NCBI RefSeq assembly: GCF_017993425.1
Contig: NZ_JAGOMQ010000015.1
Span: forward strand, 1 to 64,000
From: Amaricoccus sp.
GTDB taxonomy: Bacteria; Pseudomonadota; Alphaproteobacteria; Rhodobacterales; Rhodobacteraceae
DNA length: 64,000 bases
Reading direction: 5' to 3'
A program made the translations under genes and the position numbers. Below, piece by piece: positions 1-64,000 of the stretch (positions within the stretch are counted from its first letter, which is position 1; each line of letters opens with the position of its first letter). The notes under the pieces are model-generated. The model had not been told where the DNA came from, did not search any database, and saw nothing but the letters and a program-made list of their open reading frames with translations.

Positions 1-2
1 TC

Positions 3-239
3 GCCGTCCTCTCCCTCGGCCTCGTCGGCTTCCTGCCGGTCTTCGGCGCCATCGCCCTCGGCTTCGTCCTCGCCTGGCCGGCCTCGATCCTCGTCGCGCG
101 CTGGATCAAGGCCAACGACCCGGCCTGGAACGCCGGGAAGGACCGCCCGACCCGCGCGGAGTACCGCGAGCGCCTGCGGCACGGCCCGGACCCGCTCCGC
201 CCCGAGCCGCCGAACCCGCTCGCGCCCTCCCGGCGCTGA
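3..239 (+). CDS. C-terminal part of a membrane protein (partial)
   Basis: The open frame runs off the left edge and stops with TGA at 237-239. The visible 78 residues start with a Gly/Leu/Val/Phe-rich stretch that can form one or two membrane segments. They end in a charged, Pro-rich tail (…WIKANDPAWNAGKDRPT…). This looks like the last membrane helix and cytoplasmic tail of a multi-pass inner-membrane protein. I do not recognise the family from this fragment. No signal or catalytic motif is visible. Confidence 0.6.
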   Translation, partial: AVLSLGLVGFLPVFGAIALGFVLAWPASILVARWIKANDPAWNAGKDRPTRAEYRERLRHGPDPLRPEPPNPLAPSRR

Positions 240-280
240 CCGAGGCGGAGAAACCGGAACCGCCCACGGGCGGCGCTCGA

Positions 281-605
281 CACCCTGCACGACGCCTGCC
301 GGCCCTGCCGGATCCACGGGGCGCGCGACCGACCGAAGCGGGCTTGCCCGCAAGGCCCGGCGCGACAAGCGAAAGCATTGCTTTCGCCGCGCCGACGGCT
401 GGAGCGCGGTTGCGCGCGGAAGCCGTGAGGGGTCCAGATTTCCCCGTCGCGCGCAATCCGTCCGTGAGCGCCCCGGCGAGCGCGGAATCGCGCTCGCCCC
501 CCGAGGGGCGATCGCGGACGGATTTGCCACGGGTCAAATCCGTCTTGCGTCCCCGTCGCGACCTGCTTCCGGCCGGGGCTTCGGCTCCACCGACGTGCAG
601 GTGCG
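281..605 (-). mobile_element. MITE-like element, copy 1 (inverted, oldest)
   Basis: This is the same element as at 7197-7530 and 13842-14172, in the opposite orientation. It keeps the internal hairpins, including GACGGATTTG…CAAATCCGTC near 517-544 and the GCGAAAGCA/TGCTTTCGC stem. The ends are decayed (CACCCTGCACGACG at the left; CGACGTGCAGGTG at the right). The flanks GGCGCTCGA (272-280) and GGCGCTCAA (606-614) match at 8 of 9 bases, as expected of an aged 9-bp target duplication. It contains no credible gene. The 140-aa and 200-aa frames across it are high-GC artefacts. Confidence 0.75.
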
Positions 606-701
606 GGCGCTCAAGACGCCTCCGTTTATCCTGCAACAACATCAATATGTTGCCCCATGCCCAACTGCGGACCCCTCGCGCCCGCCCACGCCGGGCGCCC
701 G

Positions 702-730
702 TTGACACCGCCCCTGCCCGCGTATATCTC
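702..730 (+). promoter_or_regulatory. Promoter of tRNA-Leu
   Basis: A perfect -35 TTGACA (702-707) is followed 17 bp later by TATCTC (725-730). The tRNA body starts 15 bp further on. This is the expected sigma-70 layout for a stable-RNA gene. Confidence 0.6.
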
Positions 731-745
731 GCCCCGACGACACCG

Positions 746-831
746 GCCCAGGTGGCGGAATGGTAGACGCGCTGGTTTCAGGTACCAGTGGCTTAACGGC
801 CGTGGAAGTTCGAGTCTTCTCCTGGGCACCA
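746..831 (+). tRNA. tRNA-Leu (anticodon CAG)
   Basis: The acceptor stem GCCCAGG (746-752) pairs with CCTGGGC (821-827). The anticodon stem CTGGT/ACCAG encloses loop TTCAGGT with anticodon CAG. A long variable arm, as in class II tRNAs, is present. The T-arm TTCGAGT is seen and CCA is encoded at 829-831. It lies 50 bp upstream of the RNase D-like gene. Confidence 0.95.
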
Positions 832-881
832 AGTCCCCCGCGCGTCCGCGCTTCCGCGCGGCGCGCGCGCGAGGGAACGAC

Positions 882-1493
882 ATGACGAACCACCTGCACC
901 AGGGCGACCTGCCGGAGGGCCTCGACCTCGGCCCGGTCGTCGCCATCGACACCGAGACGATGGGGCTCGTCCCCGCCCGCGACCGGCTCTGCCTCGTGCA
1001 GCTCTCCGCCGGCGACGGCGACGCCCACCTCGTGCAGATCCGCCCCGGCGACGCCGCCCCCCGCCTCGTCGCCATGCTCGGCGACCCGGGGGTGGAGAAG
1101 CTCTTCCACTTCGCCCGCTTCGACGTCGCGGTGCTGCTCCACCGCTTCGGCGTGCTGACCCAGCCCGTCTGGTGCACCAAGATCGCCTCGAAGCTCGTGC
1201 GGACCTACACCGACCGCCACGGCCTCAAGGACCTGCTCCGCGAGATGCTCGAGGTCGACGTCTCCAAGGCGCAGCAATCCTCCGACTGGGGCGCGGCCAC
1301 GCTCACCCCGGCGCAGATCGACTACGCCGCATCGGACGTCCTCCACCTCCACCGCCTCAAGGCGGCGCTGGAGCCGCGCCTCGCCCGCGAGGGCCGGGCC
1401 GGGCTGGCGCGGGCCTGCTTCGACTTCCTCCCCACCCGCGCCCGCCTCGACCTCGCCGGCTGGGACGAGGTCGACATCTTCGCCCATGCCTGA
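882..1493 (+). CDS. rnd: RNase D-like 3'-5' exonuclease (single-domain)
   Basis: This 203-residue protein is only the DEDDy exonuclease domain. The first acidic pair is in VAIDTETMGL near residue 22. A middle HFARFDVAVL motif follows, and YAASDVLHLHRL carries the catalytic Tyr and Asp. It lacks the C-terminal HRDC domain of E. coli RNase D, as is usual for the short alphaproteobacterial form. It should trim RNA 3' ends using two metal ions. The ATG at 882 follows GAGGGAACGAC. The stop overlaps the kdsD start by 8 bp, so the two are probably co-transcribed. Upstream in-frame ATGs lie before and inside the tRNA and are not credible starts. Confidence 0.88.
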   Translation: MTNHLHQGDLPEGLDLGPVVAIDTETMGLVPARDRLCLVQLSAGDGDAHLVQIRPGDAAPRLVAMLGDPGVEKLFHFARFDVAVLLHRFGVLTQPVWCTKIASKLVRTYTDRHGLKDLLREMLEVDVSKAQQSSDWGAATLTPAQIDYAASDVLHLHRLKAALEPRLAREGRAGLARACFDFLPTRARLDLAGWDEVDIFAHA

Positions 1494-2502
1494 CCCCGTG
1501 CCCGCCCGCGCTCCGACCCCGCCGCCCGACGACGCCCCCCGCGACGCCAGCCTGATCGCCGCCGGCCGCCGCGTGGTCGGCGTCGAGGCCGAGGCGCTCG
1601 GCAAGCTCGCGGGCGCGCTCGACGCCAGCTTCGCCGCCGCCGCCCGGCTGCTCCTCGCTGCGAAGGGCCGGGTGATCGTCTCCGGCATGGGCAAGTCCGG
1701 CCATGTCGGGCGCAAGATCGCCGCGACGCTCGCCTCGACCGGCACGCCCGCCCTCTTTGTTCACCCGGCCGAGGCGAGCCACGGCGACCTCGGCATGATC
1801 ACCCGCGACGACGTGGTGGTGCTGCTCTCGAACTCCGGCGAGACGCCCGAGCTCGCCGACCTGATCGCCTATACCCGCCGCTTCGCCATCCCCCTCGTCG
1901 CCGTCGCCGGCCGCGCCGACAGCACGCTGATCGCCCAGGCCGACATCGGCGTCGTCCTGCCCGACGCGCCCGAGGCCTGCCCCGTCGGCCTCGCGCCCAC
2001 CACCTCCACGACGATGACCCTCGCCCTCGGCGACGCGCTGGCCGTGGCGCTGATGGAGGCCCGCGCCTTCACCCCGGCCGCCTTCCGCGACCTCCACCCC
2101 GGCGGCCGCCTCGGCGCGCGCCTCGCCACCGTCGGCCAGCTGATGCACCGCGGCGCCGAGGCGCCGCTCGTAGGCGTCGAGACGCCCATGCCCGAGGCGC
2201 TGATCGAGATGACGCGGAAGGGCTTCGGCGTCGTCGGCGTCACCGACGGCGAGGGCGCGCTCGTCGGCATCGTCACCGACGGCGACCTGCGCCGGCACAT
2301 GGACGGCCTGCTCTCCCGCCGCGTCGGCGAGGTGATGACCCGCGCGCCCCGCACCATCGCCACAACCGCGCTCGCCTCCGAGGCGCTCGGGATCATGAAC
2401 GCCTCGCGCATCACCACGCTCTTCGCGGTCGACCCGGCGGCGCCCGGCCGGCCGGCCGGCGTGCTGCATGTCCACGACTGCCTGCGCGCCGGCGTCGCCT
2501 GA
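1486..2502 (+). CDS. kdsD: Arabinose-5-phosphate isomerase (KpsF/GutQ)
   Basis: The 338 residues have an N-terminal SIS domain (SGMGKSGHVGRKIAATLASTG) and two C-terminal CBS domains (…GIVTDGDLRRHM…). It should interconvert D-ribulose-5-phosphate and D-arabinose-5-phosphate, the first step towards Kdo for lipopolysaccharide. Length and domain order are normal for the family. The start overlaps the stop of the exonuclease gene. lptC begins 3 bp after its stop, so it heads the LPS part of this operon. The kdsB gene at 8708-9508 acts later in the same pathway. Confidence 0.93.
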   Translation: MPDPVPARAPTPPPDDAPRDASLIAAGRRVVGVEAEALGKLAGALDASFAAAARLLLAAKGRVIVSGMGKSGHVGRKIAATLASTGTPALFVHPAEASHGDLGMITRDDVVVLLSNSGETPELADLIAYTRRFAIPLVAVAGRADSTLIAQADIGVVLPDAPEACPVGLAPTTSTTMTLALGDALAVALMEARAFTPAAFRDLHPGGRLGARLATVGQLMHRGAEAPLVGVETPMPEALIEMTRKGFGVVGVTDGEGALVGIVTDGDLRRHMDGLLSRRVGEVMTRAPRTIATTALASEALGIMNASRITTLFAVDPAAPGRPAGVLHVHDCLRAGVA

Positions 2503-2505
2503 GCC

Positions 2506-3171
2506 ATGGCCGCCGCCGGCCCCGGGCTCTATTCGCGCCTCGTCGCCATCCTCAAGGTCGGGCTGCCGCTCGTCGCCATCGCCATGCTCGCCGGCCTCTT
2601 CCTCGGCTCGGAGCGGCCGCGCGGCGGCGGCGAGCTGGTGTTCTCCCCGGCCGACCTCGCGGCGCTCGGCAGCGGGATGCGGGTCAGCGCGCCGGTGTTC
2701 TCCGGGGTGACCGACGCGGGCGACCGCTTCCGCTTCACCGCCGCCGAGGTGACCCCCGACGCCGCGCCCCCGACCCGCGCCGCCATCGACGCGCTCGCGG
2801 GCCGGATCGACTTCGCCGACGGCCGCGGCGTCGACGTCCGCGCCGACGACGGCGATCTCGACCTGCATTCCCAGGCGCTGAAGCTCGAGGGCGACGTCCG
2901 GCTCCGCAGCGACGACGGCTACGCCTTCGCCGCCCGGCGCGTCGACGTCGACCTCCGGGCCGGCGGCATGGTGGCCACCGGCGAGGTCGGCGGCGAGGGC
3001 CCGATGGGCACGATCGCCGCCGGGAGGCTCACCGTCACGCCCCCCGAGGCGGAAGGCGGCGGGCGCAAGTTCTTGTTCGAGGAGGCGGTGCGGGTAGTAT
3101 ACGATCCGGCGACCGCCCCGCCCGGGGCGGCCGCGGCCCCTGCCCCGACCGGGGCCTCGACCGAAGAATGA
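2506..3171 (+). CDS. lptC: LPS export protein LptC
   Basis: This 221-residue protein has a single N-terminal membrane helix (about residues 12-35: LVAILKVGLPLVAIAMLAGL), then a periplasmic beta-rich domain typical of LptC/YrbK. LptC links the LptBFG transporter to the LptA bridge and passes LPS outward. The C-terminus ends in a Pro/Ala-rich tail. The position between kdsD and lptA matches the classic yrb/lpt order. Sequence identity is low, as usual for LptC, so the call rests on architecture and context. Confidence 0.85.
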   Translation: MAAAGPGLYSRLVAILKVGLPLVAIAMLAGLFLGSERPRGGGELVFSPADLAALGSGMRVSAPVFSGVTDAGDRFRFTAAEVTPDAAPPTRAAIDALAGRIDFADGRGVDVRADDGDLDLHSQALKLEGDVRLRSDDGYAFAARRVDVDLRAGGMVATGEVGGEGPMGTIAAGRLTVTPPEAEGGGRKFLFEEAVRVVYDPATAPPGAAAAPAPTGASTEE

Positions 3172-3181
3172 AAGGCCTCCG

Positions 3182-3796
3182 ATGCGCGCCGTGACCATCC
3201 CTGCCCTGCTCGCGGCGCTGGCGGCGGGCGGCGCGGCGGCGCAGCAGGGCCCCGCGGCGGCGACCGGCGCGGCGGCGCGGGAGGCCGCGCCCAAAGGCGG
3301 CGCCTCGGTCCCCTTCGGGGACTTCGAGCACGATTCCACCCTGCCGGTCGAGATCACCTCCGACGCGCTGGCGCTCGACCAGACGGCGCGGACCGCGGTG
3401 TTCACCGGCACGGTCAAGGTCGGCCAGGGCGAGCTGCGCCTCGCCGCCGACCGGCTCGAGGTCTACTACGCCGAGGGCGCCGAGGGGCAGCAGGGCGGCA
3501 TCGAGCGCATGGACGCCACCGGCAACGTCACCCTCTCGAACGGCGTCGAGGCCGCCGAGGCCCGGCACGCCCGCTACGTCGTCTCGACCGGCATCGTCGA
3601 CATGGACGGCGACGTCCTCCTCACCCAGGGCTCCAACGCGCTCGCGAGCGAGCGCCTGCGCCTCGACCTCAACGCCGGCACCGGCACCCTCGAGGGCCGC
3701 GTCAAGACGATCATCGTCCCCGGCGAGGTCAAGGGCGCGGCCCCCGCCGCCCCGCGCAAGGGCGCCCCGGACGCCGGGAAGGGCGCCGCGCCTTGA
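3182..3796 (+). CDS. lptA: LPS transport periplasmic protein LptA
   Basis: The 204 residues begin with a signal peptide (MRAVTIPALLAALAAGGAAAQ). An OstA/LptA jelly-roll domain follows (EITSDALALDQTARTAVFTGTVKVGQGELRLAADRLEVYY). It should form the periplasmic bridge that carries LPS to LptD. The tail is Lys/Ala/Pro-rich. A GAATGAAAGG stretch overlapping the lptC end may serve as its ribosome site. The stop overlaps the TTG start of lptB (TTGA), which indicates translational coupling. Confidence 0.9.
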   Translation: MRAVTIPALLAALAAGGAAAQQGPAAATGAAAREAAPKGGASVPFGDFEHDSTLPVEITSDALALDQTARTAVFTGTVKVGQGELRLAADRLEVYYAEGAEGQQGGIERMDATGNVTLSNGVEAAEARHARYVVSTGIVDMDGDVLLTQGSNALASERLRLDLNAGTGTLEGRVKTIIVPGEVKGAAPAAPRKGAPDAGKGAAP

Positions 3797-4548
3797 GCCG
3801 CCCCGCGCTCCGCGTCACCGAGGGCGGCCAGGGCCTCGTCGCCGCCAACCTCGGCAAGGCCTACCGCCGCCGCCCGATCCTGCGCGACGTCTCGCTCTCG
3901 CTCCGCCGCGGCGAGGTCGCGGCGCTGCTCGGGCCCAACGGCGCCGGCAAGACCACCTGCTTCTACGCCATCGCCGGCCTCGTCCCGCCCGATTCCGGGA
4001 CCGTCTCCGTCGACGGCGTCGACGTCACCCACCTGCCGATGTACCGCCGCGCCAGGATGGGCATCGGCTACCTACCGCAGGAGGCCTCGGTCTTCCGCGG
4101 CCTCTCCGTCGCCGACAACATCCGCGCCATCCTCGAGGTCACCGTCCCCGACGCCGAGAAGCGCCACGAGATGCTCGACGAGCTCCTCGGCGAGTTCTCG
4201 ATCGCCCACCTCGCCCGCGCCCCGGCCATCGCCCTCTCCGGCGGCGAGCGGCGGCGGGTGGAGATCGCCCGCTGCCTCGCCGCCCTGCCGAAATACGTGC
4301 TCCTCGACGAGCCCTTCGCCGGCGTCGACCCGCTCGCCGTCGCCGACATCCGCAAGCTCGTGCGCCAGCTCAAGGACCGCGGCATCGGCGTGCTGATCAC
4401 CGACCACAATGTGCGCGAGACGCTGGAAATCGTCGACCGGGCCTATATCCTTCACGGGGGCTCGGTGATCATGACCGGCACCCCCGAGGAGGTCGTGCGC
4501 GACGACAATGTGCGGCGTGTCTACCTTGGCGACAGCTTCCGCATCTGA
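3793..4548 (+). CDS. lptB: LPS export ABC transporter ATPase LptB
   Basis: The 251 residues form a complete ABC ATPase. Walker A is LGPNGAGKTTC, the signature is ALSGGERRRVEIARCL, and Walker B is YVLLDEPFAGVDP. A switch His lies in LITDHNVRET. It powers extraction of LPS from the inner membrane with LptFG, which are not in this window. The start is TTG, overlapping the lptA stop by 4 bp. rpoN follows 33 bp downstream, the widespread proteobacterial arrangement. Confidence 0.94.
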   Translation: MSRPALRVTEGGQGLVAANLGKAYRRRPILRDVSLSLRRGEVAALLGPNGAGKTTCFYAIAGLVPPDSGTVSVDGVDVTHLPMYRRARMGIGYLPQEASVFRGLSVADNIRAILEVTVPDAEKRHEMLDELLGEFSIAHLARAPAIALSGGERRRVEIARCLAALPKYVLLDEPFAGVDPLAVADIRKLVRQLKDRGIGVLITDHNVRETLEIVDRAYILHGGSVIMTGTPEEVVRDDNVRRVYLGDSFRI

Positions 4549-4581
4549 CCGCGGACGCGGCGCAGGACGGGGCGCCGCCTG

Positions 4582-5907
4582 ATGGCCCTCGCCCCGCGCA
4601 TCGAGATCCGGCAGGGCCAGGCGCTCGTCATGACGCCGCAGCTGCAGCAGGCGATCCGCTTCCTGCAGATGTCGAACCTCGCGCTGACCGACTACGTCGC
4701 CGCCGAGGTCGAGAAGAACCCCTTCCTCGAGCTCGCGTCGCCCCCGCCGCTCCCCGCCGGCGGCGCCCGCATCGGCCGCGCCTCGGCCGGCCCGATCGAC
4801 GGGCTCGACGCCACGCCCGCCACCGTCAGCCTCGCCGACCACCTCCAGGCCCAGATCGGCGCCGCCCGCGCCGCGCCCTCCGTGGTCACCGCCGCGCGCC
4901 TCCTCGCCGAGGAGCTCGAGGAGGACGGCTACCTGCGCGCGCCGCTCGCCGAGGTCGCCGCCCGCCACCGCCTCGCCGCTTCGGACGTCGAGCGCGGGCT
5001 GGCGCTGGTGCAGTCCTGCGACCCCGTCGGCGTCGGGGCCCGCACGCTGGCCGAATGCATGGCGCTCCAGCTCCGCGAGCGCGACCGCCTCGACCCGGCC
5101 ATGCGCGCGCTCGTCGAGAACCTCGTCCTCCTCGCCCGCGGCCGCACCGAGGAGCTCCAGGCGATCTGCGGCGTCGACGCGGCCGACTTCGCCGACATGC
5201 TCGCCGAGCTGCGCGCCCTCGACCCCAAGCCCGGCCTGCGCTTCGCCGAGGCCCCGACCCAGGCCGTCGCGCCCGACGTCTACGTCGTCCGCGCGCCCGG
5301 CGGCGGCTGGACCGTCGAGCTCAACACCGAGACCCTGCCCCGCGTCCTCGTCGACAACCGCTACGTCGCGCAGCTCGCCGGCAAGGACGGCCCGACCCGC
5401 GCCTACGTCTCCGAGATGAGCGCCGCGGCGAACTGGCTGGCGCGCAGCCTCGAGCAGCGCGCCCGCACCATCCTGAGGGTCGCGAGCGCGCTCGCCCGCC
5501 ACCAGGAGGGCTTCTTCGACGCCGGCCCCGGCCGCCTGCGCCCGCTCACCCGGCGGGCGCTCGCCGACCGGCTCGGCCTCCACGAATCCACAATCAGCCG
5601 GGTCACGGCCGACAAGTACGTCGCCTGCGAGCAGGGAGTGATCGAGATGCGGGGCCTCTTCAGCGCGACCATCCAGTCCTCCGCCGGCGGCGAGGGCGTC
5701 TCCGCCGCGGCGGTCCAGTCGCGCATCCGCGCGATGATCGCCCGCGAGGCGGCGGCGCGTCCGGTCTCCGACGACGCCCTCGTAAACCTCCTCGCCGAGG
5801 AGGGGATTGAAATCGCTAGGCGGACGGTTGCAAAGTACCGCGAAGGCATGGGCATACCGTCCTCGGTCGAGCGTCGTCGATCCAGGGCGACCCTCGCCAG
5901 AACCTGA
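4582..5907 (+). CDS. rpoN: RNA polymerase sigma-54 factor
   Basis: The 441-residue protein has the Gln-rich activator-interacting region at its N-terminus (QGQALVMTPQLQQAIRFLQMSNLAL). A core-binding region follows, then a DNA-binding HTH (LADRLGLHESTISRVTADKY). It ends with an RpoN box close to the consensus (ARRTVAKYRE). Sigma-54 directs transcription of nitrogen and other genes with enhancer-binding proteins. The linkage to hpf and ptsN is conserved across Proteobacteria. It is slightly shorter than E. coli RpoN because the acidic region II is compact. Confidence 0.94.
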   Translation: MALAPRIEIRQGQALVMTPQLQQAIRFLQMSNLALTDYVAAEVEKNPFLELASPPPLPAGGARIGRASAGPIDGLDATPATVSLADHLQAQIGAARAAPSVVTAARLLAEELEEDGYLRAPLAEVAARHRLAASDVERGLALVQSCDPVGVGARTLAECMALQLRERDRLDPAMRALVENLVLLARGRTEELQAICGVDAADFADMLAELRALDPKPGLRFAEAPTQAVAPDVYVVRAPGGGWTVELNTETLPRVLVDNRYVAQLAGKDGPTRAYVSEMSAAANWLARSLEQRARTILRVASALARHQEGFFDAGPGRLRPLTRRALADRLGLHESTISRVTADKYVACEQGVIEMRGLFSATIQSSAGGEGVSAAAVQSRIRAMIAREAAARPVSDDALVNLLAEEGIEIARRTVAKYREGMGIPSSVERRRSRATLART

Positions 5908-5983
5908 CGGTTCAGGGGCGCGGCCGCCGATGCGGGCGAACCAACCAGAGCCGGCGATGGCCGGCGCATTAGGGGGGCGCGAC

Positions 5984-6562
5984 ATGCGAATCCAGGTCAG
6001 CGGCAAGCAGATAGACATCGGCGAGTCGCTGAGAAACCACGTCGAGGACAAGGTCGTCGAGCTGTGCGGCAAGTACGCCGACCGCGCCGTCGAGGCCGTG
6101 GTGATCTTCTCCCGCGACCGGCACGAGTTCATCGCCGACAGCTCGGTCCACCTGCCGACCGGGCTGACCGCCCAGTCCAAGGCGCGCGCCGGCGAGATCT
6201 ACGCGAGCTTCGACGCCGCGATGGACCGGCTCGAGAAGCAGCTCCGCCGCTACAAGCGGCGGCTCAAGGACCACCACCGCAACCGCGAGTTTCCGATTGA
6301 AGCCGTCGACGCGCCGTCCTACATCCTCGCGAGCGGCGAGGACCATGCCGACGGGGCGGAGCCCGAGACGCTCCAGCCGATCATTGTCGCCGAGATGGAG
6401 ACACGGGTGCCTTATCTGTCGGTCGGCGAGGCGGTGATGCAGATGGAGCTGGCCGGGGCGGGGGTGCTCGTCTTCCGCAACGACGCGCATGGCGGGGTCA
6501 ACGTGGTGTACCGGCGCGACGACGGCAACATCGGCTGGATCGACCCGCGGAACAGCCAGTGA
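5984..6562 (+). CDS. hpf: Ribosome hibernation promoting factor, long form
   Basis: The 192 residues start at MRIQVSGKQIDIGESLRNHVEDKV, the S30AE/YfiA domain that sits in the decoding channel. A linker and a C-terminal dimerisation domain follow (TLQPIIVAEMETRVPYLSVGEAVMQMEL…). The two domains define the long HPF type, which pairs 70S ribosomes into 100S particles in stationary phase. The ATG at 5984 matches the conserved N-terminus. In-frame codons further upstream give no family sequence. It sits between rpoN and ptsN as usual. Confidence 0.92.
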   Translation: MRIQVSGKQIDIGESLRNHVEDKVVELCGKYADRAVEAVVIFSRDRHEFIADSSVHLPTGLTAQSKARAGEIYASFDAAMDRLEKQLRRYKRRLKDHHRNREFPIEAVDAPSYILASGEDHADGAEPETLQPIIVAEMETRVPYLSVGEAVMQMELAGAGVLVFRNDAHGGVNVVYRRDDGNIGWIDPRNSQ

Positions 6563-6590
6563 CGCCGACGGGCCGAGGGAGTCCCTGATC

Positions 6591-7055
6591 ATGGAGCTTT
6601 CGCAGATTCTGGGCGTCGAGGCCGTGCGCGCGCCCCTCAAGGCGACGAGCAAGAAGCGCCTGCTCCAGGACCTCGCCGACATGGCCGAGCAGGTCTACGG
6701 CCTCTCGGCCGAGGCGGCCTACAAGGCGCTGACCGAGCGCGAGGCGCTCGGTCCCACCGGCGTCGGGCGCGGCGTGGCCATCCCGCACGCCCGCTTCGCC
6801 GGGGTGAGCCACGTGGTCGGGCTGTTCGTGCGGCTGGAGAAGCCGGTCGACTTCGAGTCGATCGACCGCCAGCCGGTCGACCTCGTCTTCGCCCTCCTCG
6901 CGCCGGAGGCGGCCGGGGCCGAGCACCTCAAGGCGCTGGCGCGCGTGTCGCGGACCCTGCGCAGCGAGGCGATCTGCGCCAAGCTGCGCTCGACCTTCGA
7001 TCCCAACGCCCTCTACGCGATCCTGACCGAGACGAAGAGCGAGCAGGCCGCCTGA
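6591..7055 (+). CDS. ptsN: PTS nitrogen-regulatory enzyme IIA (EIIA-Ntr)
   Basis: The 154 residues match EIIA-Ntr. The phosphorylated His66 lies in GRGVAIPHARF, with VGLFVRLEKPVDFESIDRQPVDLVFALLAP behind it. It receives phosphate from EI-Ntr/NPr and adjusts potassium and nitrogen control and other targets. The start at 6591 has GAGGGAGTCC upstream, and in-frame codons inside hpf are not needed. It is the last gene of the rpoN block. The next 140 bp are featureless up to a MITE-like element. Confidence 0.93.
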   Translation: MELSQILGVEAVRAPLKATSKKRLLQDLADMAEQVYGLSAEAAYKALTEREALGPTGVGRGVAIPHARFAGVSHVVGLFVRLEKPVDFESIDRQPVDLVFALLAPEAAGAEHLKALARVSRTLRSEAICAKLRSTFDPNALYAILTETKSEQAA

Positions 7056-7196
7056 GACCGCCCGGCGACGGCGATCTCAGGCAGGCCCCTCCCCCTGTCG
7101 CCGCCATCCCCTTCCCCTCCGAGCCCTCCCGGCACGCAACCCGGTCGCCGGGATCGCAGCCGAGCGGCGACGCGTCGCCTCTCGACGGCGCATGTC

Positions 7197-7530
7197 CACA
7201 CTGCACGACAGTGGAGAGGAAGCCCGGCCCGAGGCTGGCCGCGACGGTGACGCCAGACGGATTTGACCCGTGGCAAATCCGTCCGCGATCGCCCCTGCGG
7301 GGGGCGAGCGCGATTCCGCGCTCGCCGGGGCGCTCACGGACGGATTGCGCGCTTCCGCAGAAATCGGCGCCCCTCACGGCTTCCGCGCGCAACCGCGCTC
7401 CAGCCGTCGGCGCGGCGAAAGCAATGCTTTCGCCTGTCGCGCCGGGCCTCGCGGGCAAGCCCGCTTCGGTCGCTCGGCGCTCGCGCGCGCCCCGTGGATC
7501 CAGCAGAGCAGACAGGTGTCGTGCAGTGTG
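7197..7530 (+). mobile_element. MITE-like element, copy 2, with 9-bp target duplication
   Basis: The 334-bp element is bounded by inverted ends CACACTGCACGACA (7197-7210) and TGTCGTGCAGTGTG (7517-7530). Perfect direct repeats GCGCATGTC flank it at 7188-7196 and 7531-7539. Inside are at least three 10-bp hairpins: 7256-7265/7274-7283, 7303-7312/7317-7326 and 7414-7423/7425-7434. There is no transposase frame; overlapping open frames exist only because of base composition. It lies between the convergent ptsN and galU genes. Confidence 0.85.
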
Positions 7531-7563
7531 GCGCATGTCACCGCCGCGGAATCTCGCCGCAGC

Positions 7564-7601
7564 AAAATCAATGACTTACCGAATTTTCACGCGTGAACAC
7601 C
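7564..7601. repeat. Conserved 38-bp block with TTCACGCGTGAA palindrome, copy 1
   Basis: AAAATCAATGACTT (7564-7577) leads into a perfect palindrome TTCACGCGTGAA (7586-7597). A near-identical block lies at 14205-14242, also about 33 bp to the right of a MITE copy and just downstream of a minus-strand gene end. The sequence between block and MITE is not conserved. It may be a target landmark or a terminator-like element. Confidence 0.55.
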
Positions 7602-7614
7602 ACGCCACGACAGA

Positions 7615-7640
7615 ACGGCGCGCCGCTTCGGGCGCGCCGT
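7615..7640 (-). terminator. Hairpin downstream of galU
   Basis: A perfect 10-bp stem ACGGCGCGCC (7615-7624) / GGCGCGCCGT (7631-7640) with loop GCTTCG lies 40 bp past the galU stop on the minus strand. The T-run after it is weak (TTCTG). It probably ends galU transcription. Confidence 0.5.
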
Positions 7641-7680
7641 GAAGCCCGGGACGCCGCGCCCCGCGCCCCGGACCCGGCGA

Positions 7681-8598
7681 TCAGCCGCGGGCGACCGCCT
7701 TCTCGCGCAGCGGCTCGCGCAGCGAGTCGAGCGTGGTCTGGAGGTAGTCCAGGAACTCGCCGCGCAGCTCGTCCCGGGCGAGGCCGAAGGCCACCGTCGC
7801 CTGGAGATAGCCCGACTTCGAGCCGCAGTCGAAGCGCTGGCCGCGGAAGCGGAAGGCGTGGACGTCGCCGCGCCGCCCGATCTCCTGCGCGATCGCGTCG
7901 GTCAGCTGCACCTCGCCGCCGGCCCCGGCCTCGAGCTTCTCGAGGTTCTTCAGCACGTTCGGCGTCAGGATGTAGCGGCCGATCACCGCGAAGTTCGAGG
8001 GCGCGTCGGCCGCCTTCGGCTTCTCGACCATCGCCCTCACCGACATCGTGGTGCCGGTCTGGCCGCCGACGTCGACGATCCCGTAGGAGGAGACGCTGGC
8101 ATGCGGCACCTCCATCGTCGCGACCATGTTGCCGCCGGTCTCGGCATAGGCCTCGACCATCTGCTTCAGGCAGGGGGTCTCCGCGTCGATCACGTCGTCG
8201 GGCAGGATCACCGCGAAGGGCTCGTCGCCGATCAGCCGCCGCGCGCACCAGACGGCGTGGCCGAGGCCGCGCCGCTCCTGCTGCCGCACATAGGCGACCG
8301 CGCCCGAATCCATGTCCGTCTGCTTCAGCGCCTCGATCAGCGCCGTCTTCTTGCCCTCGTGCAGCGCCGCCTCGAGCTCCGGCGCGCCGTCGAAGTAGTC
8401 CTCCAGCGCGCTCTTGCCGCGCGAGGTGACGAAGATGAACTCCTTCACCCCCGCGGCGCGCGCCTCGTCGATCGCGTACTGGATCAGCGGTCGGTCGACG
8501 AGGGGGAGGATCTCCTTCGGCACCGACTTGGTCGCCGGCAGGAACCGCGTCCCGAAGCCGGCCACCGGAAATACAGCCTTCGTAACCTTGCGGCTCAT
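7681..8598 (-). CDS. galU: UTP-glucose-1-phosphate uridylyltransferase
   Basis: The 305 residues begin KAVFPVAGFGTRFLPATKSVPKEILPLVDRPLIQYAIDEA, the nucleotide-binding signature of GalU. Later motifs include VILPDDVID and VEKPKAADAPSNFAVIGRYIL. It makes UDP-glucose from UTP and glucose-1-phosphate for glycans and LPS sugars. Length is normal. It is 110 bp downstream of kdsB on the same strand, and the 8599-8707 gap holds no gene. The C-terminus faces a hairpin and a MITE copy. Confidence 0.95.
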   Translation of the reverse strand: MSRKVTKAVFPVAGFGTRFLPATKSVPKEILPLVDRPLIQYAIDEARAAGVKEFIFVTSRGKSALEDYFDGAPELEAALHEGKKTALIEALKQTDMDSGAVAYVRQQERRGLGHAVWCARRLIGDEPFAVILPDDVIDAETPCLKQMVEAYAETGGNMVATMEVPHASVSSYGIVDVGGQTGTTMSVRAMVEKPKAADAPSNFAVIGRYILTPNVLKNLEKLEAGAGGEVQLTDAIAQEIGRRGDVHAFRFRGQRFDCGSKSGYLQATVAFGLARDELRGEFLDYLQTTLDSLREPLREKAVARG

Positions 8599-8707
8599 CG
8601 CGCCCCTCGCTCGTTACTCATCCTTGAACCCCGCTGCGCGGCGTCCGTTCCATGGCGACCCTGCCCCGCCCTTAGCACAACCCCGGAACGGCGTCCCCTG
8701 CTTTTGC

Positions 8708-9508
8708 TCACGGCCGTCCCTCGGCAGCCAGAATCGCCTCGATCCGCGCCACGTCCTCGGGATTGTTGAGCTCCCAGAAGGCGCGTCCGCGCGCGTCGAC
8801 CTCGACGCAGCGCACCGGCACGCCGTTCTCGAGAAACCGGAGCTGCTCCAACCCTTCCCACGCCTCGAGCGGACCCTCGCGCCACTCGTCATAGCGCAGC
8901 AGCGCCCCCCGGCGATAGGCGTAGGCGCCGACATGGTGAAAGACCGGAATCGTCTCCCCCGGCCCGAGCGGCCGCCCGGTATAGGGGATGACCTCCTTCG
9001 AGAAGTAGAGCGCGTTCCCCTCCGCCCCGAAGACCGCCGTGGTCGCGCCGACCCGCCCGTTGCGGCGGTCCTCGATGAAGCTCGCCATCGAGCCCGCGTC
9101 GCAGCGCAGCACCGGCGTCGCCATCTCGCAGTCCGGATCGGCGCGCATCGTGCGGATCAGCGCGCCGAGGAACCAGGGCGGCGTCAGCGGCGCGTCGCCC
9201 TGCAGGTTCACCACCACGTCCCAGCCCGGCCCCATCGCCCGCGACACCGCGGCGCAGCGCTCCGTGCCGTTGCGGCAATGCTCCGAGGTCATCACCACCT
9301 CGGCGCCGAAGTCCTCCGCCGCCTTGCGGATGCGCTCGTCGTCGGTCGCCACCACGATCCGGTCGACGCCCGGCACCTCGTGCGCCGCCTCCCAGGCCCG
9401 CCGGATCAGGCTCCGCGGCTCGCCCGTCGCCCCGCGCAGCGCCGTCAGCGGCTTGCCCGGGAAGCGGGTCGAGGCGTAGCGGGCCGGGATGACCAGCAGG
9501 ACGCGCAA
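8708..9508 (-). CDS. kdsB: CMP-Kdo synthetase (3-deoxy-manno-octulosonate cytidylyltransferase)
   Basis: The 266 residues start LLVIPARYASTRFPGKPLTALRG, the KdsB nucleotide-binding loop, with VVNLQGDAPLTPPWFLGALI following. It activates Kdo as CMP-Kdo for the inner core of LPS and complements kdsD in this window. The start codon is TTG at 9506-9508, four bases after the cysQ stop, so the two are coupled. GDAPL is typical for the Asp that binds magnesium. No alternative start upstream is possible without entering cysQ. Confidence 0.9.
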   Translation of the reverse strand: MRVLLVIPARYASTRFPGKPLTALRGATGEPRSLIRRAWEAAHEVPGVDRIVVATDDERIRKAAEDFGAEVVMTSEHCRNGTERCAAVSRAMGPGWDVVVNLQGDAPLTPPWFLGALIRTMRADPDCEMATPVLRCDAGSMASFIEDRRNGRVGATTAVFGAEGNALYFSKEVIPYTGRPLGPGETIPVFHHVGAYAYRRGALLRYDEWREGPLEAWEGLEQLRFLENGVPVRCVEVDARGRAFWELNNPEDVARIEAILAAEGRP

Positions 9509-9512
9509 GGCG

Positions 9513-10310
9513 TCAGGCGCCCGCCAGCGGCACGCCCGGCGCGTGGGCGATGAAGAACGGGTTCTCGAACCCGGCCTTGCCGTAGGTGAGCGGCGTGTGG
9601 TCGTCGAAGCGCACCACCTTGCCCCCGGCGCCGAGCAGCACCGCCTGCCCGGCCGCGGTGTCCCACTCCATCGTCCGCCCGAGCCGCGGATAAAGATCCG
9701 CCTCGCCCGCCGCCACCAGGCAGAACTTCAGCGACGACCCGGCCGAGCGGAAGTCCTTCACCGCATAGCGCCCGATGTAGTCGTCCGTCGCCTGGTCGCG
9801 ATGCGACTTCGACGCCACCACCACCAGCGCCGCCGGATCGGGGTCCGAGACCTCGAGCGGCCGCACCTCGCCCTGCCGCTCCACCGCGTGCGCCCCGGTC
9901 TCCTCGACCGAGCGCCCGTCGGCCAGCGTGTAGAACAGCCGCCCGATCGCCGGCGCATAGACCACGCCCCGCGTCGGCACGCCGTCCTCGATCAGCGCGA
10001 TGTTCACCGTGAAGTCGCCGCGCCGCTGCACGAACTCCTTCGTCCCGTCGAGCGGATCGACCAGGAAGAACGTCGCCGCCGAGACCCCGTGGCTCGCCGC
10101 CTGCTCCTCGGTCACCACCGGGATCTCCGGGAACGCCGCCGCGAGCCCCGCCGAGATCAGCGCGTCCGCCCGCTCGTCGGCCACCGTCACCGGCGAGGCG
10201 TCTGCCTTCGCCTTCACGCCGAGGTCGGGGCCGTCATAGACCTCCATGATCGCCGCGCCCGCCTCGAGGGCAAGACGGCGGCAGGTCGTCACGATGCTGG
10301 CATGGTCCAT
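9513..10310 (-). CDS. cysQ: 3'(2'),5'-bisphosphate nucleotidase CysQ
   Basis: The 265 residues belong to the inositol monophosphatase superfamily. Metal ligands are in VVTEEQAA and FLVDPLDGTKEFVQRRGDFTVNIALIED. The C-terminal WDTAAGQAVLLGAGG motif carries the last Asp. It hydrolyses PAP to AMP, or can act on PAPS in sulfate assimilation. The ATG at 10310 (MDHASIVTT) gives family length; the frame stays open further upstream but lacks family sequence. It leads a cysQ-kdsB-galU minus-strand run. Confidence 0.9.
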   Translation of the reverse strand: MDHASIVTTCRRLALEAGAAIMEVYDGPDLGVKAKADASPVTVADERADALISAGLAAAFPEIPVVTEEQAASHGVSAATFFLVDPLDGTKEFVQRRGDFTVNIALIEDGVPTRGVVYAPAIGRLFYTLADGRSVEETGAHAVERQGEVRPLEVSDPDPAALVVVASKSHRDQATDDYIGRYAVKDFRSAGSSLKFCLVAAGEADLYPRLGRTMEWDTAAGQAVLLGAGGKVVRFDDHTPLTYGKAGFENPFFIAHAPGVPLAGA

Positions 10311-10409
10311 CGGCGGTCTCTCCCGGCACTGGTCAATCGGAACTGGACAATCCGACCCTATGACCACCCGCGGCGGCATTGTAAACAGGAACGCACGGTG
10401 AGGTTTACG

Positions 10410-11921
10410 ATGGCCGATATTCCCCCGGGCGGCGTTCCGCCGACCCACGCGCGGCTCGCCCGCTGGTGGCGCCGCTGGCGCTGGCTGACGCTCGGCGTCG
10501 GCGGCTTCGTGGCGGTCTGGCTCCTCGTCGTCGCCGGCAACAGCCTCGGCCGCTACCTCGGCTGGTTCGTCCCCGCCGCCCCGCCCGAGACGATCGCCGC
10601 CGCGCTCCGCCCCTACTACCGCCCCCTGGTCCCGCCCGGCCCGGGGCCCTTCCCCACCGCGCTCCTCTACTCGGGCTGCGACGGCCCGCACGACAACCTC
10701 GACCGCTGGGCCGCCATGCTGAACGCCCGCGGCTGGGCGGCCATCGTCGTCGACAGCCACGCGCCCCGCGACTACCTCGACCACGACGTCTGGCGGCTGA
10801 TCTGCGCCGGCCAGCTGCTGATGGGCTCCGAGCGCGCCGCCGACGTCCTCGTCTCGATCTACGACGCCCGGCGGATGGACTTCGTCGACCCCGACCGGAT
10901 CGTGCTGATCGGCGCCTCGCACGGCGGCTGGGCGATCATGGAGCTCCTCGCCTTCGAGAAGGAATGGCGCCTCCCCTACGGCCTCTCCGCGCTCCCCGCC
11001 GGCGACGCGCGGCACCCCCTCGACGGCGTGGCCGGCGCGATCCTGCTCTACCCCTATTGCGGCACGGCGAACCGCGCGCGCCGCCTCGGCTGGAGCCTCC
11101 CCGTCCCGGTCCTGTTCCTGCTCGCCGGCCGCGACACCATCGCCCCGGCCGGCGCCTGCCTCGACATCGCCGGCGAGCTCGCCCGCGCCGGCCTCCCCGT
11201 CGAGACGCGGGTATTCCCCGGCGCGACCCACGGCTTCGACCAGCAGGAACGCGCGCCGCTCAGCTTCCTCGAGTTCGACCCCGAGATCACCGCCGAGGCC
11301 ATGACCCTCGCCGGCGCCTTCCTCGACCACCTCCCCCCGCCCCGCACACCGCCACCCGCCCGCCCCCGCCCTGACGCGCGCCCCGGGCAGCGGCGCGCGC
11401 ATCGACCACCCCGCAGCGCGCGCCCACGCAGCGGCCCGGCCCGCACGCGCGCGTCGCCCGGCGGGGGACTGGCCGGACATCGCGGGATCAAGCGGCTCGA
11501 CACACCCGCGCGCACATCCTGCCGCCGCCCCGGGCGCTCACCGCCAGCGGATCGCCGCCGCCGTGACCAGCCCGCCGCCCGCGCCCCCGGGCAGCGGCTC
11601 GACGCGCACCCGGGCGAGCGCGTCGACCGAGCCGTAGCGCGCCCGCGCCGCCGCGGCGACCGGGGTCGCCTCCTCCTCGGCGGGATGGATCGGCCGCGCC
11701 AGCACCGCGACCTCCCCGAGCACGACATGCGCCCGCGTCGGCGTGGCCGGGAACTGCGGCGCCCCGCCGCCCCGCGTCATCGCGCCGAGCCCGACGCCGG
11801 ACATCAGGACGGCCATCGCCGCCACGAACGCAGCACGTCGCATGCCGCCCGTCTCCAGAAGGTCGCTTTCGGGATCGCGACGTTGTGCGCCGCAACATTT
11901 CCCTACCGCAACCTTTGTTAA
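10410..11921 (+). CDS. Membrane-anchored dienelactone-hydrolase-like protein (3' end suspect)
   Basis: The N-terminus has one membrane helix (about residues 25-45, LTLGVGGFVAVWLLVVAG). An alpha/beta-hydrolase domain follows with nucleophile Ser in LIGASHGGW, Asp in LLAGRDT and His in GATHGFDQQ, so the catalytic triad is complete. The substrate is unknown. The domain ends near 11337 (AFLDHLPPP). The frame then runs on for about 195 Arg/Pro-rich residues, antisense to the gene at 11538-11843, until 11921. The +1 frame stops at 11374. A one-base indel in the C-rich tract near 11330-11345 would restore a normal end there. The true product is probably about 310-320 residues. Confidence 0.6.
   Translation: MADIPPGGVPPTHARLARWWRRWRWLTLGVGGFVAVWLLVVAGNSLGRYLGWFVPAAPPETIAAALRPYYRPLVPPGPGPFPTALLYSGCDGPHDNLDRWAAMLNARGWAAIVVDSHAPRDYLDHDVWRLICAGQLLMGSERAADVLVSIYDARRMDFVDPDRIVLIGASHGGWAIMELLAFEKEWRLPYGLSALPAGDARHPLDGVAGAILLYPYCGTANRARRLGWSLPVPVLFLLAGRDTIAPAGACLDIAGELARAGLPVETRVFPGATHGFDQQERAPLSFLEFDPEITAEAMTLAGAFLDHLPPPRTPPPARPRPDARPGQRRAHRPPRSARPRSGPARTRASPGGGLAGHRGIKRLDTPARTSCRRPGRSPPADRRRRDQPAARAPGQRLDAHPGERVDRAVARPRRRGDRGRLLLGGMDRPRQHRDLPEHDMRPRRRGRELRRPAAPRHRAEPDAGHQDGHRRHERSTSHAARLQKVAFGIATLCAATFPYRNLC
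11538..11843 (-). CDS. Small secreted protein of unknown function
   Basis: The 101 residues start MRRAAFVAAMAVLMSGVGLGA, a plausible signal peptide. A short mature part contains HVVLGEVAVLARPIHPAEEEATPVAAAARARYGSVDALARVRVEPLPGG. I do not recognise a family. It runs antisense to the run-on tail of the hydrolase frame, and only one of the two is likely to be real here. Its signal peptide and balanced composition favour this one. The 5' side is an AT-richer gap up to mlaA. Confidence 0.5.
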   Translation of the reverse strand: MRRAAFVAAMAVLMSGVGLGAMTRGGGAPQFPATPTRAHVVLGEVAVLARPIHPAEEEATPVAAAARARYGSVDALARVRVEPLPGGAGGGLVTAAAIRWR

Positions 11922-12118
11922 GCCGGGGTTAATCCCGCCGCCCGCCGCGCAGGCGCGACCTTTCCGCCACACCCCCGCGCGCCGCCCCTCCGGCCGCGCG
12001 CGCCCCGCGCCGGGAACCGGCCCCCCGCCGCGGCGTTCCGCCCCGGCCCCGCGCGGGACGCCCATGGTGGCGCCGCGCGGCGAAGGAGGCTAAAGAGGGC
12101 GTCCCGGACGGAGGAACG

Positions 12119-12868
12119 ATGCGGCGCACCCAGGCTTCCGACATCCCGCGCGCGCTGGCGGTCCTCTGCCTCTGCGCCTCCGCCGGCTGCGCCACGCGGC
12201 CGGCGCCGCCGCCCTCGCTCGAGGACGACCCGCTCGAGGAGCAGAACCGCTCCTCCCACCAGCTGAACGTCGCCCTCGATTCCACCCTCTACGGACCCGC
12301 CGCCCGCACCTACGGCGCCGTCGTTCCCGAGCCGGCGCGCAACGGCGTGACCAACCTCGTCAACCACTCGCGCCTGCCGCACGGGGCGATCCAGTACCTG
12401 CTGCAGGGCCGCCCGGAGATGGCGCTCCAGGACACCCTGCGCTTCGCGGTCAACACCGTCTTCGGCCTCGGCGGCCTGCTCGACCCGGCCAGGGAGATGG
12501 GCCTGCCCTACCGCGAGACCAACGTCGACGAGACGCTGCACGTCTGGGGCGTGCCCGCGGGCGGCTACTGGGAGCTGCCGGTGGGCGGCCCGGGCACCCA
12601 GCGCGACTGGATCGGCTACGGCATCGACGTCGTCGTCGACCCGGCCTTCTACCTGACCGGCGGCGCCTCCTACGTGATCGCCGGGCTCCGCGGCGTCGAT
12701 CTCCTGCACGACCGCTACAAGCTCGACCCGGCGGTCGAGGCGCTGCTCTACGAGAGCTCGGACAGCTACACCGCCCAACGGATCAGTTACTTGCAGAACA
12801 TGACCTCGCGCCTCCAAGGTGGCGCGACGGCGCTCGAGACCCTGGAGGACCCCTATGCCGACCAATGA
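12119..12868 (+). CDS. mlaA: Outer-membrane phospholipid lipoprotein MlaA (VacJ)
   Basis: The 249 residues begin with a lipoprotein signal ending in SAGCAT (lipobox Cys near residue 24). The VacJ domain follows (DPLEEQNRSSHQLNVALDSTLYGPAARTYGAVVPEPARNGVTNLVNH…). MlaA removes misplaced phospholipid from the outer leaflet of the outer membrane and hands it to MlaC. The ATG follows GGACGGAGGAACG, a good ribosome site. It overlaps mlaC by 14 bp, so the pair is coupled. mlaFEDB is not in the window. Confidence 0.93.
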   Translation: MRRTQASDIPRALAVLCLCASAGCATRPAPPPSLEDDPLEEQNRSSHQLNVALDSTLYGPAARTYGAVVPEPARNGVTNLVNHSRLPHGAIQYLLQGRPEMALQDTLRFAVNTVFGLGGLLDPAREMGLPYRETNVDETLHVWGVPAGGYWELPVGGPGTQRDWIGYGIDVVVDPAFYLTGGASYVIAGLRGVDLLHDRYKLDPAVEALLYESSDSYTAQRISYLQNMTSRLQGGATALETLEDPYADQ

Positions 12869-13484
12869 CGCCCCGATCTCGCGCCGCCGCCTGCTCGTCC
12901 TCGCCCTCGGCGCCGCCGCGCTCCTCGCGCTCCCCTTCCGCGCCGCGCCCGCACTGGCCGACACGCCGACCGACCGCGCCACCGCGCTGGTGCAGGGCCT
13001 CTCCGACCAGCTGATCGCGCTGCTGCGCTCCGGCCGCTCCGAGGCGCAGCTCTACGGCGAGTTCGAGAAGCTCCTCGCCCGCTACGGCGACATCCCCGTC
13101 GTCGCCGGCAGCGTGCTCGGCCCGCCCTGGCGCGGCGCCACCCCGGCGCAGAAGCAGGCCTTCGTCGCCGCCTTCCAGACCTATCTGTCGCGCAAGTACG
13201 GCAAGCAGTTCCGCGACTACCAGAACGCCTCGATCCGCATCGTCCGCGCCCGCGACGCCGGCAAGAGCGGCGTCCTCGTCGAGACCCGCGTCGACCGCCC
13301 CGGCCGCGACGGCTTCACCGTCGAGTGGCAGGTGAGCGAGCGCGGCGGCGCGCCCAAGGTGATCAACCTGATCATCGAGGGCGTCTCGATGCTGACCAAC
13401 GAGCGCGCCGAGATCGGCGCCCAGTACGAGGCCGCCGGCGGCAACCTCGACAAGCTGATCGCCAGCCTGAAGGCCACCGCCTGA
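12855..13484 (+). CDS. mlaC: Phospholipid-binding protein MlaC
   Basis: The 209 residues start MPTNDAPISRRRLLVLALGAAAL. This is a signal peptide with a twin-Arg-like SRRRLLVL motif and likely cleavage after ALA. The MlaC/Ttg2D domain follows (…AQLYGEFEKLLARYGDIPVVAGSVLGPPWRGATPAQKQAFVAAFQTYLSRKYGKQF). It ferries phospholipid across the periplasm between MlaA and the inner-membrane Mla transporter. The start inside mlaA was chosen because it gives a clean signal peptide. Confidence 0.9.
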   Translation: MPTNDAPISRRRLLVLALGAAALLALPFRAAPALADTPTDRATALVQGLSDQLIALLRSGRSEAQLYGEFEKLLARYGDIPVVAGSVLGPPWRGATPAQKQAFVAAFQTYLSRKYGKQFRDYQNASIRIVRARDAGKSGVLVETRVDRPGRDGFTVEWQVSERGGAPKVINLIIEGVSMLTNERAEIGAQYEAAGGNLDKLIASLKATA

Positions 13485-13549
13485 CCGCCGCCCGGCCGTC
13501 CTACCGTGGCGACGCGCTCACATGCGCTCGCCCGTGAAGCGGCCGGAAA

Positions 13550-13650
13550 ATGACGAGCAAATGCAAACGCGCCGTATCTCGGCAACGCTTATTTGCGCGC
13601 AAATATAATTCGAAATATATTTGCAAATATTCTGAATATAAACGGTGAAA
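13550..13650. other. AT-rich island with nested palindromes
   Basis: In a very GC-rich neighbourhood this stretch is dominated by A and T. It contains two palindromes, ATTTGCGCGCAAAT (13591-13604) and ATATTTGCAAATAT (13617-13630), sharing the core ATTTGC. No open frame or tRNA is visible. It follows the mlaC stop by about 65 bp. It may be a regulatory or protein-binding site, or remnant foreign DNA. 13651-13841 has no recognisable feature. Confidence 0.5.
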
Positions 13651-13841
13651 ATCATCGCACAGTCATCAGCGCCGCATTCCGCGGCGCCGTTCGACTCACT
13701 TGAAGCTTGCGCCCTCCCCGTCCGAACCGCTCCGCGTCGAGCAGGATGACATGCGCATGTCCTCCTGCGGCGCCGTCGCGAGGCGAGACGCCGCCGCGGA
13801 TCGACCCTTGCCGCCTCCGTCGTGAAGCGCGACGAAGGCAA

Positions 13842-14172
13842 CACACTGCACGACAGTGGAACGGAGCCCCGGCCGGAAGCAGGTCGCAACGGCGCCGCCA
13901 GACGGATTTGACCCGCGGCAAATCCGTCCGCGATCGCCCCTGCGGGGGGCGAGCGCGATTCCGCGCTCGCCGGGGCGCTCACGGACGGATTGCGCGCTTC
14001 CGCAGAAATCGGCGCCCCTCACGGCTTCCGCGCGCAACCGCGCTCCAGCCGTCGGCGCGGCGAAAGCAATGCTTTCGCTTGTCGCGCCGGGCCTCGCGGG
14101 CAAGCCCGCTTCGGTCGCTCGGTCGGTCGGCGCTGGTGCCCCGTGGAGAGCAGACAGGCGTCGTGCAGCGTG
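13842..14172 (+). mobile_element. MITE-like element, copy 3, with 9-bp target duplication
   Basis: The 331-bp copy is nearly identical to copy 2 through its interior. The left end CACACTGCACGACA is intact. The right end reads GTCGTGCAGCGTG, with one change relative to copy 2. Perfect direct repeats CGAAGGCAA flank it at 13833-13841 and 14173-14181. It lies between the convergent mlaC and the winged-helix/hydrolase gene. No transposase is encoded. Confidence 0.85.
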
Positions 14173-14204
14173 CGAAGGCAACGTTACAACATAACACATC
14201 TATT

Positions 14205-14242
14205 AAAATCAATGACTTGCGTAATTTTCACGCGTGAGCACC
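14205..14242. repeat. Conserved 38-bp block with TCACGCGTGA palindrome, copy 2
   Basis: AAAATCAATGACTT (14205-14218) is followed by AATTTTCACGCGTGAGCAC, matching 7564-7601 at most positions. It sits 33 bp right of MITE copy 3 and ends about 15 bp from the stop of the minus-strand gene at 14258. Confidence 0.55.
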
Positions 14243-14257
14243 CACGCGCCCACACCC

Positions 14258-15433
14258 CTATTCCGCCAGGAAAGCATCCACCTCCCGCCGCAGCCGCGGC
14301 CAGCCCGGGTCCGCCTCCAGGATCAGGTGGTTCCGGCCGTCGAGGCCGACGAAGCGCGCGCCCGGGATGCTGGCGGCGAGGAAGCGGCCCTCCTCGAAGG
14401 GCTGCATCGCGTCGTCGTGGCAATGCAGGACCAGCGTCGGGGTCCGCACCAGCGGCAACAGCCCGACCACGTCCATCCAGTCCGACACCAGCCGCAGCCG
14501 CACCGCGTTCTCCGGCGAGGTCGTCACCCGCTGCAACTCGTTGAACCACGCCATCTGCTCCGGCGTGCCGCCCGGGACGAAGAGCGAGGTGAACACCTGC
14601 CGGAACGCCGGGTTGTCCTGCCCCCAGCCGGTCCGCATCAGCGTCAGCATCGCCTCCGCCTGCTCGGCGTCCACCGGCGAGCCCCGCAGCCGCCGCCCCC
14701 GCGCGAAGCCGCCATAGAGCACCAGCTTCGACACCCGCTCCGGGTGGCGCACCGCATAGGCGATCGAGAAGGCGCAGCCCTGCGACACCCCGAAGAGCGC
14801 GAACCGCTCCAGCCCGGCCGCGTCCACCACCGTCTCGAGGTCGCGCACGAAGGCCTCGAACGAGATGTCCGCGACCTCCCGGTCCGACAGCCCGTTCCCC
14901 CGCGCGTCGTAGCGCACCAGCCGCCGCCCCTCGGCCAGCCAGCGCAGCACGTGGCTCCAGACCGGGCTCTCCCAGTCGTATTCGACATGGGTCAGCCAGT
15001 TGCCCGTCTTGACGATCGCCGGCCCCGCCCCGACCCGCGACCACGCCAGCCGCACCCCGTCCGCCGCGGCGCAGAACTGCACCTCCTGGTGCAGCGGCGG
15101 CAGCGCCGCCGCCGGCGCCGCCCCCTCCGCCTGCACCGCGCCGACGAACCGGTAGCCCCGCCCGTGGATCGTCCGGACCAGCCGCTGCGCGCCGCCGGTG
15201 TCCCCGATCGCCGCCCGCGCCGCGCTGACCCGGCTCGTCAGCGTCGACAGCGACACGATCCGCCCCCGCCAGACCACGTCGAAGAGCTCGTCCACCCCGA
15301 CGACGCGGTCGGGATTCCCCGCGAGATGGGCGATCAGCTCGAAGACCTGCGGCTCGACGTCGACCGCGACGCCGCCCCGCGTCAGCTCGAGCCGCTCGAG
15401 GTCGAGGACGCAATCGGAGAACCGCAGTCGCAT
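14258..15433 (-). CDS. Winged-helix DNA-binding domain fused to an alpha/beta hydrolase
   Basis: The 391 residues have two parts. Residues 1-100 form an OmpR/CadC-type winged helix (EPQVFELIAHLAGNPDRVVGVDELFDVVWRG…VRTIHGRGYRFVG). Residues about 120-391 form an alpha/beta hydrolase with nucleophile Ser in FGVSQGCAFS, an Asp in HCHDD and a His in GRNHLIL. There is no receiver domain and no membrane helix, so it is soluble. The hydrolase may sense or process a ligand. It diverges from the coupled operon at 15730-17389 and may regulate it (inference). Similar fusions are known but poorly studied. Confidence 0.8.
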   Translation of the reverse strand: MRLRFSDCVLDLERLELTRGGVAVDVEPQVFELIAHLAGNPDRVVGVDELFDVVWRGRIVSLSTLTSRVSAARAAIGDTGGAQRLVRTIHGRGYRFVGAVQAEGAAPAAALPPLHQEVQFCAAADGVRLAWSRVGAGPAIVKTGNWLTHVEYDWESPVWSHVLRWLAEGRRLVRYDARGNGLSDREVADISFEAFVRDLETVVDAAGLERFALFGVSQGCAFSIAYAVRHPERVSKLVLYGGFARGRRLRGSPVDAEQAEAMLTLMRTGWGQDNPAFRQVFTSLFVPGGTPEQMAWFNELQRVTTSPENAVRLRLVSDWMDVVGLLPLVRTPTLVLHCHDDAMQPFEEGRFLAASIPGARFVGLDGRNHLILEADPGWPRLRREVDAFLAE

Positions 15434-15729
15434 CGCTTACCCCCGGGAGGCCGCGAGGTCGGGACGATCTGGAGCGAAAATCAGGCTCGCCTCAAGGATT
15501 CCGCGCTCGGATCGCGATAAGCTCGCCCCATATTCGACGCCTGTGCTTTCCGAGTGTTCCGAGACCCCTTGAACGATACCGCCATTGGACGCGGCCCGGC
15601 GGGCCGGTTTTGAGACTTCCGGGCGCGGGCGGCGCGTCGCACCGCCGCACGCGCCCGACTTTCCGCCCTGTGCCCGCCCCCCGAGGCGCACGACCCGCCG
15701 CCCCGCGGCGTGAGATAAGGAGTCCCGCG

Positions 15730-16626
15730 ATGCCCCGCGCCACCACCCTCCGCCAGTCCCGCGAGCGGCCCGACGGCCCCCGCCCCTACGCCCTCGGCTA
15801 CGCCGGGGCCGAGTTCGACCGGCTCGAGCGGCAGGGGAGCTACTACCGCGACCTCACCCGGGACGTCCTCGTCCGCGCCGGAATCGGCCCGGGGATGCGC
15901 GTCCTCGACGTCGGTTGCGGCGTGGGCGACGTCTCGCTCCTCGCCGCCCGGCTGGTCGGCCCGACGGGATCCGTCCACGGCGTCGACCGCTCGCCCGAGG
16001 CCATCGCCGTCGCCGCCCGCCGCGTCGCCCGCGAGGCCCTGCTGGCGCGCGTCACCTTCGCCGCCGTCGAGCTCGGCGACTGGGATCCCGAGCCCGGCTT
16101 CGACGCGGTGATCGGCCGGCTGATCCTGATGTACCTGCCCGACCCGGGCGCCGCCCTCGCCCGCCTCTCCGCCGGCCTGCGGCCGGGCGGCATCGTCGCC
16201 TTCCAGGAGATCGCCACCGGCCACGGCCGCAGCGTGCCCGAGGGGCCGCTGTTCCGGGCCTGCTGCCGCTGGCTCGTCGACACCTTCGAGCGGGCGGGGT
16301 TCGAGAGCGACATGGCGGCCAAGCTCCCCGCCGTCTTCCGCGCCGCCGGCCTGCCGCCCCCGGAGATGATCGCCGCCGCCCGCGTCGAGGCCGGCCCCAC
16401 GGCCTACGCCTACGACTACCTCGCCGCCACGCTCCGCAGCCTCCTGCCCGTCGGCGAGCGGGTGGGCGCGATGGACCCCGCCGAGGTCGGCATCGACACC
16501 CTCGCCGACCGCCTCCGCGCCGAGGCGCTCGCCGCCGACGCCTGCATCATCCTGCCTACCCTGGTCGGCGCCTGGACCCGCCTCCCCCCGGCGCCGCCCG
16601 CCCCGCCCCGCGAGACCGCGCCATGA
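15730..16626 (+). CDS. SAM-dependent methyltransferase
   Basis: The 298 residues carry the class I motif I VLDVGCGVGDVSLLAARLVG. An acidic ligand is in VHGVDRSPEAIAVA, and LILMYLPDPGAALARLSAGLRPGG is the post-motif region. The small-molecule type (Methyltransf_11/25) is likely; the substrate is unknown. The ATG at 15730 follows AAGGAGTCCCGCG, a strong ribosome site, so the open frame upstream is not used. Its stop overlaps the next start (ATGA), giving tight coupling. The 15434-15729 gap is the divergent promoter region and holds no gene. Confidence 0.85.
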   Translation: MPRATTLRQSRERPDGPRPYALGYAGAEFDRLERQGSYYRDLTRDVLVRAGIGPGMRVLDVGCGVGDVSLLAARLVGPTGSVHGVDRSPEAIAVAARRVAREALLARVTFAAVELGDWDPEPGFDAVIGRLILMYLPDPGAALARLSAGLRPGGIVAFQEIATGHGRSVPEGPLFRACCRWLVDTFERAGFESDMAAKLPAVFRAAGLPPPEMIAAARVEAGPTAYAYDYLAATLRSLLPVGERVGAMDPAEVGIDTLADRLRAEALAADACIILPTLVGAWTRLPPAPPAPPRETAP

Positions 16627-16916
16627 CCCGTCCCCGCCTCCCCGATCCCCCCGCCGCCTTCCGGCGCATCGACGCTCCCAGCCGCGGAGCCCCGCGCCCC
16701 GACGCCGCAGGCCCGCCCACGGCCGGCCCGGCCGGACGCCTCCCCGATCCGCCCGCCGCCTGCCGGCGCATCGAGACGACCCCCCGCGGAACGGCGCGCG
16801 CCAGCGGCGCCGCGCGCGGCGCCGGCGCCCGCCGCCCGCCCGATCCTCCCGTCGTCCGCCGCGGGGGCGCGGCTTCCGCGGGACCAAGCGCCTCGGCCCT
16901 GGAGTCGCGGCGGTGA
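16623..16916 (+). CDS. Small Arg/Pro-rich protein with three internal repeats
   Basis: This 97-residue frame is joined by ATGA to the methyltransferase stop and by GTGA to the next gene, so both junctions are coupled. It contains a repeated motif: RLPDPPAAFRRID, RLPDPPAACRRIE and RPPDPPVVRRG. The rest is low-complexity Ala/Gly/Arg/Pro. No family is recognised. It could be a genuine small disordered protein, or a degenerate linker between two real genes. The internal repeat and the double overlap argue for a real product. Confidence 0.45.
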   Translation: MTRPRLPDPPAAFRRIDAPSRGAPRPDAAGPPTAGPAGRLPDPPAACRRIETTPRGTARASGAARGAGARRPPDPPVVRRGGAASAGPSASALESRR

Positions 16917-17389
16917 CGGGCAGGGATGCCTCCGCCGTCGCCCGCGGCCCGACGGCCGCCGACCCCGCGCTGCGCGCCTTCCTCGCCGGCGTCACGGAGG
17001 GCGCCCGCCGCTTCATGGGCGGCGACCCCGGCCCATGGCTCGCCAACGCCTCGCGGGCCGACGACGTGCTGATCCTCGGGGCCTGGGGCGGCTGGGAGCG
17101 CGGCTGGCCCGCCGCCGAGGCGCGCTACCGCTGGGCCGCCGCCCGCTTCGCCGGCGGCGAGGCGAAGCTCGACCTCACGCCTCTCGGCGTCTTCGAGGGC
17201 CCCGACCTCGCCGTGACCGTCGCCGTCGAGCGCGCCACGGTCCGCATCGCCGGGCAGGCCGACCCCGCCCCGATGGCGCTCCGCGTCACCCACGTCCTCC
17301 GCCGCGAGGACGGCGACTGGCGCCTCGTCCTGCGCCACGCCGCCCCCCTCGTCGGCCGGACCGCCCCGGACGCGGTCCCGGAACGCTGA
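16913..17389 (+). CDS. SnoaL/ketosteroid-isomerase-like (NTF2-fold) protein
   Basis: The 158 residues resemble the NTF2 fold. There is a helical N-terminus (ALRAFLAGVTEGARRFMGGDPGPWLANASRADDVLILGAWGGWERGWPAAEARYRWAAARF). A beta-rich C-terminus ends in RVTHVLRREDGDWRLVLRHAAPLV, the usual last strand. Such proteins are small-molecule binders or isomerases; the substrate is unknown. The start is GTG, overlapping the previous stop. With the methyltransferase it suggests a small metabolic or detoxifying operon. Confidence 0.75.
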   Translation: MTGRDASAVARGPTAADPALRAFLAGVTEGARRFMGGDPGPWLANASRADDVLILGAWGGWERGWPAAEARYRWAAARFAGGEAKLDLTPLGVFEGPDLAVTVAVERATVRIAGQADPAPMALRVTHVLRREDGDWRLVLRHAAPLVGRTAPDAVPER

Positions 17390-17403
17390 CCGGTCCCGGC
17401 GGC

Positions 17404-18261
17404 CTACTCCGCCGGAATCGCCTTCTCCAGCCGGTAGGGATGCGCGGGATAGGTCCCGAGCACCTGCACCTGCGTGGTGAAGTAGTCGAGCTCCTCCAGC
17501 GCGCGGCGCACCCTCGGCTCGTCGGGATGGCCCTCGATGTCGGCATAGAACTGCGTCGCGGTGAACTGGCCGTCGATCATGTAGCTCTCGAGCTTGGTCA
17601 TGTTGACGCCGTTGGTCGCGAACCCGCCCATCGCCTTGTAGAGCGCCGCGGGAATGTTGCGCACCCGGAACACGAACGTCGTCAGCGCCCCCGCCACCGG
17701 CGCCGGCCGCGGCTCCGGCGACATCACGAGGAAGCGCGTGGTGTTGTCGGCGCGGTCCTCGATGTGCCGGGCCAGAACCTCCAGCCCGTAGATCTCGCCC
17801 GCGAGCTCCGAGGCGAGCGCGGCGAGCGACCGGTCGCCCGCCTTCGCCACCACGTCGGCCGAGCCCGCGGTGTCGGCGCCCGCCCGCGTGGCGATGCCGT
17901 GGCGCCGGACGAAGCCCCGCACCTGCCCGAGGAGCGGCGGCTGGCTCAGCACCGTCCGCACCTCCTCGAGCCGCACGCCCGGGACCACGAGCAGGTTCGC
18001 ATGCACCCGCACGAAATGCTCGCCGATGATGTGCAGCCCCGATTCCGGCAGCAGGTGATGGATGTCGGCGATCCGCCCGTAGGTCGAGTTCTCGATCGGC
18101 AGCATGGCGAGCCCCGCCCGCCCGTCGTTCACCGCGGCGATCGCCTCCTCGAAGGTCGCGCAGGCGAGCGCCGGCCGGTCGGGAAAGGCCTCGCGGCAGG
18201 CCTGGTGCGAATAGGCGCCCGGGTTGCCCTGGAAGGCGATCGGAAGCAGGGTGTCGGTCAT
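17404..18261 (-). CDS. pheA: Prephenate dehydratase
   Basis: The 285 residues have the periplasmic-binding-like catalytic domain (IAFQGNPGAYSHQACREAF…LAMLPIENSTYGRIADIHHLL) and a C-terminal ACT domain (FVFRVRNIPAALYKAMGGFATNGVNMTKLESYM). It converts prephenate to phenylpyruvate in Phe synthesis, and the ACT domain gives Phe feedback. It is a monofunctional enzyme without chorismate mutase. The gene converges on the NTF2-fold gene with a 14-bp gap. Upstream it diverges from the cytochrome c gene. Confidence 0.94.
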   Translation of the reverse strand: MTDTLLPIAFQGNPGAYSHQACREAFPDRPALACATFEEAIAAVNDGRAGLAMLPIENSTYGRIADIHHLLPESGLHIIGEHFVRVHANLLVVPGVRLEEVRTVLSQPPLLGQVRGFVRRHGIATRAGADTAGSADVVAKAGDRSLAALASELAGEIYGLEVLARHIEDRADNTTRFLVMSPEPRPAPVAGALTTFVFRVRNIPAALYKAMGGFATNGVNMTKLESYMIDGQFTATQFYADIEGHPDEPRVRRALEELDYFTTQVQVLGTYPAHPYRLEKAIPAE

Positions 18262-18517
18262 CGGGCGATCCTCGCGCAGCGCGCGGCCCGCATGTCAGAA
18301 CTCGGCGCGAAAGGAAAGCCCGGCCCGCCCGCCGCCCGCGCCCGCGGCCCGAGCCCGCCTCCCGCGGCGCCCGCCCGGGACCGGACGGCATCCTCCGGCG
18401 CGGACGCACGCCGCGCGTCCGAAGGATGCTTGCGCAGGCGCCGCGGAAGCGGCTAATACGGATCGCAGCGGTGCTCCGGGGGCGCGTCCCGCCCCCGCAA
18501 GGAAGGTGCATAAGCCG

Positions 18518-19018
18518 ATGAACACGATGGAAATCACCAAGATCGTCGGCGCGTTCTGCGGCAGCCTTCTGGTGTTCCTGCTGATCGGGACCTTCGCGGG
18601 CGCAATCTTCGACACCTCTTCCGAGGCGGTGGCCTTCTCGATCCCCGTCGAGAACGCCGAGGGCGGCGACGCGCCGGCGGCCGAGGAGGTCGATGTCCCC
18701 GCGCTCGTCGCCGCCGCCGACATCGGCAAGGGCGAGGCGGTGTTCAAGAAATGCGCCGCCTGCCACAAGGTCGACGGCACCAACGCCGTCGGCCCGCATC
18801 TCGAGACCGTGGTCAACCGCCCGGTCGGCTCCGTCGCCGACTTCAAGTACTCGAGCGCCATGGCCGGCCACGGCGGCACGTGGGACGAGGCGACGCTCTT
18901 CCACTTCCTCCAGTCGCCCAAGGGCTTCGTGCCCGGCACCGCGATGGCCTTCGCCGGCCTGCCGAAGGAAGAGGACCGCGCCAACGTCATCGCCTACCTC
19001 GCCTCGCTCAACAAGTGA
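18518..19018 (+). CDS. Membrane-anchored class I cytochrome c (c552/CycM type)
   Basis: The 166 residues have an uncleaved N-terminal anchor (about residues 8-31), an Ala/Glu-rich linker, and a cytochrome c domain. The haem motif is CAACH (C79, C82, H83), with the Met ligand in GTAMAF. It should shuttle electrons from the bc1 complex to terminal oxidase, as cytochrome c552/cy does in Rhodobacterales. The ATG at 18518 follows GGAAGGTGCATAAGCCG. The 18262-18517 gap is the divergent promoter region with pheA. Confidence 0.92.
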   Translation: MNTMEITKIVGAFCGSLLVFLLIGTFAGAIFDTSSEAVAFSIPVENAEGGDAPAAEEVDVPALVAAADIGKGEAVFKKCAACHKVDGTNAVGPHLETVVNRPVGSVADFKYSSAMAGHGGTWDEATLFHFLQSPKGFVPGTAMAFAGLPKEEDRANVIAYLASLNK

Positions 19019-19136
19019 GGCGCAGCCCGCGCGGGCGGTCACGAAAAGCTGTGAGCGGCGCGGCGGTTTGACGCTTTACCGGGCCGCGACCGCCGGTAGA
19101 GTGACGCGCATCGCCCACCTACCACAGGTAGCCCAT

Positions 19137-21038
19137 ATGCCCGACCGCGCCGCGACCGCCCCGGATGCCGTCCCGACGTCGGCCGCCCGGAGGATCGCAG
19201 GCGCGGCGCTCTCGGCGCTCCTCGCGCTGGCCGCCCCGGCGGTCGCCGCCGAGGGCGGCGTCATCGTCAGCCACGGCATCTCCACCTTCGGAGACCTGAA
19301 ATATCCCGCGGGCTTCCCGCATTTCGACTACGTCAACCCCGACGCGCCCAAGGGCGGGACCATGTCCTTCCGCGGCACCGGCGGCAGCCAGACCTTCGAC
19401 AGCCTCAACGCCTTCATCCTCAAGGGCGAGCCGGCGCAGGGCCTCGGCCTCCTCTACGACAGCCTGCTCGCCGGCTCGGCCGACGAGATCGACGCCTCCT
19501 ACGGACTGATCGCCGAGAGCCTCGAATACCCCGAGGACCGCTCCTGGGTGATCTTCCACATGCGCCCCGAGGCGCGCTTCGCCGACGGCGAGCCGATCAC
19601 CGCCGAGGACGTGGTCTGGACGTTTGAGACGCTGCGCGACAAGGGCTCGCCCACCTACCGGATCACGCTGGCCGACGTCGCCGGCGCCGAGGCGATCGAC
19701 GACCACACCGTCAAGTTCACCTTCAAGGAGGGCGTGCCCACCCGCGACCTGCCGGCGCTGGTCGGCGGGCTCTCCATCCTGCCGAAGCACTACTACGACA
19801 CCGTGCCCTTCGAGGAATCGACCCTCGTCCCCCCGGTCGGCTCCGGCGCCTACGAGATCGCCGCCGTGCAGCCGGGCCGGTCGATCAAGTACTGCCGCGT
19901 CAAGGACTACTGGGGCGCCAAGGCGCCGGTCAACGTCGGCTCGGGCAACTTCGACTGCTACGTCTACGAATACTTCGCCGACAACACCGCGGCCTTCGAG
20001 GCGCTGAAATCCGGGCAATACCTCTTCCACGAGGAGTTCTTCTCGGCGATCTGGGCGAAGGATTACAACTTCCCCGCGATCAACAAGGGCTGGGTCAAGC
20101 GCGAGGAGCTGCCGGACAACCGGCCCTCCGGCACGCAGGGCTTCTGGATGAACCTGAGGAAGCCCCAGCTCCAGGACATCCGCGTCCGCGAGGCGATCGC
20201 GCTGATGTTCAACTTCGAATGGTCGAACGCGACGCTCTTCTACGGCAACTACGAGCGCACGATCAGCTTCTTCCAGAACTCGCCGATGATGGCCGAGGGC
20301 CTGCCCGCCGGCGAGGAGCTCGCCACGCTGGAGCGCTTCCGCGACCAGCTGCCGCCGGAGATCTTCACCGAGCCTGCCTACCTGCCCCCGGTCAACTCCG
20401 CCGAGCGCACCAACGACCGCACCGCGATCCGCCGCGCCTCGAAGCTCCTCGACGAGGCCGGCTGGACCGTCGGCCCCGGCGGCCTGCGCCAGAACGCCGA
20501 GGGCCAGACGCTCAAGATCGAGATCCTCGAGGACAACCCCTCGCTCGAGCGCGTCATCAACCCCTTCGTCTCCAACCTGCGGCAGATCGGCATCGACGCC
20601 AGCCTGCGCATGGTCGACAGCGCCCAGTACGAGGAGCGGCAGAAGAACCACGACTACGACATCCTGCCGACCCGCCTCGTCATGTCGATGGCCCCCTCGG
20701 TCGAGCTGCGCACCATCTACGGCAGCCAGGGCGTCGACGCGGCGGGCAGCTTCAACCTCTCCGGCGTCAGCGACCCCGCGGTCGACGGCATCATCGAGCT
20801 GATCATCGCCGCCCAGTCGCGCGAGGAGCTCGACGGCCGGGTGAAGGCGCTCGACCGGGTGCTGCGGTCGAAGCAGCTCTGGGTGCCGAACTGGTCCAAG
20901 GGCGCGTTCTGGATCGCCTACTGGGACGTCTTCGGCCGCCCCGACGAGCCGCCCGCCTATTCGCGCGGCGACGCGTACTGGTGGCTCGACCGCGAGAAGT
21001 ACGACGCGCTGAAGGCGCAGGGCGCGGCTCTGCCCTGA
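19137..21038 (+). CDS. yejA: Extracellular solute-binding protein of the YejABEF importer
   Basis: The 633 residues begin with a signal peptide (…[23 protein letters not shown]) and a family 5 peptide-binding domain ([22 protein letters not shown]…). YejA delivers oligopeptides, including microcin C-type compounds, to YejBEF. The start at 19137 was chosen for the signal peptide; the frame upstream overlaps the cytochrome gene in another frame. The yejB start lies one base after its stop. This heads a five-gene run to 25489. Confidence 0.9.
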
Positions 21039-21039
21039 C

Positions 21040-22113
21040 ATGGCGGCCTATGTCCTCCGCCGGCTGCTGCTGATCGTCCCGACGCTCTTCGGCATCCTGC
21101 TCGTCAACTTCGTCCTCGTGCAGTTCATGCCGGGCGGCCCCGTCGAGCAGGTGATCGCCCGCCTCGAATCCGACACCTCCGCCACCGGCCGCATCACCGG
21201 CGGCGGCGGCGAGGTCGGCGGCGGCCAGAGCGAGTACCGCGGCGCCCAGGGCCTGCCGCCCGAGTTCATCGCCGACCTCGAGAAGCAGTTCGGCTTCGAC
21301 AAGCCCCCCGCCGAGCGGTTCCTGCTGATGCTGCGGAACTACCTCACCTTCGACTTTGGCGAGAGCTACTTCCGCTCGATCTCCGTCGTCGACCTGGTGC
21401 TGGAGAAGATGCCGGTCTCCATCACCATCGGCCTCTGGTCGACGCTGCTCGCCTACCTGATCTCGATCCCCCTCGGCATCCGCAAGGCGATGCGCGACGG
21501 CAGCCGCTTCGACACCGCCACCAGCGGCCTCATCATCGTCGCCTACGCGATCCCGTCCTTCCTCTTCGCCATCATGCTGCTCGTCCTCTTCGCCGGCGGC
21601 TCCTACTGGCAGATCTTCCCGCTCCGCGGCCTCACCTCCGACAACTGGGCCGAGCTGTCGCTCCTCGGCAAGGTGACCGACTACCTGTGGCACATCGTCC
21701 TGCCGGTGACCGCCTCGACCATCGGGGCCTTCGCCACGCTGACGCTCCTGACCAAGAACAGCTTCCTCGACGAGATCAAGAAGCAGTACGTGATGACCGC
21801 CCGCGCCAAGGGCCTCGCCGAGAACCGCGTCCTCTACGGCCACGTCTTCCGCAACGCGATGCTCATCATCATCGCCGGCTTCCCGGCCGTCTTCATCGGC
21901 GTGTTCTTCGGCGGCTCGCTGATCATCGAGACGATCTTCTCCCTCGACGGCCTCGGCCGGCTCGCCTACGAGAGCGCGATCCAGCGCGACTACCCGGTGG
22001 TCTTCGGCACCCTCTACGTCTTCGGCCTGATGGGCCTCGTCGTCGGGCTGATCTCCGACCTCACCTATGTCTGGGTCGATCCCCGCATCGACTTCGAGAG
22101 CCGCGAGGTCTGA
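21040..22113 (+). CDS. yejB: Peptide ABC transporter permease YejB
   Basis: The 357 residues have an N-terminal helix ([31 protein letters not shown]) and a BPD_transp_1 domain with the EAA loop ([23 protein letters not shown]). There are about six membrane helices. A Gly-rich insert near residue 50 is typical of YejB. It forms the channel with YejE. It abuts yejA and yejE on both sides. Confidence 0.92.
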
Positions 22114-23223
22114 ATGCGGCTCAACGCGCTCCAGCGCCGCCGGCTGGCCAACTTCCGCGCGAACCACCGCGCCTTCTGGTCGCTCTGGATCTTCCTCGCC
22201 CTTTTCACCATCGCGCTCTTCGCCGAGTTCGTGGCGAACGACCGCCCGCTCGCCGTGCGCTTCCAGGGCGAGTGGCGCTTTCCGATCTTCTCCTTCTACT
22301 CCGAGGCCGATTTCGGCGGCGAGTTCCAGACCCAGGCCGAATACAACTCCCCCGAGGTGCGCTGCCTGATCGCCACCGGCGGCATGGAGGTCTGCCTCGA
22401 CGACCCCGATGGCGTGCTCGCCCAGGTCCCGACCGGCGCCGTCGACGGCCAGCCCATCACCGATCCCGGCCGCGCGATCTGGCCGCCGATCCGCTACAGC
22501 TTCAACACCATCAACTACGACGTCCTCACCGCCCCTTCCGCCCCCGACCGCCAGCACTGGCTCGGCACCGACGACCAGACCCGCGACGTGCTGGCCCGCG
22601 TCATCTACGGCTTCCGCATCTCGATCCTGTTCGCCCTCGTCGTCGCCGCCGTCTCCGCCATCATCGGGGTGGCGGCCGGCGCCGTGCAGGGCTACTTCGG
22701 CGGCTGGGTCGACCTCGCCTTCCAGCGGATCGTCGAGATCTGGGTCAACATGCCGAGCCTCTACGTGATCATCATCCTTTCGGCGATCTTCACGATGAAC
22801 TTCTGGCTCCTCACGCTGCTGATCGCCTTCTTCTCGTGGACCAGCCTCGTCGGCGTCGTCCGCGCCGAGTTCCTGCGCGCCCGCAACTTCGAGTACGTCC
22901 GCGCCGCCCGCGCCCTCGGCGTCGGCGACTGGACCATCATGTTCCGCCACCTGCTCCCCAACGCCATGGTGGCGACGCTCACCCTCCTGCCCTTCATCAT
23001 CACCGGCGCGATCGGCGGCCTCGCCGCCCTCGACTTCCTCGGCCTCGGCCTGCCGCCCTCCTACCCCTCGCTCGGCGAGCTCGCGCTCCAGGCCAAGAAC
23101 CGCCTCAACGCCCCCTGGCTCGGCTTCACCGCCTTCTTCACCTTCGCCATCATGCTGTCGCTCCTCGTCTTCATCTTCGAGGGCGTCCGCGACGCCTTCG
23201 ACCCGCGGAAGACATTCCGTTGA
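22114..23223 (+). CDS. yejE: Peptide ABC transporter permease YejE
   Basis: The 369 residues start RLNALQRRRLANFRANHRAFWSLWIFLALFTIALFAEFVANDRPL. A long periplasmic insert (about residues 45-150) precedes the BPD_transp_1 domain with EAA loop (VRAARALGVGDWTIMFRHLLPNAM). It pairs with YejB. The gene begins directly after the yejB stop, and its TGA overlaps the TTG start of the next gene. Confidence 0.92.
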   Translation: MRLNALQRRRLANFRANHRAFWSLWIFLALFTIALFAEFVANDRPLAVRFQGEWRFPIFSFYSEADFGGEFQTQAEYNSPEVRCLIATGGMEVCLDDPDGVLAQVPTGAVDGQPITDPGRAIWPPIRYSFNTINYDVLTAPSAPDRQHWLGTDDQTRDVLARVIYGFRISILFALVVAAVSAIIGVAAGAVQGYFGGWVDLAFQRIVEIWVNMPSLYVIIILSAIFTMNFWLLTLLIAFFSWTSLVGVVRAEFLRARNFEYVRAARALGVGDWTIMFRHLLPNAMVATLTLLPFIITGAIGGLAALDFLGLGLPPSYPSLGELALQAKNRLNAPWLGFTAFFTFAIMLSLLVFIFEGVRDAFDPRKTFR

Positions 23224-23855
23224 CCGACGCCCCCGCCTTCGACCCCCAGCCGACCCTGATCGGCGAGACGCTGGAGCTGCGCCCGCTCGCGCCCGGCGAT
23301 CTCGACGGCCTCCACGCCGCGGCCAGCGACGAGGAGACCTGGGCCGGCCACCCCGCCCGCGACCGCTGGAAGCGCGGGGTCTTCGAGCCCTACTTCGCCT
23401 TCCTGCTCGGAACCGGCACGACGCTGGCCATCGTCGACCGCGCCACCGGCGCGATCATCGGCTCCTCGCGCTACTACACCGCGCCCGACATGCCGGGCAC
23501 GATCTCCATCGGCTTCACCTTCCTCAACCACCGCTGGTGGGGCGGCCGCACCAACTTCGAGCTGAAGCGGCTGATGCTCGGCCACGCCTTCGCGAGCTTC
23601 CCCGAGGTCTGGTTCCACATCGACCCGACCAACATCCGCTCGCAGAAAGCCACCGCCCGCCTCGGCGCCGTCCACGTCTACGACGCCACCCTCGACCTCA
23701 TCCCCGGCAAGCCCGCGCCCTGGGTGATCCTGCGCCTCGACCGCGCCGCCTGGGACCGCGTCTGCGCCGAGCGCACCGGACCCGATCCCGCCGGACCCGA
23801 GAGCGCCGGGCCCGAAAGCGCCAGGCCCAAGAGCGCCGGACCAGGCCCGGCATGA
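23220..23855 (+). CDS. GNAT acetyltransferase embedded in the yej operon
   Basis: The 211 residues form a RimL-like GNAT domain (LELRPLAPGDLDGLHAAASDEETWAGHP…IGFTFLNHRWWGGRTNFELKRLMLGHAF…HIDPTNIRSQKATARLGAV). It overlaps yejE (TTGA) and yejF (ATGA) by 4 bp each, so it is co-translated with the importer. RimL-like domains such as MccE acetylate processed microcin C in known immunity systems, so detoxifying an imported compound is plausible but inferred. The tail is a low-complexity GPESAGPESA-type repeat of about 25 residues. Confidence 0.85.
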   Translation: MTDAPAFDPQPTLIGETLELRPLAPGDLDGLHAAASDEETWAGHPARDRWKRGVFEPYFAFLLGTGTTLAIVDRATGAIIGSSRYYTAPDMPGTISIGFTFLNHRWWGGRTNFELKRLMLGHAFASFPEVWFHIDPTNIRSQKATARLGAVHVYDATLDLIPGKPAPWVILRLDRAAWDRVCAERTGPDPAGPESAGPESARPKSAGPGPA

Positions 23856-25489
23856 GCGCCGCCCTGCCCGGCCAGGAGCCGATCCTCGCCGTCCGCGACC
23901 TGCGCATCGCCTTCCTCCAGGGCGGCCGCCGCACCGAGGCGGTGCGGGGCGTCAGCTTCGACGTCCACGCCGGCGAGACGCTGGCCCTCGTCGGCGAGAG
24001 CGGCTCGGGCAAGTCGATCACCGCCCTCTCCACCGTCCGCCTGCTGCCCGACAACGCCGAGGTGACCGGCGCCATCCGCTACCGCGACAAGGACATGGCG
24101 ACCGCGAGCCCGCGCACGCTCCGCGCCGTGCGCGGCAACGACATCAGCTTCGTCTTCCAGGAGCCGATGACCTCGCTGAACCCGCTCCACACCATCGAGC
24201 GGCAGATCGGCGAGAGCCTCGCGCTCCACCAGGGCGTCACCGGCCGGGCGGCGGCGGGCCGCATCCTCGACCTCCTCCGCCAGGTCGGCATCCGCGACCC
24301 CGAGGGCCGGATGGGCGCCTACCCGCACCAGCTCTCCGGCGGCCAGCGCCAGCGCGTGATGATCGCCATGGCGCTCGCCAACAACCCCGACCTGCTGATC
24401 GCCGACGAGCCGACCACCGCGCTCGACGTCACCATCCAGGCCCAGATCCTCGCCCTCCTCGCCGACCTCCAGCGCCAACGCGGCATGGGGATGCTCTTCA
24501 TCACCCACAACCTCGCCATCGTGCGGCAGATCGCCGACCGGGTGGCGGTGATGCAGGGCGGCGAGATCGTCGAGACCGGCCCGACCGCCGAGATCTTCGC
24601 CCGCCCCCAGCACCCCTACACCCGCAAGCTCCTCGCCGCCGAGCCGCACGGCCGCCCCGACCCCGTCCCCGCCGGCGCGCCCCGGGTGATCGAGACCGAT
24701 TCCCTGCGCGTCTGGTTCCCGATCCGCCGCGGCCTGCTGCGCCGCACCGTCGGCCACATCAAGGCGGTGAACGGCGCCACCGTCGCCATCCGCGCCGGCG
24801 AGACCCTCGGCGTCGTCGGCGAGAGCGGCTCCGGCAAGACCACGCTGGCGCTCGCCATGATGCGCCTCATCGCCTCCGAGGGTCGCATCGTCTTCCTCGG
24901 CCGCGACATCCAGGGCGTCCGCGCCAAGGGCCTGCGCGCGCTCCGCCGCGACATGCAGATGGTCTTCCAGGACCCCTACGGCTCGCTCTCCCCCCGCATG
25001 TCGATCGAGCAGATCGTCGCCGAGGGGCTCGGCGTCCACGGGCTGGAGGGCGACGCCCGCGAGCGCGTGGCGGCGATCCTCACCGAGGTCGGCCTCGACC
25101 CCGCGGTGATGGACCGCTATCCGCACGAGTTCTCCGGCGGCCAGCGTCAGCGCATCGCCATCGCCCGCGCCATGATCCTCCAGCCGAAGCTCGTCGTCCT
25201 CGACGAGCCGACCTCCGCCCTCGACATGACCGTGCAGGTGCAGATCGTCGAGCTCCTGCGCGGCCTGCAACGCAAGTACGGCCTCGCCTACGTCTTCATC
25301 AGTCACGACCTGCGCGTCGTCCGCGCGCTCGCCCACGAGGTGGCGGTGATGCAGAACGGCGACGTGGTCGAGGCCGGCCCCGCCGACGCGATCTTCGAGG
25401 CTCCGGCGCAGCCCTACACCCGCACCCTCCTCGCCGCCGCCTTCGACGACGGCGCGCCCCCCGCCCCGGCCGCCGCCTTCGCCCCCTGA
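23852..25489 (+). CDS. yejF: Peptide ABC transporter ATPase with two nucleotide-binding domains
   Basis: The 545 residues carry two ABC domains. Walker A sites are GESGSGKSI and GESGSGKTT, and the signatures are [13 protein letters not shown] and [13 protein letters not shown]. Walker B motifs are [11 protein letters not shown] and [11 protein letters not shown]. It powers the YejABEF peptide importer. Length and duplicated layout match YejF. It starts with ATGA overlap on the GNAT stop and is the last gene of the operon. 25490-25741 holds no gene and probably contains the promoter of the next gene. Confidence 0.93.
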
Positions 25490-25741
25490 CCGGCGCCCGC
25501 CGACCCGCCGGGCGGCGTCAACCTTCCTGAACAAAGCATCTACGGCTCAGGCATTATCCTGCAATTACAGTCTATTGATCCGCGTCGCGCACGCGCAACC
25601 GCGTGCAGCCCCTTCGCGCCTCGCGCAGACCGCCCCGGGCCGCCCCCGCCGCGCCTTGCCCGACGCCTTGCCCGCCGCCTCGCCCGGTGCTCTAGTGACC
25701 CCGCCTTCAGGCCAACGCCGACTCCTGGGGAGGAGCACGAG

Positions 25742-27175
25742 ATGAATGCGCCGCTGCGGGAGCCGAGCTTCCGTGAATCCGTCGACCTCATGTTCAACCG
25801 CGCCGTCCGGCTGATGGACCTGAGCCCGGGCCTCGAGGAGAAGATCCGGGTCTGCAACTCGACCTACACGGTGCGCTTCGGCGTGCGCCTGCGCGGCGCC
25901 ATCCACACCTTCACCGGCTACCGCTCCGTGCATTCCGAGCACATGGAGCCCGTCAAGGGCGGCATCCGCTACGCCATGGGCGTCAACCAGGACGAGGTCG
26001 AGGCGCTGGCCGCGCTGATGACCTACAAGTGCGCCCTCGTCGAGGCCCCCTTCGGCGGCTCCAAGGGCGGGCTCCGCATCGACCCGCGCGAATGGGACGA
26101 GCACGAGCTCGAGCAGATCACCCGCCGCTTCGCCTTCGAGCTGGTCAAGCGCGACCTGATCAACCCCAGCCAGAACGTCCCCGCCCCCGACATGGGCACC
26201 GGCGAGCGCGAGATGGCCTGGATGGTCGACCAGTACAAGCGGATGAACACCACCGACATCAACGCCGCCGCCTGCGTCACCGGCAAGCCGCTCAACGCCG
26301 GCGGCATCCACGGCCGCGTCGAGGCCACCGGCCGCGGCGTCCAGTACGCCCTCCAGGAGTTCTTCCGCCACCCCGAGGACGTGAAGCGCGCCCGCCTCGC
26401 CGGCGGGCTCGAGGGCAAGCGGGTGATCGTCCAGGGCCTCGGCAACGTCGGCTACCACGCCGCCAAGTTCCTCTCCGAGGAGGACGGCGTGAAGATCGTC
26501 GCGGTGATCGAGCGCGACGGCGCCATCCTCAACCCGAACGGCGTGCCGGTCGAGTTCCTCAAGACCCACATCGCCGCCACCGGCGGCGTGAAGGGCTTCC
26601 CGCGCGGAACCTACGTCGACGACGGCGCGGCCGCGCTCGAGGAGGAATGCGACATCCTGATCCCCGCCGCGATGGAATCGGTGATCAACCTCACGAACGC
26701 CGAGCGCATCAAGGCCCCGCTGATCATCGAGGCCGCGAACGGCCCGGTCACCGCCGGCGCCGACGAGGTGCTGCGCGCCAAGGGCGTGGTCATCATTCCC
26801 GACCTCTACGCCAACGCCGGCGGCGTGACGGTCAGCTACTTCGAATGGGTGAAGAACCTCAGCCACATCCGCTTCGGCCGGATGCAGCGCCGCCAGGAGG
26901 AGGCCCAGCACGCGCTGCTCGTCTCCGAGATGGAGCGCATCCTGCATAGCGCCGGGGTCAAGGGCGGCATCTCCGAGCGGTTCAAGTCCGAATACGTCCG
27001 CGGCGCCGGCGAGCTCGAGCTGGTCCGCTCCGGCCTCGACGACACCATGCGCACGGCCTACCAGTCGATGCGCGAGGTCTGGCACGGCCGCAAGGACGTC
27101 GACGACCTCCGCGTCGCCGCCTACCTCGTCTCCATCGCCCGCGTCGCCGCCAGCTACCGCTCGAAGGGCCTCTGA
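25742..27175 (+). CDS. Glu/Leu/Phe/Val-type glutamate dehydrogenase
   Basis: The 477 residues show the Glu-binding motifs PVKGGIRYAMGVNQDEVEALAALMTYKCALVEAPFGGSKGGL (active Lys in TYKCAL) and PAPDMGTGEREMAWM. The Rossmann dinucleotide fold is at IVQGLGNVGYHAAKFL. It reversibly deaminates glutamate to 2-oxoglutarate. The acidic residue after the Gly-rich fold (VIERDG) suits NAD better than NADP, which is inference. The ATG follows TGGGGAGGAGCACGAG. The gene stands alone, converging on the kinase gene. Confidence 0.9.
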   Translation: MNAPLREPSFRESVDLMFNRAVRLMDLSPGLEEKIRVCNSTYTVRFGVRLRGAIHTFTGYRSVHSEHMEPVKGGIRYAMGVNQDEVEALAALMTYKCALVEAPFGGSKGGLRIDPREWDEHELEQITRRFAFELVKRDLINPSQNVPAPDMGTGEREMAWMVDQYKRMNTTDINAAACVTGKPLNAGGIHGRVEATGRGVQYALQEFFRHPEDVKRARLAGGLEGKRVIVQGLGNVGYHAAKFLSEEDGVKIVAVIERDGAILNPNGVPVEFLKTHIAATGGVKGFPRGTYVDDGAAALEEECDILIPAAMESVINLTNAERIKAPLIIEAANGPVTAGADEVLRAKGVVIIPDLYANAGGVTVSYFEWVKNLSHIRFGRMQRRQEEAQHALLVSEMERILHSAGVKGGISERFKSEYVRGAGELELVRSGLDDTMRTAYQSMREVWHGRKDVDDLRVAAYLVSIARVAASYRSKGL

Positions 27176-27302
27176 CCCCGCGCGCCCCGCCGGCCCTGCG
27201 CGCGCTCGCCCCGCGCTCCTTCCCGGCGGCGGCAGCGCGCCGCCGGCGCCGCCCTCCCCCTTCAGGCATTCATACTGGCTTGAAACCCTATCGAGCAGGC
27301 GC

Positions 27303-27519
27303 CTCCCCGCCAAAGGGCGGGGAGAAAAGGAAGACTCGCGGCCGCTTGCGGCCGCTCCGGAGGTCGGCCGCAAAGGCGGCCGACCGTCAGCGCCGGCCGA
27401 GCGGGGGGCGCGCCCGCGCGCCTCCCCGAGGTCGGCGCTCCCCGCCGCCGCCTGTGGATAACTACCCCGTTAACTCTTTTATCCAGCGGCAGCTCGAGCA
27501 GCGTCCCATTGTGGGACGC
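27303..27519. repeat. Multi-hairpin structured repeat, copy A
   Basis: Four stems occur in order: CTCCCCGCC/GGCGGGGAG (27303-27311/27316-27324), GCGGCCGC twice (27338-27345/27348-27355), GGTCGGCCGC/GCGGCCGACC around loop AAAG (27362-27371/27376-27385), and GCGTCCCA/TGGGACGC around TTG (27501-27508/27512-27519). Copy B at 40785-40953 has the same order, loop AAAG and GACTC linker but different paired bases. It lies between convergent genes. The rest of 27176-27532 has no gene. Confidence 0.65.
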
Positions 27520-27532
27520 CCCGGTCCCCTGC

Positions 27533-29371
27533 TCACTTCCGCATGGCGCGCGCCGGGGCGGGGGCCGGCTCCTCCGCGTGGCGCAAGGCCGCCGCGCGGA
27601 ACAGCGCGGCGTCGAGCAGGGCGAAGTCGATCGGCTTCGACACGAAATCCGTCATCCCCGCCGCGAGGTGGCGCTCGCGGTCGCCCGGCAGCGCGCTCGC
27701 GGTCAGCGCCACGATCGGCACCTCGCCCGGCGGCCCGGCGAGCTCGCGGATCAACCGCGTCGCCCGCGCCCCGTCCATCCGCGGCATCTCCACGTCCATC
27801 AGCACCACGTCGAACCCGCCCGCCTCGGCCGCCCGCACCGCCGCCTCGCCGTCCTCGACCAGCGTCACCGCATGGCCGTTCCGCGCGAGATAGCTCCGGA
27901 GCACGATCTGGTTCGTCGCGTTGTCCTCGGCGACCAGCACCTTCAGCGGCGGCACCGACCCCGGCGCCGAGCGCCCGCCCTCGCCCGTCGCCATCGACGC
28001 CACCGCCGCCGGCGGCGCGGCGATGGTGAAGGAGAGCACCGCGCCCCCCGCCGCGCCGCTCCGCGCCGAGACCCGGCCGCCGAGGAGCCCCACCAGCTCC
28101 CGGGTGATCGCGAGGCCCAGCCCCGTCCCGCCCCGCCGCGGCCCCACACCGTAATCGGCCTGGTAGAACTCCTCGAAGAGCCGCCCGAGATCCGCCGCCC
28201 CGAAGCCGACCCCGGTGTCGGCGACCTCGACCGCCAGCTCCCGCGTCGCCGCGTCATAGTCCATCCGCGCCCGGATCTCGCCCACCTCGGTGAACTTGGC
28301 GGCGTTGCTGAGCAGGTTGACAAGGATCTGCCGCAGCCGCATCGCGTCGGTCAGGATCGCCTGCGGCACCCGATCGCTCACCTCGGTCCGCAGCGCGATC
28401 CCCTTGCGCTCCGCCCCCGCCGCCATCAGCGCCGTCACCTCGGCGAGGAGCTTCCGCGGCTCCACCGGCGCATCCAGCCGCTCCGCCCGCCCGGCCTCGA
28501 GCTTCGAGAACTCCAGAACGTCGTTGAGGATGCGCAGGAGCCCCTGCGCCGAGGAATGCGCCACCTCCGCCCGCAGCCGCTGCGCCTCCGGCAGGCGGTC
28601 GGCCAGCATCAGCTCCAGCATCCCGATCACCCCGGTCATCGGGGTGCGGATCTCGTGGCTCATCGTGGCGAGGAAGCGCGACTTCGCCACCGCCGCCGCC
28701 TCGGCCTCCGCCCGGCGCAGCTCCAGCTCGGCCTGCCGCTCGACGTCGCCGGTGACGTCCCAGACCAGCCCGACCAGCCGCCGCGAGCCGTTCTCGCCGC
28801 GGTAGACCGCCGCCATGTCGCGGATGTGGCGGATCGTCCCGTCGGGATGCACCACGCGGTAATCCTGCACGAAGCGCCCGTCCGCGTCGACCGCCGCCCG
28901 CGCCGCGTCGATCGCCCGCGCCCGGTCCTCCGGGTGGATCGCCCCCACCCAGTCCGCCTCGTTGAAGAAGCCGTGGCGGTCCGGCGCGCCGAAGAGCGCC
29001 CGCGTCCGCTCGTCCCAGATCATCTCGTCGGTCTCGAGGTCGACGTCCCAGACCCCCACCTGCGAGGCCCCGAGCGCGAAGTCGAGCCGCCACGAGAGCT
29101 GCGCCAGCTCGGCGTCGCGCGCCAGCACCCGCTGCAGCCGCCGCTCCCGCTCCGCGCCCAGCGCCAGAGCCGCGAGCGCCACCGCCACCGCGAAGAGCGC
29201 CATGCCCCCCGCCACCAGCCAGGCCTCGTTGGCGTCGGTCAGCGAGGGGAGATGGGCGAGCACGCCGGTCGCCACCGCGACAGCCAGCACGGCGCAAACG
29301 GCGAAGAGCGCCCGCGGCGCCAGCCGGGGCCACAGCAACCCTGTCGTCCTCGCCAACCTCTCTCGTTTCAT
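27533..29371 (-). CDS. Hybrid sensor histidine kinase with C-terminal receiver
   Basis: The 612 residues have two N-terminal membrane helices with a very short loop, then a PAS/PAC domain (WRLDFALGASQVGVWDVDLETDEMIWDERTRALFG). HisKA follows with H239 in SRFLATMSHEIRTPM, then HATPase (LLSNAAKFTEVGE, ADTGVGF, GGTGLGLAI). A receiver with D526 in VLMDVEMPRMDG ends the protein. No output regulator is adjacent. The stimulus is unknown; the PAS domain rather than the short periplasmic loop is the likely sensor. It may be co-transcribed with the VWA gene 39 bp upstream. Confidence 0.9.
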   Translation of the reverse strand: MKRERLARTTGLLWPRLAPRALFAVCAVLAVAVATGVLAHLPSLTDANEAWLVAGGMALFAVAVALAALALGAERERRLQRVLARDAELAQLSWRLDFALGASQVGVWDVDLETDEMIWDERTRALFGAPDRHGFFNEADWVGAIHPEDRARAIDAARAAVDADGRFVQDYRVVHPDGTIRHIRDMAAVYRGENGSRRLVGLVWDVTGDVERQAELELRRAEAEAAAVAKSRFLATMSHEIRTPMTGVIGMLELMLADRLPEAQRLRAEVAHSSAQGLLRILNDVLEFSKLEAGRAERLDAPVEPRKLLAEVTALMAAGAERKGIALRTEVSDRVPQAILTDAMRLRQILVNLLSNAAKFTEVGEIRARMDYDAATRELAVEVADTGVGFGAADLGRLFEEFYQADYGVGPRRGGTGLGLAITRELVGLLGGRVSARSGAAGGAVLSFTIAAPPAAVASMATGEGGRSAPGSVPPLKVLVAEDNATNQIVLRSYLARNGHAVTLVEDGEAAVRAAEAGGFDVVLMDVEMPRMDGARATRLIRELAGPPGEVPIVALTASALPGDRERHLAAGMTDFVSKPIDFALLDAALFRAAALRHAEEPAPAPARAMRK

Positions 29372-29410
29372 CTCCGCGCCCCGTTTGAAGGGACAGGTCC
29401 GCTCTTTGCG

Positions 29411-30703
29411 TTAAACTTGGCTTATCGCCCCAACTTTCCGCATCGGCCCGGCCAGCTGCCGCAGCCGCGCCGTCTCGCCCGGATCCTCCGGCCGCGACAG
29501 CGCCGCCACCAGCTCCTCGAGCGAGGCGAGGCTGTGACAGGCCCGGAAGCTGTCGACATGCGGCAGGATCGCCCGCACCCCGCCCGCCCGCGGCGTGAAG
29601 CCCTCCCAGCGCAGCAAGGGGTTCAGCCAGATCACCCGCCGCGCCGAGAGGTGCAGCCTCTCCATCTCGGCGGCGAGCCGGCCCGGATCGTCGCGGTCGA
29701 GCCCGTCGGTGATCAGCAGCACCACCGCCCCCTGCCCCAGCACCCGCCGCGACCAGTCGCGGTTGAAGTCGTGGAGGCACGCCCCGATCCGGGTGCCGCC
29801 CTCCCAGTCGCGCGCCTCGCGCCCGGCGGCTGCCAAGGCGGCGTCCACGTCGCGCTGGCGCAGGTGGCGGGTGATGTTGGTCAGCTCGGTGCCGAAGGTG
29901 AAGGCATGGACCTGCGCCCAGCCAGCCCCCTTGGCGTTGGCGGCCGCGTGCAGGAAATGCAGCAGCATCCGGCTGTAGGACGACATGGATCCGGAGATGT
30001 CGCAGAGCGCGACGAGGTTCGGCCAGCGCGTCCGCCGCGCCCGCGTCGCCAGCCGCCGCACGTCGCCGCCCGAGCGCAGCGCCGCGCGCATGGTGCCGCG
30101 CCAGTCGGCGACCTGTCCGCGCGGGTCGGGCCGGGTCCGCCGCGAGGCGATCGGCTGCACCGGCAGGTCGAGCCGGGCGATGGCGCGCTTCGCCTCGGCG
30201 ACCTCCGACGCGGACATCTGCTCGAAGTCGAGGCTTCTCAGCCGCTCGTCCGCCGAGAAGGTCAGCGTCGCGTCGAACTCGACCTTCGGCTCCTCCTCCC
30301 CCGCCTCTTCCGCCCGCGGCGGCGGCGGCTCGGCGCCGTCGGTCAGCGCTTCCGCCGCGCGCCGTTCCGCCGCGCTCGGCGTATGCGGCTCGGCCACTCC
30401 GCGCAGCAGCGGCAGCATCAGGCTCATCATGTGCTCCATGAAGGCCGGATCCCGCCAGAACAGCCGGAACACCTGCGCGAAGGCCTCGCGCTGCTCGGGC
30501 CGCGAGACGAAGCAGGCCTGGAGCGTGTGGTAGAAATCCCCCTTGTCGGTGAACCCGGCCGCCTCCACCGCGCGCACGGCGTCCACCACCCGCCCCGGGC
30601 CGACCGGCAGCCCGGCCTTGCGCAGCGCGCGGGCGAAGTGGACGATGTTGGCGGCGAGCTTGCCATCCTCCGCAACGAGGGCAAGTCCCGCCGGCCGCGC
30701 CAT
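29411..30703 (-). CDS. VWA domain protein of the CoxE family
   Basis: The 430 residues start MARPAGLALVAEDGKLAANIVHFARALRKAGLPVGPGRVVDAVRAVEAAG. The C-terminal VWA domain has an intact MIDAS motif, VALCDISGSMSSYSRM. CoxE works with the MoxR ATPase CoxD to mature the CO dehydrogenase active site in Oligotropha. Here no coxMSL is visible, so the target may be another molybdoenzyme. The ATG overlaps the stop of the upstream moxR-type gene (ATGA). The longer open frame upstream lies inside that gene. Confidence 0.85.
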   Translation of the reverse strand: MARPAGLALVAEDGKLAANIVHFARALRKAGLPVGPGRVVDAVRAVEAAGFTDKGDFYHTLQACFVSRPEQREAFAQVFRLFWRDPAFMEHMMSLMLPLLRGVAEPHTPSAAERRAAEALTDGAEPPPPRAEEAGEEEPKVEFDATLTFSADERLRSLDFEQMSASEVAEAKRAIARLDLPVQPIASRRTRPDPRGQVADWRGTMRAALRSGGDVRRLATRARRTRWPNLVALCDISGSMSSYSRMLLHFLHAAANAKGAGWAQVHAFTFGTELTNITRHLRQRDVDAALAAAGREARDWEGGTRIGACLHDFNRDWSRRVLGQGAVVLLITDGLDRDDPGRLAAEMERLHLSARRVIWLNPLLRWEGFTPRAGGVRAILPHVDSFRACHSLASLEELVAALSRPEDPGETARLRQLAGPMRKVGAISQV

Positions 30704-31617
30704 CACACCGGCCCGAGCTCGGCGCGCGCCTCGTCGAGGATGCGCTTGGCCTCCGAGCCCTGCATCCGCGCGATGTCGTCCTGGTATTTCAGCAGCGCCC
30801 CAAGCGTGTCCGCGATCACCTGCGGCGACAGCGCCACCGCGTCGAGCGCGACGAGGCACTTCGCCCAGTCGATCGTCTCCGCGACGCCCGGCTTCTTGAA
30901 CAGGTCCTCCGTGCGCAGCCGCTGCACGAAGCCGACCACCTCGCGCGACAGCGCGTCGCTCGCCTCCGGGGCGCGGGCGCGCAGGATCGCGTATTCCCGG
31001 TCGAAGTCCGGATACTCGACCCAGTGATAGAGACAGCGCCGCTTCAGCGCGTCATGGACCTCGCGCGTGCGGTTCGAGGTCAGCACCACGATCGGCGGCT
31101 CCTCCGCCTTCACCGGCCCGAGCTCCGGGATCGTCACCTGGAAGTCCGACAGCGCCTCGAGCAGGAACGCCTCGAACGGCTCGTCCGTGCGGTCGAGCTC
31201 GTCGATCAGCAGCACCGGCGGCCCCTCGACATGCGGCTCCATCGCCTCGAGCAGCGGCCGCCGGATCAGGTAGCGGCCCGAGAACAGCTCCTCGGTCAGC
31301 CCGTCCCGGTCCATCCCGCCGGTCGCCTCGGCGGTGCGGATCGCCACCATCTGCGCCGGAAAGTTCCACTCGTAGACCGCGCTCGCCGCGTCGAGCCCCT
31401 CGTAGCATTGCAGCCGGATCAGCTTGCGCCCCAGCGCCGCCGCCAGCGCCTTGGCGATCTCCGTCTTGCCGACCCCCGCCTCGCCCTCCAGGAACAAGGG
31501 CCGCCCGAGCCGCAGGCTCAGGAACACCACCGTCGCGAGGCCCCGCCCCGCCACGTAGCCCGCCTCGGCGAGCAGCTTCTGGGTCTCGTCGATCGAGGCA
31601 GGCAATGGACGCATCAT
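30703..31617 (-). CDS. MoxR/CoxD-type AAA+ ATPase
   Basis: The 304 residues form a MoxR-family AAA+ domain. Walker A is FLEGEAGVGKTEIAKALAAALG, Walker B is PVLLIDELDRTDEPFEAFLLEAL, and sensor 1 is VVLTSNRTREVHDALKRRCLYHW. It acts as a chaperone with the downstream CoxE protein. The chosen start is the first ATG of a Met-Met pair (MMRPLPASIDE). An alternative at 31638 adds 7 residues. It diverges from the DUF2380-like gene. Confidence 0.88.
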   Translation of the reverse strand: MMRPLPASIDETQKLLAEAGYVAGRGLATVVFLSLRLGRPLFLEGEAGVGKTEIAKALAAALGRKLIRLQCYEGLDAASAVYEWNFPAQMVAIRTAEATGGMDRDGLTEELFSGRYLIRRPLLEAMEPHVEGPPVLLIDELDRTDEPFEAFLLEALSDFQVTIPELGPVKAEEPPIVVLTSNRTREVHDALKRRCLYHWVEYPDFDREYAILRARAPEASDALSREVVGFVQRLRTEDLFKKPGVAETIDWAKCLVALDAVALSPQVIADTLGALLKYQDDIARMQGSEAKRILDEARAELGPV

Positions 31618-31734
31618 GGTCTCCGGCGCTCGCGTCATAAGGCGCTCCGGCACGCGGAAATCAACCCCGCGCCTGCGTGGGCCGCTTGCCGACACGCCCG
31701 CCCTGCCGCCATGCTGGCGGCCGGAGGACGCCCC

Positions 31735-32217
31735 ATGCCCCTGCCGCGCCTTGCCGCCCGCCCCGCCCTCCTCGCCGGCCTCCTCTGCGCCGCCGCCCCG
31801 GCGCAGGCCGCGACCCTCGCCGTCCTGCCGGTGAAGCTCCTCGACACCTCCGACGAGGCCGCCGACCAGCGCGCGGCGCACGAGCGCCGGCAGGCCCTCG
31901 TCGCCGAGGCGCTGGTCCGCGACATGGTCGGCCGGGCCTACGACCGCGCCGTCGCCGTGCCGCCCGCCGCCCTCGCCGCCGCCTGCCCGCGCGAGACCAC
32001 CGACTGCCTCCTCGCCGCCGCCCGCGACGCCGGGGGCGACGCCGTGCTCCTCATCGTCGTCCACAAGTCGAGCACCCTCATCCTGCAGGCCTTCGCCAGC
32101 CTCGTCGACGCCAGGACCGGCGCCCTCGTCGTCTCGCGCAACCTCAGCTTCCGCGGCGACACCGACGAGTCCTGGCTCCGCATGGCCGACTTCCTCGCCG
32201 ACACCCTCGGCCGGTAG
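31735..32217 (+). CDS. Secreted DUF2380-like protein
   Basis: The 160 residues begin with a signal peptide (MPLPRLAARPALLAGLLCAAAPAQA). A mature domain follows: TLAVLPVKLLDTSDEAADQRAAHERRQALVAEALVRDMV…DAVLLIVVHKSSTLILQAFASLVDARTGALVVSRNLSFRGDTDESWLRMADFL. This looks like DUF2380 (recalled resemblance, not searched). A Cys pair near residues 84 and 90 could form a disulfide. The ATG at 31735 follows GGAGGACGCCCC. It may serve the same periplasmic redox enzyme as its neighbours, which is inference. Confidence 0.7.
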   Translation: MPLPRLAARPALLAGLLCAAAPAQAATLAVLPVKLLDTSDEAADQRAAHERRQALVAEALVRDMVGRAYDRAVAVPPAALAAACPRETTDCLLAAARDAGGDAVLLIVVHKSSTLILQAFASLVDARTGALVVSRNLSFRGDTDESWLRMADFLADTLGR

Positions 32218-32277
32218 CCCGGTTTTCTTCGCCCCCGCCAGCCGCTATATCCCGAGGACGCCATCCGCGAGGACAGC

Positions 32278-33294
32278 ATGAGCCCCACCGACCTCGCCGC
32301 CGCCCCCGACGCGATCCCCGAGGCCGCGCTCGCCTGGGCCCGCGAGGGACGCGGCGCCGCGCTCGCCACCGTCGTCGAGACCTGGGGCTCCGCCCCCCGC
32401 CGCACCGGCTCCCAGCTCGCCATCTCCGGCGACGCCGGCATGGCGGGATCGGTCTCCGGCGGCTGCGTCGAGGGCGCCGTCGTCGCCGAGGCGCTCGACG
32501 CCCTCGCCGACGGCCGCCCGCGCCTCCTCACCTACGGCGTCAGCGACGCCGACGCCTTCGCCGTCGGCCTCGCCTGCGGCGGCGCCATCCGCGTCCTCGT
32601 CGAGCCGGTCGGCGTCGGCGACGGCCCCTCCGAGGCGCTCCTCGCCGAGCTCGTCGCCGCCCGCGCCGCCCGCCGGGCCGTGGTCTACGCCGTCGACCCC
32701 GCCACCTGGGAGCGCCGCCTCGTCGCCGGCCCCGCCGACCCGCTCTGGCCCGAGGCCGCGGCCGCGCTGACCGCCGACAAGGCGGGCTTCGCCGGCGACT
32801 GGTTCCTCGGCGTCCACAACCCCCCGCTCCGCATGGCGATCGTCGGCGCCGTCCACATCGCCCAGGCCCTCGCCCCGATGGCGCGCCTCGTCGGCTACGA
32901 CGTCGTGGTGATCGACCCCCGCGAGGCCTTCGGCTCGCCGGCCCGCTTCCCCGACGTCCGGCTCCTCAACGACTGGCCGGACGCGGCGCTGGCCGAGGTC
33001 GGGCTCGACGCCCGCACCGCCGTCGTCACCCTCACCCACGACCCCAAGCTCGACGACCCCGCCATCGCCGCCGCCCTCCGCGCGCCGGTCTTCTACCTCG
33101 GCAGCCTCGGCTCGACCCGCACCCACGCCAAGCGCGCCGCCCGCCTCGCCGAGACCGGGTTCGCCCCCGACGACGTCGCGCGCATCCACGCGCCGGTCGG
33201 CCTCGACATCGGCGCCAGCACCCCGGCCGAGATCGCCGTCGCGATCCTCGCCGAGGCGACGGAACGCCTCCGCCGCCCCGAGACCCGGCGCTGA
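32278..33294 (+). CDS. XdhC/CoxI-family molybdenum cofactor chaperone
   Basis: The 338 residues have an N-terminal XdhC_CoxI domain (LATVVETWGSAPRRTGSQLAISGDAGMAGSVSGGCVEGAVV) with the conserved SGGCVEG loop. A C-terminal Rossmann domain follows (RMAIVGAVHIAQALAPMARLVGYDVVVIDPREAF … YLGSLGSTRTHAKR). XdhC binds and sulfurates Mo cofactor and inserts it into xanthine dehydrogenase-type enzymes. The target enzyme is not in the window. The next gene starts one base after its stop. Confidence 0.9.
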   Translation: MSPTDLAAAPDAIPEAALAWAREGRGAALATVVETWGSAPRRTGSQLAISGDAGMAGSVSGGCVEGAVVAEALDALADGRPRLLTYGVSDADAFAVGLACGGAIRVLVEPVGVGDGPSEALLAELVAARAARRAVVYAVDPATWERRLVAGPADPLWPEAAAALTADKAGFAGDWFLGVHNPPLRMAIVGAVHIAQALAPMARLVGYDVVVIDPREAFGSPARFPDVRLLNDWPDAALAEVGLDARTAVVTLTHDPKLDDPAIAAALRAPVFYLGSLGSTRTHAKRAARLAETGFAPDDVARIHAPVGLDIGASTPAEIAVAILAEATERLRRPETRR

Positions 33295-33295
33295 C

Positions 33296-34936
33296 ATGCG
33301 CTTCGGCCCCGTTCCGCTCGCTGATGCCGAGGGCGCGATCCTCGCCCATTCGTTGACCGCCGGGACGACCCGGCTGAAGAAGGGCCGCCGCCTCGGCCCC
33401 GACGAGATCGCCGCCCTCGCCGCCGCCGGCGCGGCCGAGGTCACCGTGGCGCGGCTCGAGCCCGTCGACCTGGGCGAGGACGAGGCCGCCGCCGCCGTCG
33501 CCCGCGCCCTCGCGCCCGACCCGGAGGCGCAGGGCGTCACGGTCTCCGCCCCGTTCACCGGCAGGGTGAACCTCTTCGCCCGCGCCGCCGGCGTCTTCCG
33601 CATCGACCGCGCCTCCGTCGACCGGCTGAACGCGGTCGATCCGGCGATTACGCTGGCGACCCTCGCCGACTGGGCCCGCGTCGAGGCGCGGCAGATGGTC
33701 GCCACCGTCAAGGTGATCCCCTACGCCGTGGCCGGGCCCGCCGTCGCCGCCGCCGCGGCCGCCGCCGCGCCCCTCGCCGTCGCCCCCTTCCTCCCGGCGC
33801 GGGCGAGCCTGATCCTGACCCGCACGCCCGGCATGAAGGAGAGCCTGATCGCCAAGGGCGCCGAGGTCGTCGGCGCCCGGCTCCGCGCGCTCGGAATCGA
33901 GCCCGGCGCCCCCGTCGTCGTCGCCCACGAGACCGCCGCGGTCGCCGGGGCGCTCGCCGCCGCCCCCGCCGGCATGGCGCTGATCCTCGGCGGCTCCGCC
34001 ACCTCCGACGCGGCCGACGTCTGCCCGGCCGCGGTGGTCGCGGCCGGCGGCCGGCTGCTGCGCTTCGGGATGCCGGTCGACCCGGGCAACCTGCTCTTCC
34101 TCGGCGAGCAGGCCGGCCGCGTCGTGGTCGGCCTGCCTGGCTGCGCCCGCTCGCCGGCGCTCAACGGCGCCGACTGGGTGCTGGAACGGCTCGCCGCCGG
34201 CTTCGCGGTCGGCGACGCCGACATCGCCGCCATGGGGGTCGGCGGCCTCCTCAAGGAGATCCCCGCCCGGCCGCAGCCCCGCGCCGGCCGCACCGCCGCC
34301 GGCCCGACGGGGCGGCCGCGCGTCGCGGCGATCCTGCTCGCCGCCGGCGCCTCGACGCGGATGCGCGGGCGCGACAAGCTGCTCGAGCCGCTCGCCGACG
34401 GCCGCCCGGTGCTGCGCGCCGCCGCCGAGGCGGCGCTGGCGAGCCAGGCCGACGCCGCGGTCGTCGTGCTCCCCCCCGCCGCCGACGCCCGCCGCGCCGC
34501 GCTCTCGGGCCTCGGGATCGCGGCGGTCGAGGCCGCGGACGCGGCCGAGGGCATGGCCGCCTCGCTCCGCGCCGGGCTCCGCGCGGTGGTCGAGGGCGCC
34601 GACGCGGTCGTCGTGCTCCTCGCCGACATGCCGGAGGTCGGCCCGGGCGAGATCGACCGGCTGATCGCCGCCTTCGACCCGGCCGAGGGCCGCGAGATCT
34701 GCCGCGCCGTCGCCGCCGACGGCCGCCCCGGCCACCCGGTGCTCTTCGGCCGCCGCTTCTTCGAGACGCTCTCCGGCCTGACCGGCGACCGCGGCGCCCG
34801 CGACGTGCTGCGCGACGCCGCCGAGTTCGTCGTCGACGTCCCCACCGGCGGCCGCGCCGCCACGACCGACCTCGACACCCCCGAGGACTGGGAGGCCTGG
34901 CGCGCCCGCGATCAGGCCAAACTGCACACGTTCTGA
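33296..34936 (+). CDS. Molybdopterin-binding domain fused to a MobA/MocA-like nucleotidyltransferase
   Basis: The 546 residues have two parts. Residues 1-330 form a MoeA/MogA-like molybdopterin-binding domain ([35 protein letters not shown]… LILGGSATSDAADVCPAA). Residues about 340-546 form an NTP_transf_3 domain with VAAILLAAGASTRMRGRDKLLEPL and VVLLADMPEVGPGEIDRL. It probably attaches CMP to molybdopterin to form the dinucleotide cofactor for xanthine oxidase-family enzymes. It pairs with the XdhC gene and with moxR/coxE next door. The 34937-35208 gap has no gene. Confidence 0.88.
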   Translation: MRFGPVPLADAEGAILAHSLTAGTTRLKKGRRLGPDEIAALAAAGAAEVTVARLEPVDLGEDEAAAAVARALAPDPEAQGVTVSAPFTGRVNLFARAAGVFRIDRASVDRLNAVDPAITLATLADWARVEARQMVATVKVIPYAVAGPAVAAAAAAAAPLAVAPFLPARASLILTRTPGMKESLIAKGAEVVGARLRALGIEPGAPVVVAHETAAVAGALAAAPAGMALILGGSATSDAADVCPAAVVAAGGRLLRFGMPVDPGNLLFLGEQAGRVVVGLPGCARSPALNGADWVLERLAAGFAVGDADIAAMGVGGLLKEIPARPQPRAGRTAAGPTGRPRVAAILLAAGASTRMRGRDKLLEPLADGRPVLRAAAEAALASQADAAVVVLPPAADARRAALSGLGIAAVEAADAAEGMAASLRAGLRAVVEGADAVVVLLADMPEVGPGEIDRLIAAFDPAEGREICRAVAADGRPGHPVLFGRRFFETLSGLTGDRGARDVLRDAAEFVVDVPTGGRAATTDLDTPEDWEAWRARDQAKLHTF

Positions 34937-35208
34937 ATTACCATTATTTTTCAGTAATATAAGAAGCTATCACGCGTGTTAGCGCCTCGGCGGCCGGATT
35001 TTCGCCCCCTTCCCGGCGGCCTCGTTTGCCGCAACCGGAGCGCCCCGGGCCCGACGGTTCCGGGTTGCCTTCCCCGCCCGCAGCGCCATCCTCGACCGGA
35101 AATCCATCGGGGGGACTGAGCCCGGAGCGTCGGCGGGGATGGAGGCGCCCGGCGCGCCCCCTTCCGGGGCGTGTCCCTCCGCGGGACCGACGCGCTCCTG
35201 AAACGAGA

Positions 35209-35236
35209 ACAGGCCGCGGACGACGCCGCGGCCTGT
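35209..35236 (-). terminator. Terminator downstream of phaB
   Basis: A perfect 11-bp stem ACAGGCCGCGG (35209-35219) / CCGCGGCCTGT (35226-35236) has loop ACGACG and is followed on the minus strand by TCTCGTTT. It lies 35 bp past the phaB stop. Confidence 0.75.
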
Positions 35237-35270
35237 GAAATCCCCGCGGGCCGATGGCCCGCCGCTCGCG

Positions 35271-35996
35271 TCAGCTGAAGAACTGCGCGCCGTTCGCCGA
35301 GATCGTCGAGCCGGTGATGAAGCCCGCGTCGTCCGAGGCGAGGAACACCACGATCCGCGCGATCTCCTCCGGCTCGCCGAGCCGGCCGACCGGGATCTGC
35401 GGAATGATGCGCTCGTTCAGCACCTTCTCGTCGATCGCCTTCACCATCTCGGTGGCGATGTAGCCCGGCGCGATCACGTTGACGGTGATCCCGGCGCGCG
35501 CGCCCTCCTGCGCCAGCGCGCGGGTGAAGCCGATGTCGCCGGCCTTGGCGGCCGAGTAGTTCGCCTGCCCGGCCTGGCCCTTCTGGCCGTTAACCGAGGA
35601 GATGTTGACGATCCGCCCGAACTTGCGGTCGCGCATCCCGCCCCAGACCGGATGCGTCATGTTGAAGACTCCGGAGAGGTTGGTGTCGATGACCTCCTTC
35701 CACTGGGCCGGGGTCATGCGATGGAACATCGCGTCCCGGGTGATGCCGGCGTTGTTCACCAGCACCTCGACCGGGCCGAGATCCGCCTCGACCTGCTTGA
35801 TCCCCGCCGCGCAGGCGTCGTAGTCCGCGACCGACCACTTGTAGGTCTTGATCCCGGTCTCGGCGGTGAACTTCTTCGCCGCGTCGTCGTTGCCGGCGTA
35901 GTTCGCGGCCACAGTGTAGCCCGCGGCCTTCAGCGCGGTCGAGATCGCCGCGCCGATGCCGCGCGATCCGCCGGTGACAAGCGCCACTCGTCCCAT
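35271..35996 (-). CDS. phaB: Acetoacetyl-CoA reductase
   Basis: The 241 residues are a short-chain dehydrogenase. The cofactor site is ALVTGGSRGIGAAIS, NNAGITRD is conserved, and the active site is YSAAKAGDIGFTRALAQEG. It closely fits PhaB, which reduces acetoacetyl-CoA to 3-hydroxybutyryl-CoA with NADPH for polyhydroxybutyrate. It lies 152 bp downstream of phaA on the same strand. A strong hairpin ends it. The polymerase gene phaC is not here. Confidence 0.93.
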   Translation of the reverse strand: MGRVALVTGGSRGIGAAISTALKAAGYTVAANYAGNDDAAKKFTAETGIKTYKWSVADYDACAAGIKQVEADLGPVEVLVNNAGITRDAMFHRMTPAQWKEVIDTNLSGVFNMTHPVWGGMRDRKFGRIVNISSVNGQKGQAGQANYSAAKAGDIGFTRALAQEGARAGITVNVIAPGYIATEMVKAIDEKVLNERIIPQIPVGRLGEPEEIARIVVFLASDDAGFITGSTISANGAQFFS

Positions 35997-36148
35997 GGGT
36001 GTCTCCCCCTTCGTTTCACTTTCGAGAACAGGACCCGGCCGCCGAGCGGGGGCCGGGAACGGAGCCGGGGCGCGAGAGCGGGCGCCCCGGACGCCGGCCG
36101 GCTAACCCGGCCGGCTGTCGCGAACCTGTCGCGGCGTCCCGAGCCCGG

Positions 36149-37324
36149 TCAGGGCCGCTCGACGCAGAGCGCGACGCCCATGCCGCCGCCGATGCAAAGC
36201 GTCGCGAGGCCCTTCTTCGCGTTCCGCCGCTTCATCTCGTAGAGGAGCGTGTTCAGCACCCGCGCCCCCGACGCGCCGATTGGATGCCCGATCGCGATCG
36301 CCCCCCCGTTGACGTTCACGATCGCCGGATCCCAGCCCATGTCCTTGTTGACCGCCAGCGCCTGCGCCGCGAAGGCCTCGTTGGCCTCGATCAGGTCGAG
36401 GTCCTCGACCTTCCACCCCGCCTTGGCGAGCGCCTTGCGCGAGGCATAGATCGGCCCCGCGCCCATGATCTTCGGATCGAGCCCCGCCGTCGCGTAGCTC
36501 GCGATCCGCGCCAGCGGCTCGATCCCCCGCTTCTCCGCGTTCTCCGCCGTCATCAGCACCGCCACCGCCGCGCCGTCGTTCAGGCCCGAGGCGTTGCCCG
36601 CCGTCACCGTGCCGTCCTTCGAGAAGGCCGGCTTCAGCTTCTGCATCGCCTCGAGCGTCGCGCCGTGACGGATGTACTCGTCCTTGTCGACGACCACGTC
36701 GCCCTTGCGGCCCTTCACCGTGACCGGCACGATCTCCTCGTCGAACCTGCCCGCCTTCTGCGCCGCCTCGGCCTTGTTCTGGCTCGCCACCGCGAACTCG
36801 TCCTGCATCTCGCGGGTGATCTGCCACTGGCCCGCCACGTTCTCCGCGGTCGTGCCCATGTGGTAGTTGTTGAAGGCGTCCCAGAGCCCGTCCTTGATCA
36901 TCGTGTCGACGAGCTTCATGTCGCCCATCTTCTGCCCCGCGCGCATGTGCTGGGCGTGCGGCGACAGCGACATGCTCTCCTGCCCGCCGGCGACCACCAC
37001 CTCGGCGTCGCCGAGCAGGATGTGCTGCGCCCCGAGCGCCACGGCCCGCAGCCCCGAGCCGCAGACCTGGTTCAGCCCCCACGCCGCGCTCTCCAGCGGC
37101 AGCCCGGCGTTGATATGCGCCTGCCGCGCCGGGTTCTGCCCCTGGGCGGCGGTCAGCACCTGGCCGAGGATGGTCTCGGAGACGTCCGCGGCCGGAACCC
37201 CGGCGCGCTCCAGCACCGACTTGATCACGGTCGCGCCGAGCTCGTGCGCGGGAACGGAGGCGAAGGCGCCGTTGAAGCTGCCCACCGGCGTCCGACCGGC
37301 GGACGCGATCACGATATTGGTCAT
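36149..37324 (-). CDS. phaA: Acetyl-CoA acetyltransferase (beta-ketothiolase)
   Basis: The 391 residues are a thiolase. The acylated Cys is in [15 protein letters not shown], the His in [14 protein letters not shown] and the second Cys in LCIGGGMG. It condenses two acetyl-CoA to acetoacetyl-CoA, feeding PhaB. The ATG at 37324 follows CCAGGAGGGAAAC, a strong ribosome site, so the longer open frame upstream is not used. Together with phaB it supplies the polyhydroxybutyrate precursor. Confidence 0.94.
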
Positions 37325-37429
37325 GTTTCCCTCCTGGGCCGCCGGAACGCGCGATGCGGTTGGAGAATCGCTGCGGGCGGGCGCGTGTAGGCGCCCCTCG
37401 TGACACAATCTTGCGCGGTGCTCAACCGC

Positions 37430-39169
37430 TCAGAGGAGGCTCCCCTGCCCCGGGTCGCCGCCGGATTCCCGCCCGCCGCGGCGCGGCCGCGCAACCGCCC
37501 CGGGACGCGGCGCCGGGCCGGCCCCCGCCTCGGGGCGCGCCGCAACGCGGCCGTCCGCCAGCTCGATCTCCAGCCCGGCGGCGGCGCGCGCGTCCGCGGC
37601 GCGGGTCAGCACCCGGCCCGCCTCATCGCGCACGATGGCGAAGCCGCGCGCCAGCGTCGCCTCCGGCCCGAGCGTCGCCAGCAGCCGCGCCCAGCCGCCG
37701 AGCGCCCCCCGCGCCGCCGCGAGACGCGCCGGGCCCGCCCGGTCGAGAGCGCGCGCGAGCCCGTCGAGCCCCACCCGCCCCTGCGCCAGCCGCCCGGCGC
37801 CGACCCGCTCCAGCCGCGCCGCGGCCGCGGCCAGCCGCTCGCCCAGCCGCCCGATCTCCCGCTCGCGGCGGCCCGGATCGAGCCCCGCGGCCACGCGCTC
37901 CAGCCGCTCCCGCCGCGCGGCGATGGCGCGGGCGAGGAGCGCGGGCGCAAGCCGCCCCGCCGCCCCCTGCGCCAGCCGCAGCCGCCCCTCGCGCGCCGCC
38001 GCCCCCAGCGCCCGCGGCAGCCGCGGCGCCAAAGCCTCGAGCCGCGCCCGCTGCCGCTCCACCGCGCGGGCGAGCAGCGCCGGCGACAGCCGCCCGCCGG
38101 CCCCCTGCGCCAGCCGCAGCCGGCGCTCCCGCGCCGCGGCGACCAGCGCCCGCGGCAGCCGCAGCGCCAGCCCGTCGAGCCGCTGCGCCCGCTCGGCCAC
38201 CAGCGCCTCGCCCCGCGGCAACCCGCGCGCAAGGTCTCGCAACCGCTGCCGGCGCGCGTCGAGCCCGCGCGACAGCGCCCCCCGCCGCCGCGTCTCCAGC
38301 CCCGCGAGCCCGGCCAGCAGGTCGAGCCGCACCGGCACCGCCATCTCCGCCGCCGCGGTCGGCGTCGGCGCTCGGCGATCGGCCACGAGGTCGAGGAGCG
38401 TGTTGTCGGTCTCGTGCCCCACGGCCGAGATCAGCGGGATGCGGCAGGCGGCGGCGGCGCGCAGCACCGCCTCCTCGTTGAACCCCCACAGGTCCTCGAT
38501 CGACCCGCCGCCGCGGGCGACGATCAGCAGGTCCGGCCGCGGCGCCGGCCCGCCCGGCGCCATGGCGTCGAAGCCGCGGATCGCCGCCGCGACCTCGGCG
38601 GCGCAGTTCGGCCCCTGCACCGCCGCCGGCCAGACCAGCACCCGCCGCGGAAACCGCTCGGCGAGCCGGTGCAGGATGTCGCGGATCACCGCGCCCGAGG
38701 GCGAGGTGACGACGCCGATCGTCTCCGGCAGGAACGGCAGCGGCCGCTTGCGGCCCGGATCGAACAGGCCCTCGGCGGCCAGCGCCGCCTTGCGCTTCTC
38801 CAGCATGGCCAGCAGCGCGCCGACGCCGGCATGGGCGATCTGCTCGATCACCATCTGGTACTTCGAGGCCCCGGGGAAGGTGGTCAGCCGCCCGGTGGCG
38901 ACAACCTCCATCCCCTCCTGCGGCTGCACCGCCAGGCCGCGCACCGAGGTCCGCCAGACCACGGCTCCGAGGCAGGCGCGGTCGTCCTTCAGGTCGAGGT
39001 AGATATGCCCCGACCCCGGCCGCGACACCCGGCCCACCTCGCCGCGGACCCGCACATGCCCGAAGCCGCCCTCGATGGCGCGCTTCACCGCGCCGGAGAT
39101 CTCGCCGACGGTCAGCTCGGGGACGTTGCCGCCCGGGGAGCCCGGGCCGTCCGGCTCGAAGAGGTCCAT
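37430..39169 (-). CDS. xseA: Exodeoxyribonuclease VII large subunit, with internal duplication
   Basis: The 579 residues have an N-terminal OB fold ([47 protein letters not shown]) and the catalytic XseA domain ([22 protein letters not shown]… [15 protein letters not shown]). A long C-terminal coiled region follows. It degrades single-stranded DNA with XseB. It is somewhat longer than usual because the coiled region contains a near-repeat of about 46 residues (LPRAL…RLRLAQGA…PALLARA twice). The ATG at 39169 gives MDLFEPDG. The tail is Gly/Arg/Pro-rich. Confidence 0.92.
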
Positions 39170-39245
39170 GCGCGGGCTCGCTTGCGGCGGAGAGCGGGCG
39201 ACCTTAGAACGCCGGCGCGGCGGGGCCAAGCGCGGGAGGCGTGCG

Positions 39246-40511
39246 ATGAACATCCTCATCCTCGGCGGCGGCGGCCGCGAGCACGCGCTGGCCTGGGCCT
39301 TCGCGCAGAACCCGAAATGCGACCGGCTCTGGTGCGCCCCCGGCAACGCCGGCATCGCCGAGGTGGCCGATTGCGTCGCGCTCGACATCCTCGACGGCGC
39401 CAAGGTGCTCGACTTCGCCCGCGAGAACGGCGTCGAGTTCGTCATGATCGGCCCCGAGGCCCCGCTCGCCGAGGGCGTCGCCGACACGCTGCGCGCCGGC
39501 GGCCTCCTCGTCTTCGGCCCGGGCCGCGAGGCCGCCCGGCTCGAAGCCTCCAAGGCTTTCACCAAGGAGATCGCCGCCGCCTGCGGCGCGCCCACCGCGG
39601 CGAGCCAGACCTTCACCGACGAGACCGCCGCCCGGGCCTATGTCGGCGTGCAGGGCGCGCCGATCGTCGTGAAGGCCGACGGGCTCGCCGCCGGCAAGGG
39701 CGTCACCGTGGCGACGACCGAGGCCGAGGCGCAGGCCGCGCTCGACGCGATCTTCGCCGAGGGCCCCGGCGCGCGGGTGGTGATCGAGGAGTTCATGACC
39801 GGCGAGGAGGCGAGCCTCTTCGTGCTGGCGCACGGCACGGATCTCCTCGTCGTCGGCAGCGCGCAGGACCACAAGCGCGCCTTCGACGGCGACGAGGGCC
39901 CGAACACCGGCGGCATGGGCGCCTATTCCCCCGCGCCGGCGATGACGCCGGAGGTCACCGAGCGGGCGCTCGCGGAGATCGTCCGCCCGACGCTCGCCGA
40001 GATGGCCCGCCGCGGCACGCCCTTCCAGGGCGTGCTCTTCGCCGGCCTGATGATCGAGGACGGCCGCCCGCGGCTTGTCGAGTACAACGTCCGCTTCGGC
40101 GACCCCGAGATCCAGGCGATCGCCATGCGCCTCGGGGCGCAGCTCCTCGACGCCATCCTCGCCTGCGCCGAGGGCCGGCTCGCGGCCGCGCGGGTGAACT
40201 GGGCCGAGGACCACGCGATGACCGTGGTTATCGCCGCCCGCGGCTATCCCGGCGACTACGCCCGCGGCGAGGCGATCGGCCTGCCCGCCCTCGACGACCC
40301 GCGGGCGCGGCTCTTCCACGCCGGCACCCGCATCGAGGGGGGCGAGCTCGTCTCGAACGGCGGCCGCGTCCTCGACGCCACCGCCCGCGGCGCGACGCTG
40401 GCCGAGGCCCGCGACCTCGCCTACGCCGTCGCCGCCGCCGTCGACTGGCCCGGCGGCTTCTACCGCCGCGACATCGGCTGGCGCGCCCTCCCGGACGACC
40501 CCGCCGCCTGA
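39246..40511 (+). CDS. purD: Phosphoribosylamine-glycine ligase
   Basis: The 421 residues start [19 protein letters not shown], with the ATP-grasp core [40 protein letters not shown] and [14 protein letters not shown] are typical of GAR synthetase. It forms glycinamide ribonucleotide in purine synthesis. The ATG at 39246 follows GGGAGGCGTGCG. It is divergent from xseA, with a 76-bp shared promoter gap. Confidence 0.96.
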
Positions 40512-40784
40512 GCCCGGCGCGGCCTACCCCAACGCCCCGGCGCGGCCTGAGCCCGGCAGGACCTGTCCACGGCTCCGCCGCCGCCTGAGGCCGGCCCTCG
40601 CTGTCCGGCGTCCCCGCCGCGTGAAGCCCGCGACTGCCCGGCGATCCCGCCGCCCGCCTGAGCCCGGCCTCGCTCCCGGCCCGGCAGCGGCCCGAAGCGT
40701 CGCCCCGCGCCTCTCCCCGAACGGCCCCGCCGCCCGCGCCCCCAAAGGCTTTCATTCAGGTTAGCTAACCTGGAGAGCAGTCGG

Positions 40785-40953
40785 TTTTCCGCCCACAGGC
40801 GGAAAACAAGCAAAGAGACTCTGCGCGCACCTGCGCGCTCCTTGTGGCCGCAAAGGCGGCCACCTCGCCACCCGCACTCACGCGCGCAATAAAATTACTT
40901 CACGATTATTATCGTTTTAACTCAATTAATTGAGCAGCGTCCCACTGTGGGAC
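40785..40953. repeat. Multi-hairpin structured repeat, copy B
   Basis: Four stems are seen: TTTTCCGCC/GGCGGAAAA (40785-40793/40798-40806), GCGCGC/GCGCGC around ACCT (40823-40838), GTGGCCGC/GCGGCCAC around loop AAAG (40844-40851/40856-40863), and GTCCCA/TGGGAC around CTG (40939-40953). The order and unpaired linkers (GAGACTC, TCC) match copy A at 27303-27519 while the stem bases differ in both arms. It lies between convergent purD and a GNAT gene. The rest of 40512-40969 has no gene; 40890-40930 is AT-rich. Confidence 0.65.
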
Positions 40954-40969
40954 ATTTCAACGCCCCCGG

Positions 40970-41482
40970 TCACCCCCAGGTGAAGCGCCGCTTCTCCAGC
41001 CGCGCCCCCGCCACGCTCTCGACCGCGCTCCCCGTCTCCCGCCCCCCGAGGGCGCGATAGAACGCGAGCCCGACGAGGTTCCCCGCCAGGCACCAGACGG
41101 TCAGCGGCACGACCCCGCGGCCGTCGAGCTCGGCCCGCGCGGCGGCGAAGAGCTGCGAGCCGAACCCGATGCCCTGGCATTCCGGCCGCACGTAGAGCTC
41201 CTGGATCTCGCCCCCCGGGCCCGACCGGCAGCGGCCGACGAGGGCGTAGCCCACCACGTCCTCGCCGAGCGCGGCGACGAGCGCCCGGCCCCGGCCGTCA
41301 TGGAGCCGCCGCCACCAGCCCGGACCGCGCCGGCCGATCATCCGGGTCAGCCCCGGCTCCGGGATCACCCCGGCATAGGCATAGCGCCAAGCCCCGGCAT
41401 GGACGACGGCCAGCCCCTCGGCGTCCGCCGCCGTCGACCAGCGGGTCCGCAGGACGCCAGCGCTGTCGGGACCGGGCTCCAT
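40970..41482 (-). CDS. GNAT N-acetyltransferase
   Basis: The 170 residues carry a GNAT fold: RWSTAADAEGLAVVHAGAWRYAYAGVIPE at the N-terminus and the acetyl-CoA loop in IQELYVRPECQGIGFGSQLFAAARAELDGRG. The closing strand is VWCLAGNLVGLAFYRALGG. The substrate cannot be told. The ATG at 41482 (MEPGPDSAG) is the first with family-like sequence. The gene stands between a structured repeat and a divergent GlsB-type gene. Confidence 0.85.
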   Translation of the reverse strand: MEPGPDSAGVLRTRWSTAADAEGLAVVHAGAWRYAYAGVIPEPGLTRMIGRRGPGWWRRLHDGRGRALVAALGEDVVGYALVGRCRSGPGGEIQELYVRPECQGIGFGSQLFAAARAELDGRGVVPLTVWCLAGNLVGLAFYRALGGRETGSAVESVAGARLEKRRFTWG

Positions 41483-41613
41483 GCCCGCGAGACTAGGCCC
41501 GCCCCGACCCCGCCACAAGCGCCCCGCGCGGGCAGAATTAACCGCGGGGCGCAGCCTTGCACGCCGGCCCCCGGGCGCTATCATCCCCGCCCACCACCGC
41601 TCGGGAGGAGCCG

Positions 41614-41895
41614 ATGGAAGAAACCGCCGCACAGGGGACCGGCATCCTGGTCTCGTTCATCATCTGGCTGATCGTCGGCGGCGTCGCCGGCTGGCTCGCA
41701 GGACTGATCGTCCGCGGCGGCGGCATGGGCGTGATGGGCAACATCGTGCTCGGCATCCTCGGCGCCATCGTCGCCGGCTGGCTGTTCCCGCTCCTCGGCC
41801 TCGGCTTCGGCGGCGGCATCCTCGGCGCGATCCTGTCCGCCATGGTCGGCGCCATCATCGTGCTGCTGATCATCGGCCTGATAAAACGGGCCTAG
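41614..41895 (+). CDS. GlsB/YeaQ/YmgE-family membrane protein
   Basis: The 93 residues form three hydrophobic helices with conserved glycines: IIWLIVGGVAGWLAGLIVRGGGMGVMGNIVLGILGAIVAGWLFPLLG and then GGILGAILSAMVGAIIVLLIIGL. This is the transglycosylase-associated/GlsB family of small inner-membrane proteins, often stress-induced; the biochemical role is unknown. The ATG follows CTCGGGAGGAGCCG, a strong ribosome site. It converges on the GntR gene with a 10-bp gap. Confidence 0.88.
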   Translation: MEETAAQGTGILVSFIIWLIVGGVAGWLAGLIVRGGGMGVMGNIVLGILGAIVAGWLFPLLGLGFGGGILGAILSAMVGAIIVLLIIGLIKRA

Positions 41896-41905
41896 CCCGG
41901 ACGCC

Positions 41906-42547
41906 CTACACCGCGAAGCGCTCGGCGTCCCGCAGCAGCCGCGTCTCGAAGGCGCGGCTGATGTGCTCGCGGATCGCCGCGTCCGCCGCCTCGCCGTCGC
42001 GGGAGCCGATGGCGCGGACGATCGCCTCGTGCTCGTCGATCGACTGCGGCCCCCGCCCCGGCGCCGCCAGCGATGTCTGCGCCATCAAGGCCATCGCCCG
42101 GTGGACCATGTCGAGCTGCTGGATCAGGTAGCGGTTGTGCGAGGCGAGATGGATCTGGCGGTGGAACCGCTTGTTGGTCCGCGCCAGCGCCTCGGGCCGG
42201 TCGACGAGCTCGCGGTCCTTGCGCACCATCTCCCACAGCACCCGCACCTCCTCGGGCGCCGCGTGCTGCGCCGCCAGCCGGGCCGCAAGGCCCTCGAGCT
42301 CGGCGCGGACCACGTAGAGCTCGCCGAGCTGGTCGTGGTCGAGCGCCGCGACGACGAGGCTGCGGCCGTCGCGGGCGAGCACCCCTTGCGTCTCCAGCCG
42401 CTGCAGCGCCTCGCGGATGGGGGTGCGGGAGACGCCGAAGCGCTCGGCCAGCTCGCTCTCGACCAGCCGGTCGCCGGGACGGAACTCGCCCTGGTCGATC
42501 GCGTCGAGCAGCAGCTCGTGGGCATCCCTCTGGCCGGTCGTCGCCAT
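41906..42547 (-). CDS. GntR-family regulator (FadR/FCD type)
   Basis: The 213 residues have an N-terminal winged helix (FRPGDRLVESELAERFGVSRTPIREALQRLETQGVLARDGRSLVV). The helical FCD ligand domain follows, with metal-binding residues in NKRFHRQIHLASHN and the C-terminal DEHEAIVRAI…REHIS. It probably represses a catabolic gene in response to an organic acid; the target is unknown. A long intergenic stretch (42548-42701) separates it from the exporter. Confidence 0.87.
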   Translation of the reverse strand: MATTGQRDAHELLLDAIDQGEFRPGDRLVESELAERFGVSRTPIREALQRLETQGVLARDGRSLVVAALDHDQLGELYVVRAELEGLAARLAAQHAAPEEVRVLWEMVRKDRELVDRPEALARTNKRFHRQIHLASHNRYLIQQLDMVHRAMALMAQTSLAAPGRGPQSIDEHEAIVRAIGSRDGEAADAAIREHISRAFETRLLRDAERFAV

Positions 42548-42701
42548 GGCGCGCTGGTCTCCTCCGTCTCCGCCGCCGCGGCGCGGAGCCTAGTCCGGTC
42601 GCGGGGAAGAATCCACGGGCGCCTCGCCCTGCCGCCGGATTCCGGGCCGCATCCCGAAAATGTACCACAGTGGGAAACTGTCCAACCATCTGACATCTCT
42701 G

Positions 42702-43637
42702 TCAAATTGATATATACATGGAGTTATCCACAGGCTGGCGCCGTCGCCGCGGCCGCCATTCGCTGATCATCACGGCGGCGACGATGAGGGCGCCGCCGAG
42801 GAGCGCCAGCGGCGGCAGGCGGTCGCCGGCGAGGCGGCCGACGACGCCGCCCCAGACCGGCTCGCCGGCATAGATCAGCGTCGCCCGGGTCGGCGAGACG
42901 GTGCGCTGCGCCCAGTTGATCGTCAGCTGGATGACCGCCGAGGCGAGGCCGAGGCCGAGCGCCGCGGCGACCCAGCCGGCGGACGCGGGCAGGCTCTCGC
43001 CGGCGACCGGCGAGAAGGCGAAGGCGAGGCCGCTCGCCGTCAGGAGCTGGACGACAGTGATGCGGCGGACGTCGACGGAGCCCGCGAAGCGGCCGACGAG
43101 GATGATCTCCGCGGCGATGGCGACGGCGCCGAGGAGGGTCGCCACCTCGCCCGGGCCGAGCGCGAGCCCGCCCGCCGTCCCGCCCGCCTGGGGCCCGGCG
43201 ATCAGGACGAGGCCGACGAAGGCGAGCGCCACGCCGGCCCAGGCCATCGCCGGCGGCGGGCGGCGCAGCACGACGAGCTGGAGAATCGGCACCAGCGGCA
43301 CATAGACCGCGGTGATGAAGGCGGAGCGGCTGCTCGAGATCGTCTGGAGGCCGACGGTCTGCAGGGAGAAGCCGAGGAAGATGCAGGCACCGACCGCGAT
43401 CCCGGCGCCGAGCTCGCGGCGGGTCAGCCCGCGCATCGCCCCGGCGAAGAGCGCGAGCGTGGCGAGGCCGGCGGCCGCGAAGCGCAGCCCGACGAAGGCG
43501 AGCGGCGCGCCGCCGGCCAGCATCGCCAGCTGCACGACGAGGAAGGTCGCGCCCCAGACCACGGTGATGGCGACGAGCGCGGCCTCCGGGCGGGAGAGCG
43601 CGAGCGGGTTGCGGCGGGGGGCGGCGATGTGCATCAT
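42702..43637 (-). CDS. EamA-family (DMT) exporter
   Basis: The 311 residues have ten predicted membrane helices in two EamA repeats (VAITVVWGATFLVVQLAMLAGGAPLAFVGLRFAAAG … TINWAQRTVSPTRATLIYAGEPVWGGVVGRLAGD). DMT proteins export amino acids or metabolites. The ATG at 43637 is preserved by a GAGG eight bases upstream; a GTG at 43646 is possible. It is divergent from an XRE-cupin regulator with almost no spacer, which suggests direct control. Confidence 0.88.
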   Translation of the reverse strand: MMHIAAPRRNPLALSRPEAALVAITVVWGATFLVVQLAMLAGGAPLAFVGLRFAAAGLATLALFAGAMRGLTRRELGAGIAVGACIFLGFSLQTVGLQTISSSRSAFITAVYVPLVPILQLVVLRRPPPAMAWAGVALAFVGLVLIAGPQAGGTAGGLALGPGEVATLLGAVAIAAEIILVGRFAGSVDVRRITVVQLLTASGLAFAFSPVAGESLPASAGWVAAALGLGLASAVIQLTINWAQRTVSPTRATLIYAGEPVWGGVVGRLAGDRLPPLALLGGALIVAAVMISEWRPRRRRQPVDNSMYISI

Positions 43638-43646
43638 AGTGCGCAC

Positions 43647-43656
43647 CTCATATGAG
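43647..43656. promoter_or_regulatory. Palindromic candidate operator CTCATATGAG
   Basis: A perfect 10-bp palindrome sits exactly between the divergent EamA and XRE-cupin genes. TATAAT (43660-43665) is immediately to the right. It overlaps the probable ribosome site of the EamA gene. A role as binding site for the adjacent XRE regulator is inference. Confidence 0.4.
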
Positions 43657-43663
43657 AAGTATA

Positions 43664-44227
43664 ATGCCCAATCAAGCCTCCCGTGGCGACGTCCTCGCCC
43701 ATGTCGGGACGAACCTGCGCCGGCTGCGTCAGGCGGCGGGGATGAGCCAGCAGGCGCTGGCGGAGGCGTCGGGGATCAGCCGGCGGATGATCGTCGGGCT
43801 CGAGGGCGGCGAGACCAACGTCAGCCTCTCGAGCCTCGACCGGCTGGCCTGGGCGCTCGGGGCGGGGTTCGTCGAGATGGTGAGCGACCCCGACGCCGGC
43901 CTCGCGCCCGGGCGGGTCGAGGCGCTGGCCTGGCGCGGGCGGGCCGAGGGCAGCTCCGCGACGCTGGTCGGCAGCGTGCCGGCGCGGCGCGACGCGCAGC
44001 TCTGGACCTGGTCGCTGGCGCCGGGCGACCGCTACGACGCCGAGCCCGATCCCGAGGGCTGGCACGAGATCGTTCATGTCGACGCCGGGGTGCTGACGGT
44101 CGAGACCGAGGCGGGCGAGCTGACGATCGGCCCCGGCGGCCACGCGATCTACGGCAGCGCCCAGAGCTACGCCTATGCGAACCGCGGCACGGACGAGGTG
44201 CGGTTCATCCGGGTGGTGGTGGCGTGA
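43664..44227 (+). CDS. XRE-cupin transcriptional regulator
   Basis: The 187 residues have an N-terminal HTH_3 (LRRLRQAAGMSQQALAEASGISRRMIVGLEGGETNVSLSSLDRLAWALG). A C-terminal cupin follows (WTWSLAPGDRYDAEPDPEGWHEIVHVDAGVLTVETEAGELTIGPGGHAIYGS). The cupin is likely a ligand sensor. It probably controls the divergent EamA exporter. I chose the ATG at 43664 because GAGAAG lies just before it; an ATG at 43652 is possible and adds 4 residues. Confidence 0.87.
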   Translation: MPNQASRGDVLAHVGTNLRRLRQAAGMSQQALAEASGISRRMIVGLEGGETNVSLSSLDRLAWALGAGFVEMVSDPDAGLAPGRVEALAWRGRAEGSSATLVGSVPARRDAQLWTWSLAPGDRYDAEPDPEGWHEIVHVDAGVLTVETEAGELTIGPGGHAIYGSAQSYAYANRGTDEVRFIRVVVA

Positions 44228-44381
44228 GGCGGGGCGGCGGGGGCTGACGGCGGAGGGGTTGCGCGTCCGGCATGGCCGTCAGGCCCGGAGGATCCTGCCG
44301 GACTCGCTGGACCTGTTCCATCTTGATCGGCGGCATCGACAGGCCCGGCGGGACGCCGCTCGGGGCGGTCTCCCGGAGGCC

Positions 44382-47300
44382 TCAGGCGAGCGCCAGCTCG
44401 ACCAGCAGATCCTTCGCGTCGACCTGGCTGCCGGGCTGGACGTGCAGCGCCTTCACCGTGCCGCCGCGCTCGGCGTAGAGGCCGGTCTCCATCTTCATCG
44501 CCTCGATGGTGACGAGGAGGTCGCCCGCCCGCACCTCCTGGCCTTGCGTCACGCCGACCGAGGCGATCACCCCCGGCATCGGCGCGGCGACCTGCCCCGG
44601 CGCGCCGGGCTCGGCCTTCGGCCGCTTCGGGGCCGAGGCCTGCGCCTTGCGGTTCGGCACCCGGGCGGTGCGCGGCTGGCCGTTCAGCTCGAAGAACACC
44701 CGGACCTCGCCGTCCTCGTTGGTCTCGCCGACGGTCTGGAGGCGGATCTCCAGCGTCTTGCCGGGGTCGATCTCCGCCGCGATCTCGTCGCCCGGCTCCA
44801 TGCCGTAGAAATAGACCGGCGTCGGCAGCGTGCGCACCGGGCCATACTCGGCGTGCCGGGTGGCGTAGTCGACGAAGACCTTGGGATACATCAGGTAGCC
44901 GCAGAAATCCTCGTCGTCGAAGGCGGTCTCGGGAACCTCGGCCTTCAGCTTCGCCCGCAGCGCGCCGAGGTCGGCCGGCGGCATCACCGCGCCCGGCCGC
45001 TCGGTCGAGGCGGGCTCGCCCTTGAGGACCTTCTTCTGGAGCGCCTCGGGCCAGCCGCCCGGGGGCTGGCCGAGATTGCCCTTCATCATGTCGACGACGC
45101 TCTCCGGGAAGGCGACCTCGACCTCCGGGTCCTCGACCTGCGCCCGGGTCAGCCCCTGCGCCACCATCATCAGCGCCATGTCGCCGACGACCTTGGAGGA
45201 GGGCGTCACCTTGACGATGTCGCCGAACATGCGGTTGACCTCGGCATACATCGCCGCGACCTCGTGCCAGCGCTCCTCCAGCCCCATGGAGCGCGCCTGC
45301 GCCTTGAGGTTGGTGAACTGGCCGCCCGGCATCTCGTGAAGGTAGACCTCGGAGGCGGGGGCCTTCAGGCCGGCCTCGAAGGCGGCGTACTGGGTGCGCA
45401 CCGCCTCCCAGTAGTCGGAGATCGTGCGGATCGCGCCCATGTCGAGCCCGGTGTCGCGGTCGCCGTGCTTCAGCGCCTCGACGATCGAGCCGAGGCAGGG
45501 CTGCGAGGTGCCGCCCGAGAAGGCGTCCATCGCCGCGTCGACGGCGTCGACGCCCGCCCGCGCGGCGGCGAGGATCGAGGCCCCGGCGATGCCGCTGGTG
45601 TCGTGGGTGTGGAAGTGGACGGGGAGGCCGACCTCCTCCTTCAGCGCCTTGACGAGGGCGTAGGCGGCGGCGGGCTTGAGGAGCCCGGCCATGTCCTTCA
45701 GCCCGAGGACGTGGGCGCCGGCGTCACGCAGCTCGCTGGCCATCGCGACGTAGTATTTCAGGTCGTACTTGGAGCGGTCCGGGTCGTAGAGATCGCCGGT
45801 GTAGCAGATCGCCGCCTCGCAGACCTTGTCGGCCGCGACCACCGCGTCCATGGCGACGCGCATGTTCTCGACCCAGTTCAGGCTGTCGAAGACGCGGAAG
45901 ACGTCGACCCCTGACGAGGCCGCCTGGCCGACGAAGGCCTCGACGACGTTGTCGGGATAGTTGGTGTAGCCGACCCCGTTCGAGGCGCGCAGCAGCATCT
46001 GCGTCATCAGGTTCGGCATCGCCTTGCGCAGGTCCCGCAGCCGCTGCCAGGGGCATTCTTGGAGGAAGCGATAGGCGACGTCGAAGGTCGCGCCGCCCCA
46101 GCACTCGACCGAGAAGAGCTGCGGCAGCATGTGCGCATAGGCCGGCGCGATGCGGATCATGTCGTAGGAGCGCATCCGCGTGGCGAGGAGGCTCTGGTGG
46201 CCGTCGCGCATCGTGGTGTCGGTGATGAGCAGGCGCTCCTGCGCCAGCATCCAGTCGGCCACCGCCTTCGGCCCGTGGGCGTCGAGGAGCTGGCGGGTGC
46301 CCTCCGGCGGGGCCTCGACCGGCACGACGGGGGGCTTCGGGGCCCGGGCCTGCGCCGGCGGCTTCGGCCGGCCGGCGGTCTCCGGATGGCCGTTCACGGT
46401 GATGTCGGCGATGTAGTTGAGGATGCGGGTCGCCCGGTCGCGGCGCTTCTCGAAACGGAAGAGCTCGGGCGTCGTGTCGATGAACTTCGTCGTGTAGCTG
46501 TAGTCGAGGAAGCTCGGGTGCTTCAGCAGGTTCTCGACGAAGGCGATGTTGGTGGAGACGCCGCGGATGCGGAACTCCCTGAGCGCCCGGTCGAGCCGCG
46601 CCACCGCCGCCTCCGGCGTCGGCGCCCAGGCGGTGACCTTCTCGAGGAGCGAGTCGTAGTAGCGGGTGATGACCGCGCCGGAATAGGCCGTGCCGCCGTC
46701 GAGGCGGATGCCCATGCCGGTCGCGCCGCGATAGGCGGTGATGCGGCCGTAGTCGGGGATGAAGTTGTTCTGCGGATCCTCGGTGGTGATGCGGCACTGG
46801 ATGGCGTTGCCGTGCAGCGTGATGTCGGCCTGGCTCGCCATCCCCGTCGCCTCGGCGATGGTCGCGCCCTCCTCGATCAGGATCTGGGCGCGGACGATGT
46901 CGATGCCGGTCACCTCCTCGGTGACGGTGTGCTCGACCTGGATGCGGGGATTCACCTCGATGAAATAGAAATCGCCACTGTCGCGGTCCATCAGGAACTC
47001 AACCGTGCCGGCGCACTCGTAATTCGCCGCCCGCGCGATCCGCAGCGCCAGCCCGCAGACGTACTCGCGCTGCTCCTGGCTCAGGTAGGGCGCGGGGGCG
47101 CGCTCGACGACCTTCTGGTTGCGGCGCTGGACGGAGCAGTCGCGCTCCCACAGGTGATAGATCGTGCCCATCTTGTCGCCGAGGATCTGCACCTCGACGT
47201 GGCGGGCGTTGACGATCATCTTCTCGAGGTAGCCCTCGCCGTTGCCGAAGGCGGCCACGGCCTCGCGGCGGCCCTCCAGCACCTTCTCCTCGAGCTCGTC

Positions 47301-47831
47301 GGGGCCGAGGATCGGGCGCATGCCCCTGCCGCCGCCGCCCCAGGAGGCCTTGAGCATGAAGGGATAGCCGACGGCCTCGGCCATGCGGCGGACCTCGGCC
47401 ATGTCGTCGGGCAGGACGTCGGTCGCGGGGATCACCGGCACGCCGGCCTCGATCGCCACCCTGCGGGCGGAGGCCTTGTCGCCGAGCATCCGCATGGTGG
47501 CCGAGGTCGGGCCGATAAAGGTGATGTCGTTGGCCTCACAGGCCTCGACCAGCTCGGGGTTCTCGGAGAGCAGGCCGTAGCCCGGGTGGATCGCGTCCGC
47601 GCCGGACATCTTCGCCACGCGGATGATCTCGGGGATCGAGAGATAGGCGGCGACCGGGCCGAGGCCCTCGCCGATGCGGTAGGCCTCGTCCGCCTTGAAG
47701 CGGTGCAGCGAGAGCTTGTCCTCCTCGGCGAACACCGCCACCGTGCGCTTGCCGAGCTCGTTCGCCGCCCGCATCACGCGGATCGCGATCTCGCCGCGGT
47801 TGGCCACCAGGATCTTCTTGAAGGTCGGCAT
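44382..47831 (-). CDS. pyc: Pyruvate carboxylase
   Basis: The 1149 residues have the full pyruvate carboxylase layout. A biotin carboxylase ATP-grasp part starts FKKILVANRGEIAIRVMRAANELG. The carboxyltransferase TIM barrel is next (TDTTMRDGHQSLLATRMRSYDM, with metal-binding HTHDTSG). The biotin domain ends the protein, with the biotinyl Lys in IEAMKMETG. It makes oxaloacetate from pyruvate and bicarbonate. Length is normal. The 44228-44381 gap holds no gene. Confidence 0.96.
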   Translation of the reverse strand: MPTFKKILVANRGEIAIRVMRAANELGKRTVAVFAEEDKLSLHRFKADEAYRIGEGLGPVAAYLSIPEIIRVAKMSGADAIHPGYGLLSENPELVEACEANDITFIGPTSATMRMLGDKASARRVAIEAGVPVIPATDVLPDDMAEVRRMAEAVGYPFMLKASWGGGGRGMRPILGPDELEEKVLEGRREAVAAFGNGEGYLEKMIVNARHVEVQILGDKMGTIYHLWERDCSVQRRNQKVVERAPAPYLSQEQREYVCGLALRIARAANYECAGTVEFLMDRDSGDFYFIEVNPRIQVEHTVTEEVTGIDIVRAQILIEEGATIAEATGMASQADITLHGNAIQCRITTEDPQNNFIPDYGRITAYRGATGMGIRLDGGTAYSGAVITRYYDSLLEKVTAWAPTPEAAVARLDRALREFRIRGVSTNIAFVENLLKHPSFLDYSYTTKFIDTTPELFRFEKRRDRATRILNYIADITVNGHPETAGRPKPPAQARAPKPPVVPVEAPPEGTRQLLDAHGPKAVADWMLAQERLLITDTTMRDGHQSLLATRMRSYDMIRIAPAYAHMLPQLFSVECWGGATFDVAYRFLQECPWQRLRDLRKAMPNLMTQMLLRASNGVGYTNYPDNVVEAFVGQAASSGVDVFRVFDSLNWVENMRVAMDAVVAADKVCEAAICYTGDLYDPDRSKYDLKYYVAMASELRDAGAHVLGLKDMAGLLKPAAAYALVKALKEEVGLPVHFHTHDTSGIAGASILAAARAGVDAVDAAMDAFSGGTSQPCLGSIVEALKHGDRDTGLDMGAIRTISDYWEAVRTQYAAFEAGLKAPASEVYLHEMPGGQFTNLKAQARSMGLEERWHEVAAMYAEVNRMFGDIVKVTPSSKVVGDMALMMVAQGLTRAQVEDPEVEVAFPESVVDMMKGNLGQPPGGWPEALQKKVLKGEPASTERPGAVMPPADLGALRAKLKAEVPETAFDDEDFCGYLMYPKVFVDYATRHAEYGPVRTLPTPVYFYGMEPGDEIAAEIDPGKTLEIRLQTVGETNEDGEVRVFFELNGQPRTARVPNRKAQASAPKRPKAEPGAPGQVAAPMPGVIASVGVTQGQEVRAGDLLVTIEAMKMETGLYAERGGTVKALHVQPGSQVDAKDLLVELALA

Positions 47832-48086
47832 GAGGCAGCCCTTGCGCTGGCGCCCGGGAGAGAGGCGCGACGGCCGGAATCCCTATCCCACCCTCGGACG
47901 ACAGACAATCTGCCCCGCCCTCCGCGGGGCGCCGCTCCGGCGATCGCCGCTTTGCTGGGCGCCGGCGCCCAGGGATCGCGCAGCCGGCTTCCGTCTTGTT
48001 TTCCGGGGCGGCGGCGCCCATCTCGACGCTACCGGGTCGCCTATCCGAGGGGCCCGCGCCGAAGTCGCTTCACGAGGACTTGCGCG

Positions 48087-48506
48087 ATGACGAAAATGAC
48101 CTTCGCCTCGCACCCTTATCTTCTTGGGTTCGAGCAGCTGGACCGGCTGGTGGAACGCAGCGCGAAGTCCGGGGCCGAGGGCTACCCGCCCTGCAACATC
48201 GAGCAGACCTCCGACGCCTCCTACCGCATCACCCTCGCGGTCGCGGGCTTCGCCGAGGACGACCTCGCGGTGACGCTGGAATCCAACCAGCTCGTGGTGC
48301 GCGGCCGCCAGCGCGACGACGCGGAGGGCCGCGTCTTCCTGCACCGCGGCATCGCCGCCCGGCAGTTCCAGCGCAGCTTCGTGCTGGCCGACGGCGTCGA
48401 GGTGAGCGGCGCGTCGCTCGAGAACGGGCTCCTGCACATCGACCTCGAGCGCGCCGCGCCCGAGACGGTGGTCCGCACCATCGGCATCACCCGCAAGAGC
48501 CGCTAG
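48087..48506 (+). CDS. Small heat-shock protein (Hsp20/IbpA type)
   Basis: The 139 residues have the alpha-crystallin domain (YPPCNIEQTSDASYRITLAVAGFAEDDLAVTLESNQLVVRGRQ… FLHRGIAARQFQRSFVLADGVEVSGASLENGLLHIDLER). The N-terminus (FASHPYLLGFEQLDRLVERSAKSG) matches alphaproteobacterial IbpA. It is an ATP-independent holdase. The ATG at 48087 gives this conserved start. The DUF1150 gene follows 19 bp later, a common pairing. The 47832-48086 gap is the divergent promoter region with pyc. Confidence 0.93.
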   Translation: MTKMTFASHPYLLGFEQLDRLVERSAKSGAEGYPPCNIEQTSDASYRITLAVAGFAEDDLAVTLESNQLVVRGRQRDDAEGRVFLHRGIAARQFQRSFVLADGVEVSGASLENGLLHIDLERAAPETVVRTIGITRKSR

Positions 48507-48525
48507 AAACCAAGGAGGCAGAGAC

Positions 48526-48753
48526 ATGACCGATTTCCCCAGCTTCTCCGCCGAGGCCGGCAAGCGCATCGTCTACGTGCGCGAGGTGAAGACCGCCGAC
48601 CTGCCCGAGGAGATCCGCGCCAAGACCGCCGGGCTCGACCACCTCTACGCCATCCACGCCGAGGGCGGCGAGGTGCTGGCGCTGGTCCCCGACCGCGCCC
48701 AGGCCTTCGTGGTCGCCCGCCAGAACGAGATGTCGCCCGTCAGCGTCCACTGA
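48526..48753 (+). CDS. DUF1150 family protein
   Basis: The 75 residues include the characteristic RIVYVREVKTADLPEEIRAKTAGLDHLYAIHAEGGEVLALVPDRAQAFVVARQNEMSPVSVH. It is a small conserved alphaproteobacterial family of unknown function, almost always next to hsp20. The ATG follows AAGGAGGCAGAGAC, a strong ribosome site. It is probably co-induced with the heat-shock gene. Confidence 0.9.
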   Translation: MTDFPSFSAEAGKRIVYVREVKTADLPEEIRAKTAGLDHLYAIHAEGGEVLALVPDRAQAFVVARQNEMSPVSVH

Positions 48754-49034
48754 CGGCGGCGAGGGCGGCCGGCTCGACCGCGACCGGCACGGTTGCGGCG
48801 GCGCCGGCCGAGCAGCGCCACCGCGGTCGCGCAGTCGACCGCGCGGCCGCCCCGCTCCCCCACCAGCCCGTTGCAGCCGGCGGCCACCGCCACGACGCCG
48901 AGCTGCGCCGCGGCGATGCCGCCCATGGCGGTGAGACCGATCGCGAGCCCCGCGCCGGCGCCGAGCGACGGCAGGACCTGTGGCAGCACCGCCAGGTAGA
49001 AGACGAGGTTGTAGGGGCTCGACAGCCCGACCAT
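48754..49034 (-). pseudogene. LysE-family exporter remnant (truncated, frameshifted)
   Basis: The minus strand reads GLSSPYNLVFYLAVLPQVLPSLGAGAGLAIGLTAMGGIAAAQLGVV, which resembles the central NP-containing helix and the next helix of LysE transporters. The start region is missing. After a putative frameshift the other frame ends in AAAATVPVAVEPAALAAVSGR. It lies between the DUF1150 and trxB genes. The rest of 49035-49347 has no gene. A hairpin CCCCGGCTTGAGCCGGGG near 49293-49310 may be a terminator. Confidence 0.45.
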
Positions 49035-49347
49035 GAGCCCCGCGGCGGCGTCCCTCCGGTGCGCCGGTCAACGACGCGACCTCCGTCGCCGAGGCTCGTC
49101 GCCGCCGCCCGTCGCGAGCTTGCGCGAAAGCCGGCGCGACCAAGCCGCACTCGGAATTTTTCTGCGTAGAATCAATTCTTTGACATCTGTCAACGCGTGG
49201 ACAGATGCGCCCCGGTCCGCGTTCCCCCCGCTGCGTCGAGACGCTGCCGAGAGACCCGCGCCGAACACCGCGCCCCCGGGCGGCGCACAGCTTCCCCGGC
49301 TTGAGCCGGGGATCGAGAAGGGCCAGCCCGAGGGGCCGGATCTCGCG

Positions 49348-50968
<1,621 letters not shown>

Positions 50969-50998
<30 letters not shown>

Positions 50999-51184
50999 CC
51001 GCGGGTACGTGCGGGTTCCGCCGCCCGTGGCGTACGAGGCCCCCGCGCACGGGACTGACCCCTTCCAGAACGCCCGAACGGTGCTGGTCTGGCCCTACGG
51101 GACCCGCGCGCACGGGACTGACCTCTGCCACCGTGGACGGATCACGGTCCGTCCAGTTACGAGGCCCGTGCATGGGGACTAACC
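50969..51184. repeat. Four degenerate ~28-bp direct repeats with 32-35-bp spacers
   Basis: Units lie at 50969-51000 (longer GC run), 51033-51060, 51096-51123 and 51158-51184. Each starts TAYG and ends GGGACTGACC or GGGACTAACC, with a short CCCG…CGGG dyad in the middle. Spacers are 32, 35 and 34 bp and do not resemble each other. The first unit overlaps the lrp 3' end. The geometry is CRISPR-like but the units are not identical and no cas gene is present. Confidence 0.6.
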
Positions 51185-51208
51185 GGGGCGGCCCCCGGGC
51201 GGGCCCGC

Positions 51209-51910
51209 TCAGCCCGCCCGGGGGCCGATGGTCACGTCGAGCGGCGCGAGGCCGTCAACGGTGGCGACGAGGCGGTCGCCGGTGACGACCGGACCCACCC
51301 CGTGCGGGGTGCCGGTCAGGACGAGGTCGCCGGGGCGGAGCTCGAAGTATTCCGACAGGCGCGCGACGATCTCCGGCAGCTTCCAGATCAGCAGCGACAG
51401 GTCGCTCTCCTGCCGCGTCTCGCCGTTGACCGTCAGGCGGATGCAGCCCGAGGTCTTCGACCCGGAAACGGCGGCGGGGGTAATGGCGCCGATCGGGCAG
51501 GACTGGTCGAAGGACTTGGCGATCTCCCAGGGCTTGCCGCCGCCCTGGATGTCGCGGCGGGTCATGTCGAGGGCGACGGCGTAGCCCCAGACATGGTCGA
51601 GGGCGGTCGCCTCCGGGATGTTCCGCCCGCCCTTGCCGATGGCGAGGACCAGCTCCACCTCGTGGTGCAGCTCGCCGGTGATCGTCGGATAGGCGATGGT
51701 CTCGCCCGAGGCGACCACGGCGTCGGCCGGCTTCTGGAAGAAGATCGGCGGGTTCCGCTCGAGGGTTCCCCCCATCTCCTCGACGTGCGCGGCGTAGTTG
51801 CGGCCGACGCAGTAGATACGCCGGACCGGCCAGCGCCCGGCGGTCCCTGCCACGGCGACGGAAGGCCGCGGCCCGGGCGCGATGACATAGCCGGCTTCGC
51901 TCATGCTCAT
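51209..51910 (-). CDS. Fumarylacetoacetate hydrolase-family protein
   Basis: The 233 residues are a single FAH domain: IYCVGRNYAAHVEEMGGTLERNPPIFFQKPADAVV, then the metal ligands in LHHEVELVLAIGKGG and GYAVALDMTRRDIQ. The C-terminal GDLVLTGTPHGVGPV is typical. Length and IFFQKP resemble fumarylpyruvate hydrolases of aromatic degradation, but the substrate is not certain. The first of two close ATGs (51910) follows GGGAGA; the second is at 51904. It stands alone. Confidence 0.88.
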   Translation of the reverse strand: MSMSEAGYVIAPGPRPSVAVAGTAGRWPVRRIYCVGRNYAAHVEEMGGTLERNPPIFFQKPADAVVASGETIAYPTITGELHHEVELVLAIGKGGRNIPEATALDHVWGYAVALDMTRRDIQGGGKPWEIAKSFDQSCPIGAITPAAVSGSKTSGCIRLTVNGETRQESDLSLLIWKLPEIVARLSEYFELRPGDLVLTGTPHGVGPVVTGDRLVATVDGLAPLDVTIGPRAG

Positions 51911-52038
51911 TCTCCCTGACCGCTGCGCGTCGCCACGCCTGCGCCGGCGCGACCGCCTCCGCGCTAGCACGCATTCGCCGACGCCGGAAGCGCGCGCCGC
52001 CTCCCGGCTGAAGATGGCGACGCCGGTTCGGAAAGCCC

Positions 52039-52066
52039 TTGTCACCGGCGCCGAAGTCGCTATACA
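52039..52066 (+). promoter_or_regulatory. Promoter of tRNA-Gly
   Basis: A -35 TTGTCA (52039-52044) and a -10 TATACA (52061-52066) are separated by 16 bp. The tRNA starts 12 bp after the -10. Confidence 0.55.
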
Positions 52067-52077
52067 GCGCCCCGGAC

Positions 52078-52152
52078 GCGGGCGTAGCTCAGGGGTAGAG
52101 CACAACCTTGCCAAGGTTGGGGTCGAGGGTTCGAATCCCTTCGCCCGCTCCA
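52078..52152 (+). tRNA. tRNA-Gly (anticodon GCC), likely attachment site
   Basis: The acceptor GCGGGCG pairs with CGCCCGC (52142-52148). The anticodon stem CAACC/GGTTG encloses TTGCCAA with anticodon GCC. CCA is encoded at 52150-52152. An integrase gene begins 150 bp downstream, so the 3' half is probably the attL core of the island. The matching attR lies beyond the window. Confidence 0.95.
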
Positions 52153-52251
52153 ATAATCGGTATATTTTTGCGGAAACGCGCGGAAAAGCTCAGCGAAAGC
52201 AAGGGCTTAACCCCGCCGCGCGTTTGCTGCTTGCTCTTGGCCTCAATTTAT

Positions 52252-52287
52252 GGGCAACATTTCGGGCAACTTTTTGGGCAACATTGC
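52252..52287. repeat. Three 12-bp tandem repeats (GGGCAACWTTNN) before the integrase
   Basis: GGGCAACATT starts at 52252 and 52276 and GGGCAACTTT at 52264, exactly 12 bp apart, ending 15 bp before the integrase ATG. Such phased sites suit arm-type integrase, excisionase or repressor binding. They are too short and regular to be coding, although an open frame crosses them. Confidence 0.6.
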
Positions 52288-52302
52288 CCAGGGGAAACCG
52301 GG

Positions 52303-53619
52303 ATGAAATCGGACAAGGCCGGCAATCTACTGACTCGCGGCGGGCGCTTTTTCTACGTCAAGCGGGTCCCGCGCCGCTTCGAGCATTTGGACCCGCGGCG
52401 GCCGGTTCGGATGGCGCTGCACACCGATTCCGAGGCCGAGGCCCGCGCCAAAATCCCGGCGGTCGAGGCCGGGCTCTGGGCCTATTGGGAAGCCCTGGCC
52501 GCCGGCAACTCGGGCGAGGCGGCCGCGCGGCATTGCGCCACGGTCGCGCTCGCCGAGGCTCGCGGCTTTACCTATCGCCCGGCGGCCGACATTCACGCCG
52601 GGGCTTTCGAGGCGCTGATCGCACGGGTCACGGCCTTGATCGAGGCGACCGCCAATCAGGCCGCGCCGATCCTGCCCGAAGCCGACGCGCTGCTCGGGCT
52701 GCTCCCGGCCCCGCGCCCGCGCTGGTCCGATGTCCTGGCGGATTTCTTTGCGTTGACCCGCGACCGACTCAAGGGCAAGGCCCCCGATCAGGTCAAGCGA
52801 TGGGAGGACCCGCGCAAGCTGACCGTCGATAACATGGTCGCGGTGATGGGCGACAAGCCGATCGACGCGATCGACCGCGCCGATGCCCTCGCCTTCCGCA
52901 AATGGTGGGCTGATCGGGTCGAGGCCGGGCACGACGCGAACACGGCAAACAAGCAATTCGGCTTCGCGTCCGACATTTTCTCGACGGTCAACGAGTTGCG
53001 GCAATACGGGCTCACCAACCCGTTCGGCGGCCTGCGGCTGTCCGAGATCAAGGGCGGTAAGGACAAGCGCGAGCCGATCCCGACCGACTTCATTCGCGAG
53101 ACGATCCTCGCGCCGGGCGCGCTCGACGGGCTCAACCCCGAGGCCCGCGATATCCTGCTCGCGATGGTCAACACCGGGGCCGGCCCTGGGGAAATCATCG
53201 GCCTAGAGCGCGCGGACTTCGAGCTCGACCACGAATTCCCGCATATCAAGGTCCGGCCCAATGACACCCGGACCCTCAAGACCGCGCACGGCCTGCGCGC
53301 CCGCGACATTCCGGCCCTCGGGGTCTCGCTCGACGCCCTGAAACGCTTGCAGGCGGCCGGCGGCTGCTCGCGCTACCGCGGCAAATCCTCGGGCTGGTCG
53401 GCCGCGGTTGTGAAATACATGCGCGCCAACGGCCTGTTGCAGAATGATCGGCAGGTCCCCTATTCGCTGCGGCATTCCTTCGAGGACCGACTCCTCGACG
53501 CGGAAACCGACGAACGGATTCGGGCCGACCTGATGGGTCACAAATACGACCGGCCGAAATACGGCGCGGGCGGCCGACTCGCGCGGGTCACGGCCGACAT
53601 TGCAAAGATCGCGCTATGA
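52303..53619 (+). CDS. Tyrosine recombinase (integrase), first catalytic Arg altered
   Basis: The 438 residues start YVKRVPRRFEHLDPRRPVRMALHTDSEAEARAKI (DUF6538-like N-terminus, recalled, not searched). The phage integrase fold follows. Seen motifs are YSLRHSF (R390, H391), MGHKYDRPKYG (H413, Tyr420 nucleophile), and NTGAGPGEIIGL, where related integrases carry NTGARPSEI. Residue 294 is thus Gly instead of the usual first catalytic Arg. The ATG at 52303 follows AGGGGAAACCGGG. A longer frame starts inside the tRNA and is unlikely. It should integrate the element at tRNA-Gly if active. Confidence 0.88.
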   Translation: MKSDKAGNLLTRGGRFFYVKRVPRRFEHLDPRRPVRMALHTDSEAEARAKIPAVEAGLWAYWEALAAGNSGEAAARHCATVALAEARGFTYRPAADIHAGAFEALIARVTALIEATANQAAPILPEADALLGLLPAPRPRWSDVLADFFALTRDRLKGKAPDQVKRWEDPRKLTVDNMVAVMGDKPIDAIDRADALAFRKWWADRVEAGHDANTANKQFGFASDIFSTVNELRQYGLTNPFGGLRLSEIKGGKDKREPIPTDFIRETILAPGALDGLNPEARDILLAMVNTGAGPGEIIGLERADFELDHEFPHIKVRPNDTRTLKTAHGLRARDIPALGVSLDALKRLQAAGGCSRYRGKSSGWSAAVVKYMRANGLLQNDRQVPYSLRHSFEDRLLDAETDERIRADLMGHKYDRPKYGAGGRLARVTADIAKIAL

Positions 53620-53879
53620 CCGCCGGCGATCCCTTCGCGCTGGTCCGCCCGAAGCGCGCCCGTCCGGCGGCCGCGGTCGCCGGCGAGGTCCCGCTCGACC
53701 ACCTGATCGGATGCCGCGATTACGTCGCCCGCCTGATCGCGGGCGGCCGCCCCGAGGCGCTGCCGATCTTCGAGCGGATCGAGGCCGAGATCGCCGTGCG
53801 CGAGCGCAAGGCGGACGCGCTGGCGCGCGCCCTGGCGATCGCCGCCGCGGCCGAGGTCAAGGCCGGCCGGAAGGCTTAA
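53616..53879 (+). CDS. Small island protein, paralogue of 56278-56502
   Basis: The 87 residues contain VPLDHLIGCRDYVARLIAGGRPEALPIFERIEAEIAVRE, shared almost motif for motif with the 74-residue product of the minus-strand gene at 56278. It is probably helical, ending in an Ala/Lys-rich tail. No known family is recognised. The ATG overlaps the integrase stop (ATGA), so it is coupled to the integrase. A role in integration control is possible but speculative. Confidence 0.7.
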   Translation: MTAGDPFALVRPKRARPAAAVAGEVPLDHLIGCRDYVARLIAGGRPEALPIFERIEAEIAVRERKADALARALAIAAAAEVKAGRKA

Positions 53880-53906
53880 CGTCGCGCGCTGACCCGCTCT
53901 TACGAT

Positions 53907-53936
53907 TTGCAAACTCGCCGATGGCAAGCCTATGAT
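53907..53936 (+). promoter_or_regulatory. Candidate promoter for the PIN-gene pair
   Basis: TTGCAA (53907-53912) and TATGAT (53931-53936) are separated by 18 bp, 38 bp before the ATG at 53975. It would give the two-gene unit 53975-55173 its own transcription. Confidence 0.45.
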
Positions 53937-53974
53937 GCCTTCGCGTCAGGCGAGGCCCAGGGGACGGAATTGCG

Positions 53975-54718
53975 ATGGCGACGCCGGATCAGATTCCAAG
54001 CGATCTCACCCTCGAAATCGGCGCTGACCTCGCGCCGGATCAGTTTCTCGCGTTGACCCGCGCATTCTTCGGTTATCTCGCCGAGGTCGCCGAGGTCGCG
54101 ACCGACAAACCCCCGCGCTGGACCGTGCAAGTTCACCACGGAAGCGCCCTGATCTCGCTGGTCCCGCCGCCTTCCGCCCCGCCGGCCGTGCTGCACGCGA
54201 TCTATGCGCGGGCCGCCGAGGGCGCGGAAGCCCTGGCGGCGGGCGATATCGAAGGCGCTGCGGTCCCCGAGGCGGCGATGAAGCATCTCAAAGTCATGTC
54301 CGAGATGAGCGAGGGCGGGCGGACCGCGCCGACCCCAATCCGACTTTGGATCGAACGCCGCCCGGTTGCCGTGACCCCCGAGATCGCGCACACGATCCGC
54401 GAGGACTGGCGGATCGCTTATCAGGATTTCGGCACTGCGGAGGGCCGGCTGCAAGCGATCGAGGACGCGCCGGGCTCGCTGCGGTTTCGGTTGCGCGACG
54501 AAGCCCTCGGGCTGACCTTGAAATGTTACTTCCCGGAGGGACTATTGCCGGACGTTTTCTCGAGTTTTCGGCGGCGCGTAGAGGTCGCCGGGATGATCGA
54601 ATATCGTCGGGATGGAACGCCAATCAGCATAAGCGCCGGGTCGATCGAGGTCCTTCCCGACGACGCTGATTTGCCGACCCCGGCGGACGTGCGCGGCATT
54701 CTTCGGGCGGTTGGATGA
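53975..54718 (+). CDS. Unknown protein coupled to a PIN-domain gene
   Basis: The 247 residues start MATPDQIPSDLTLEIGADLAPDQFLALTRAFFGYLAEVAEVATDKPPRWTVQVHHGSALISLVPPP. They look like a mixed alpha/beta protein with a WIERRPV…LWIE region and a beta-rich C-terminus. No HTH or AbrB-type DNA-binding fold of classical antitoxins is visible. The stop overlaps the PIN gene start (ATGA), so it may be the antidote or partner. I do not recognise the family. A promoter-like sequence precedes it. Confidence 0.65.
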   Translation: MATPDQIPSDLTLEIGADLAPDQFLALTRAFFGYLAEVAEVATDKPPRWTVQVHHGSALISLVPPPSAPPAVLHAIYARAAEGAEALAAGDIEGAAVPEAAMKHLKVMSEMSEGGRTAPTPIRLWIERRPVAVTPEIAHTIREDWRIAYQDFGTAEGRLQAIEDAPGSLRFRLRDEALGLTLKCYFPEGLLPDVFSSFRRRVEVAGMIEYRRDGTPISISAGSIEVLPDDADLPTPADVRGILRAVG

Positions 54719-55173
54719 AGCCGACGCTGGTCTATTGGGATAGCGACGCCTTTCTAGGCCACCTGCAAGCCGAGCCCGGCAAGGTCGAATTGTGCGAGGG
54801 CACGCTGCAACGCGCCACGATGGGCGAAATCGTGATCGTTACCTCGGCCCTGGCGATCGCCGAGGTCCTTTGGCAGAAGGGCGCGCCGCGACCGGACGCG
54901 CAACGCGCGGAGATCGTTCGCCGGTTCTTCCGGCGAAGCCAATTCCGTATCCTGAACGTGACCCGGAAAACGGCGGAAGCCGCGCAAGACCTGGTCTGGT
55001 TTCACGGCATTCGGCCGAAGGATGCGATTCACGTCGCAACCGCGATCGAGGCGAAAGCCCCCGTGCTGGAAACCTTCGACGCCGGCCTGTTGGGCAAGAG
55101 TGGGTTGATTGGCTCGCCACCTCTGCTGATCCGCACCCCGGTCGCACCGCTGCAATCCCGCCTCAACCTTTAA
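54715..55173 (+). CDS. PIN-domain ribonuclease (VapC-like)
   Basis: The 152 residues have the PIN acidic residues: D9/D11 in YWDSDAF, E50 in ALAIAEVLW, D103 in RPKDAIHVATA and D122 in ETFDAGLL. The fold would cleave RNA with metal ions, as VapC toxins cut tRNA or rRNA. It is coupled by ATGA to the upstream 247-residue gene, which lies where a VapB antitoxin would normally be. A toxin or defence role is inference. No second antitoxin gene follows. Confidence 0.8.
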   Translation: MKPTLVYWDSDAFLGHLQAEPGKVELCEGTLQRATMGEIVIVTSALAIAEVLWQKGAPRPDAQRAEIVRRFFRRSQFRILNVTRKTAEAAQDLVWFHGIRPKDAIHVATAIEAKAPVLETFDAGLLGKSGLIGSPPLLIRTPVAPLQSRLNL

Positions 55174-55246
55174 CGATCCGGCAAGGGTCGGCGGGGACAC
55201 TCGCCGGCGGCCGCCGGCGCGCGGCACCTGAGAAGGGACCGAGCAA

Positions 55247-55393
55247 ATGTCGGACGCTATCGCCTGGGCGGTCTTCGCGGGCTTCATCTTCCTGTTGACC
55301 AGCTTCATTGTCCGCTGCATTCGGCGCGGCTTCCGCGAGGGCTTTCACTTTCGCGCCCCCTGGGTCCGCCGGCTTCACGGCGACCTCGACTGA
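55247..55393 (+). CDS. 48-residue single-helix membrane protein
   Basis: This short frame reads MSDAIAWAVFAGFIFLLTSF… with one membrane helix (about residues 5-24) and an Arg/His-rich tail. AGAAGGGACCGAGCAA precedes the ATG. A perfect terminator follows its stop by 25 bp, which supports its being the last gene of the plus-strand unit. No family is recognised. Small membrane proteins in phage-related islands can be holins, toxins or superinfection factors, but nothing here decides. Confidence 0.6.
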   Translation: MSDAIAWAVFAGFIFLLTSFIVRCIRRGFREGFHFRAPWVRRLHGDLD

Positions 55394-55417
55394 CCAGCGA
55401 TCGCCGGCGCGAACGGC

Positions 55418-55443
55418 AAGGGCCGCCCCGAGGGGCGGCCCTT
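55418..55443. terminator. Bidirectional terminator between convergent island units
   Basis: A perfect 12-bp stem AAGGGCCGCCCC (55418-55429) / GGGGCGGCCCTT (55432-55443) with loop GA is followed by T on the plus side and preceded by A on the other. It separates the plus-strand PIN unit from the minus-strand unit ending at 55464. Confidence 0.8.
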
Positions 55444-55463
55444 TCGCGTTTCAGGCGGGGGCG

Positions 55464-55646
55464 TCACTGATTGAGTTGCGCGGCGATGCGTGCGCCCATT
55501 GCGGCGACCTTGCGGCATTCGTCGGCGGACAGGCCCAGGTCGCGACAACGGTCGGCGATTTCGAGCAACCGCCGGCGGCTCTCCTCGATGAAGGCGCGCG
55601 CCTCGCGCGGCGAGTCCTCGATTCCCGGGATCGGCCGGTCGATCAT
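55464..55646 (-). CDS. Small helical protein (60 residues)
   Basis: The product starts MIDRPIPGIEDSPREARAFIEESRRRLLEIADRCRDLGLSADECRKVAAMGARIAAQLNQ. It is strongly amphipathic and helical, with two Cys. It is unrecognised. The ATG overlaps the stop of the upstream gene (ATGA); a longer frame upstream is in that gene. It is the last gene of a chain of coupled minus-strand genes (56708 to 55464). Confidence 0.6.
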   Translation of the reverse strand: MIDRPIPGIEDSPREARAFIEESRRRLLEIADRCRDLGLSADECRKVAAMGARIAAQLNQ

Positions 55647-55846
55647 GGCCGAAGCCTCGCGGCGACTTCGCGGGCGCTGGCGGCGAGCCCATAGGCGAAT
55701 TCCGCCCGGTCGCCGAGCCCGAGCCGGTCGAGATCGTCGCCCAGGCACCGCAAGTTGCGCTCGATCCGATGGATCGCCCTGACCTCGGCGGACCGCGGGG
55801 CGCGGTCCTGGGGCTGGCGCGCCCCGGCGAGCGCGACCACCGTCAC
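55643..55846 (-). CDS. Small helical protein (67 residues)
   Basis: The product starts MTVVALAGARQPQDRAPRSAEVRAIHRIERNLRCLGDDLDRLGLGDRAEFAYGLAASAREVAARLRP. It is mostly helical and unrecognised. ATGA overlaps join it to both neighbours. The chain suggests a small regulatory or replication accessory set of the element. Confidence 0.6.
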   Translation of the reverse strand: MTVVALAGARQPQDRAPRSAEVRAIHRIERNLRCLGDDLDRLGLGDRAEFAYGLAASAREVAARLRP

Positions 55847-56238
55847 AGGACCGCCCCGAGGGCGTAGATCTCGCGGGCGATCGCGGCGCGGGCCTCGGCG
55901 CGGATATCCTCGGCCCGCGCCCGGATCACCGCGCCGGGGACGATCGTCGCCCGCTGGCCGGCGCGCGGCTCGCCCGGCTCGATCACCGCGAGCAAGCTGC
56001 CCGAGGTCGGGTCGCGGCCGACATAGCGGCCGAGATAGACGCCGGCGACGATCCCCGAGGCGGCGAAGATGATCGGATCGCCGGGCTCGATCTCGCGGCC
56101 GCGCTTGTCCTGGGCGAAGCCGCTCACCGGGGCGGCGGCTTGGGCCGGCGGCTCGGCCCGCAGGCGGCGGCGCTCGGGCTCGGGCGCAAGGCGGCCGCCC
56201 GCGCGGACCTCGGCGGCGAGGTCGGCAACGTCAAGCAT
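55843..56238 (-). CDS. Unknown island protein with a central beta domain (131 residues)
   Basis: After a charged Arg/Pro-rich N-terminus comes a compact beta region: DKRGREIEPGDPIIFAASGIVAGVYLGRYVGRDPTSGSLLAVIEPGEPRAGQRATIVPGAVIRA. This could be a small barrel (SH3- or OB-like). The C-terminus is helical. It is unrecognised. Its stop overlaps the 67-residue gene start. It follows the paralogue gene by 39 bp. Confidence 0.6.
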   Translation of the reverse strand: MLDVADLAAEVRAGGRLAPEPERRRLRAEPPAQAAAPVSGFAQDKRGREIEPGDPIIFAASGIVAGVYLGRYVGRDPTSGSLLAVIEPGEPRAGQRATIVPGAVIRARAEDIRAEARAAIAREIYALGAVL

Positions 56239-56277
56239 GATGGAATCCCTTTGTTTGTGGGGTTGTGAGGGAAGGGG

Positions 56278-56502
56278 TCAGGCGCTCGCCGAGACGGGCT
56301 CGCGGCGAGCCTTCGCGGCGGCCGCCTTGAAACGGCCGGTCGCCGCGATCGCGCGGGCGCGCTCGACGGCCGAGGCGGCGGCCTCGGCGCGGGCGATCTC
56401 GGCCTCGATCCGCTCGAAGATCGGGACCGCCTCGGGACGGCCGAGCGCGATCACGGTCGCAACCATGTCGCGGCAAAGCCGCAAATGGTCGAGCGGGATC
56501 AC
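56278..56502 (-). CDS. Small island protein, paralogue of 53616-53879
   Basis: The 74 residues read MIPLDHLRLCRDMVATVIALGRPEAVPIFERIEAEIARAE, matching the plus-strand gene next to the integrase at about two-thirds of aligned positions. The start is GTG, overlapping the stop of the HTH gene (GTGA). The conserved core is RPEAxPIFERIEAEIA. It is unrecognised but clearly maintained twice in the element. Confidence 0.7.
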   Translation of the reverse strand: MIPLDHLRLCRDMVATVIALGRPEAVPIFERIEAEIARAEAAASAVERARAIAATGRFKAAAAKARREPVSASA

Positions 56503-56708
56503 TCGATCACCGCCGCCCGGTAGCGGATCGGCACGGCTCGCAACCGGGCGTTAAGCCGGCGGACCGTGATCCCGAGGGCTTCCGCTGCCTCGGCCTTGTT
56601 GCACTCGGCGCGGTTCATGGCATGGGCGAGGAGTCGACCCTCGAAATCGCGAAGGGCTTGATCGAGGGTCTTCCCCTCGACCTCGACCGCAAGGGGGGAC
56701 GCGGGCAT
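56499..56708 (-). CDS. Fis-type HTH small protein
   Basis: The 69 residues end in a Fis/HTH_8-like helix-turn-helix (AHAMNRAECNKAEAAEALGITVRRLNARLRAVPI). The N-terminal half (LAVEVEGKTLDQALRDFEGRLL) looks like a dimerising helix. Such a protein resembles the C-terminal DNA-binding part of NtrC/Fis proteins and could regulate the element. It overlaps the downstream paralogue by GTGA. The ATG at 56708 has an upstream AGATC only. Confidence 0.7.
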   Translation of the reverse strand: MPASPLAVEVEGKTLDQALRDFEGRLLAHAMNRAECNKAEAAEALGITVRRLNARLRAVPIRYRAAVIE

Positions 56709-56712
56709 GATC

Positions 56713-56903
56713 TACGCCGCGCCGATCGCGGGCCGCGCCGGCTGGTCGAGCCGGCGAAGGATCGCCGCCACCGGCACGGCGACGCTCACGCTCCACCGGC
56801 TTGTGCGGATTAAGATCTCTCCATCGGCGGTCTGGCCCATGACGACGGCCTCGGCCTACCCGCCCTGCTGGCTCTGCACGATGACGCGCTCGCCGACTTT
56901 CAT
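56713..56903 (-). pseudogene. Small gene interrupted by an in-frame amber codon
   Basis: From an ATG at 56903 the minus strand reads MKVGERVIVQSQQGG, then TAG. It stays open afterwards as AEAVVMGQTADGEILIRTSRW…VAVPVAAILRRLDQPARPAIGAA with a final TAG at 56713-56715. The composition after the first stop is coding-like. It is either an amber-inactivated gene, a readthrough product, or a shorter gene starting at the Met of MGQTADG. It heads the coupled minus-strand chain, 5 bp before the HTH gene. Confidence 0.4.
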
Positions 56904-57151
56904 CGGTTTCCCGCCGCAGTTGCGCCGGGCGGCGAATTCTGCGCTATAGTTGGCGACCGGCCGGCTATTCTTCTCGGCTGCATCATTCCCCCCGGACAAT
57001 GCGCGCCAATCTGCTCGATTTGGCATTCAGGACCCCTCTTTTCTACCTGGGGTTGTGTCGAGGTCCGAATCTCTACGGCCGGCGAAACCGGTGATCAAGG
57101 GGAAAAATCCGCTAAATCCGTCGATGGCGAAATTCTCTCGCCGTCCGACCT

Positions 57152-57811
57152 CTATTTCCGTTGTGCGCCGGCCCGCGGGGTTACTAGGCCGAAGCGCGGC
57201 CGCTGTTCCAAGCGGCCGAATCGGATGCGGCGCACCGCGCCCAGAATCTCTAGGCCGGGCGCTTCCATGAATTCGTGCGCGATCAGACCGATATCAACAA
57301 AGCCGATAAGCCAAGGCGAGGCGCAATAACGAACGCCGACGAATTCGTGATCTGAGTATCTGACGGCGACGACCTCGCCCATGTATTCGCGCGCCGGAAT
57401 GATGGCGACCAACTCGCCCGGCATATAGCCAAGCGCCACAGAGTCCCAATTCAATACTTCGCCAAGCACGGCCTCTTTTGGGACCCCGGTCGCTTCGGCT
57501 CGCTCCAAATAGAATTCGCGCTCTTTGTCGGTAAAGGTTTCCCAGGGTATCACCCGAATTCCGCCGGGCATTGTATTTGCAGCATAAGACGGCTCGGCCG
57601 CGCCGGCGATAAGTTGCCAGACGCTTATTTCAAGGGCGTCCGCAAGTTGCTCTAATGTTGAAAGCCGTGGGGATCGGTCCGGGCTTCTCAAAATGTCATT
57701 GACGGCCGACGTTGCCAAACCGGCTTTTGCGCTTAACTGAGCTTGGCTCATACCTTTTAGTTTCAGCCAATACTCTAGGCTCATGGCGAGCGAAGATTTT
57801 AGCGCGGGCAT
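57152..57811 (-). CDS. XRE-family repressor, probable master regulator of the element
   Basis: The 219 residues have an N-terminal HTH_3 (MSLEYWLKLKGMSQAQLSAKAGLATSAVNDILRSPDRSPRLSTLEQLADALEI). The C-terminal domain (LGYMPGELVAIIPAREYMGEVVAVRYSDHEFVGVRYC) recalls the S24 repressor fold but shows no clear catalytic Ser. It probably represses the divergent operon starting at 58013. The start may be 57811 or the internal Met at 57784. The 56904-57151 gap to its left has no gene and probably holds the promoter of the minus-strand chain. Confidence 0.75.
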   Translation of the reverse strand: MPALKSSLAMSLEYWLKLKGMSQAQLSAKAGLATSAVNDILRSPDRSPRLSTLEQLADALEISVWQLIAGAAEPSYAANTMPGGIRVIPWETFTDKEREFYLERAEATGVPKEAVLGEVLNWDSVALGYMPGELVAIIPAREYMGEVVAVRYSDHEFVGVRYCASPWLIGFVDIGLIAHEFMEAPGLEILGAVRRIRFGRLEQRPRFGLVTPRAGAQRK

Positions 57812-57933
57812 GGCGGGCCTTCCCTGGTCGGTTCCGACCCGCGAGCGCGCATTCCGACCGCTGATCGTCGAAAGGCGCGAGCCGGTCACTGGATCGACAC
57901 TAAGCCACCCGTCGGGCCGAAAATAGGGCGAAC

Positions 57934-57957
57934 GCGACACTCGCCGACACTTGTCGC
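57934..57957. promoter_or_regulatory. Candidate operator in the repressor/operon divergent gap
   Basis: GCGACA (57934-57939) and TGTCGC (57952-57957) form an inverted repeat, with CGACAC occurring twice in direct order inside. It is midway in the 57812-58012 gap between the repressor gene and the rightward operon, where a phage-type operator is expected. No clear -10 is certain. Confidence 0.4.
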
Positions 57958-58012
57958 TTGCGTTTATTTCCGCAAGACAGTTGGGACCGTCGGCTTTACA
58001 CCGGGTCCGCCC

Positions 58013-58462
58013 TTGCAAACTGCTTTCACCGGAAGAAACCTCCCGAAGGGGGGGCCTGATAGTGCGCTCGCCCGCACCCTGCAACCCCGGATCGGGCGGC
58101 GCGGGATCGACTGGCTCAACCGGATCATGCTCGCGCATGGCCGCGACACCTGGGGCGAGGCGGCCGAGATCGTCCTCGCGGCGATCGCCGGCGACCCCGC
58201 CGATCCGGTCAACGCCTGGGCCTTCACCGAGGCCGACATTCCGCGCGCCCCGCGCTTTGCCGGGCGCGGCGGCAAGGGCAATCCATTTCAGTTCTCACTT
58301 TTCGCTTCGGTATGCGTCCGCCTCGCGCCCGACCTGACCCGGCATATCCTACGGTTAACCGGGCTCGGGCTCGCGCCCTCGGCGGCGACGGCGACGGTCC
58401 TCGCGGTCGCCCGTCGCCTAGATCCCGAGGGCCGGCGCTACCGGCCCGAGGCCCGCCCTTGA
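58013..58462 (+). CDS. Unknown first gene of the rightward island operon
   Basis: The 149 residues include GRRGIDWLNRIMLAHGRDTWGEAAEIVLAAIAGDPADPVNAWAFTEADIPRAPRFAGRGGKGNPFQFSLFASVCVRL. It is unrecognised. The proposed start is TTG at 58013; an internal ATG at 58127 is also possible. Its stop overlaps the methyltransferase TTG start (TTGA). It follows the repressor divergently and is the first early gene of the element. Confidence 0.55.
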   Translation: MQTAFTGRNLPKGGPDSALARTLQPRIGRRGIDWLNRIMLAHGRDTWGEAAEIVLAAIAGDPADPVNAWAFTEADIPRAPRFAGRGGKGNPFQFSLFASVCVRLAPDLTRHILRLTGLGLAPSAATATVLAVARRLDPEGRRYRPEARP

Positions 58463-59751
58463 CCGCGCCGATCACCCTGCACCGCGGCGACGCGATCGAG
58501 GTTGTCGCGGACCTCGCCCCCGACACCTTCGACGCGATCGTGACCGACCCGCCCTATCACCTGACCTCGATCGTCAAGCGGTTCGGCGGCGCGACCGCGA
58601 AGGCCGCCGGCGAGGGCTCGGACGGGGCCTTTGCCCGCGCCTCGCGCGGCTTCATGGGCAAGACCTGGGATGGCGGCGACCTCGCCTTTCGCGCCGGGAC
58701 CTGGGCGGCCTTCGGCCGGGTCCTGAAACCCGGCGGCTACCTGGTCGCGTTCAATCACTCGCGCACCTGGCACCGGATGACGGTCGCGATCGAGGACGCG
58801 GGTTTCGAGGTCCGCGACTCGATCGCCGACCTCTACGCGACCGGCCCGGCCTGGGCCGACTTCCTCGACTCGCTCGGCCCCGATCAGGCCCGCGCCTTCG
58901 CCCGCGCGGTCGCCGGCGGCGGCGGGCCGATGCTGGCTTGGCTCTACGGAACCGGGATGCCGAAATCGCATTCGGTCGCCCGGATGATCGACAAGGCCCT
59001 CGGGGTCGAGGGCTCGCTCGGCGCGCCGAAATCCGCGGCGCACGCTGCTTGGATCAAGCGCGGCGCGATGCGGGGCGGGCAAGGGGCCGAGGGCTGGCAG
59101 CGGCCTTGGATGGAGGACCCCGAGGCGGTCGAGGCCCAGGCGCGGGAGTACCTGCCCGGCTCGGCCGAGGCCCAGGCATTCGACGGCTGGGGGACGGCGC
59201 TTAAGCCGGCGATCGAGCCGATCGTCCTCGCCCGCAAGCCGCTCGCCGAGGGCTCGATCGCCCGGCAACACCTCGCGACCGGGACCGGCGGGCTCCATAT
59301 CGACGCGGCGAAGGTCCCCGGCACGCCCCGACCTGGGGCCGATCCCGAGGCCCCGCCGCCCGCGCCGCGCTGGCCGGCGAACGTGACGACGGACGCCTCG
59401 CGCGAGGTCCTGGCGCGCTTCCCGCTCGACGCCGAGGGATCGGTCGCCCGGTTCTTCTACTCGGCAAAGGCGGACGCCGCCGACAAGCGCGGCTCGGATC
59501 ACCCGACCGTCAAGCCGCACGCGCTGATGCGCTGGCTTGTCCGGCTGGTCTCGGCGCGCGGCGGCCTGATCCTCGACCCGTTCGGCGGCTCGGGCGCGAC
59601 CGCCTGGGCGGCCCAAGCCGAGGGCCGGCGCTGCGTCCTGATCGAGCGCGATCCTGGCTATGCCGACCATATCGCGGCCGTGATCGCCGGCGGGCTCGAC
59701 GCCCCCGAGCCCGAGGTCCCGGCCGGCCGCGGTCAACTCTCGCTGTTCTGA
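58459..59751 (+). CDS. DNA methyltransferase (N6-adenine/N4-cytosine, beta order)
   Basis: The 430 residues have motif IV DPPY at D30-Y33 (AIVTDPPYHLTSIVKRFGG), a target-recognition region with YGTGMPKSHSV, and motif I LILDPFGGSGATAWAAQAEGRRCVLIERD near the C-terminus. This is the beta-class order. No restriction partner is visible, so it is probably an orphan phage-type enzyme protecting the element's DNA. The start is TTG, overlapping the previous stop. The recognition site cannot be read from sequence. Confidence 0.9.
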   Translation: MTAPITLHRGDAIEVVADLAPDTFDAIVTDPPYHLTSIVKRFGGATAKAAGEGSDGAFARASRGFMGKTWDGGDLAFRAGTWAAFGRVLKPGGYLVAFNHSRTWHRMTVAIEDAGFEVRDSIADLYATGPAWADFLDSLGPDQARAFARAVAGGGGPMLAWLYGTGMPKSHSVARMIDKALGVEGSLGAPKSAAHAAWIKRGAMRGGQGAEGWQRPWMEDPEAVEAQAREYLPGSAEAQAFDGWGTALKPAIEPIVLARKPLAEGSIARQHLATGTGGLHIDAAKVPGTPRPGADPEAPPPAPRWPANVTTDASREVLARFPLDAEGSVARFFYSAKADAADKRGSDHPTVKPHALMRWLVRLVSARGGLILDPFGGSGATAWAAQAEGRRCVLIERDPGYADHIAAVIAGGLDAPEPEVPAGRGQLSLF

Positions 59752-59760
59752 GGTCCCCCC

Positions 59761-60105
59761 ATGCTTGCCACGCCGGACGGCCCCGAGCGGCCGCGCCGCC
59801 CCGACTTCGGGGCGCAACACACCCCCGACCGGGATTTCCCGATCTATGATTGCCGGGTCCTGCGGCTCGCGCCCGAGGTCCCCGATTATTCGGCCCTGAC
59901 CCCGCGCGACCTCGCCGCCCTCGCCGCCGCCTATCTGGTCGAGGCGATCGCCTGCGAAATCATGCTCGGCCGCCCCGAGCTTGCCCGGCGCGAGGGCCTT
60001 CGCGCCGAGGTCTGGCGCGACCGTTGGGAATGCGCCGCCCTGACCGCGCGGATCGCGGCGCAATGCTGCAACTCGCGCCTGAAAGGCCGCCGGCGGCGGG
60101 AATGA
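59761..60105 (+). CDS. Unknown island protein (114 residues)
   Basis: The product has PIYDCRVLRLAPEVPDYSALTPRDLAALAAAYLVEAIACEIMLGRPELARREGLRAEVWRDRWECAALTARIAAQCCNSRLKGRRRRE. It is helical with several Cys. It is unrecognised. It starts 9 bp after the methyltransferase stop and overlaps the next gene by ATGA. Confidence 0.6.
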   Translation: MLATPDGPERPRRPDFGAQHTPDRDFPIYDCRVLRLAPEVPDYSALTPRDLAALAAAYLVEAIACEIMLGRPELARREGLRAEVWRDRWECAALTARIAAQCCNSRLKGRRRRE

Positions 60106-60389
60106 CCGAGGCGATCGGCGGCCGGCCGTGCGGGATCTGCGACAAGCCGGGCGGGGGCTTCCTCGGCCTGCGGGTCGCCGGTCGCTGGTCCGAGTTGCCC
60201 GCCCGGTTCCGCCGCTACCTCTGGCACTGTTCCGACCCCGCTTGCGTCGCCCAGGCCGAAGCCCGCCGCACGGCGGCGACCGTCGCCGCCGGCCTCGCCG
60301 CGCCCCCGCGCCCCCCCGCCATGCCCGCGCCGGCGACACCGCCCGCGCGCCCGACCCCGCCGGCGCAAGCCGGCCTTTTTGGAGACTGA
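60102..60389 (+). CDS. Small Cys-rich, possibly zinc-binding protein
   Basis: The 95 residues have CGICDKPGGGFLGLRV and, further on, WHCSDPACVAQAE. Two Cys pairs and a His could bind zinc like a treble-clef or ribbon. The C-terminus is a Pro/Ala-rich tail ending in QAGLFGD. It is unrecognised. It is translationally coupled to its upstream neighbour and may assist replication or regulation. Confidence 0.6.
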   Translation: MTEAIGGRPCGICDKPGGGFLGLRVAGRWSELPARFRRYLWHCSDPACVAQAEARRTAATVAAGLAAPPRPPAMPAPATPPARPTPPAQAGLFGD

Positions 60390-60395
60390 CACGCA

Positions 60396-60917
60396 ATGGA
60401 CGCCAAAGCCGAGGCGCGGAAATACACCGTTCCCGAACACTTGCGGATGAGCAAGCGCGGCACGGTTCATGTCGTCGCCGAGCATGAAAAAACGGTCCCG
60501 CTCAACCGGGCCGAGCGGCGCGCCGCGGCGGCGCGAAAGCGGCGCGGCAAGGCCGCCCAAGCGGCCGAGACGATCGCGGCATACGAGATGGCGCGACGGG
60601 TCGGCGAAGCCGCCCCGGTCGAGGGGGACGCCCCCGCCGATCCCGCCGCGGCGATGCTCGATAGTGCGCCGACCGCAGCGTTGTTCTATGGGGTCGCAAA
60701 CCTGCTCGCCGAGATCGGCGATCGGGTCGCGGCCTACGAAGGCCGAGTCGACGGCCTGCTCGCCGCTCTGGGCGGCGACCCCGAGACGGTCGCGACGACC
60801 TTCGCCGCCTCGGCGCGGGCCGCGGCGGCGTGGGCCGATCAGATCGACGCCCTGCGGCCGCGGGTCGAGGCGATCGAGGCGCGGTTGCGCGGCCTCGGCG
60901 AAGGGCTCGGCGCATGA
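60396..60917 (+). CDS. Unknown helical island protein (173 residues)
   Basis: The N-terminus is basic (KYTVPEHLRMSKRGTVHVVAEHEKTVPLNRAERRAAAARKRRGKAAQAAETIAAYEMARRVGEA). The C-terminus is Ala-rich and helical (RVEAIEARLRGLGEGLGA), perhaps a coiled coil. GGAGACTGACACGCA precedes the ATG. No family is recognised. It is joined by ATGA to the hydrolase gene. The basic region might bind nucleic acid. Confidence 0.6.
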   Translation: MDAKAEARKYTVPEHLRMSKRGTVHVVAEHEKTVPLNRAERRAAAARKRRGKAAQAAETIAAYEMARRVGEAAPVEGDAPADPAAAMLDSAPTAALFYGVANLLAEIGDRVAAYEGRVDGLLAALGGDPETVATTFAASARAAAAWADQIDALRPRVEAIEARLRGLGEGLGA

Positions 60918-61648
60918 CTCCCCCCGACGACGATCTCGCCCCCTTCCACAAGTGGACGAAGGGCGTCCCCGCCGACGCCGGCTTGTCGCTCGAAAGCGGC
61001 CTCGGCCGCGACCCGTTCCGCCTGATCCCGAGGTCCGAGGCCGAGCGCGCCGCCTATCTCGCGGGGGCGGCCTGGGGCCTTCGGATCGCCGGCCGGGCCG
61101 ACCTCGCCGACACCTTCGCCGCGCCGCCGCCGGCGGCCGCAACCGGGGTCTGGGGGGACCTCGACCTCGCCGCGCCCTCGCCGATCTTTGTCGGGTCGGT
61201 CCTCGAAATCGCGACCGCGCTCGCCCGCACCGCCCGGTTCAACGGCTGGGGGCCGCGCTTCTATTCGGTCGCCGAGCATTCGATCTTGTGTGACGAAATC
61301 GCGCGCGCCGATGGCGTCCCGATCCGCTACCGCCGGGCGATCCTGTTTCACGACGCGCCCGAGGTTTACACCGGCGACGACACCCGGCCGAAAAAGGCCC
61401 TGGTCCCCGAGTTGCAGGCGATCGAGCACGGGGTCTTTCTGGCGATCGCCGAGCGGTTCGATCTGCCGGTCGGCCACGGGGTCGCGGCCTATGACGACCT
61501 CGCCCTCGCGATCGAGTTGCGCGACCTATTCCCCGCTCAGGACCGGGCCGGGCTTCCCGATCCGGGCGTGTGGCGCGCGCCGCGCCTCGACATGGACGCG
61601 GCCGCGCTTGAATTCGCCCGCCGGGCCGAGGCCCTGGGGATCAGATGA
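60914..61648 (+). CDS. HD-domain phosphohydrolase (YfbR-like)
   Basis: The 244 residues carry an HD fold: NGWGPRFYSVAEHSILCDEIA, then AILFHDAPEVYTGDDTRPKKALVPE, and a closing AAYDDLALAIE. This matches YfbR-type 5'-deoxyribonucleotidases (HD_3). It could clear dNMPs for replication or deprive the host or a rival phage of nucleotides. The N-terminal 85 residues are extra and unrecognised. It is coupled on both sides by ATGA. Confidence 0.8.
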   Translation: MTPPDDDLAPFHKWTKGVPADAGLSLESGLGRDPFRLIPRSEAERAAYLAGAAWGLRIAGRADLADTFAAPPPAAATGVWGDLDLAAPSPIFVGSVLEIATALARTARFNGWGPRFYSVAEHSILCDEIARADGVPIRYRRAILFHDAPEVYTGDDTRPKKALVPELQAIEHGVFLAIAERFDLPVGHGVAAYDDLALAIELRDLFPAQDRAGLPDPGVWRAPRLDMDAAALEFARRAEALGIR

Positions 61649-62838
61649 CCCGCTTCGCGGCCGGCGCTGGCCACCTGTCCGAGCGGGTCAAGGCGTCGGT
61701 CTCGCTGCGGGGCCTCGCCGAGCGGTCGGGCGTCGCCTGGGATCAGAAACTCTCGAATCCGAGGCGCGGCGACTATTGGGCACCTTGCCCTTTTCACGGC
61801 GAGCGGACCGCCTCTTTTCATGTCCTAGAGCCCGTCGGGGTCGGCGGGTTCTTCAAATGCTTCGGCTGCGGCCGCAAGGGATCGGTTGTCGATTTCCTGA
61901 TCGAGCGCGACGGGCTCGGGATCGGCGAGGCGCTGAAACGCCTCGCCGATGATGCGGGGATCGAGCGCGACGGGGCCGACCGGATGCTCGCCGACCGGCT
62001 GGCGGCGGCGGCCGAGGCGAGGGCGCGCGCCGCCGCCGAGGCCGCGGCGGCGGCGGCGCGCGGGCTCGATCAGGCGCGCCGGCTCTGGCGCGCGTCCGAG
62101 CCGGCCGGGCCGGTCCTCGAAAGCTACCTCGCCGCCCGCGGGGTCGATCTCGACGCGATCGGCGGGGTCCCGGCCTCGCTGCGGCTGATGCCGCGCCTCG
62201 AATTCTGGGCCGAGGGTCAGGTCCCGCGCCGCGATCGCCCGGCGCATGTCGGGCCGGCGATGATCGGCGCGATCGGCCGGGGCGAGCTGGTCGGGGTTCA
62301 CCGGACATGGATCACCCCCGAGGGCCGCGCCCGCCTGGGCGACGGCTCGAAGGTCCCGAAAAAGATGCTCGGCCGCACCGGGGCGATCTTCGGGCAACCC
62401 GTCCGCTTTTCCTGGGCGCGGCTCGGCCTGATCGTCGGCGAGGGGATCGAGACGACGCTCGCCGCCTGGGCCGCCCTGGTCGGGGCCGGCAAGGGCGGGC
62501 GCTGGGGCGCCGAGGCGGCGCTCTCGCTCGGCGCGCTCGCCGGCCCCGAGGACTTCCGCGGCCGCGGGCCTGGGCTCGGGCCGAACGGTCAACCGCTGCC
62601 CTCGGACCTGCCCGACCTGAAATCGACCGCCGCCCATTGGCTTCCGCCGGCGGGCGTGCGGGCGGTCCTGATCCTCGGCGAAGGGTCGAGCAAGAGCGGC
62701 GAGGTCGCCCGGCGCTTCGCCGAGCGGACCCGCCGGAAACTGATCGCGCGCGGGATCGCGGCCGAGGTCCGGGTCCCCGGCGGCCGATGGGATCGCGACC
62801 GCGATTTCGCCGATGTAGCGAAGGACGAAGGCGCATGA
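61645..62838 (+). CDS. DNA primase with CHC2 zinc finger and Toprim-like domain
   Basis: The 397 residues start with a CHC2 zinc finger (CPFHGERTASFHV … KCFGCGRKGSVVDFLIERDG; C48, H51, C72, C75). A helical region follows, then a Toprim-like domain (IVGEGIETTLAAWAALVGAGKGGRWGAEAALSLGAL … VRAVLILGEGSSKSGEVARRFAER). It should prime element replication with the helicase next to it. It is coupled at both ends by ATGA. Confidence 0.9.
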   Translation: MTRFAAGAGHLSERVKASVSLRGLAERSGVAWDQKLSNPRRGDYWAPCPFHGERTASFHVLEPVGVGGFFKCFGCGRKGSVVDFLIERDGLGIGEALKRLADDAGIERDGADRMLADRLAAAAEARARAAAEAAAAAARGLDQARRLWRASEPAGPVLESYLAARGVDLDAIGGVPASLRLMPRLEFWAEGQVPRRDRPAHVGPAMIGAIGRGELVGVHRTWITPEGRARLGDGSKVPKKMLGRTGAIFGQPVRFSWARLGLIVGEGIETTLAAWAALVGAGKGGRWGAEAALSLGALAGPEDFRGRGPGLGPNGQPLPSDLPDLKSTAAHWLPPAGVRAVLILGEGSSKSGEVARRFAERTRRKLIARGIAAEVRVPGGRWDRDRDFADVAKDEGA

Positions 62839-64000
62839 CGCTGATTTCGGAATTGCTCGGGGTCCCGCCGCCGACCGATCCCGCGCGCCTGCCGGCCTTC
62901 AAACCGGGCAAGCAAAACGACCGATGGAACGCCTCGCGCCTCGCGGCCGAGGTCGGCGAGGACATGATCTTTGTCGTCGGCAAGGGCTGGGGGCTTTGGG
63001 ATGGCGGCCGCTTCAACTTCCTCGACGGCGCGGTCCGCGCCTTTCTGATCTCGGAAAAGCTGCAAGGGCTGGTCGAGGCGGACGCCGCCGCCGCCTGGGC
63101 CGAGGAATATTCCGAGTTCGAGATCCGCCACCGGCTCGCCGAGGAATTGGAGAAATCCCGCCCCGGCTTCCGCACCCTCGAAGATGCGCAACAGGCATTG
63201 CGCGAGGCGAAGGCGCTCGCGCTCGGCAAGCACGCAACCACCTGCGGCAACGTTGATAAGATGGAGAAGGCTTTGAAAATTATGCAAGGGCGACTGCGGG
63301 TCCCGGTCGCCGACCTCGACGCCGATCCCTGGTCGCTGACCCTGCCGAATGGCCGGCTCGACCTGCGGGCCGCAGCCCAAGCGGACGGATTCACCGCCGA
63401 CATGACCCGCGCCGAGGTCGCCGCGATCCGGGCTGAGTGGCTGAAACCGCACGATCGGAGTCTTTACGCGACCAAAAGCGCCGGGGTCGAATTCGATCCT
63501 GGGGCCGAGTGTCCCGAGTGGCGGGCCTTCCTCGAGTTGGTTCTCCCCGATCAGGCAATCCGCGACTGCTTTCAGCGTTCAATGGGCGCGGTCCTGTTCG
63601 GCAAGAATGAACCGACCTGCGCCTTCTTGTTCCGCGGTCCGGGCGGCAACGGCAAATCGACGGCGGTCAACGCGATCGCGAACGTCCTGGGCGAATCCTC
63701 GGGCTACGCGGTCCCCTGCAAGATCGAGCTATTCCTCGCCATGCAAAACGAAAGCGCCGGCAAGGCGACGCCCGAGGAAATCGACATTCCCGGCGCGCGG
63801 GTCCTGCTCGCGTCGGAGTCGAGTGAGCGCGACGAGCTATCGGGGAAAAAGATCAAGGCGATGACCGGCGGCGATCCCCGCCCGGTCCGCGCGCTCAATC
63901 AGGCGCAATTCTATTATCGCCCGTCCGCCTTCCCGATCCTGTCCTTCAACCGGACGCCCAGGATCAAAGACGAGGACGAAGGCACGCGCCGCCGCCTGGT
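62835..64000 (+). CDS. P4-type phage/plasmid SF3 helicase (partial, runs off the window)
   Basis: At least 388 residues are visible. There is an N-terminal D5_N-like part, then an SF3 helicase core with Walker A FRGPGGNGKST (G268-T277), Walker B-like DIPGARVLLASESSE, and motif C FPILSFNRTPRIKDEDEGTRRRLV. This is the P4 alpha/D5 family used by satellites, phages and plasmids. With the primase it forms a two-gene replication unit. The 3' end and any origin lie outside. Confidence 0.9.
   Translation, partial: MTLISELLGVPPPTDPARLPAFKPGKQNDRWNASRLAAEVGEDMIFVVGKGWGLWDGGRFNFLDGAVRAFLISEKLQGLVEADAAAAWAEEYSEFEIRHRLAEELEKSRPGFRTLEDAQQALREAKALALGKHATTCGNVDKMEKALKIMQGRLRVPVADLDADPWSLTLPNGRLDLRAAAQADGFTADMTRAEVAAIRAEWLKPHDRSLYATKSAGVEFDPGAECPEWRAFLELVLPDQAIRDCFQRSMGAVLFGKNEPTCAFLFRGPGGNGKSTAVNAIANVLGESSGYAVPCKIELFLAMQNESAGKATPEEIDIPGARVLLASESSERDELSGKKIKAMTGGDPRPVRALNQAQFYYRPSAFPILSFNRTPRIKDEDEGTRRRL

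Follow-up and report, generated by a model that had tools for sequence, protein, structure and literature searches.

Miniature elements in an Amaricoccus genome tend to lie at one fixed distance from an IHF-type palindromic repeat, with an IS4-family insertion sequence as their likely mobiliser

The locus and its features

The window, by which we mean the whole stretch of DNA analysed (64,000 nucleotides of an Amaricoccus sp. contig), contains three copies of a short element with common inverted ends, one of which, copy 2, sits in the gap between galU and ptsN. These copies, their flanking duplications and the nearby landmark sequences are as follows.

281..605, minus strand: MITE copy 1, decayed and in inverted orientation; its flanks, GGCGCTCGA and GGCGCTCAA, agree at 8/9 when compared by eye
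640..652, plus strand: IHF-like box CATCAATATGTTG, 12/13 to the consensus, 34 bp beyond the right end of copy 1
7188..7196, no strand: target duplication GCGCATGTC left of copy 2, perfect 9-bp match
7197..7530, plus strand: MITE copy 2, the reference copy of subfamily A, with the common ends present
7531..7539, no strand: target duplication GCGCATGTC right of copy 2, perfect 9-bp match
7566..7600, plus strand: landmark repeat M, beginning 35 bp past copy 2; IHF consensus box at 7566-7578, palindrome TTCACGCGTGAA at 7586-7597
13833..13841, no strand: target duplication CGAAGGCAA left of copy 3, perfect 9-bp match
13842..14172, plus strand: MITE copy 3, with the common ends present
14173..14181, no strand: target duplication CGAAGGCAA right of copy 3, perfect 9-bp match
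14207..14241, plus strand: landmark repeat M with one pattern mismatch, beginning 34 bp past copy 3
40920..40953, plus strand: other-class box-palindrome unit, ACTCAATTAATTG + GTCCCACTGTGGGAC; no family member found adjoining
49170..49207, plus strand: other-class box-palindrome unit, AATCAATTCTTTG + CATCTGTC...GACAGATG

The original prediction had claimed three copies with common inverted ends, perfect 9-bp flanks for two of them, an 8/9 match for the third and, from three copies in 14 kb, a high copy number. The claims about the window held, copies 2 and 3 being as described and copy 1 more decayed, with two mismatches in its left end and a right end about one base out of register (six mismatches when compared ungapped). 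No clear palindrome was seen behind the box at 640..652.

A family of about a hundred MITEs

Element counts were drawn from 482 kb of the 4.24 Mb genome, in which 116 homologous intervals were found, 104 of them near-full (more than 250 query bases covered), bearing out the predicted high copy number. The prediction had also proposed a genome-wide search with 7197-7530, with ends and flanks tabulated; this search returned at least 49 matches, a lower bound because scoring was limited to 40 of the 422 first-look candidates, and a subfamily-B query against the whole genome listed 48 matches that overlap the first list. The 14-base end, with up to two mismatches allowed, occurred 213 times in the genome, compared with 5 occurrences for a reversed-pattern control. 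Both ends (each with at most four mismatches over 14 bases) were recognisable in 84 of the 116 intervals, and the 32 dropped by this filter, including copy 1 of the window, are omitted from all counts on the 84 elements. Without play in the alignment, the flanks of these elements matched at 9/9 in 37, at 8/9 in 18 and at 0-7/9 in 29, so that 55/84 reached at least 8/9; with a play of two bases either way, 47 matched at 9/9 and 21 at 8/9. Mispaired flanks reached 8/9 or better in only 0.24% of cases without play and 1.7% with it.

The 84 elements are 311-350 bp long, and open reading frames across the copies are GC-rich overlapping frames, for which no family search was made. The element satisfies three criteria for a MITE, namely terminal inverted repeats, a target duplication of fixed length and a short size without a transposase gene. 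No longer element with MITE ends was found among end pairs at 29 listed loci and in the window, and no match to the MITE was obtained in two collections of plasmids and phages at distant sensitivity. Conservation of the flanks at orthologous sites in relatives lacking the element would have refuted the prediction; the galU-ptsN gap was without the element in ten congeners, and this condition was thus unmet. The ends and duplications mark these copies as MITEs, about a hundred in the genome, inserted with a 9-bp stagger, while transposition itself is inferred from the sequence.

A structured interior

The interior of the element is a covarying multi-hairpin module, although of the five measures of covariation one, that of further pair types, did no better than shuffled sequences (223/500). 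The same interior occurs in a congener without these ends; in G001, which gave 25 matches to the interior, the nine loci examined had no consistent inverted repeat accompanied by a duplication. A known RNA was considered and rejected, as an Rfam scan of 1-16000 gave a tRNA at 746-828 as its sole match above the gathering threshold. We infer, from sequence alone, a structurally conserved multi-hairpin module, and no function is inferred for it.

The landmark repeat M

M is a 35-bp repeat with 113 copies in the genome, combining an IHF consensus with a 12-bp palindrome, and was absent from all ten congeners examined; its copy number together with this absence indicates that M has spread within this lineage by some route. 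In the 102 copies examined for distances and consensus, the IHF consensus WATCAANNNNTTR was exact in 95 and carried one mismatch in 7. The pattern used to collect M itself fixed most of the consensus bases except the last, which was A or G in 102/102. Recognition of M by IHF is inferred from this consensus, without binding data.

M sits in gaps between converging genes: the right-hand gene points at M in 75 of the 93 copies where such a gene could be called, and in 54 of these 75 its stop codon lies less than 60 bp from M. REP sequences are short, high-copy and palindromic and mostly adjoin gene 3' ends (PMC3733652), traits that M (20-40 bp, palindromic, high copy, at gene 3' ends) fits. The conserved columns of M contain neither a GTAG nor a CGTC tag, and the genome gave no match to the Y1 transposase (PF01797), compared with matches in 5 of 14 control genomes, and the reading of M as a RAYT-driven REP was rejected on that search. 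Viral contigs yielded no exact match to M.

Probable insertion at a fixed distance

An element end was found 33-37 bp from M in 62 of 102 copies; in 51 of these the distance was 34 or 35 bp, a spacing seen only twice on the far side of M. The other 40 copies had no recognisable element end at 33-37 bp. Counted from the elements, M stood at 33-36 bp in 37 of 71 that had been found without use of M, the remaining 13 of the 84, absent from the homology and end lists, having been removed to guard against bias from fetching with M. Among the 34 elements without M (61 flanks), nine IHF boxes on the same strand had no more than one mismatch, and eight of these nine lay at 34-35 bp; eight palindromes were centred 58-62.5 bp away, compared with 1.8 expected. 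Some further insertions likewise had an IHF-like box, paired with another palindrome, at a distance of 34-35 bp, and boxes outside M often carried 1-3 mismatches. No landmark was recognised for 24 of the 84 elements under the criterion used. The fixed spacing between element end and landmark is shown for a majority of copies, not for all, and a preference for inserting there is inferred from it.

Two rival explanations bear on this distance. The first holds that elements and M only share permissive gaps between converging genes, which M does occupy; a broad spread of distances would then be predicted, whereas 51/102 were observed at 34 or 35 bp, and because the peak is so narrow, this explanation is all but excluded. 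The second reverses the order of events, with M itself mobile and settling at a fixed distance from existing elements. Its 113 copies and its absence from ten congeners speak for this, but the 40 copies of M without an element end at that distance, the presence of other box-palindrome units at the same distance from elements lacking M, and the lack of conservation in the stretch separating element from M all speak against it, and we consider it unlikely.

Stacked copies

Twelve arrays of stacked copies were found, with spacers of 8-10 bp in nine, and all members of every array share one orientation. This uniformity counts against free insertion in either orientation, which does not predict it; a loss of long inverted repeats is one possible explanation. 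The stacks suggest repeated use of one site, and it remains possible that they are instead tandem duplications later altered by gene conversion. In favour of duplication are the uniform orientation of 12/12 arrays and the 96-97% identity of neighbours in C59 and C68. Against it, identity between neighbours is 85-89% in C4, C46, C55, C78 and C92, yet copies 94-99% identical to each of them exist elsewhere; subfamily A stands next to subfamily B in the arrays of C4, C46 and C55; and C23 has an IS end and a MITE 7 bp apart.

A probable partner insertion sequence

The original prediction had attributed transposition to an enzyme acting in trans with 9-bp staggered cuts and had suggested a search for an insertion sequence sharing the ends of the MITEs. 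Sequence evidence supports the former, and the search revealed an IS4-family end of 127 bp, bearing the same inverted repeat as the MITEs, CACACTACACGACACAG, at five places in the genome, four of which are contig starts. At one of these ends, a reading frame for the start of a transposase runs 78 codons to the contig end; the 78-aa piece matches no model itself and was placed through its 65% identity to L083. The full-length relatives L083 and L086 scored 193 and 211 bits against an NF033591 cut-off of 152 bits, and both display Y-2-R-3-E-6-K, which we take to be the IS4-family pattern. No complete IS was found in the genome, a full-length relative as query recovering just the N-terminal piece plus, on C65, a C-terminal relic that lacks the IS end. 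Two of the five IS ends lie 34 and 33 bp from M. Relatives on plasmids have the same end, with a 9/9 duplication CCCGACGAC in one from Roseomonas, an 8/9 duplication in a second from Roseomonas, and GCAAATACC on both sides (9/9 by eye) in one from Cereibacter. An ISLpn9/ISAba1-like insertion sequence of the IS4 family is therefore the likely mobiliser, as inferred from sequence alone and with the complete IS absent from the assembly.

Landmarks in congeners and plasmid relatives

In the congeners G008 and G009, a palindrome was centred 59.5-62 bp away at 6 of 11 IS ends tested, and palindromes occupied 6 of 99 positions in this zone, compared with 6 of 2,321 elsewhere. Five of these six ends had a box with 1-3 mismatches at 34-35 bp; at the IS end L291, the palindrome was present and the box absent. 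The count took 11 of 21 end-like places fetched, leaving out one with a 48-bp flank, two ends belonging to a single older copy, two variant G009 ends and five in G005/G010. Neither box nor palindrome was present at the 8/8 ends examined in plasmid and MAG relatives. Samples of 251 kb from G005 and 400 kb from G001 showed no enrichment of box-palindrome units, and a genus-wide repeat was rejected on this basis, other congeners not having been sampled in this way. One box-palindrome unit is present in G008.

These observations raise the possibility that the palindrome, through a bound protein or an extruded cruciform, sets the distance, the IHF-like box being a passenger of the repeat. Support for this reading comes from the two congeners, where IS ends have a palindrome at about 60 bp together with imperfect boxes, and from the L291 end, which has no box. 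Against it, palindrome sequences differ between classes and species, whereas in the Amaricoccus genome studied here the IHF consensus is common to M and the other classes, and several insertions, copy 1 of the window among them, have a box without a clear palindrome.

Discussion

Our preferred reading, which the sequence evidence makes likely (probability about 0.78), is that the MITEs are moved in trans and insert preferentially, with a 9-bp stagger, at a set distance from a landmark, the role of IHF being inferred. The MITEs would be moved by an ISLpn9/ISAba1-like IS4-family transposase of the same genome, with 34-35 bp left between the element end and an IHF-type box and about 59-62 bp between that end and the palindrome centre. 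Most likely, IHF would bind and bend the box and so offer one stretch of DNA to the transpososome; a palindrome factor or a cruciform may or may not assist. Because insertion leaves the landmark undestroyed, the same place could be reused, which would yield stacks of elements about one target duplication apart. Little harm would be expected, since the landmarks lie mostly behind stop codons, and copy number may rise as a result. The fixed distance, the stacking and the interior shared with a relative lacking these ends had escaped the original prediction.

A bolder reading, which we would as readily doubt as accept, is that a one-protein IS4-family transposase reads an IHF-bent palindromic repeat and inserts a fixed 30 bp or so away, leaving the repeat intact. 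Such a system would work on REP-like units with species-specific palindromes, and its passengers would carry a conserved hairpin module that moves between mobile contexts in the genus. If true, this would represent a Tn7-like safe-harbour strategy and a transposon parallel of IHF-directed CRISPR integration.

Comparison with known systems

The IS4 family, to which IS10 and IS50 belong, comprises textbook transposons with fairly loose target choice. The preferred reading, MITEs moved in trans to a landmark, involves the same transposase family as IS of the ISLpn9, ISAba1 and ISSysp2 type, and the Roseomonas and Cereibacter relatives share ends and 9-bp duplications; in contrast, the copies described here are non-autonomous, and the plasmid relatives examined lack a box or palindrome at the fixed distance. 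ISRm22 of Sinorhizobium meliloti, also labelled IS4-family, inserts into REPs at the palindrome axis with 6-bp direct repeats (PMC1525189). It likewise targets repeated palindromic intergenic sequences, whereas the elements here insert outside the unit, 34-35 bp from the box, with 9-bp duplications. RIP/RIB elements of E. coli bind IHF, and M similarly has an IHF-type site; M differs from REP and RIP/RIB sequences in lacking the GTAG/CGTC tag, in residing in a genome without a Y1 match and in joining box and palindrome in one 35-bp unit.

Integration by Cas1-Cas2 of type I CRISPR systems is IHF-directed, with the IHF site 9-35 nt upstream of the junction (PMC5382924). Both processes would integrate at a set distance from an IHF site, but Cas1-Cas2 is another enzyme acting at a single locus, whereas here the enzyme would be a DDE transposase, the target would be a dispersed repeat and the part of IHF is an inference. 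Tn7 uses a dedicated targeting protein to insert beyond glmS, a fixed distance away from a site that survives the insertion. Insertion behind a gene, at a fixed distance and with the site kept, would be common to both, whereas for the IS4-family relatives here a single transposase is listed and the target is a dispersed repeat.

In the open-licence literature searched, including passages of PMC1525189, PMC3281130, PMC3733652 and PMC5382924, we found no description of IS4-family insertion at a constant spacing from an IHF-palindrome repeat; subscription journals were mostly outside this search. If a clade of this family does land at a constant spacing from an IHF-type site, it would offer a simple system in which to study how a host architectural protein can guide a single transposase, and how a selfish element attains about a hundred copies without much harm. 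The analysis additionally exposes a REP-like repeat absent from ten congeners, in a genome without a Y1 transposase, and a covarying hairpin module within a mobile element. What is new here is the inferred insertion ruler relative to M.

Copies, ends and target duplications

The MITE-like copies in the window belong to a true transposable family, most likely the MITE family of an IS4-family insertion sequence (IS); the family, its ends and duplications, an IS partner sharing the MITE's end, a distance rule for the majority of copies, close stacking and interior covariation are all established at the sequence level. The original prediction of a family of about 330 bp, with inverted ends and perfect 9-bp flanks, held for copies 2 and 3, as did its claim of a third member with imperfect flanks, which is inverted and more decayed (flanks 8/9):

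281-605, minus strand: MITE copy 1
7197-7530, plus strand: MITE copy 2, the reference for subfamily A
13842-14172, plus strand: MITE copy 3

Copies 2 and 3 are 95% identical across the 281 nt common to both, and inverted copy 1 is alignable to copies 2 and 3 across 117 and 81-87 nt. Searching the genome containing the window (G000; 4.24 Mb in 102 contigs, window included) with copy 2 gave at least 49 matches, only 40 of 422 candidates having been scored, and a subfamily B query of ~324 bp (example: record L076) gave 48, overlapping partially with the copy 2 list. The 14-base end occurs 213 times in this genome at ≤2 mismatches, compared with 5 for the control, and 104 of the 116 homologous intervals within 482 kb of its sequence span >250 bases of the query. 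Requiring both ends with ≤4 mismatches left 84 elements, whose flanks match at 9/9 in 37, at 8/9 in 18 and at lower values in 29; mispaired control flanks reach 8/9 in just 0.24%.

A probable IS4-family partner

The insertion sequence with the same ends and 9-bp duplications that the original prediction had proposed to seek was supplied by an IS4-family partner and its relatives. The start of contig C8 carries the same inverted end as the MITE with a different interior adjoining, and the five occurrences of this 127-bp IS end in the genome lie mostly at contig edges (C8, C19, C22 and C23 each begin with it, and a fifth lies near the C101 end), the pattern that collapse of a longer repeat would produce. 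The C101 occurrence has a reading frame that opens with an ATG and continues for 78 codons up to the contig end; no model matched this 78-aa piece by itself. Its full-length relatives L083, from congener G009 (65% identity over the 78-codon part), and L086, from a Rhodobacteraceae MAG (58%), are IS4-family transposases (NCBIfam NF033591, 193 and 211 bits, cut-off 152), both with a Pfam DDE domain. Plasmid relatives were all <60% identical, some being annotated as IS4 family of ISLpn9, ISAba1 or ISSysp2 type. Two Roseomonas IS copies have termini CACACTACACGACA, with a duplication of 9/9 (CCCGACGAC) in one and 8/9 in the other, and a Cereibacter IS copy, in which the transposase stop codon and the right end overlap, is flanked on both sides by GCAAATACC (by eye). 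We infer that the MITE is mobilised by the transposase of this IS4-family partner.

As a separate observation, frames beside the IS end at the end of C101 (L080, 1-1500) resemble, by eye, the remains of an IS4-type transposase together with accessory genes of IS66 type.

The landmark repeat M

Beyond copies 2 and 3 lies M, a 35-bp repeat comprising an IHF consensus box and a 12-bp palindrome (consensus AATCAATGRCTTNNNNAATNTTCACGCGTGAAcac). M occurs 113 times in the genome at ≤3 mismatches and 0 times in a reversed control; it was not found in the ten congeners searched, and viral contigs gave no exact match. When 102 copies are aligned, the borders of the repeat are sharp; ATCAA is conserved at 97-100%, TT at 100%, and the palindrome TTCACGCGTGAA plus the CA after it at 98-100%, and the 13th base is A or G in all. 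The box agrees with the published IHF consensus WATCAANNNNTTR (PMC3281130), and IHF is presumed, in the absence of binding data, to bind there. Among the 93 copies with a callable right-hand gene (simple ORF caller), the gene is directed toward M in 75, with its stop codon <60 bp from M in 54 of these.

The galU-downstream stretch, the site of copy 2, was compared across ten congeners, with the convergent ptsN recognisable by eye in nine; the MITE was missing there in all ten. Behind galU, congener G009 has sequence resembling the MITE interior (by eye), and congener G008 an IHF box with one mismatch, accompanied by another palindrome and in reversed polarity.

Distance between element ends and landmarks

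For the majority of copies, the element end lies at a set distance from the landmark. Among 71 elements collected by homology or end searches without using M, M was 33-36 bp away in 37 and ≤80 bp away in 40, compared with a chance expectation of ~0.01 at 33-36 bp (71 elements x two ends x four positions, 113 sites; our arithmetic). Viewed from M, with an end counted when ≥9/14 bases match, an element end lies at 33-37 bp in 62/102 copies, the distance being 34 or 35 bp for 51; on the far side, an end-quality match falls within 120 bp in 30/102 and at 33-37 bp in 2. Box polarity is identical every time, and the element can present either of its ends to the box (29 vs 21 in a common frame).

The 34 elements without M provided 61 usable flanks, in which nine same-strand IHF boxes were present (≤1 mismatch, 150 bp); eight of the nine lie 34-35 bp away. 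The opposite strand held six, three at 37 bp, which reflects the nearly palindromic nature of the box itself. Palindromes (arms ≥6) centred 58-62.5 bp away numbered 8 against 1.8 expected, in 7/34 elements; their non-M sequences include TATCACGCGTGATA, TAACACGCGTGTTA, GTCCCACTGTGGGAC and GGGTTGCGCG-TGCGCAACCC, centred ~13-14 nt beyond the box. For copy 1, an IHF box with a single mismatch lies 34 bp away. By the combined criterion, 60/84 elements have a landmark; of the 24 lacking one, 6 are in arrays. Two box-palindrome units of other palindrome classes are also present in the window:

40920-40953: box-palindrome unit, other palindrome class
49170-49207: box-palindrome unit, other palindrome class

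The IS obeys the same rule, other species included, at 6 of the 11 testable IS ends of G008 and G009. These six have a palindrome (arms ≥6 bp; e.g., GTCCCCATGGGGAC, TGGGCGCGCGCGCCCA) centred at 59.5-62 bp (6/99 positions, compared with 6/2,321 elsewhere), five of them with a box-like sequence (1-3 mismatches) at 34-35 bp. In G000, M lies 34 and 33 bp from the IS ends on C8 and C19 (2/5, the C101 end being unresolved), a MITE lies 7 bp from that on C23, and that on C22 has no M at the expected place. For plasmid- or MAG-borne relatives, eight ends showed neither box nor palindrome at a fixed distance; a ninth end, that of the G009 IS fragment L084, has a palindrome with 10-bp arms ~61.5 bp off and, 35 bp away, a box with 3 mismatches. 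The rule could be limited to one clade, or could depend on landmarks missing from those plasmid and MAG replicons. We infer that DNA bending by IHF at the box would set the insertion distance, and that location at gene tails would explain the high copy number.

Several surrounding sequences were also recorded. At C7:50681, C17:10455, C43:94571, C52:88714 and C91:8711 of G000, a recurring GAAGGTTGACG or near variant flanks elements opposite the box, and could form the second half of a bigger unit. The landmark-free elements C17:119401, C4:128384, C46:14262 and C49:18268 share similar surroundings (GGCTGGAATCCGGCTTGCC...TTTTT and TTCCAGCCCGG), perhaps another repeated, terminator-like target. 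At the start of G005:C53 (L305), G005 being the congener with the highest GalU identity, an element end abuts the palindrome CTAACACGCGTGATAG rather than lying at the usual distance.

Stacked arrays

Adjacent elements form 12 arrays. In nine of them 8-10 bp separate the elements, and most of these spacers contain a recognisable target duplication. Members differ in best reference (A and B) in the C4, C38, C46 and C55 arrays. Neighbours in C4, C46, C55, C78 and C92 are 85-89% identical, whereas each has a 94-99% identical copy elsewhere, and these are therefore not recent tandem duplicates; neighbour identity in C59 and C68 is 96-97%. Of nine arrays adjoining M, the M-side member is nearer its closest relative in seven (C38, C46, C48, C68, C78, C87, C92), with the opposite in C59 and an unclear result in C41. 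The stacks would, we infer, arise by repeated insertion; duplication followed by gene conversion is not excluded. Orientation is uniform among all members within each of the 12 arrays, which counts against free insertion. Long inverted repeats that are lost, or collapsed in short-read assembly, would account for this uniformity.

Other repeats were also noted. The one at ~13768-13832 of the window has an end like ...CGTCGTGGAGCGTG (here CCGTCGCGAGGCGAGAC...GATCGACCCTTGCCGCCTCCGTCGTGAAGCG); similar sequence adjoins C43:38655, C68:19643 and C92:179805, either stacked against a MITE or placed upstream of M, and is probably another family with an end of this type. Upstream of some M copies lies a second such repeat, CGGGCGATTGGCCATGAGG.... 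A weak sroD RNA match (13663-13744, minus strand; 26 bits, gathering score 50) is likely due to chance, and a 138-bp direct repeat is present as two neighbouring copies at 37881-38156 (78% identity).

The hairpin interior

Congener G001 has 25 matches to the interior only (element positions 29-293, 70-86% identity); the nine loci inspected showed no recognisable ends with duplications, and the element end (≤1 mismatch) was not found in that genome. In an alignment of five G000 and nine G001 copies, the 60 predicted interior pairs are 97% paired, a percentage biased upward by predicting the structure from the same alignment. Two-sided changes at twelve pairs amount to 37 cells, compared with 11.1 ± 2.5 in shuffles (0/500 as high) and 1-6 in slid controls; the count of further pair types was not above shuffles (223/500). 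Copy 2 folds better than shuffles on both strands (z -5.5 and -6.6). Together, the interior-only copies, covariation and folding show the interior to be a structured module with its own history, which either was taken up between IS4-type ends or lost them in G001.

Comparison with known systems

M resembles REP sequences but lacks the GTAG or CGTC tag, and G000 has no Y1 transposase; M is therefore REP-like, yet not assigned to the GTAG or CGTC super-families. REP choice by an IS4-family element is already known from ISRm22, which targets the axis of the palindrome and generates 6-bp repeats (PMC1525189), whereas insertion here is outside the unit at a fixed distance. The literature searched contained no report of fixed-distance insertion outside a repeat relative to an IHF-type box. 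The nearest mechanistic parallel to the MITE and IS distance rule is IHF-directed Cas1-Cas2 integration, in which the IHF site lies 9-35 nt from the junction (PMC5382924).
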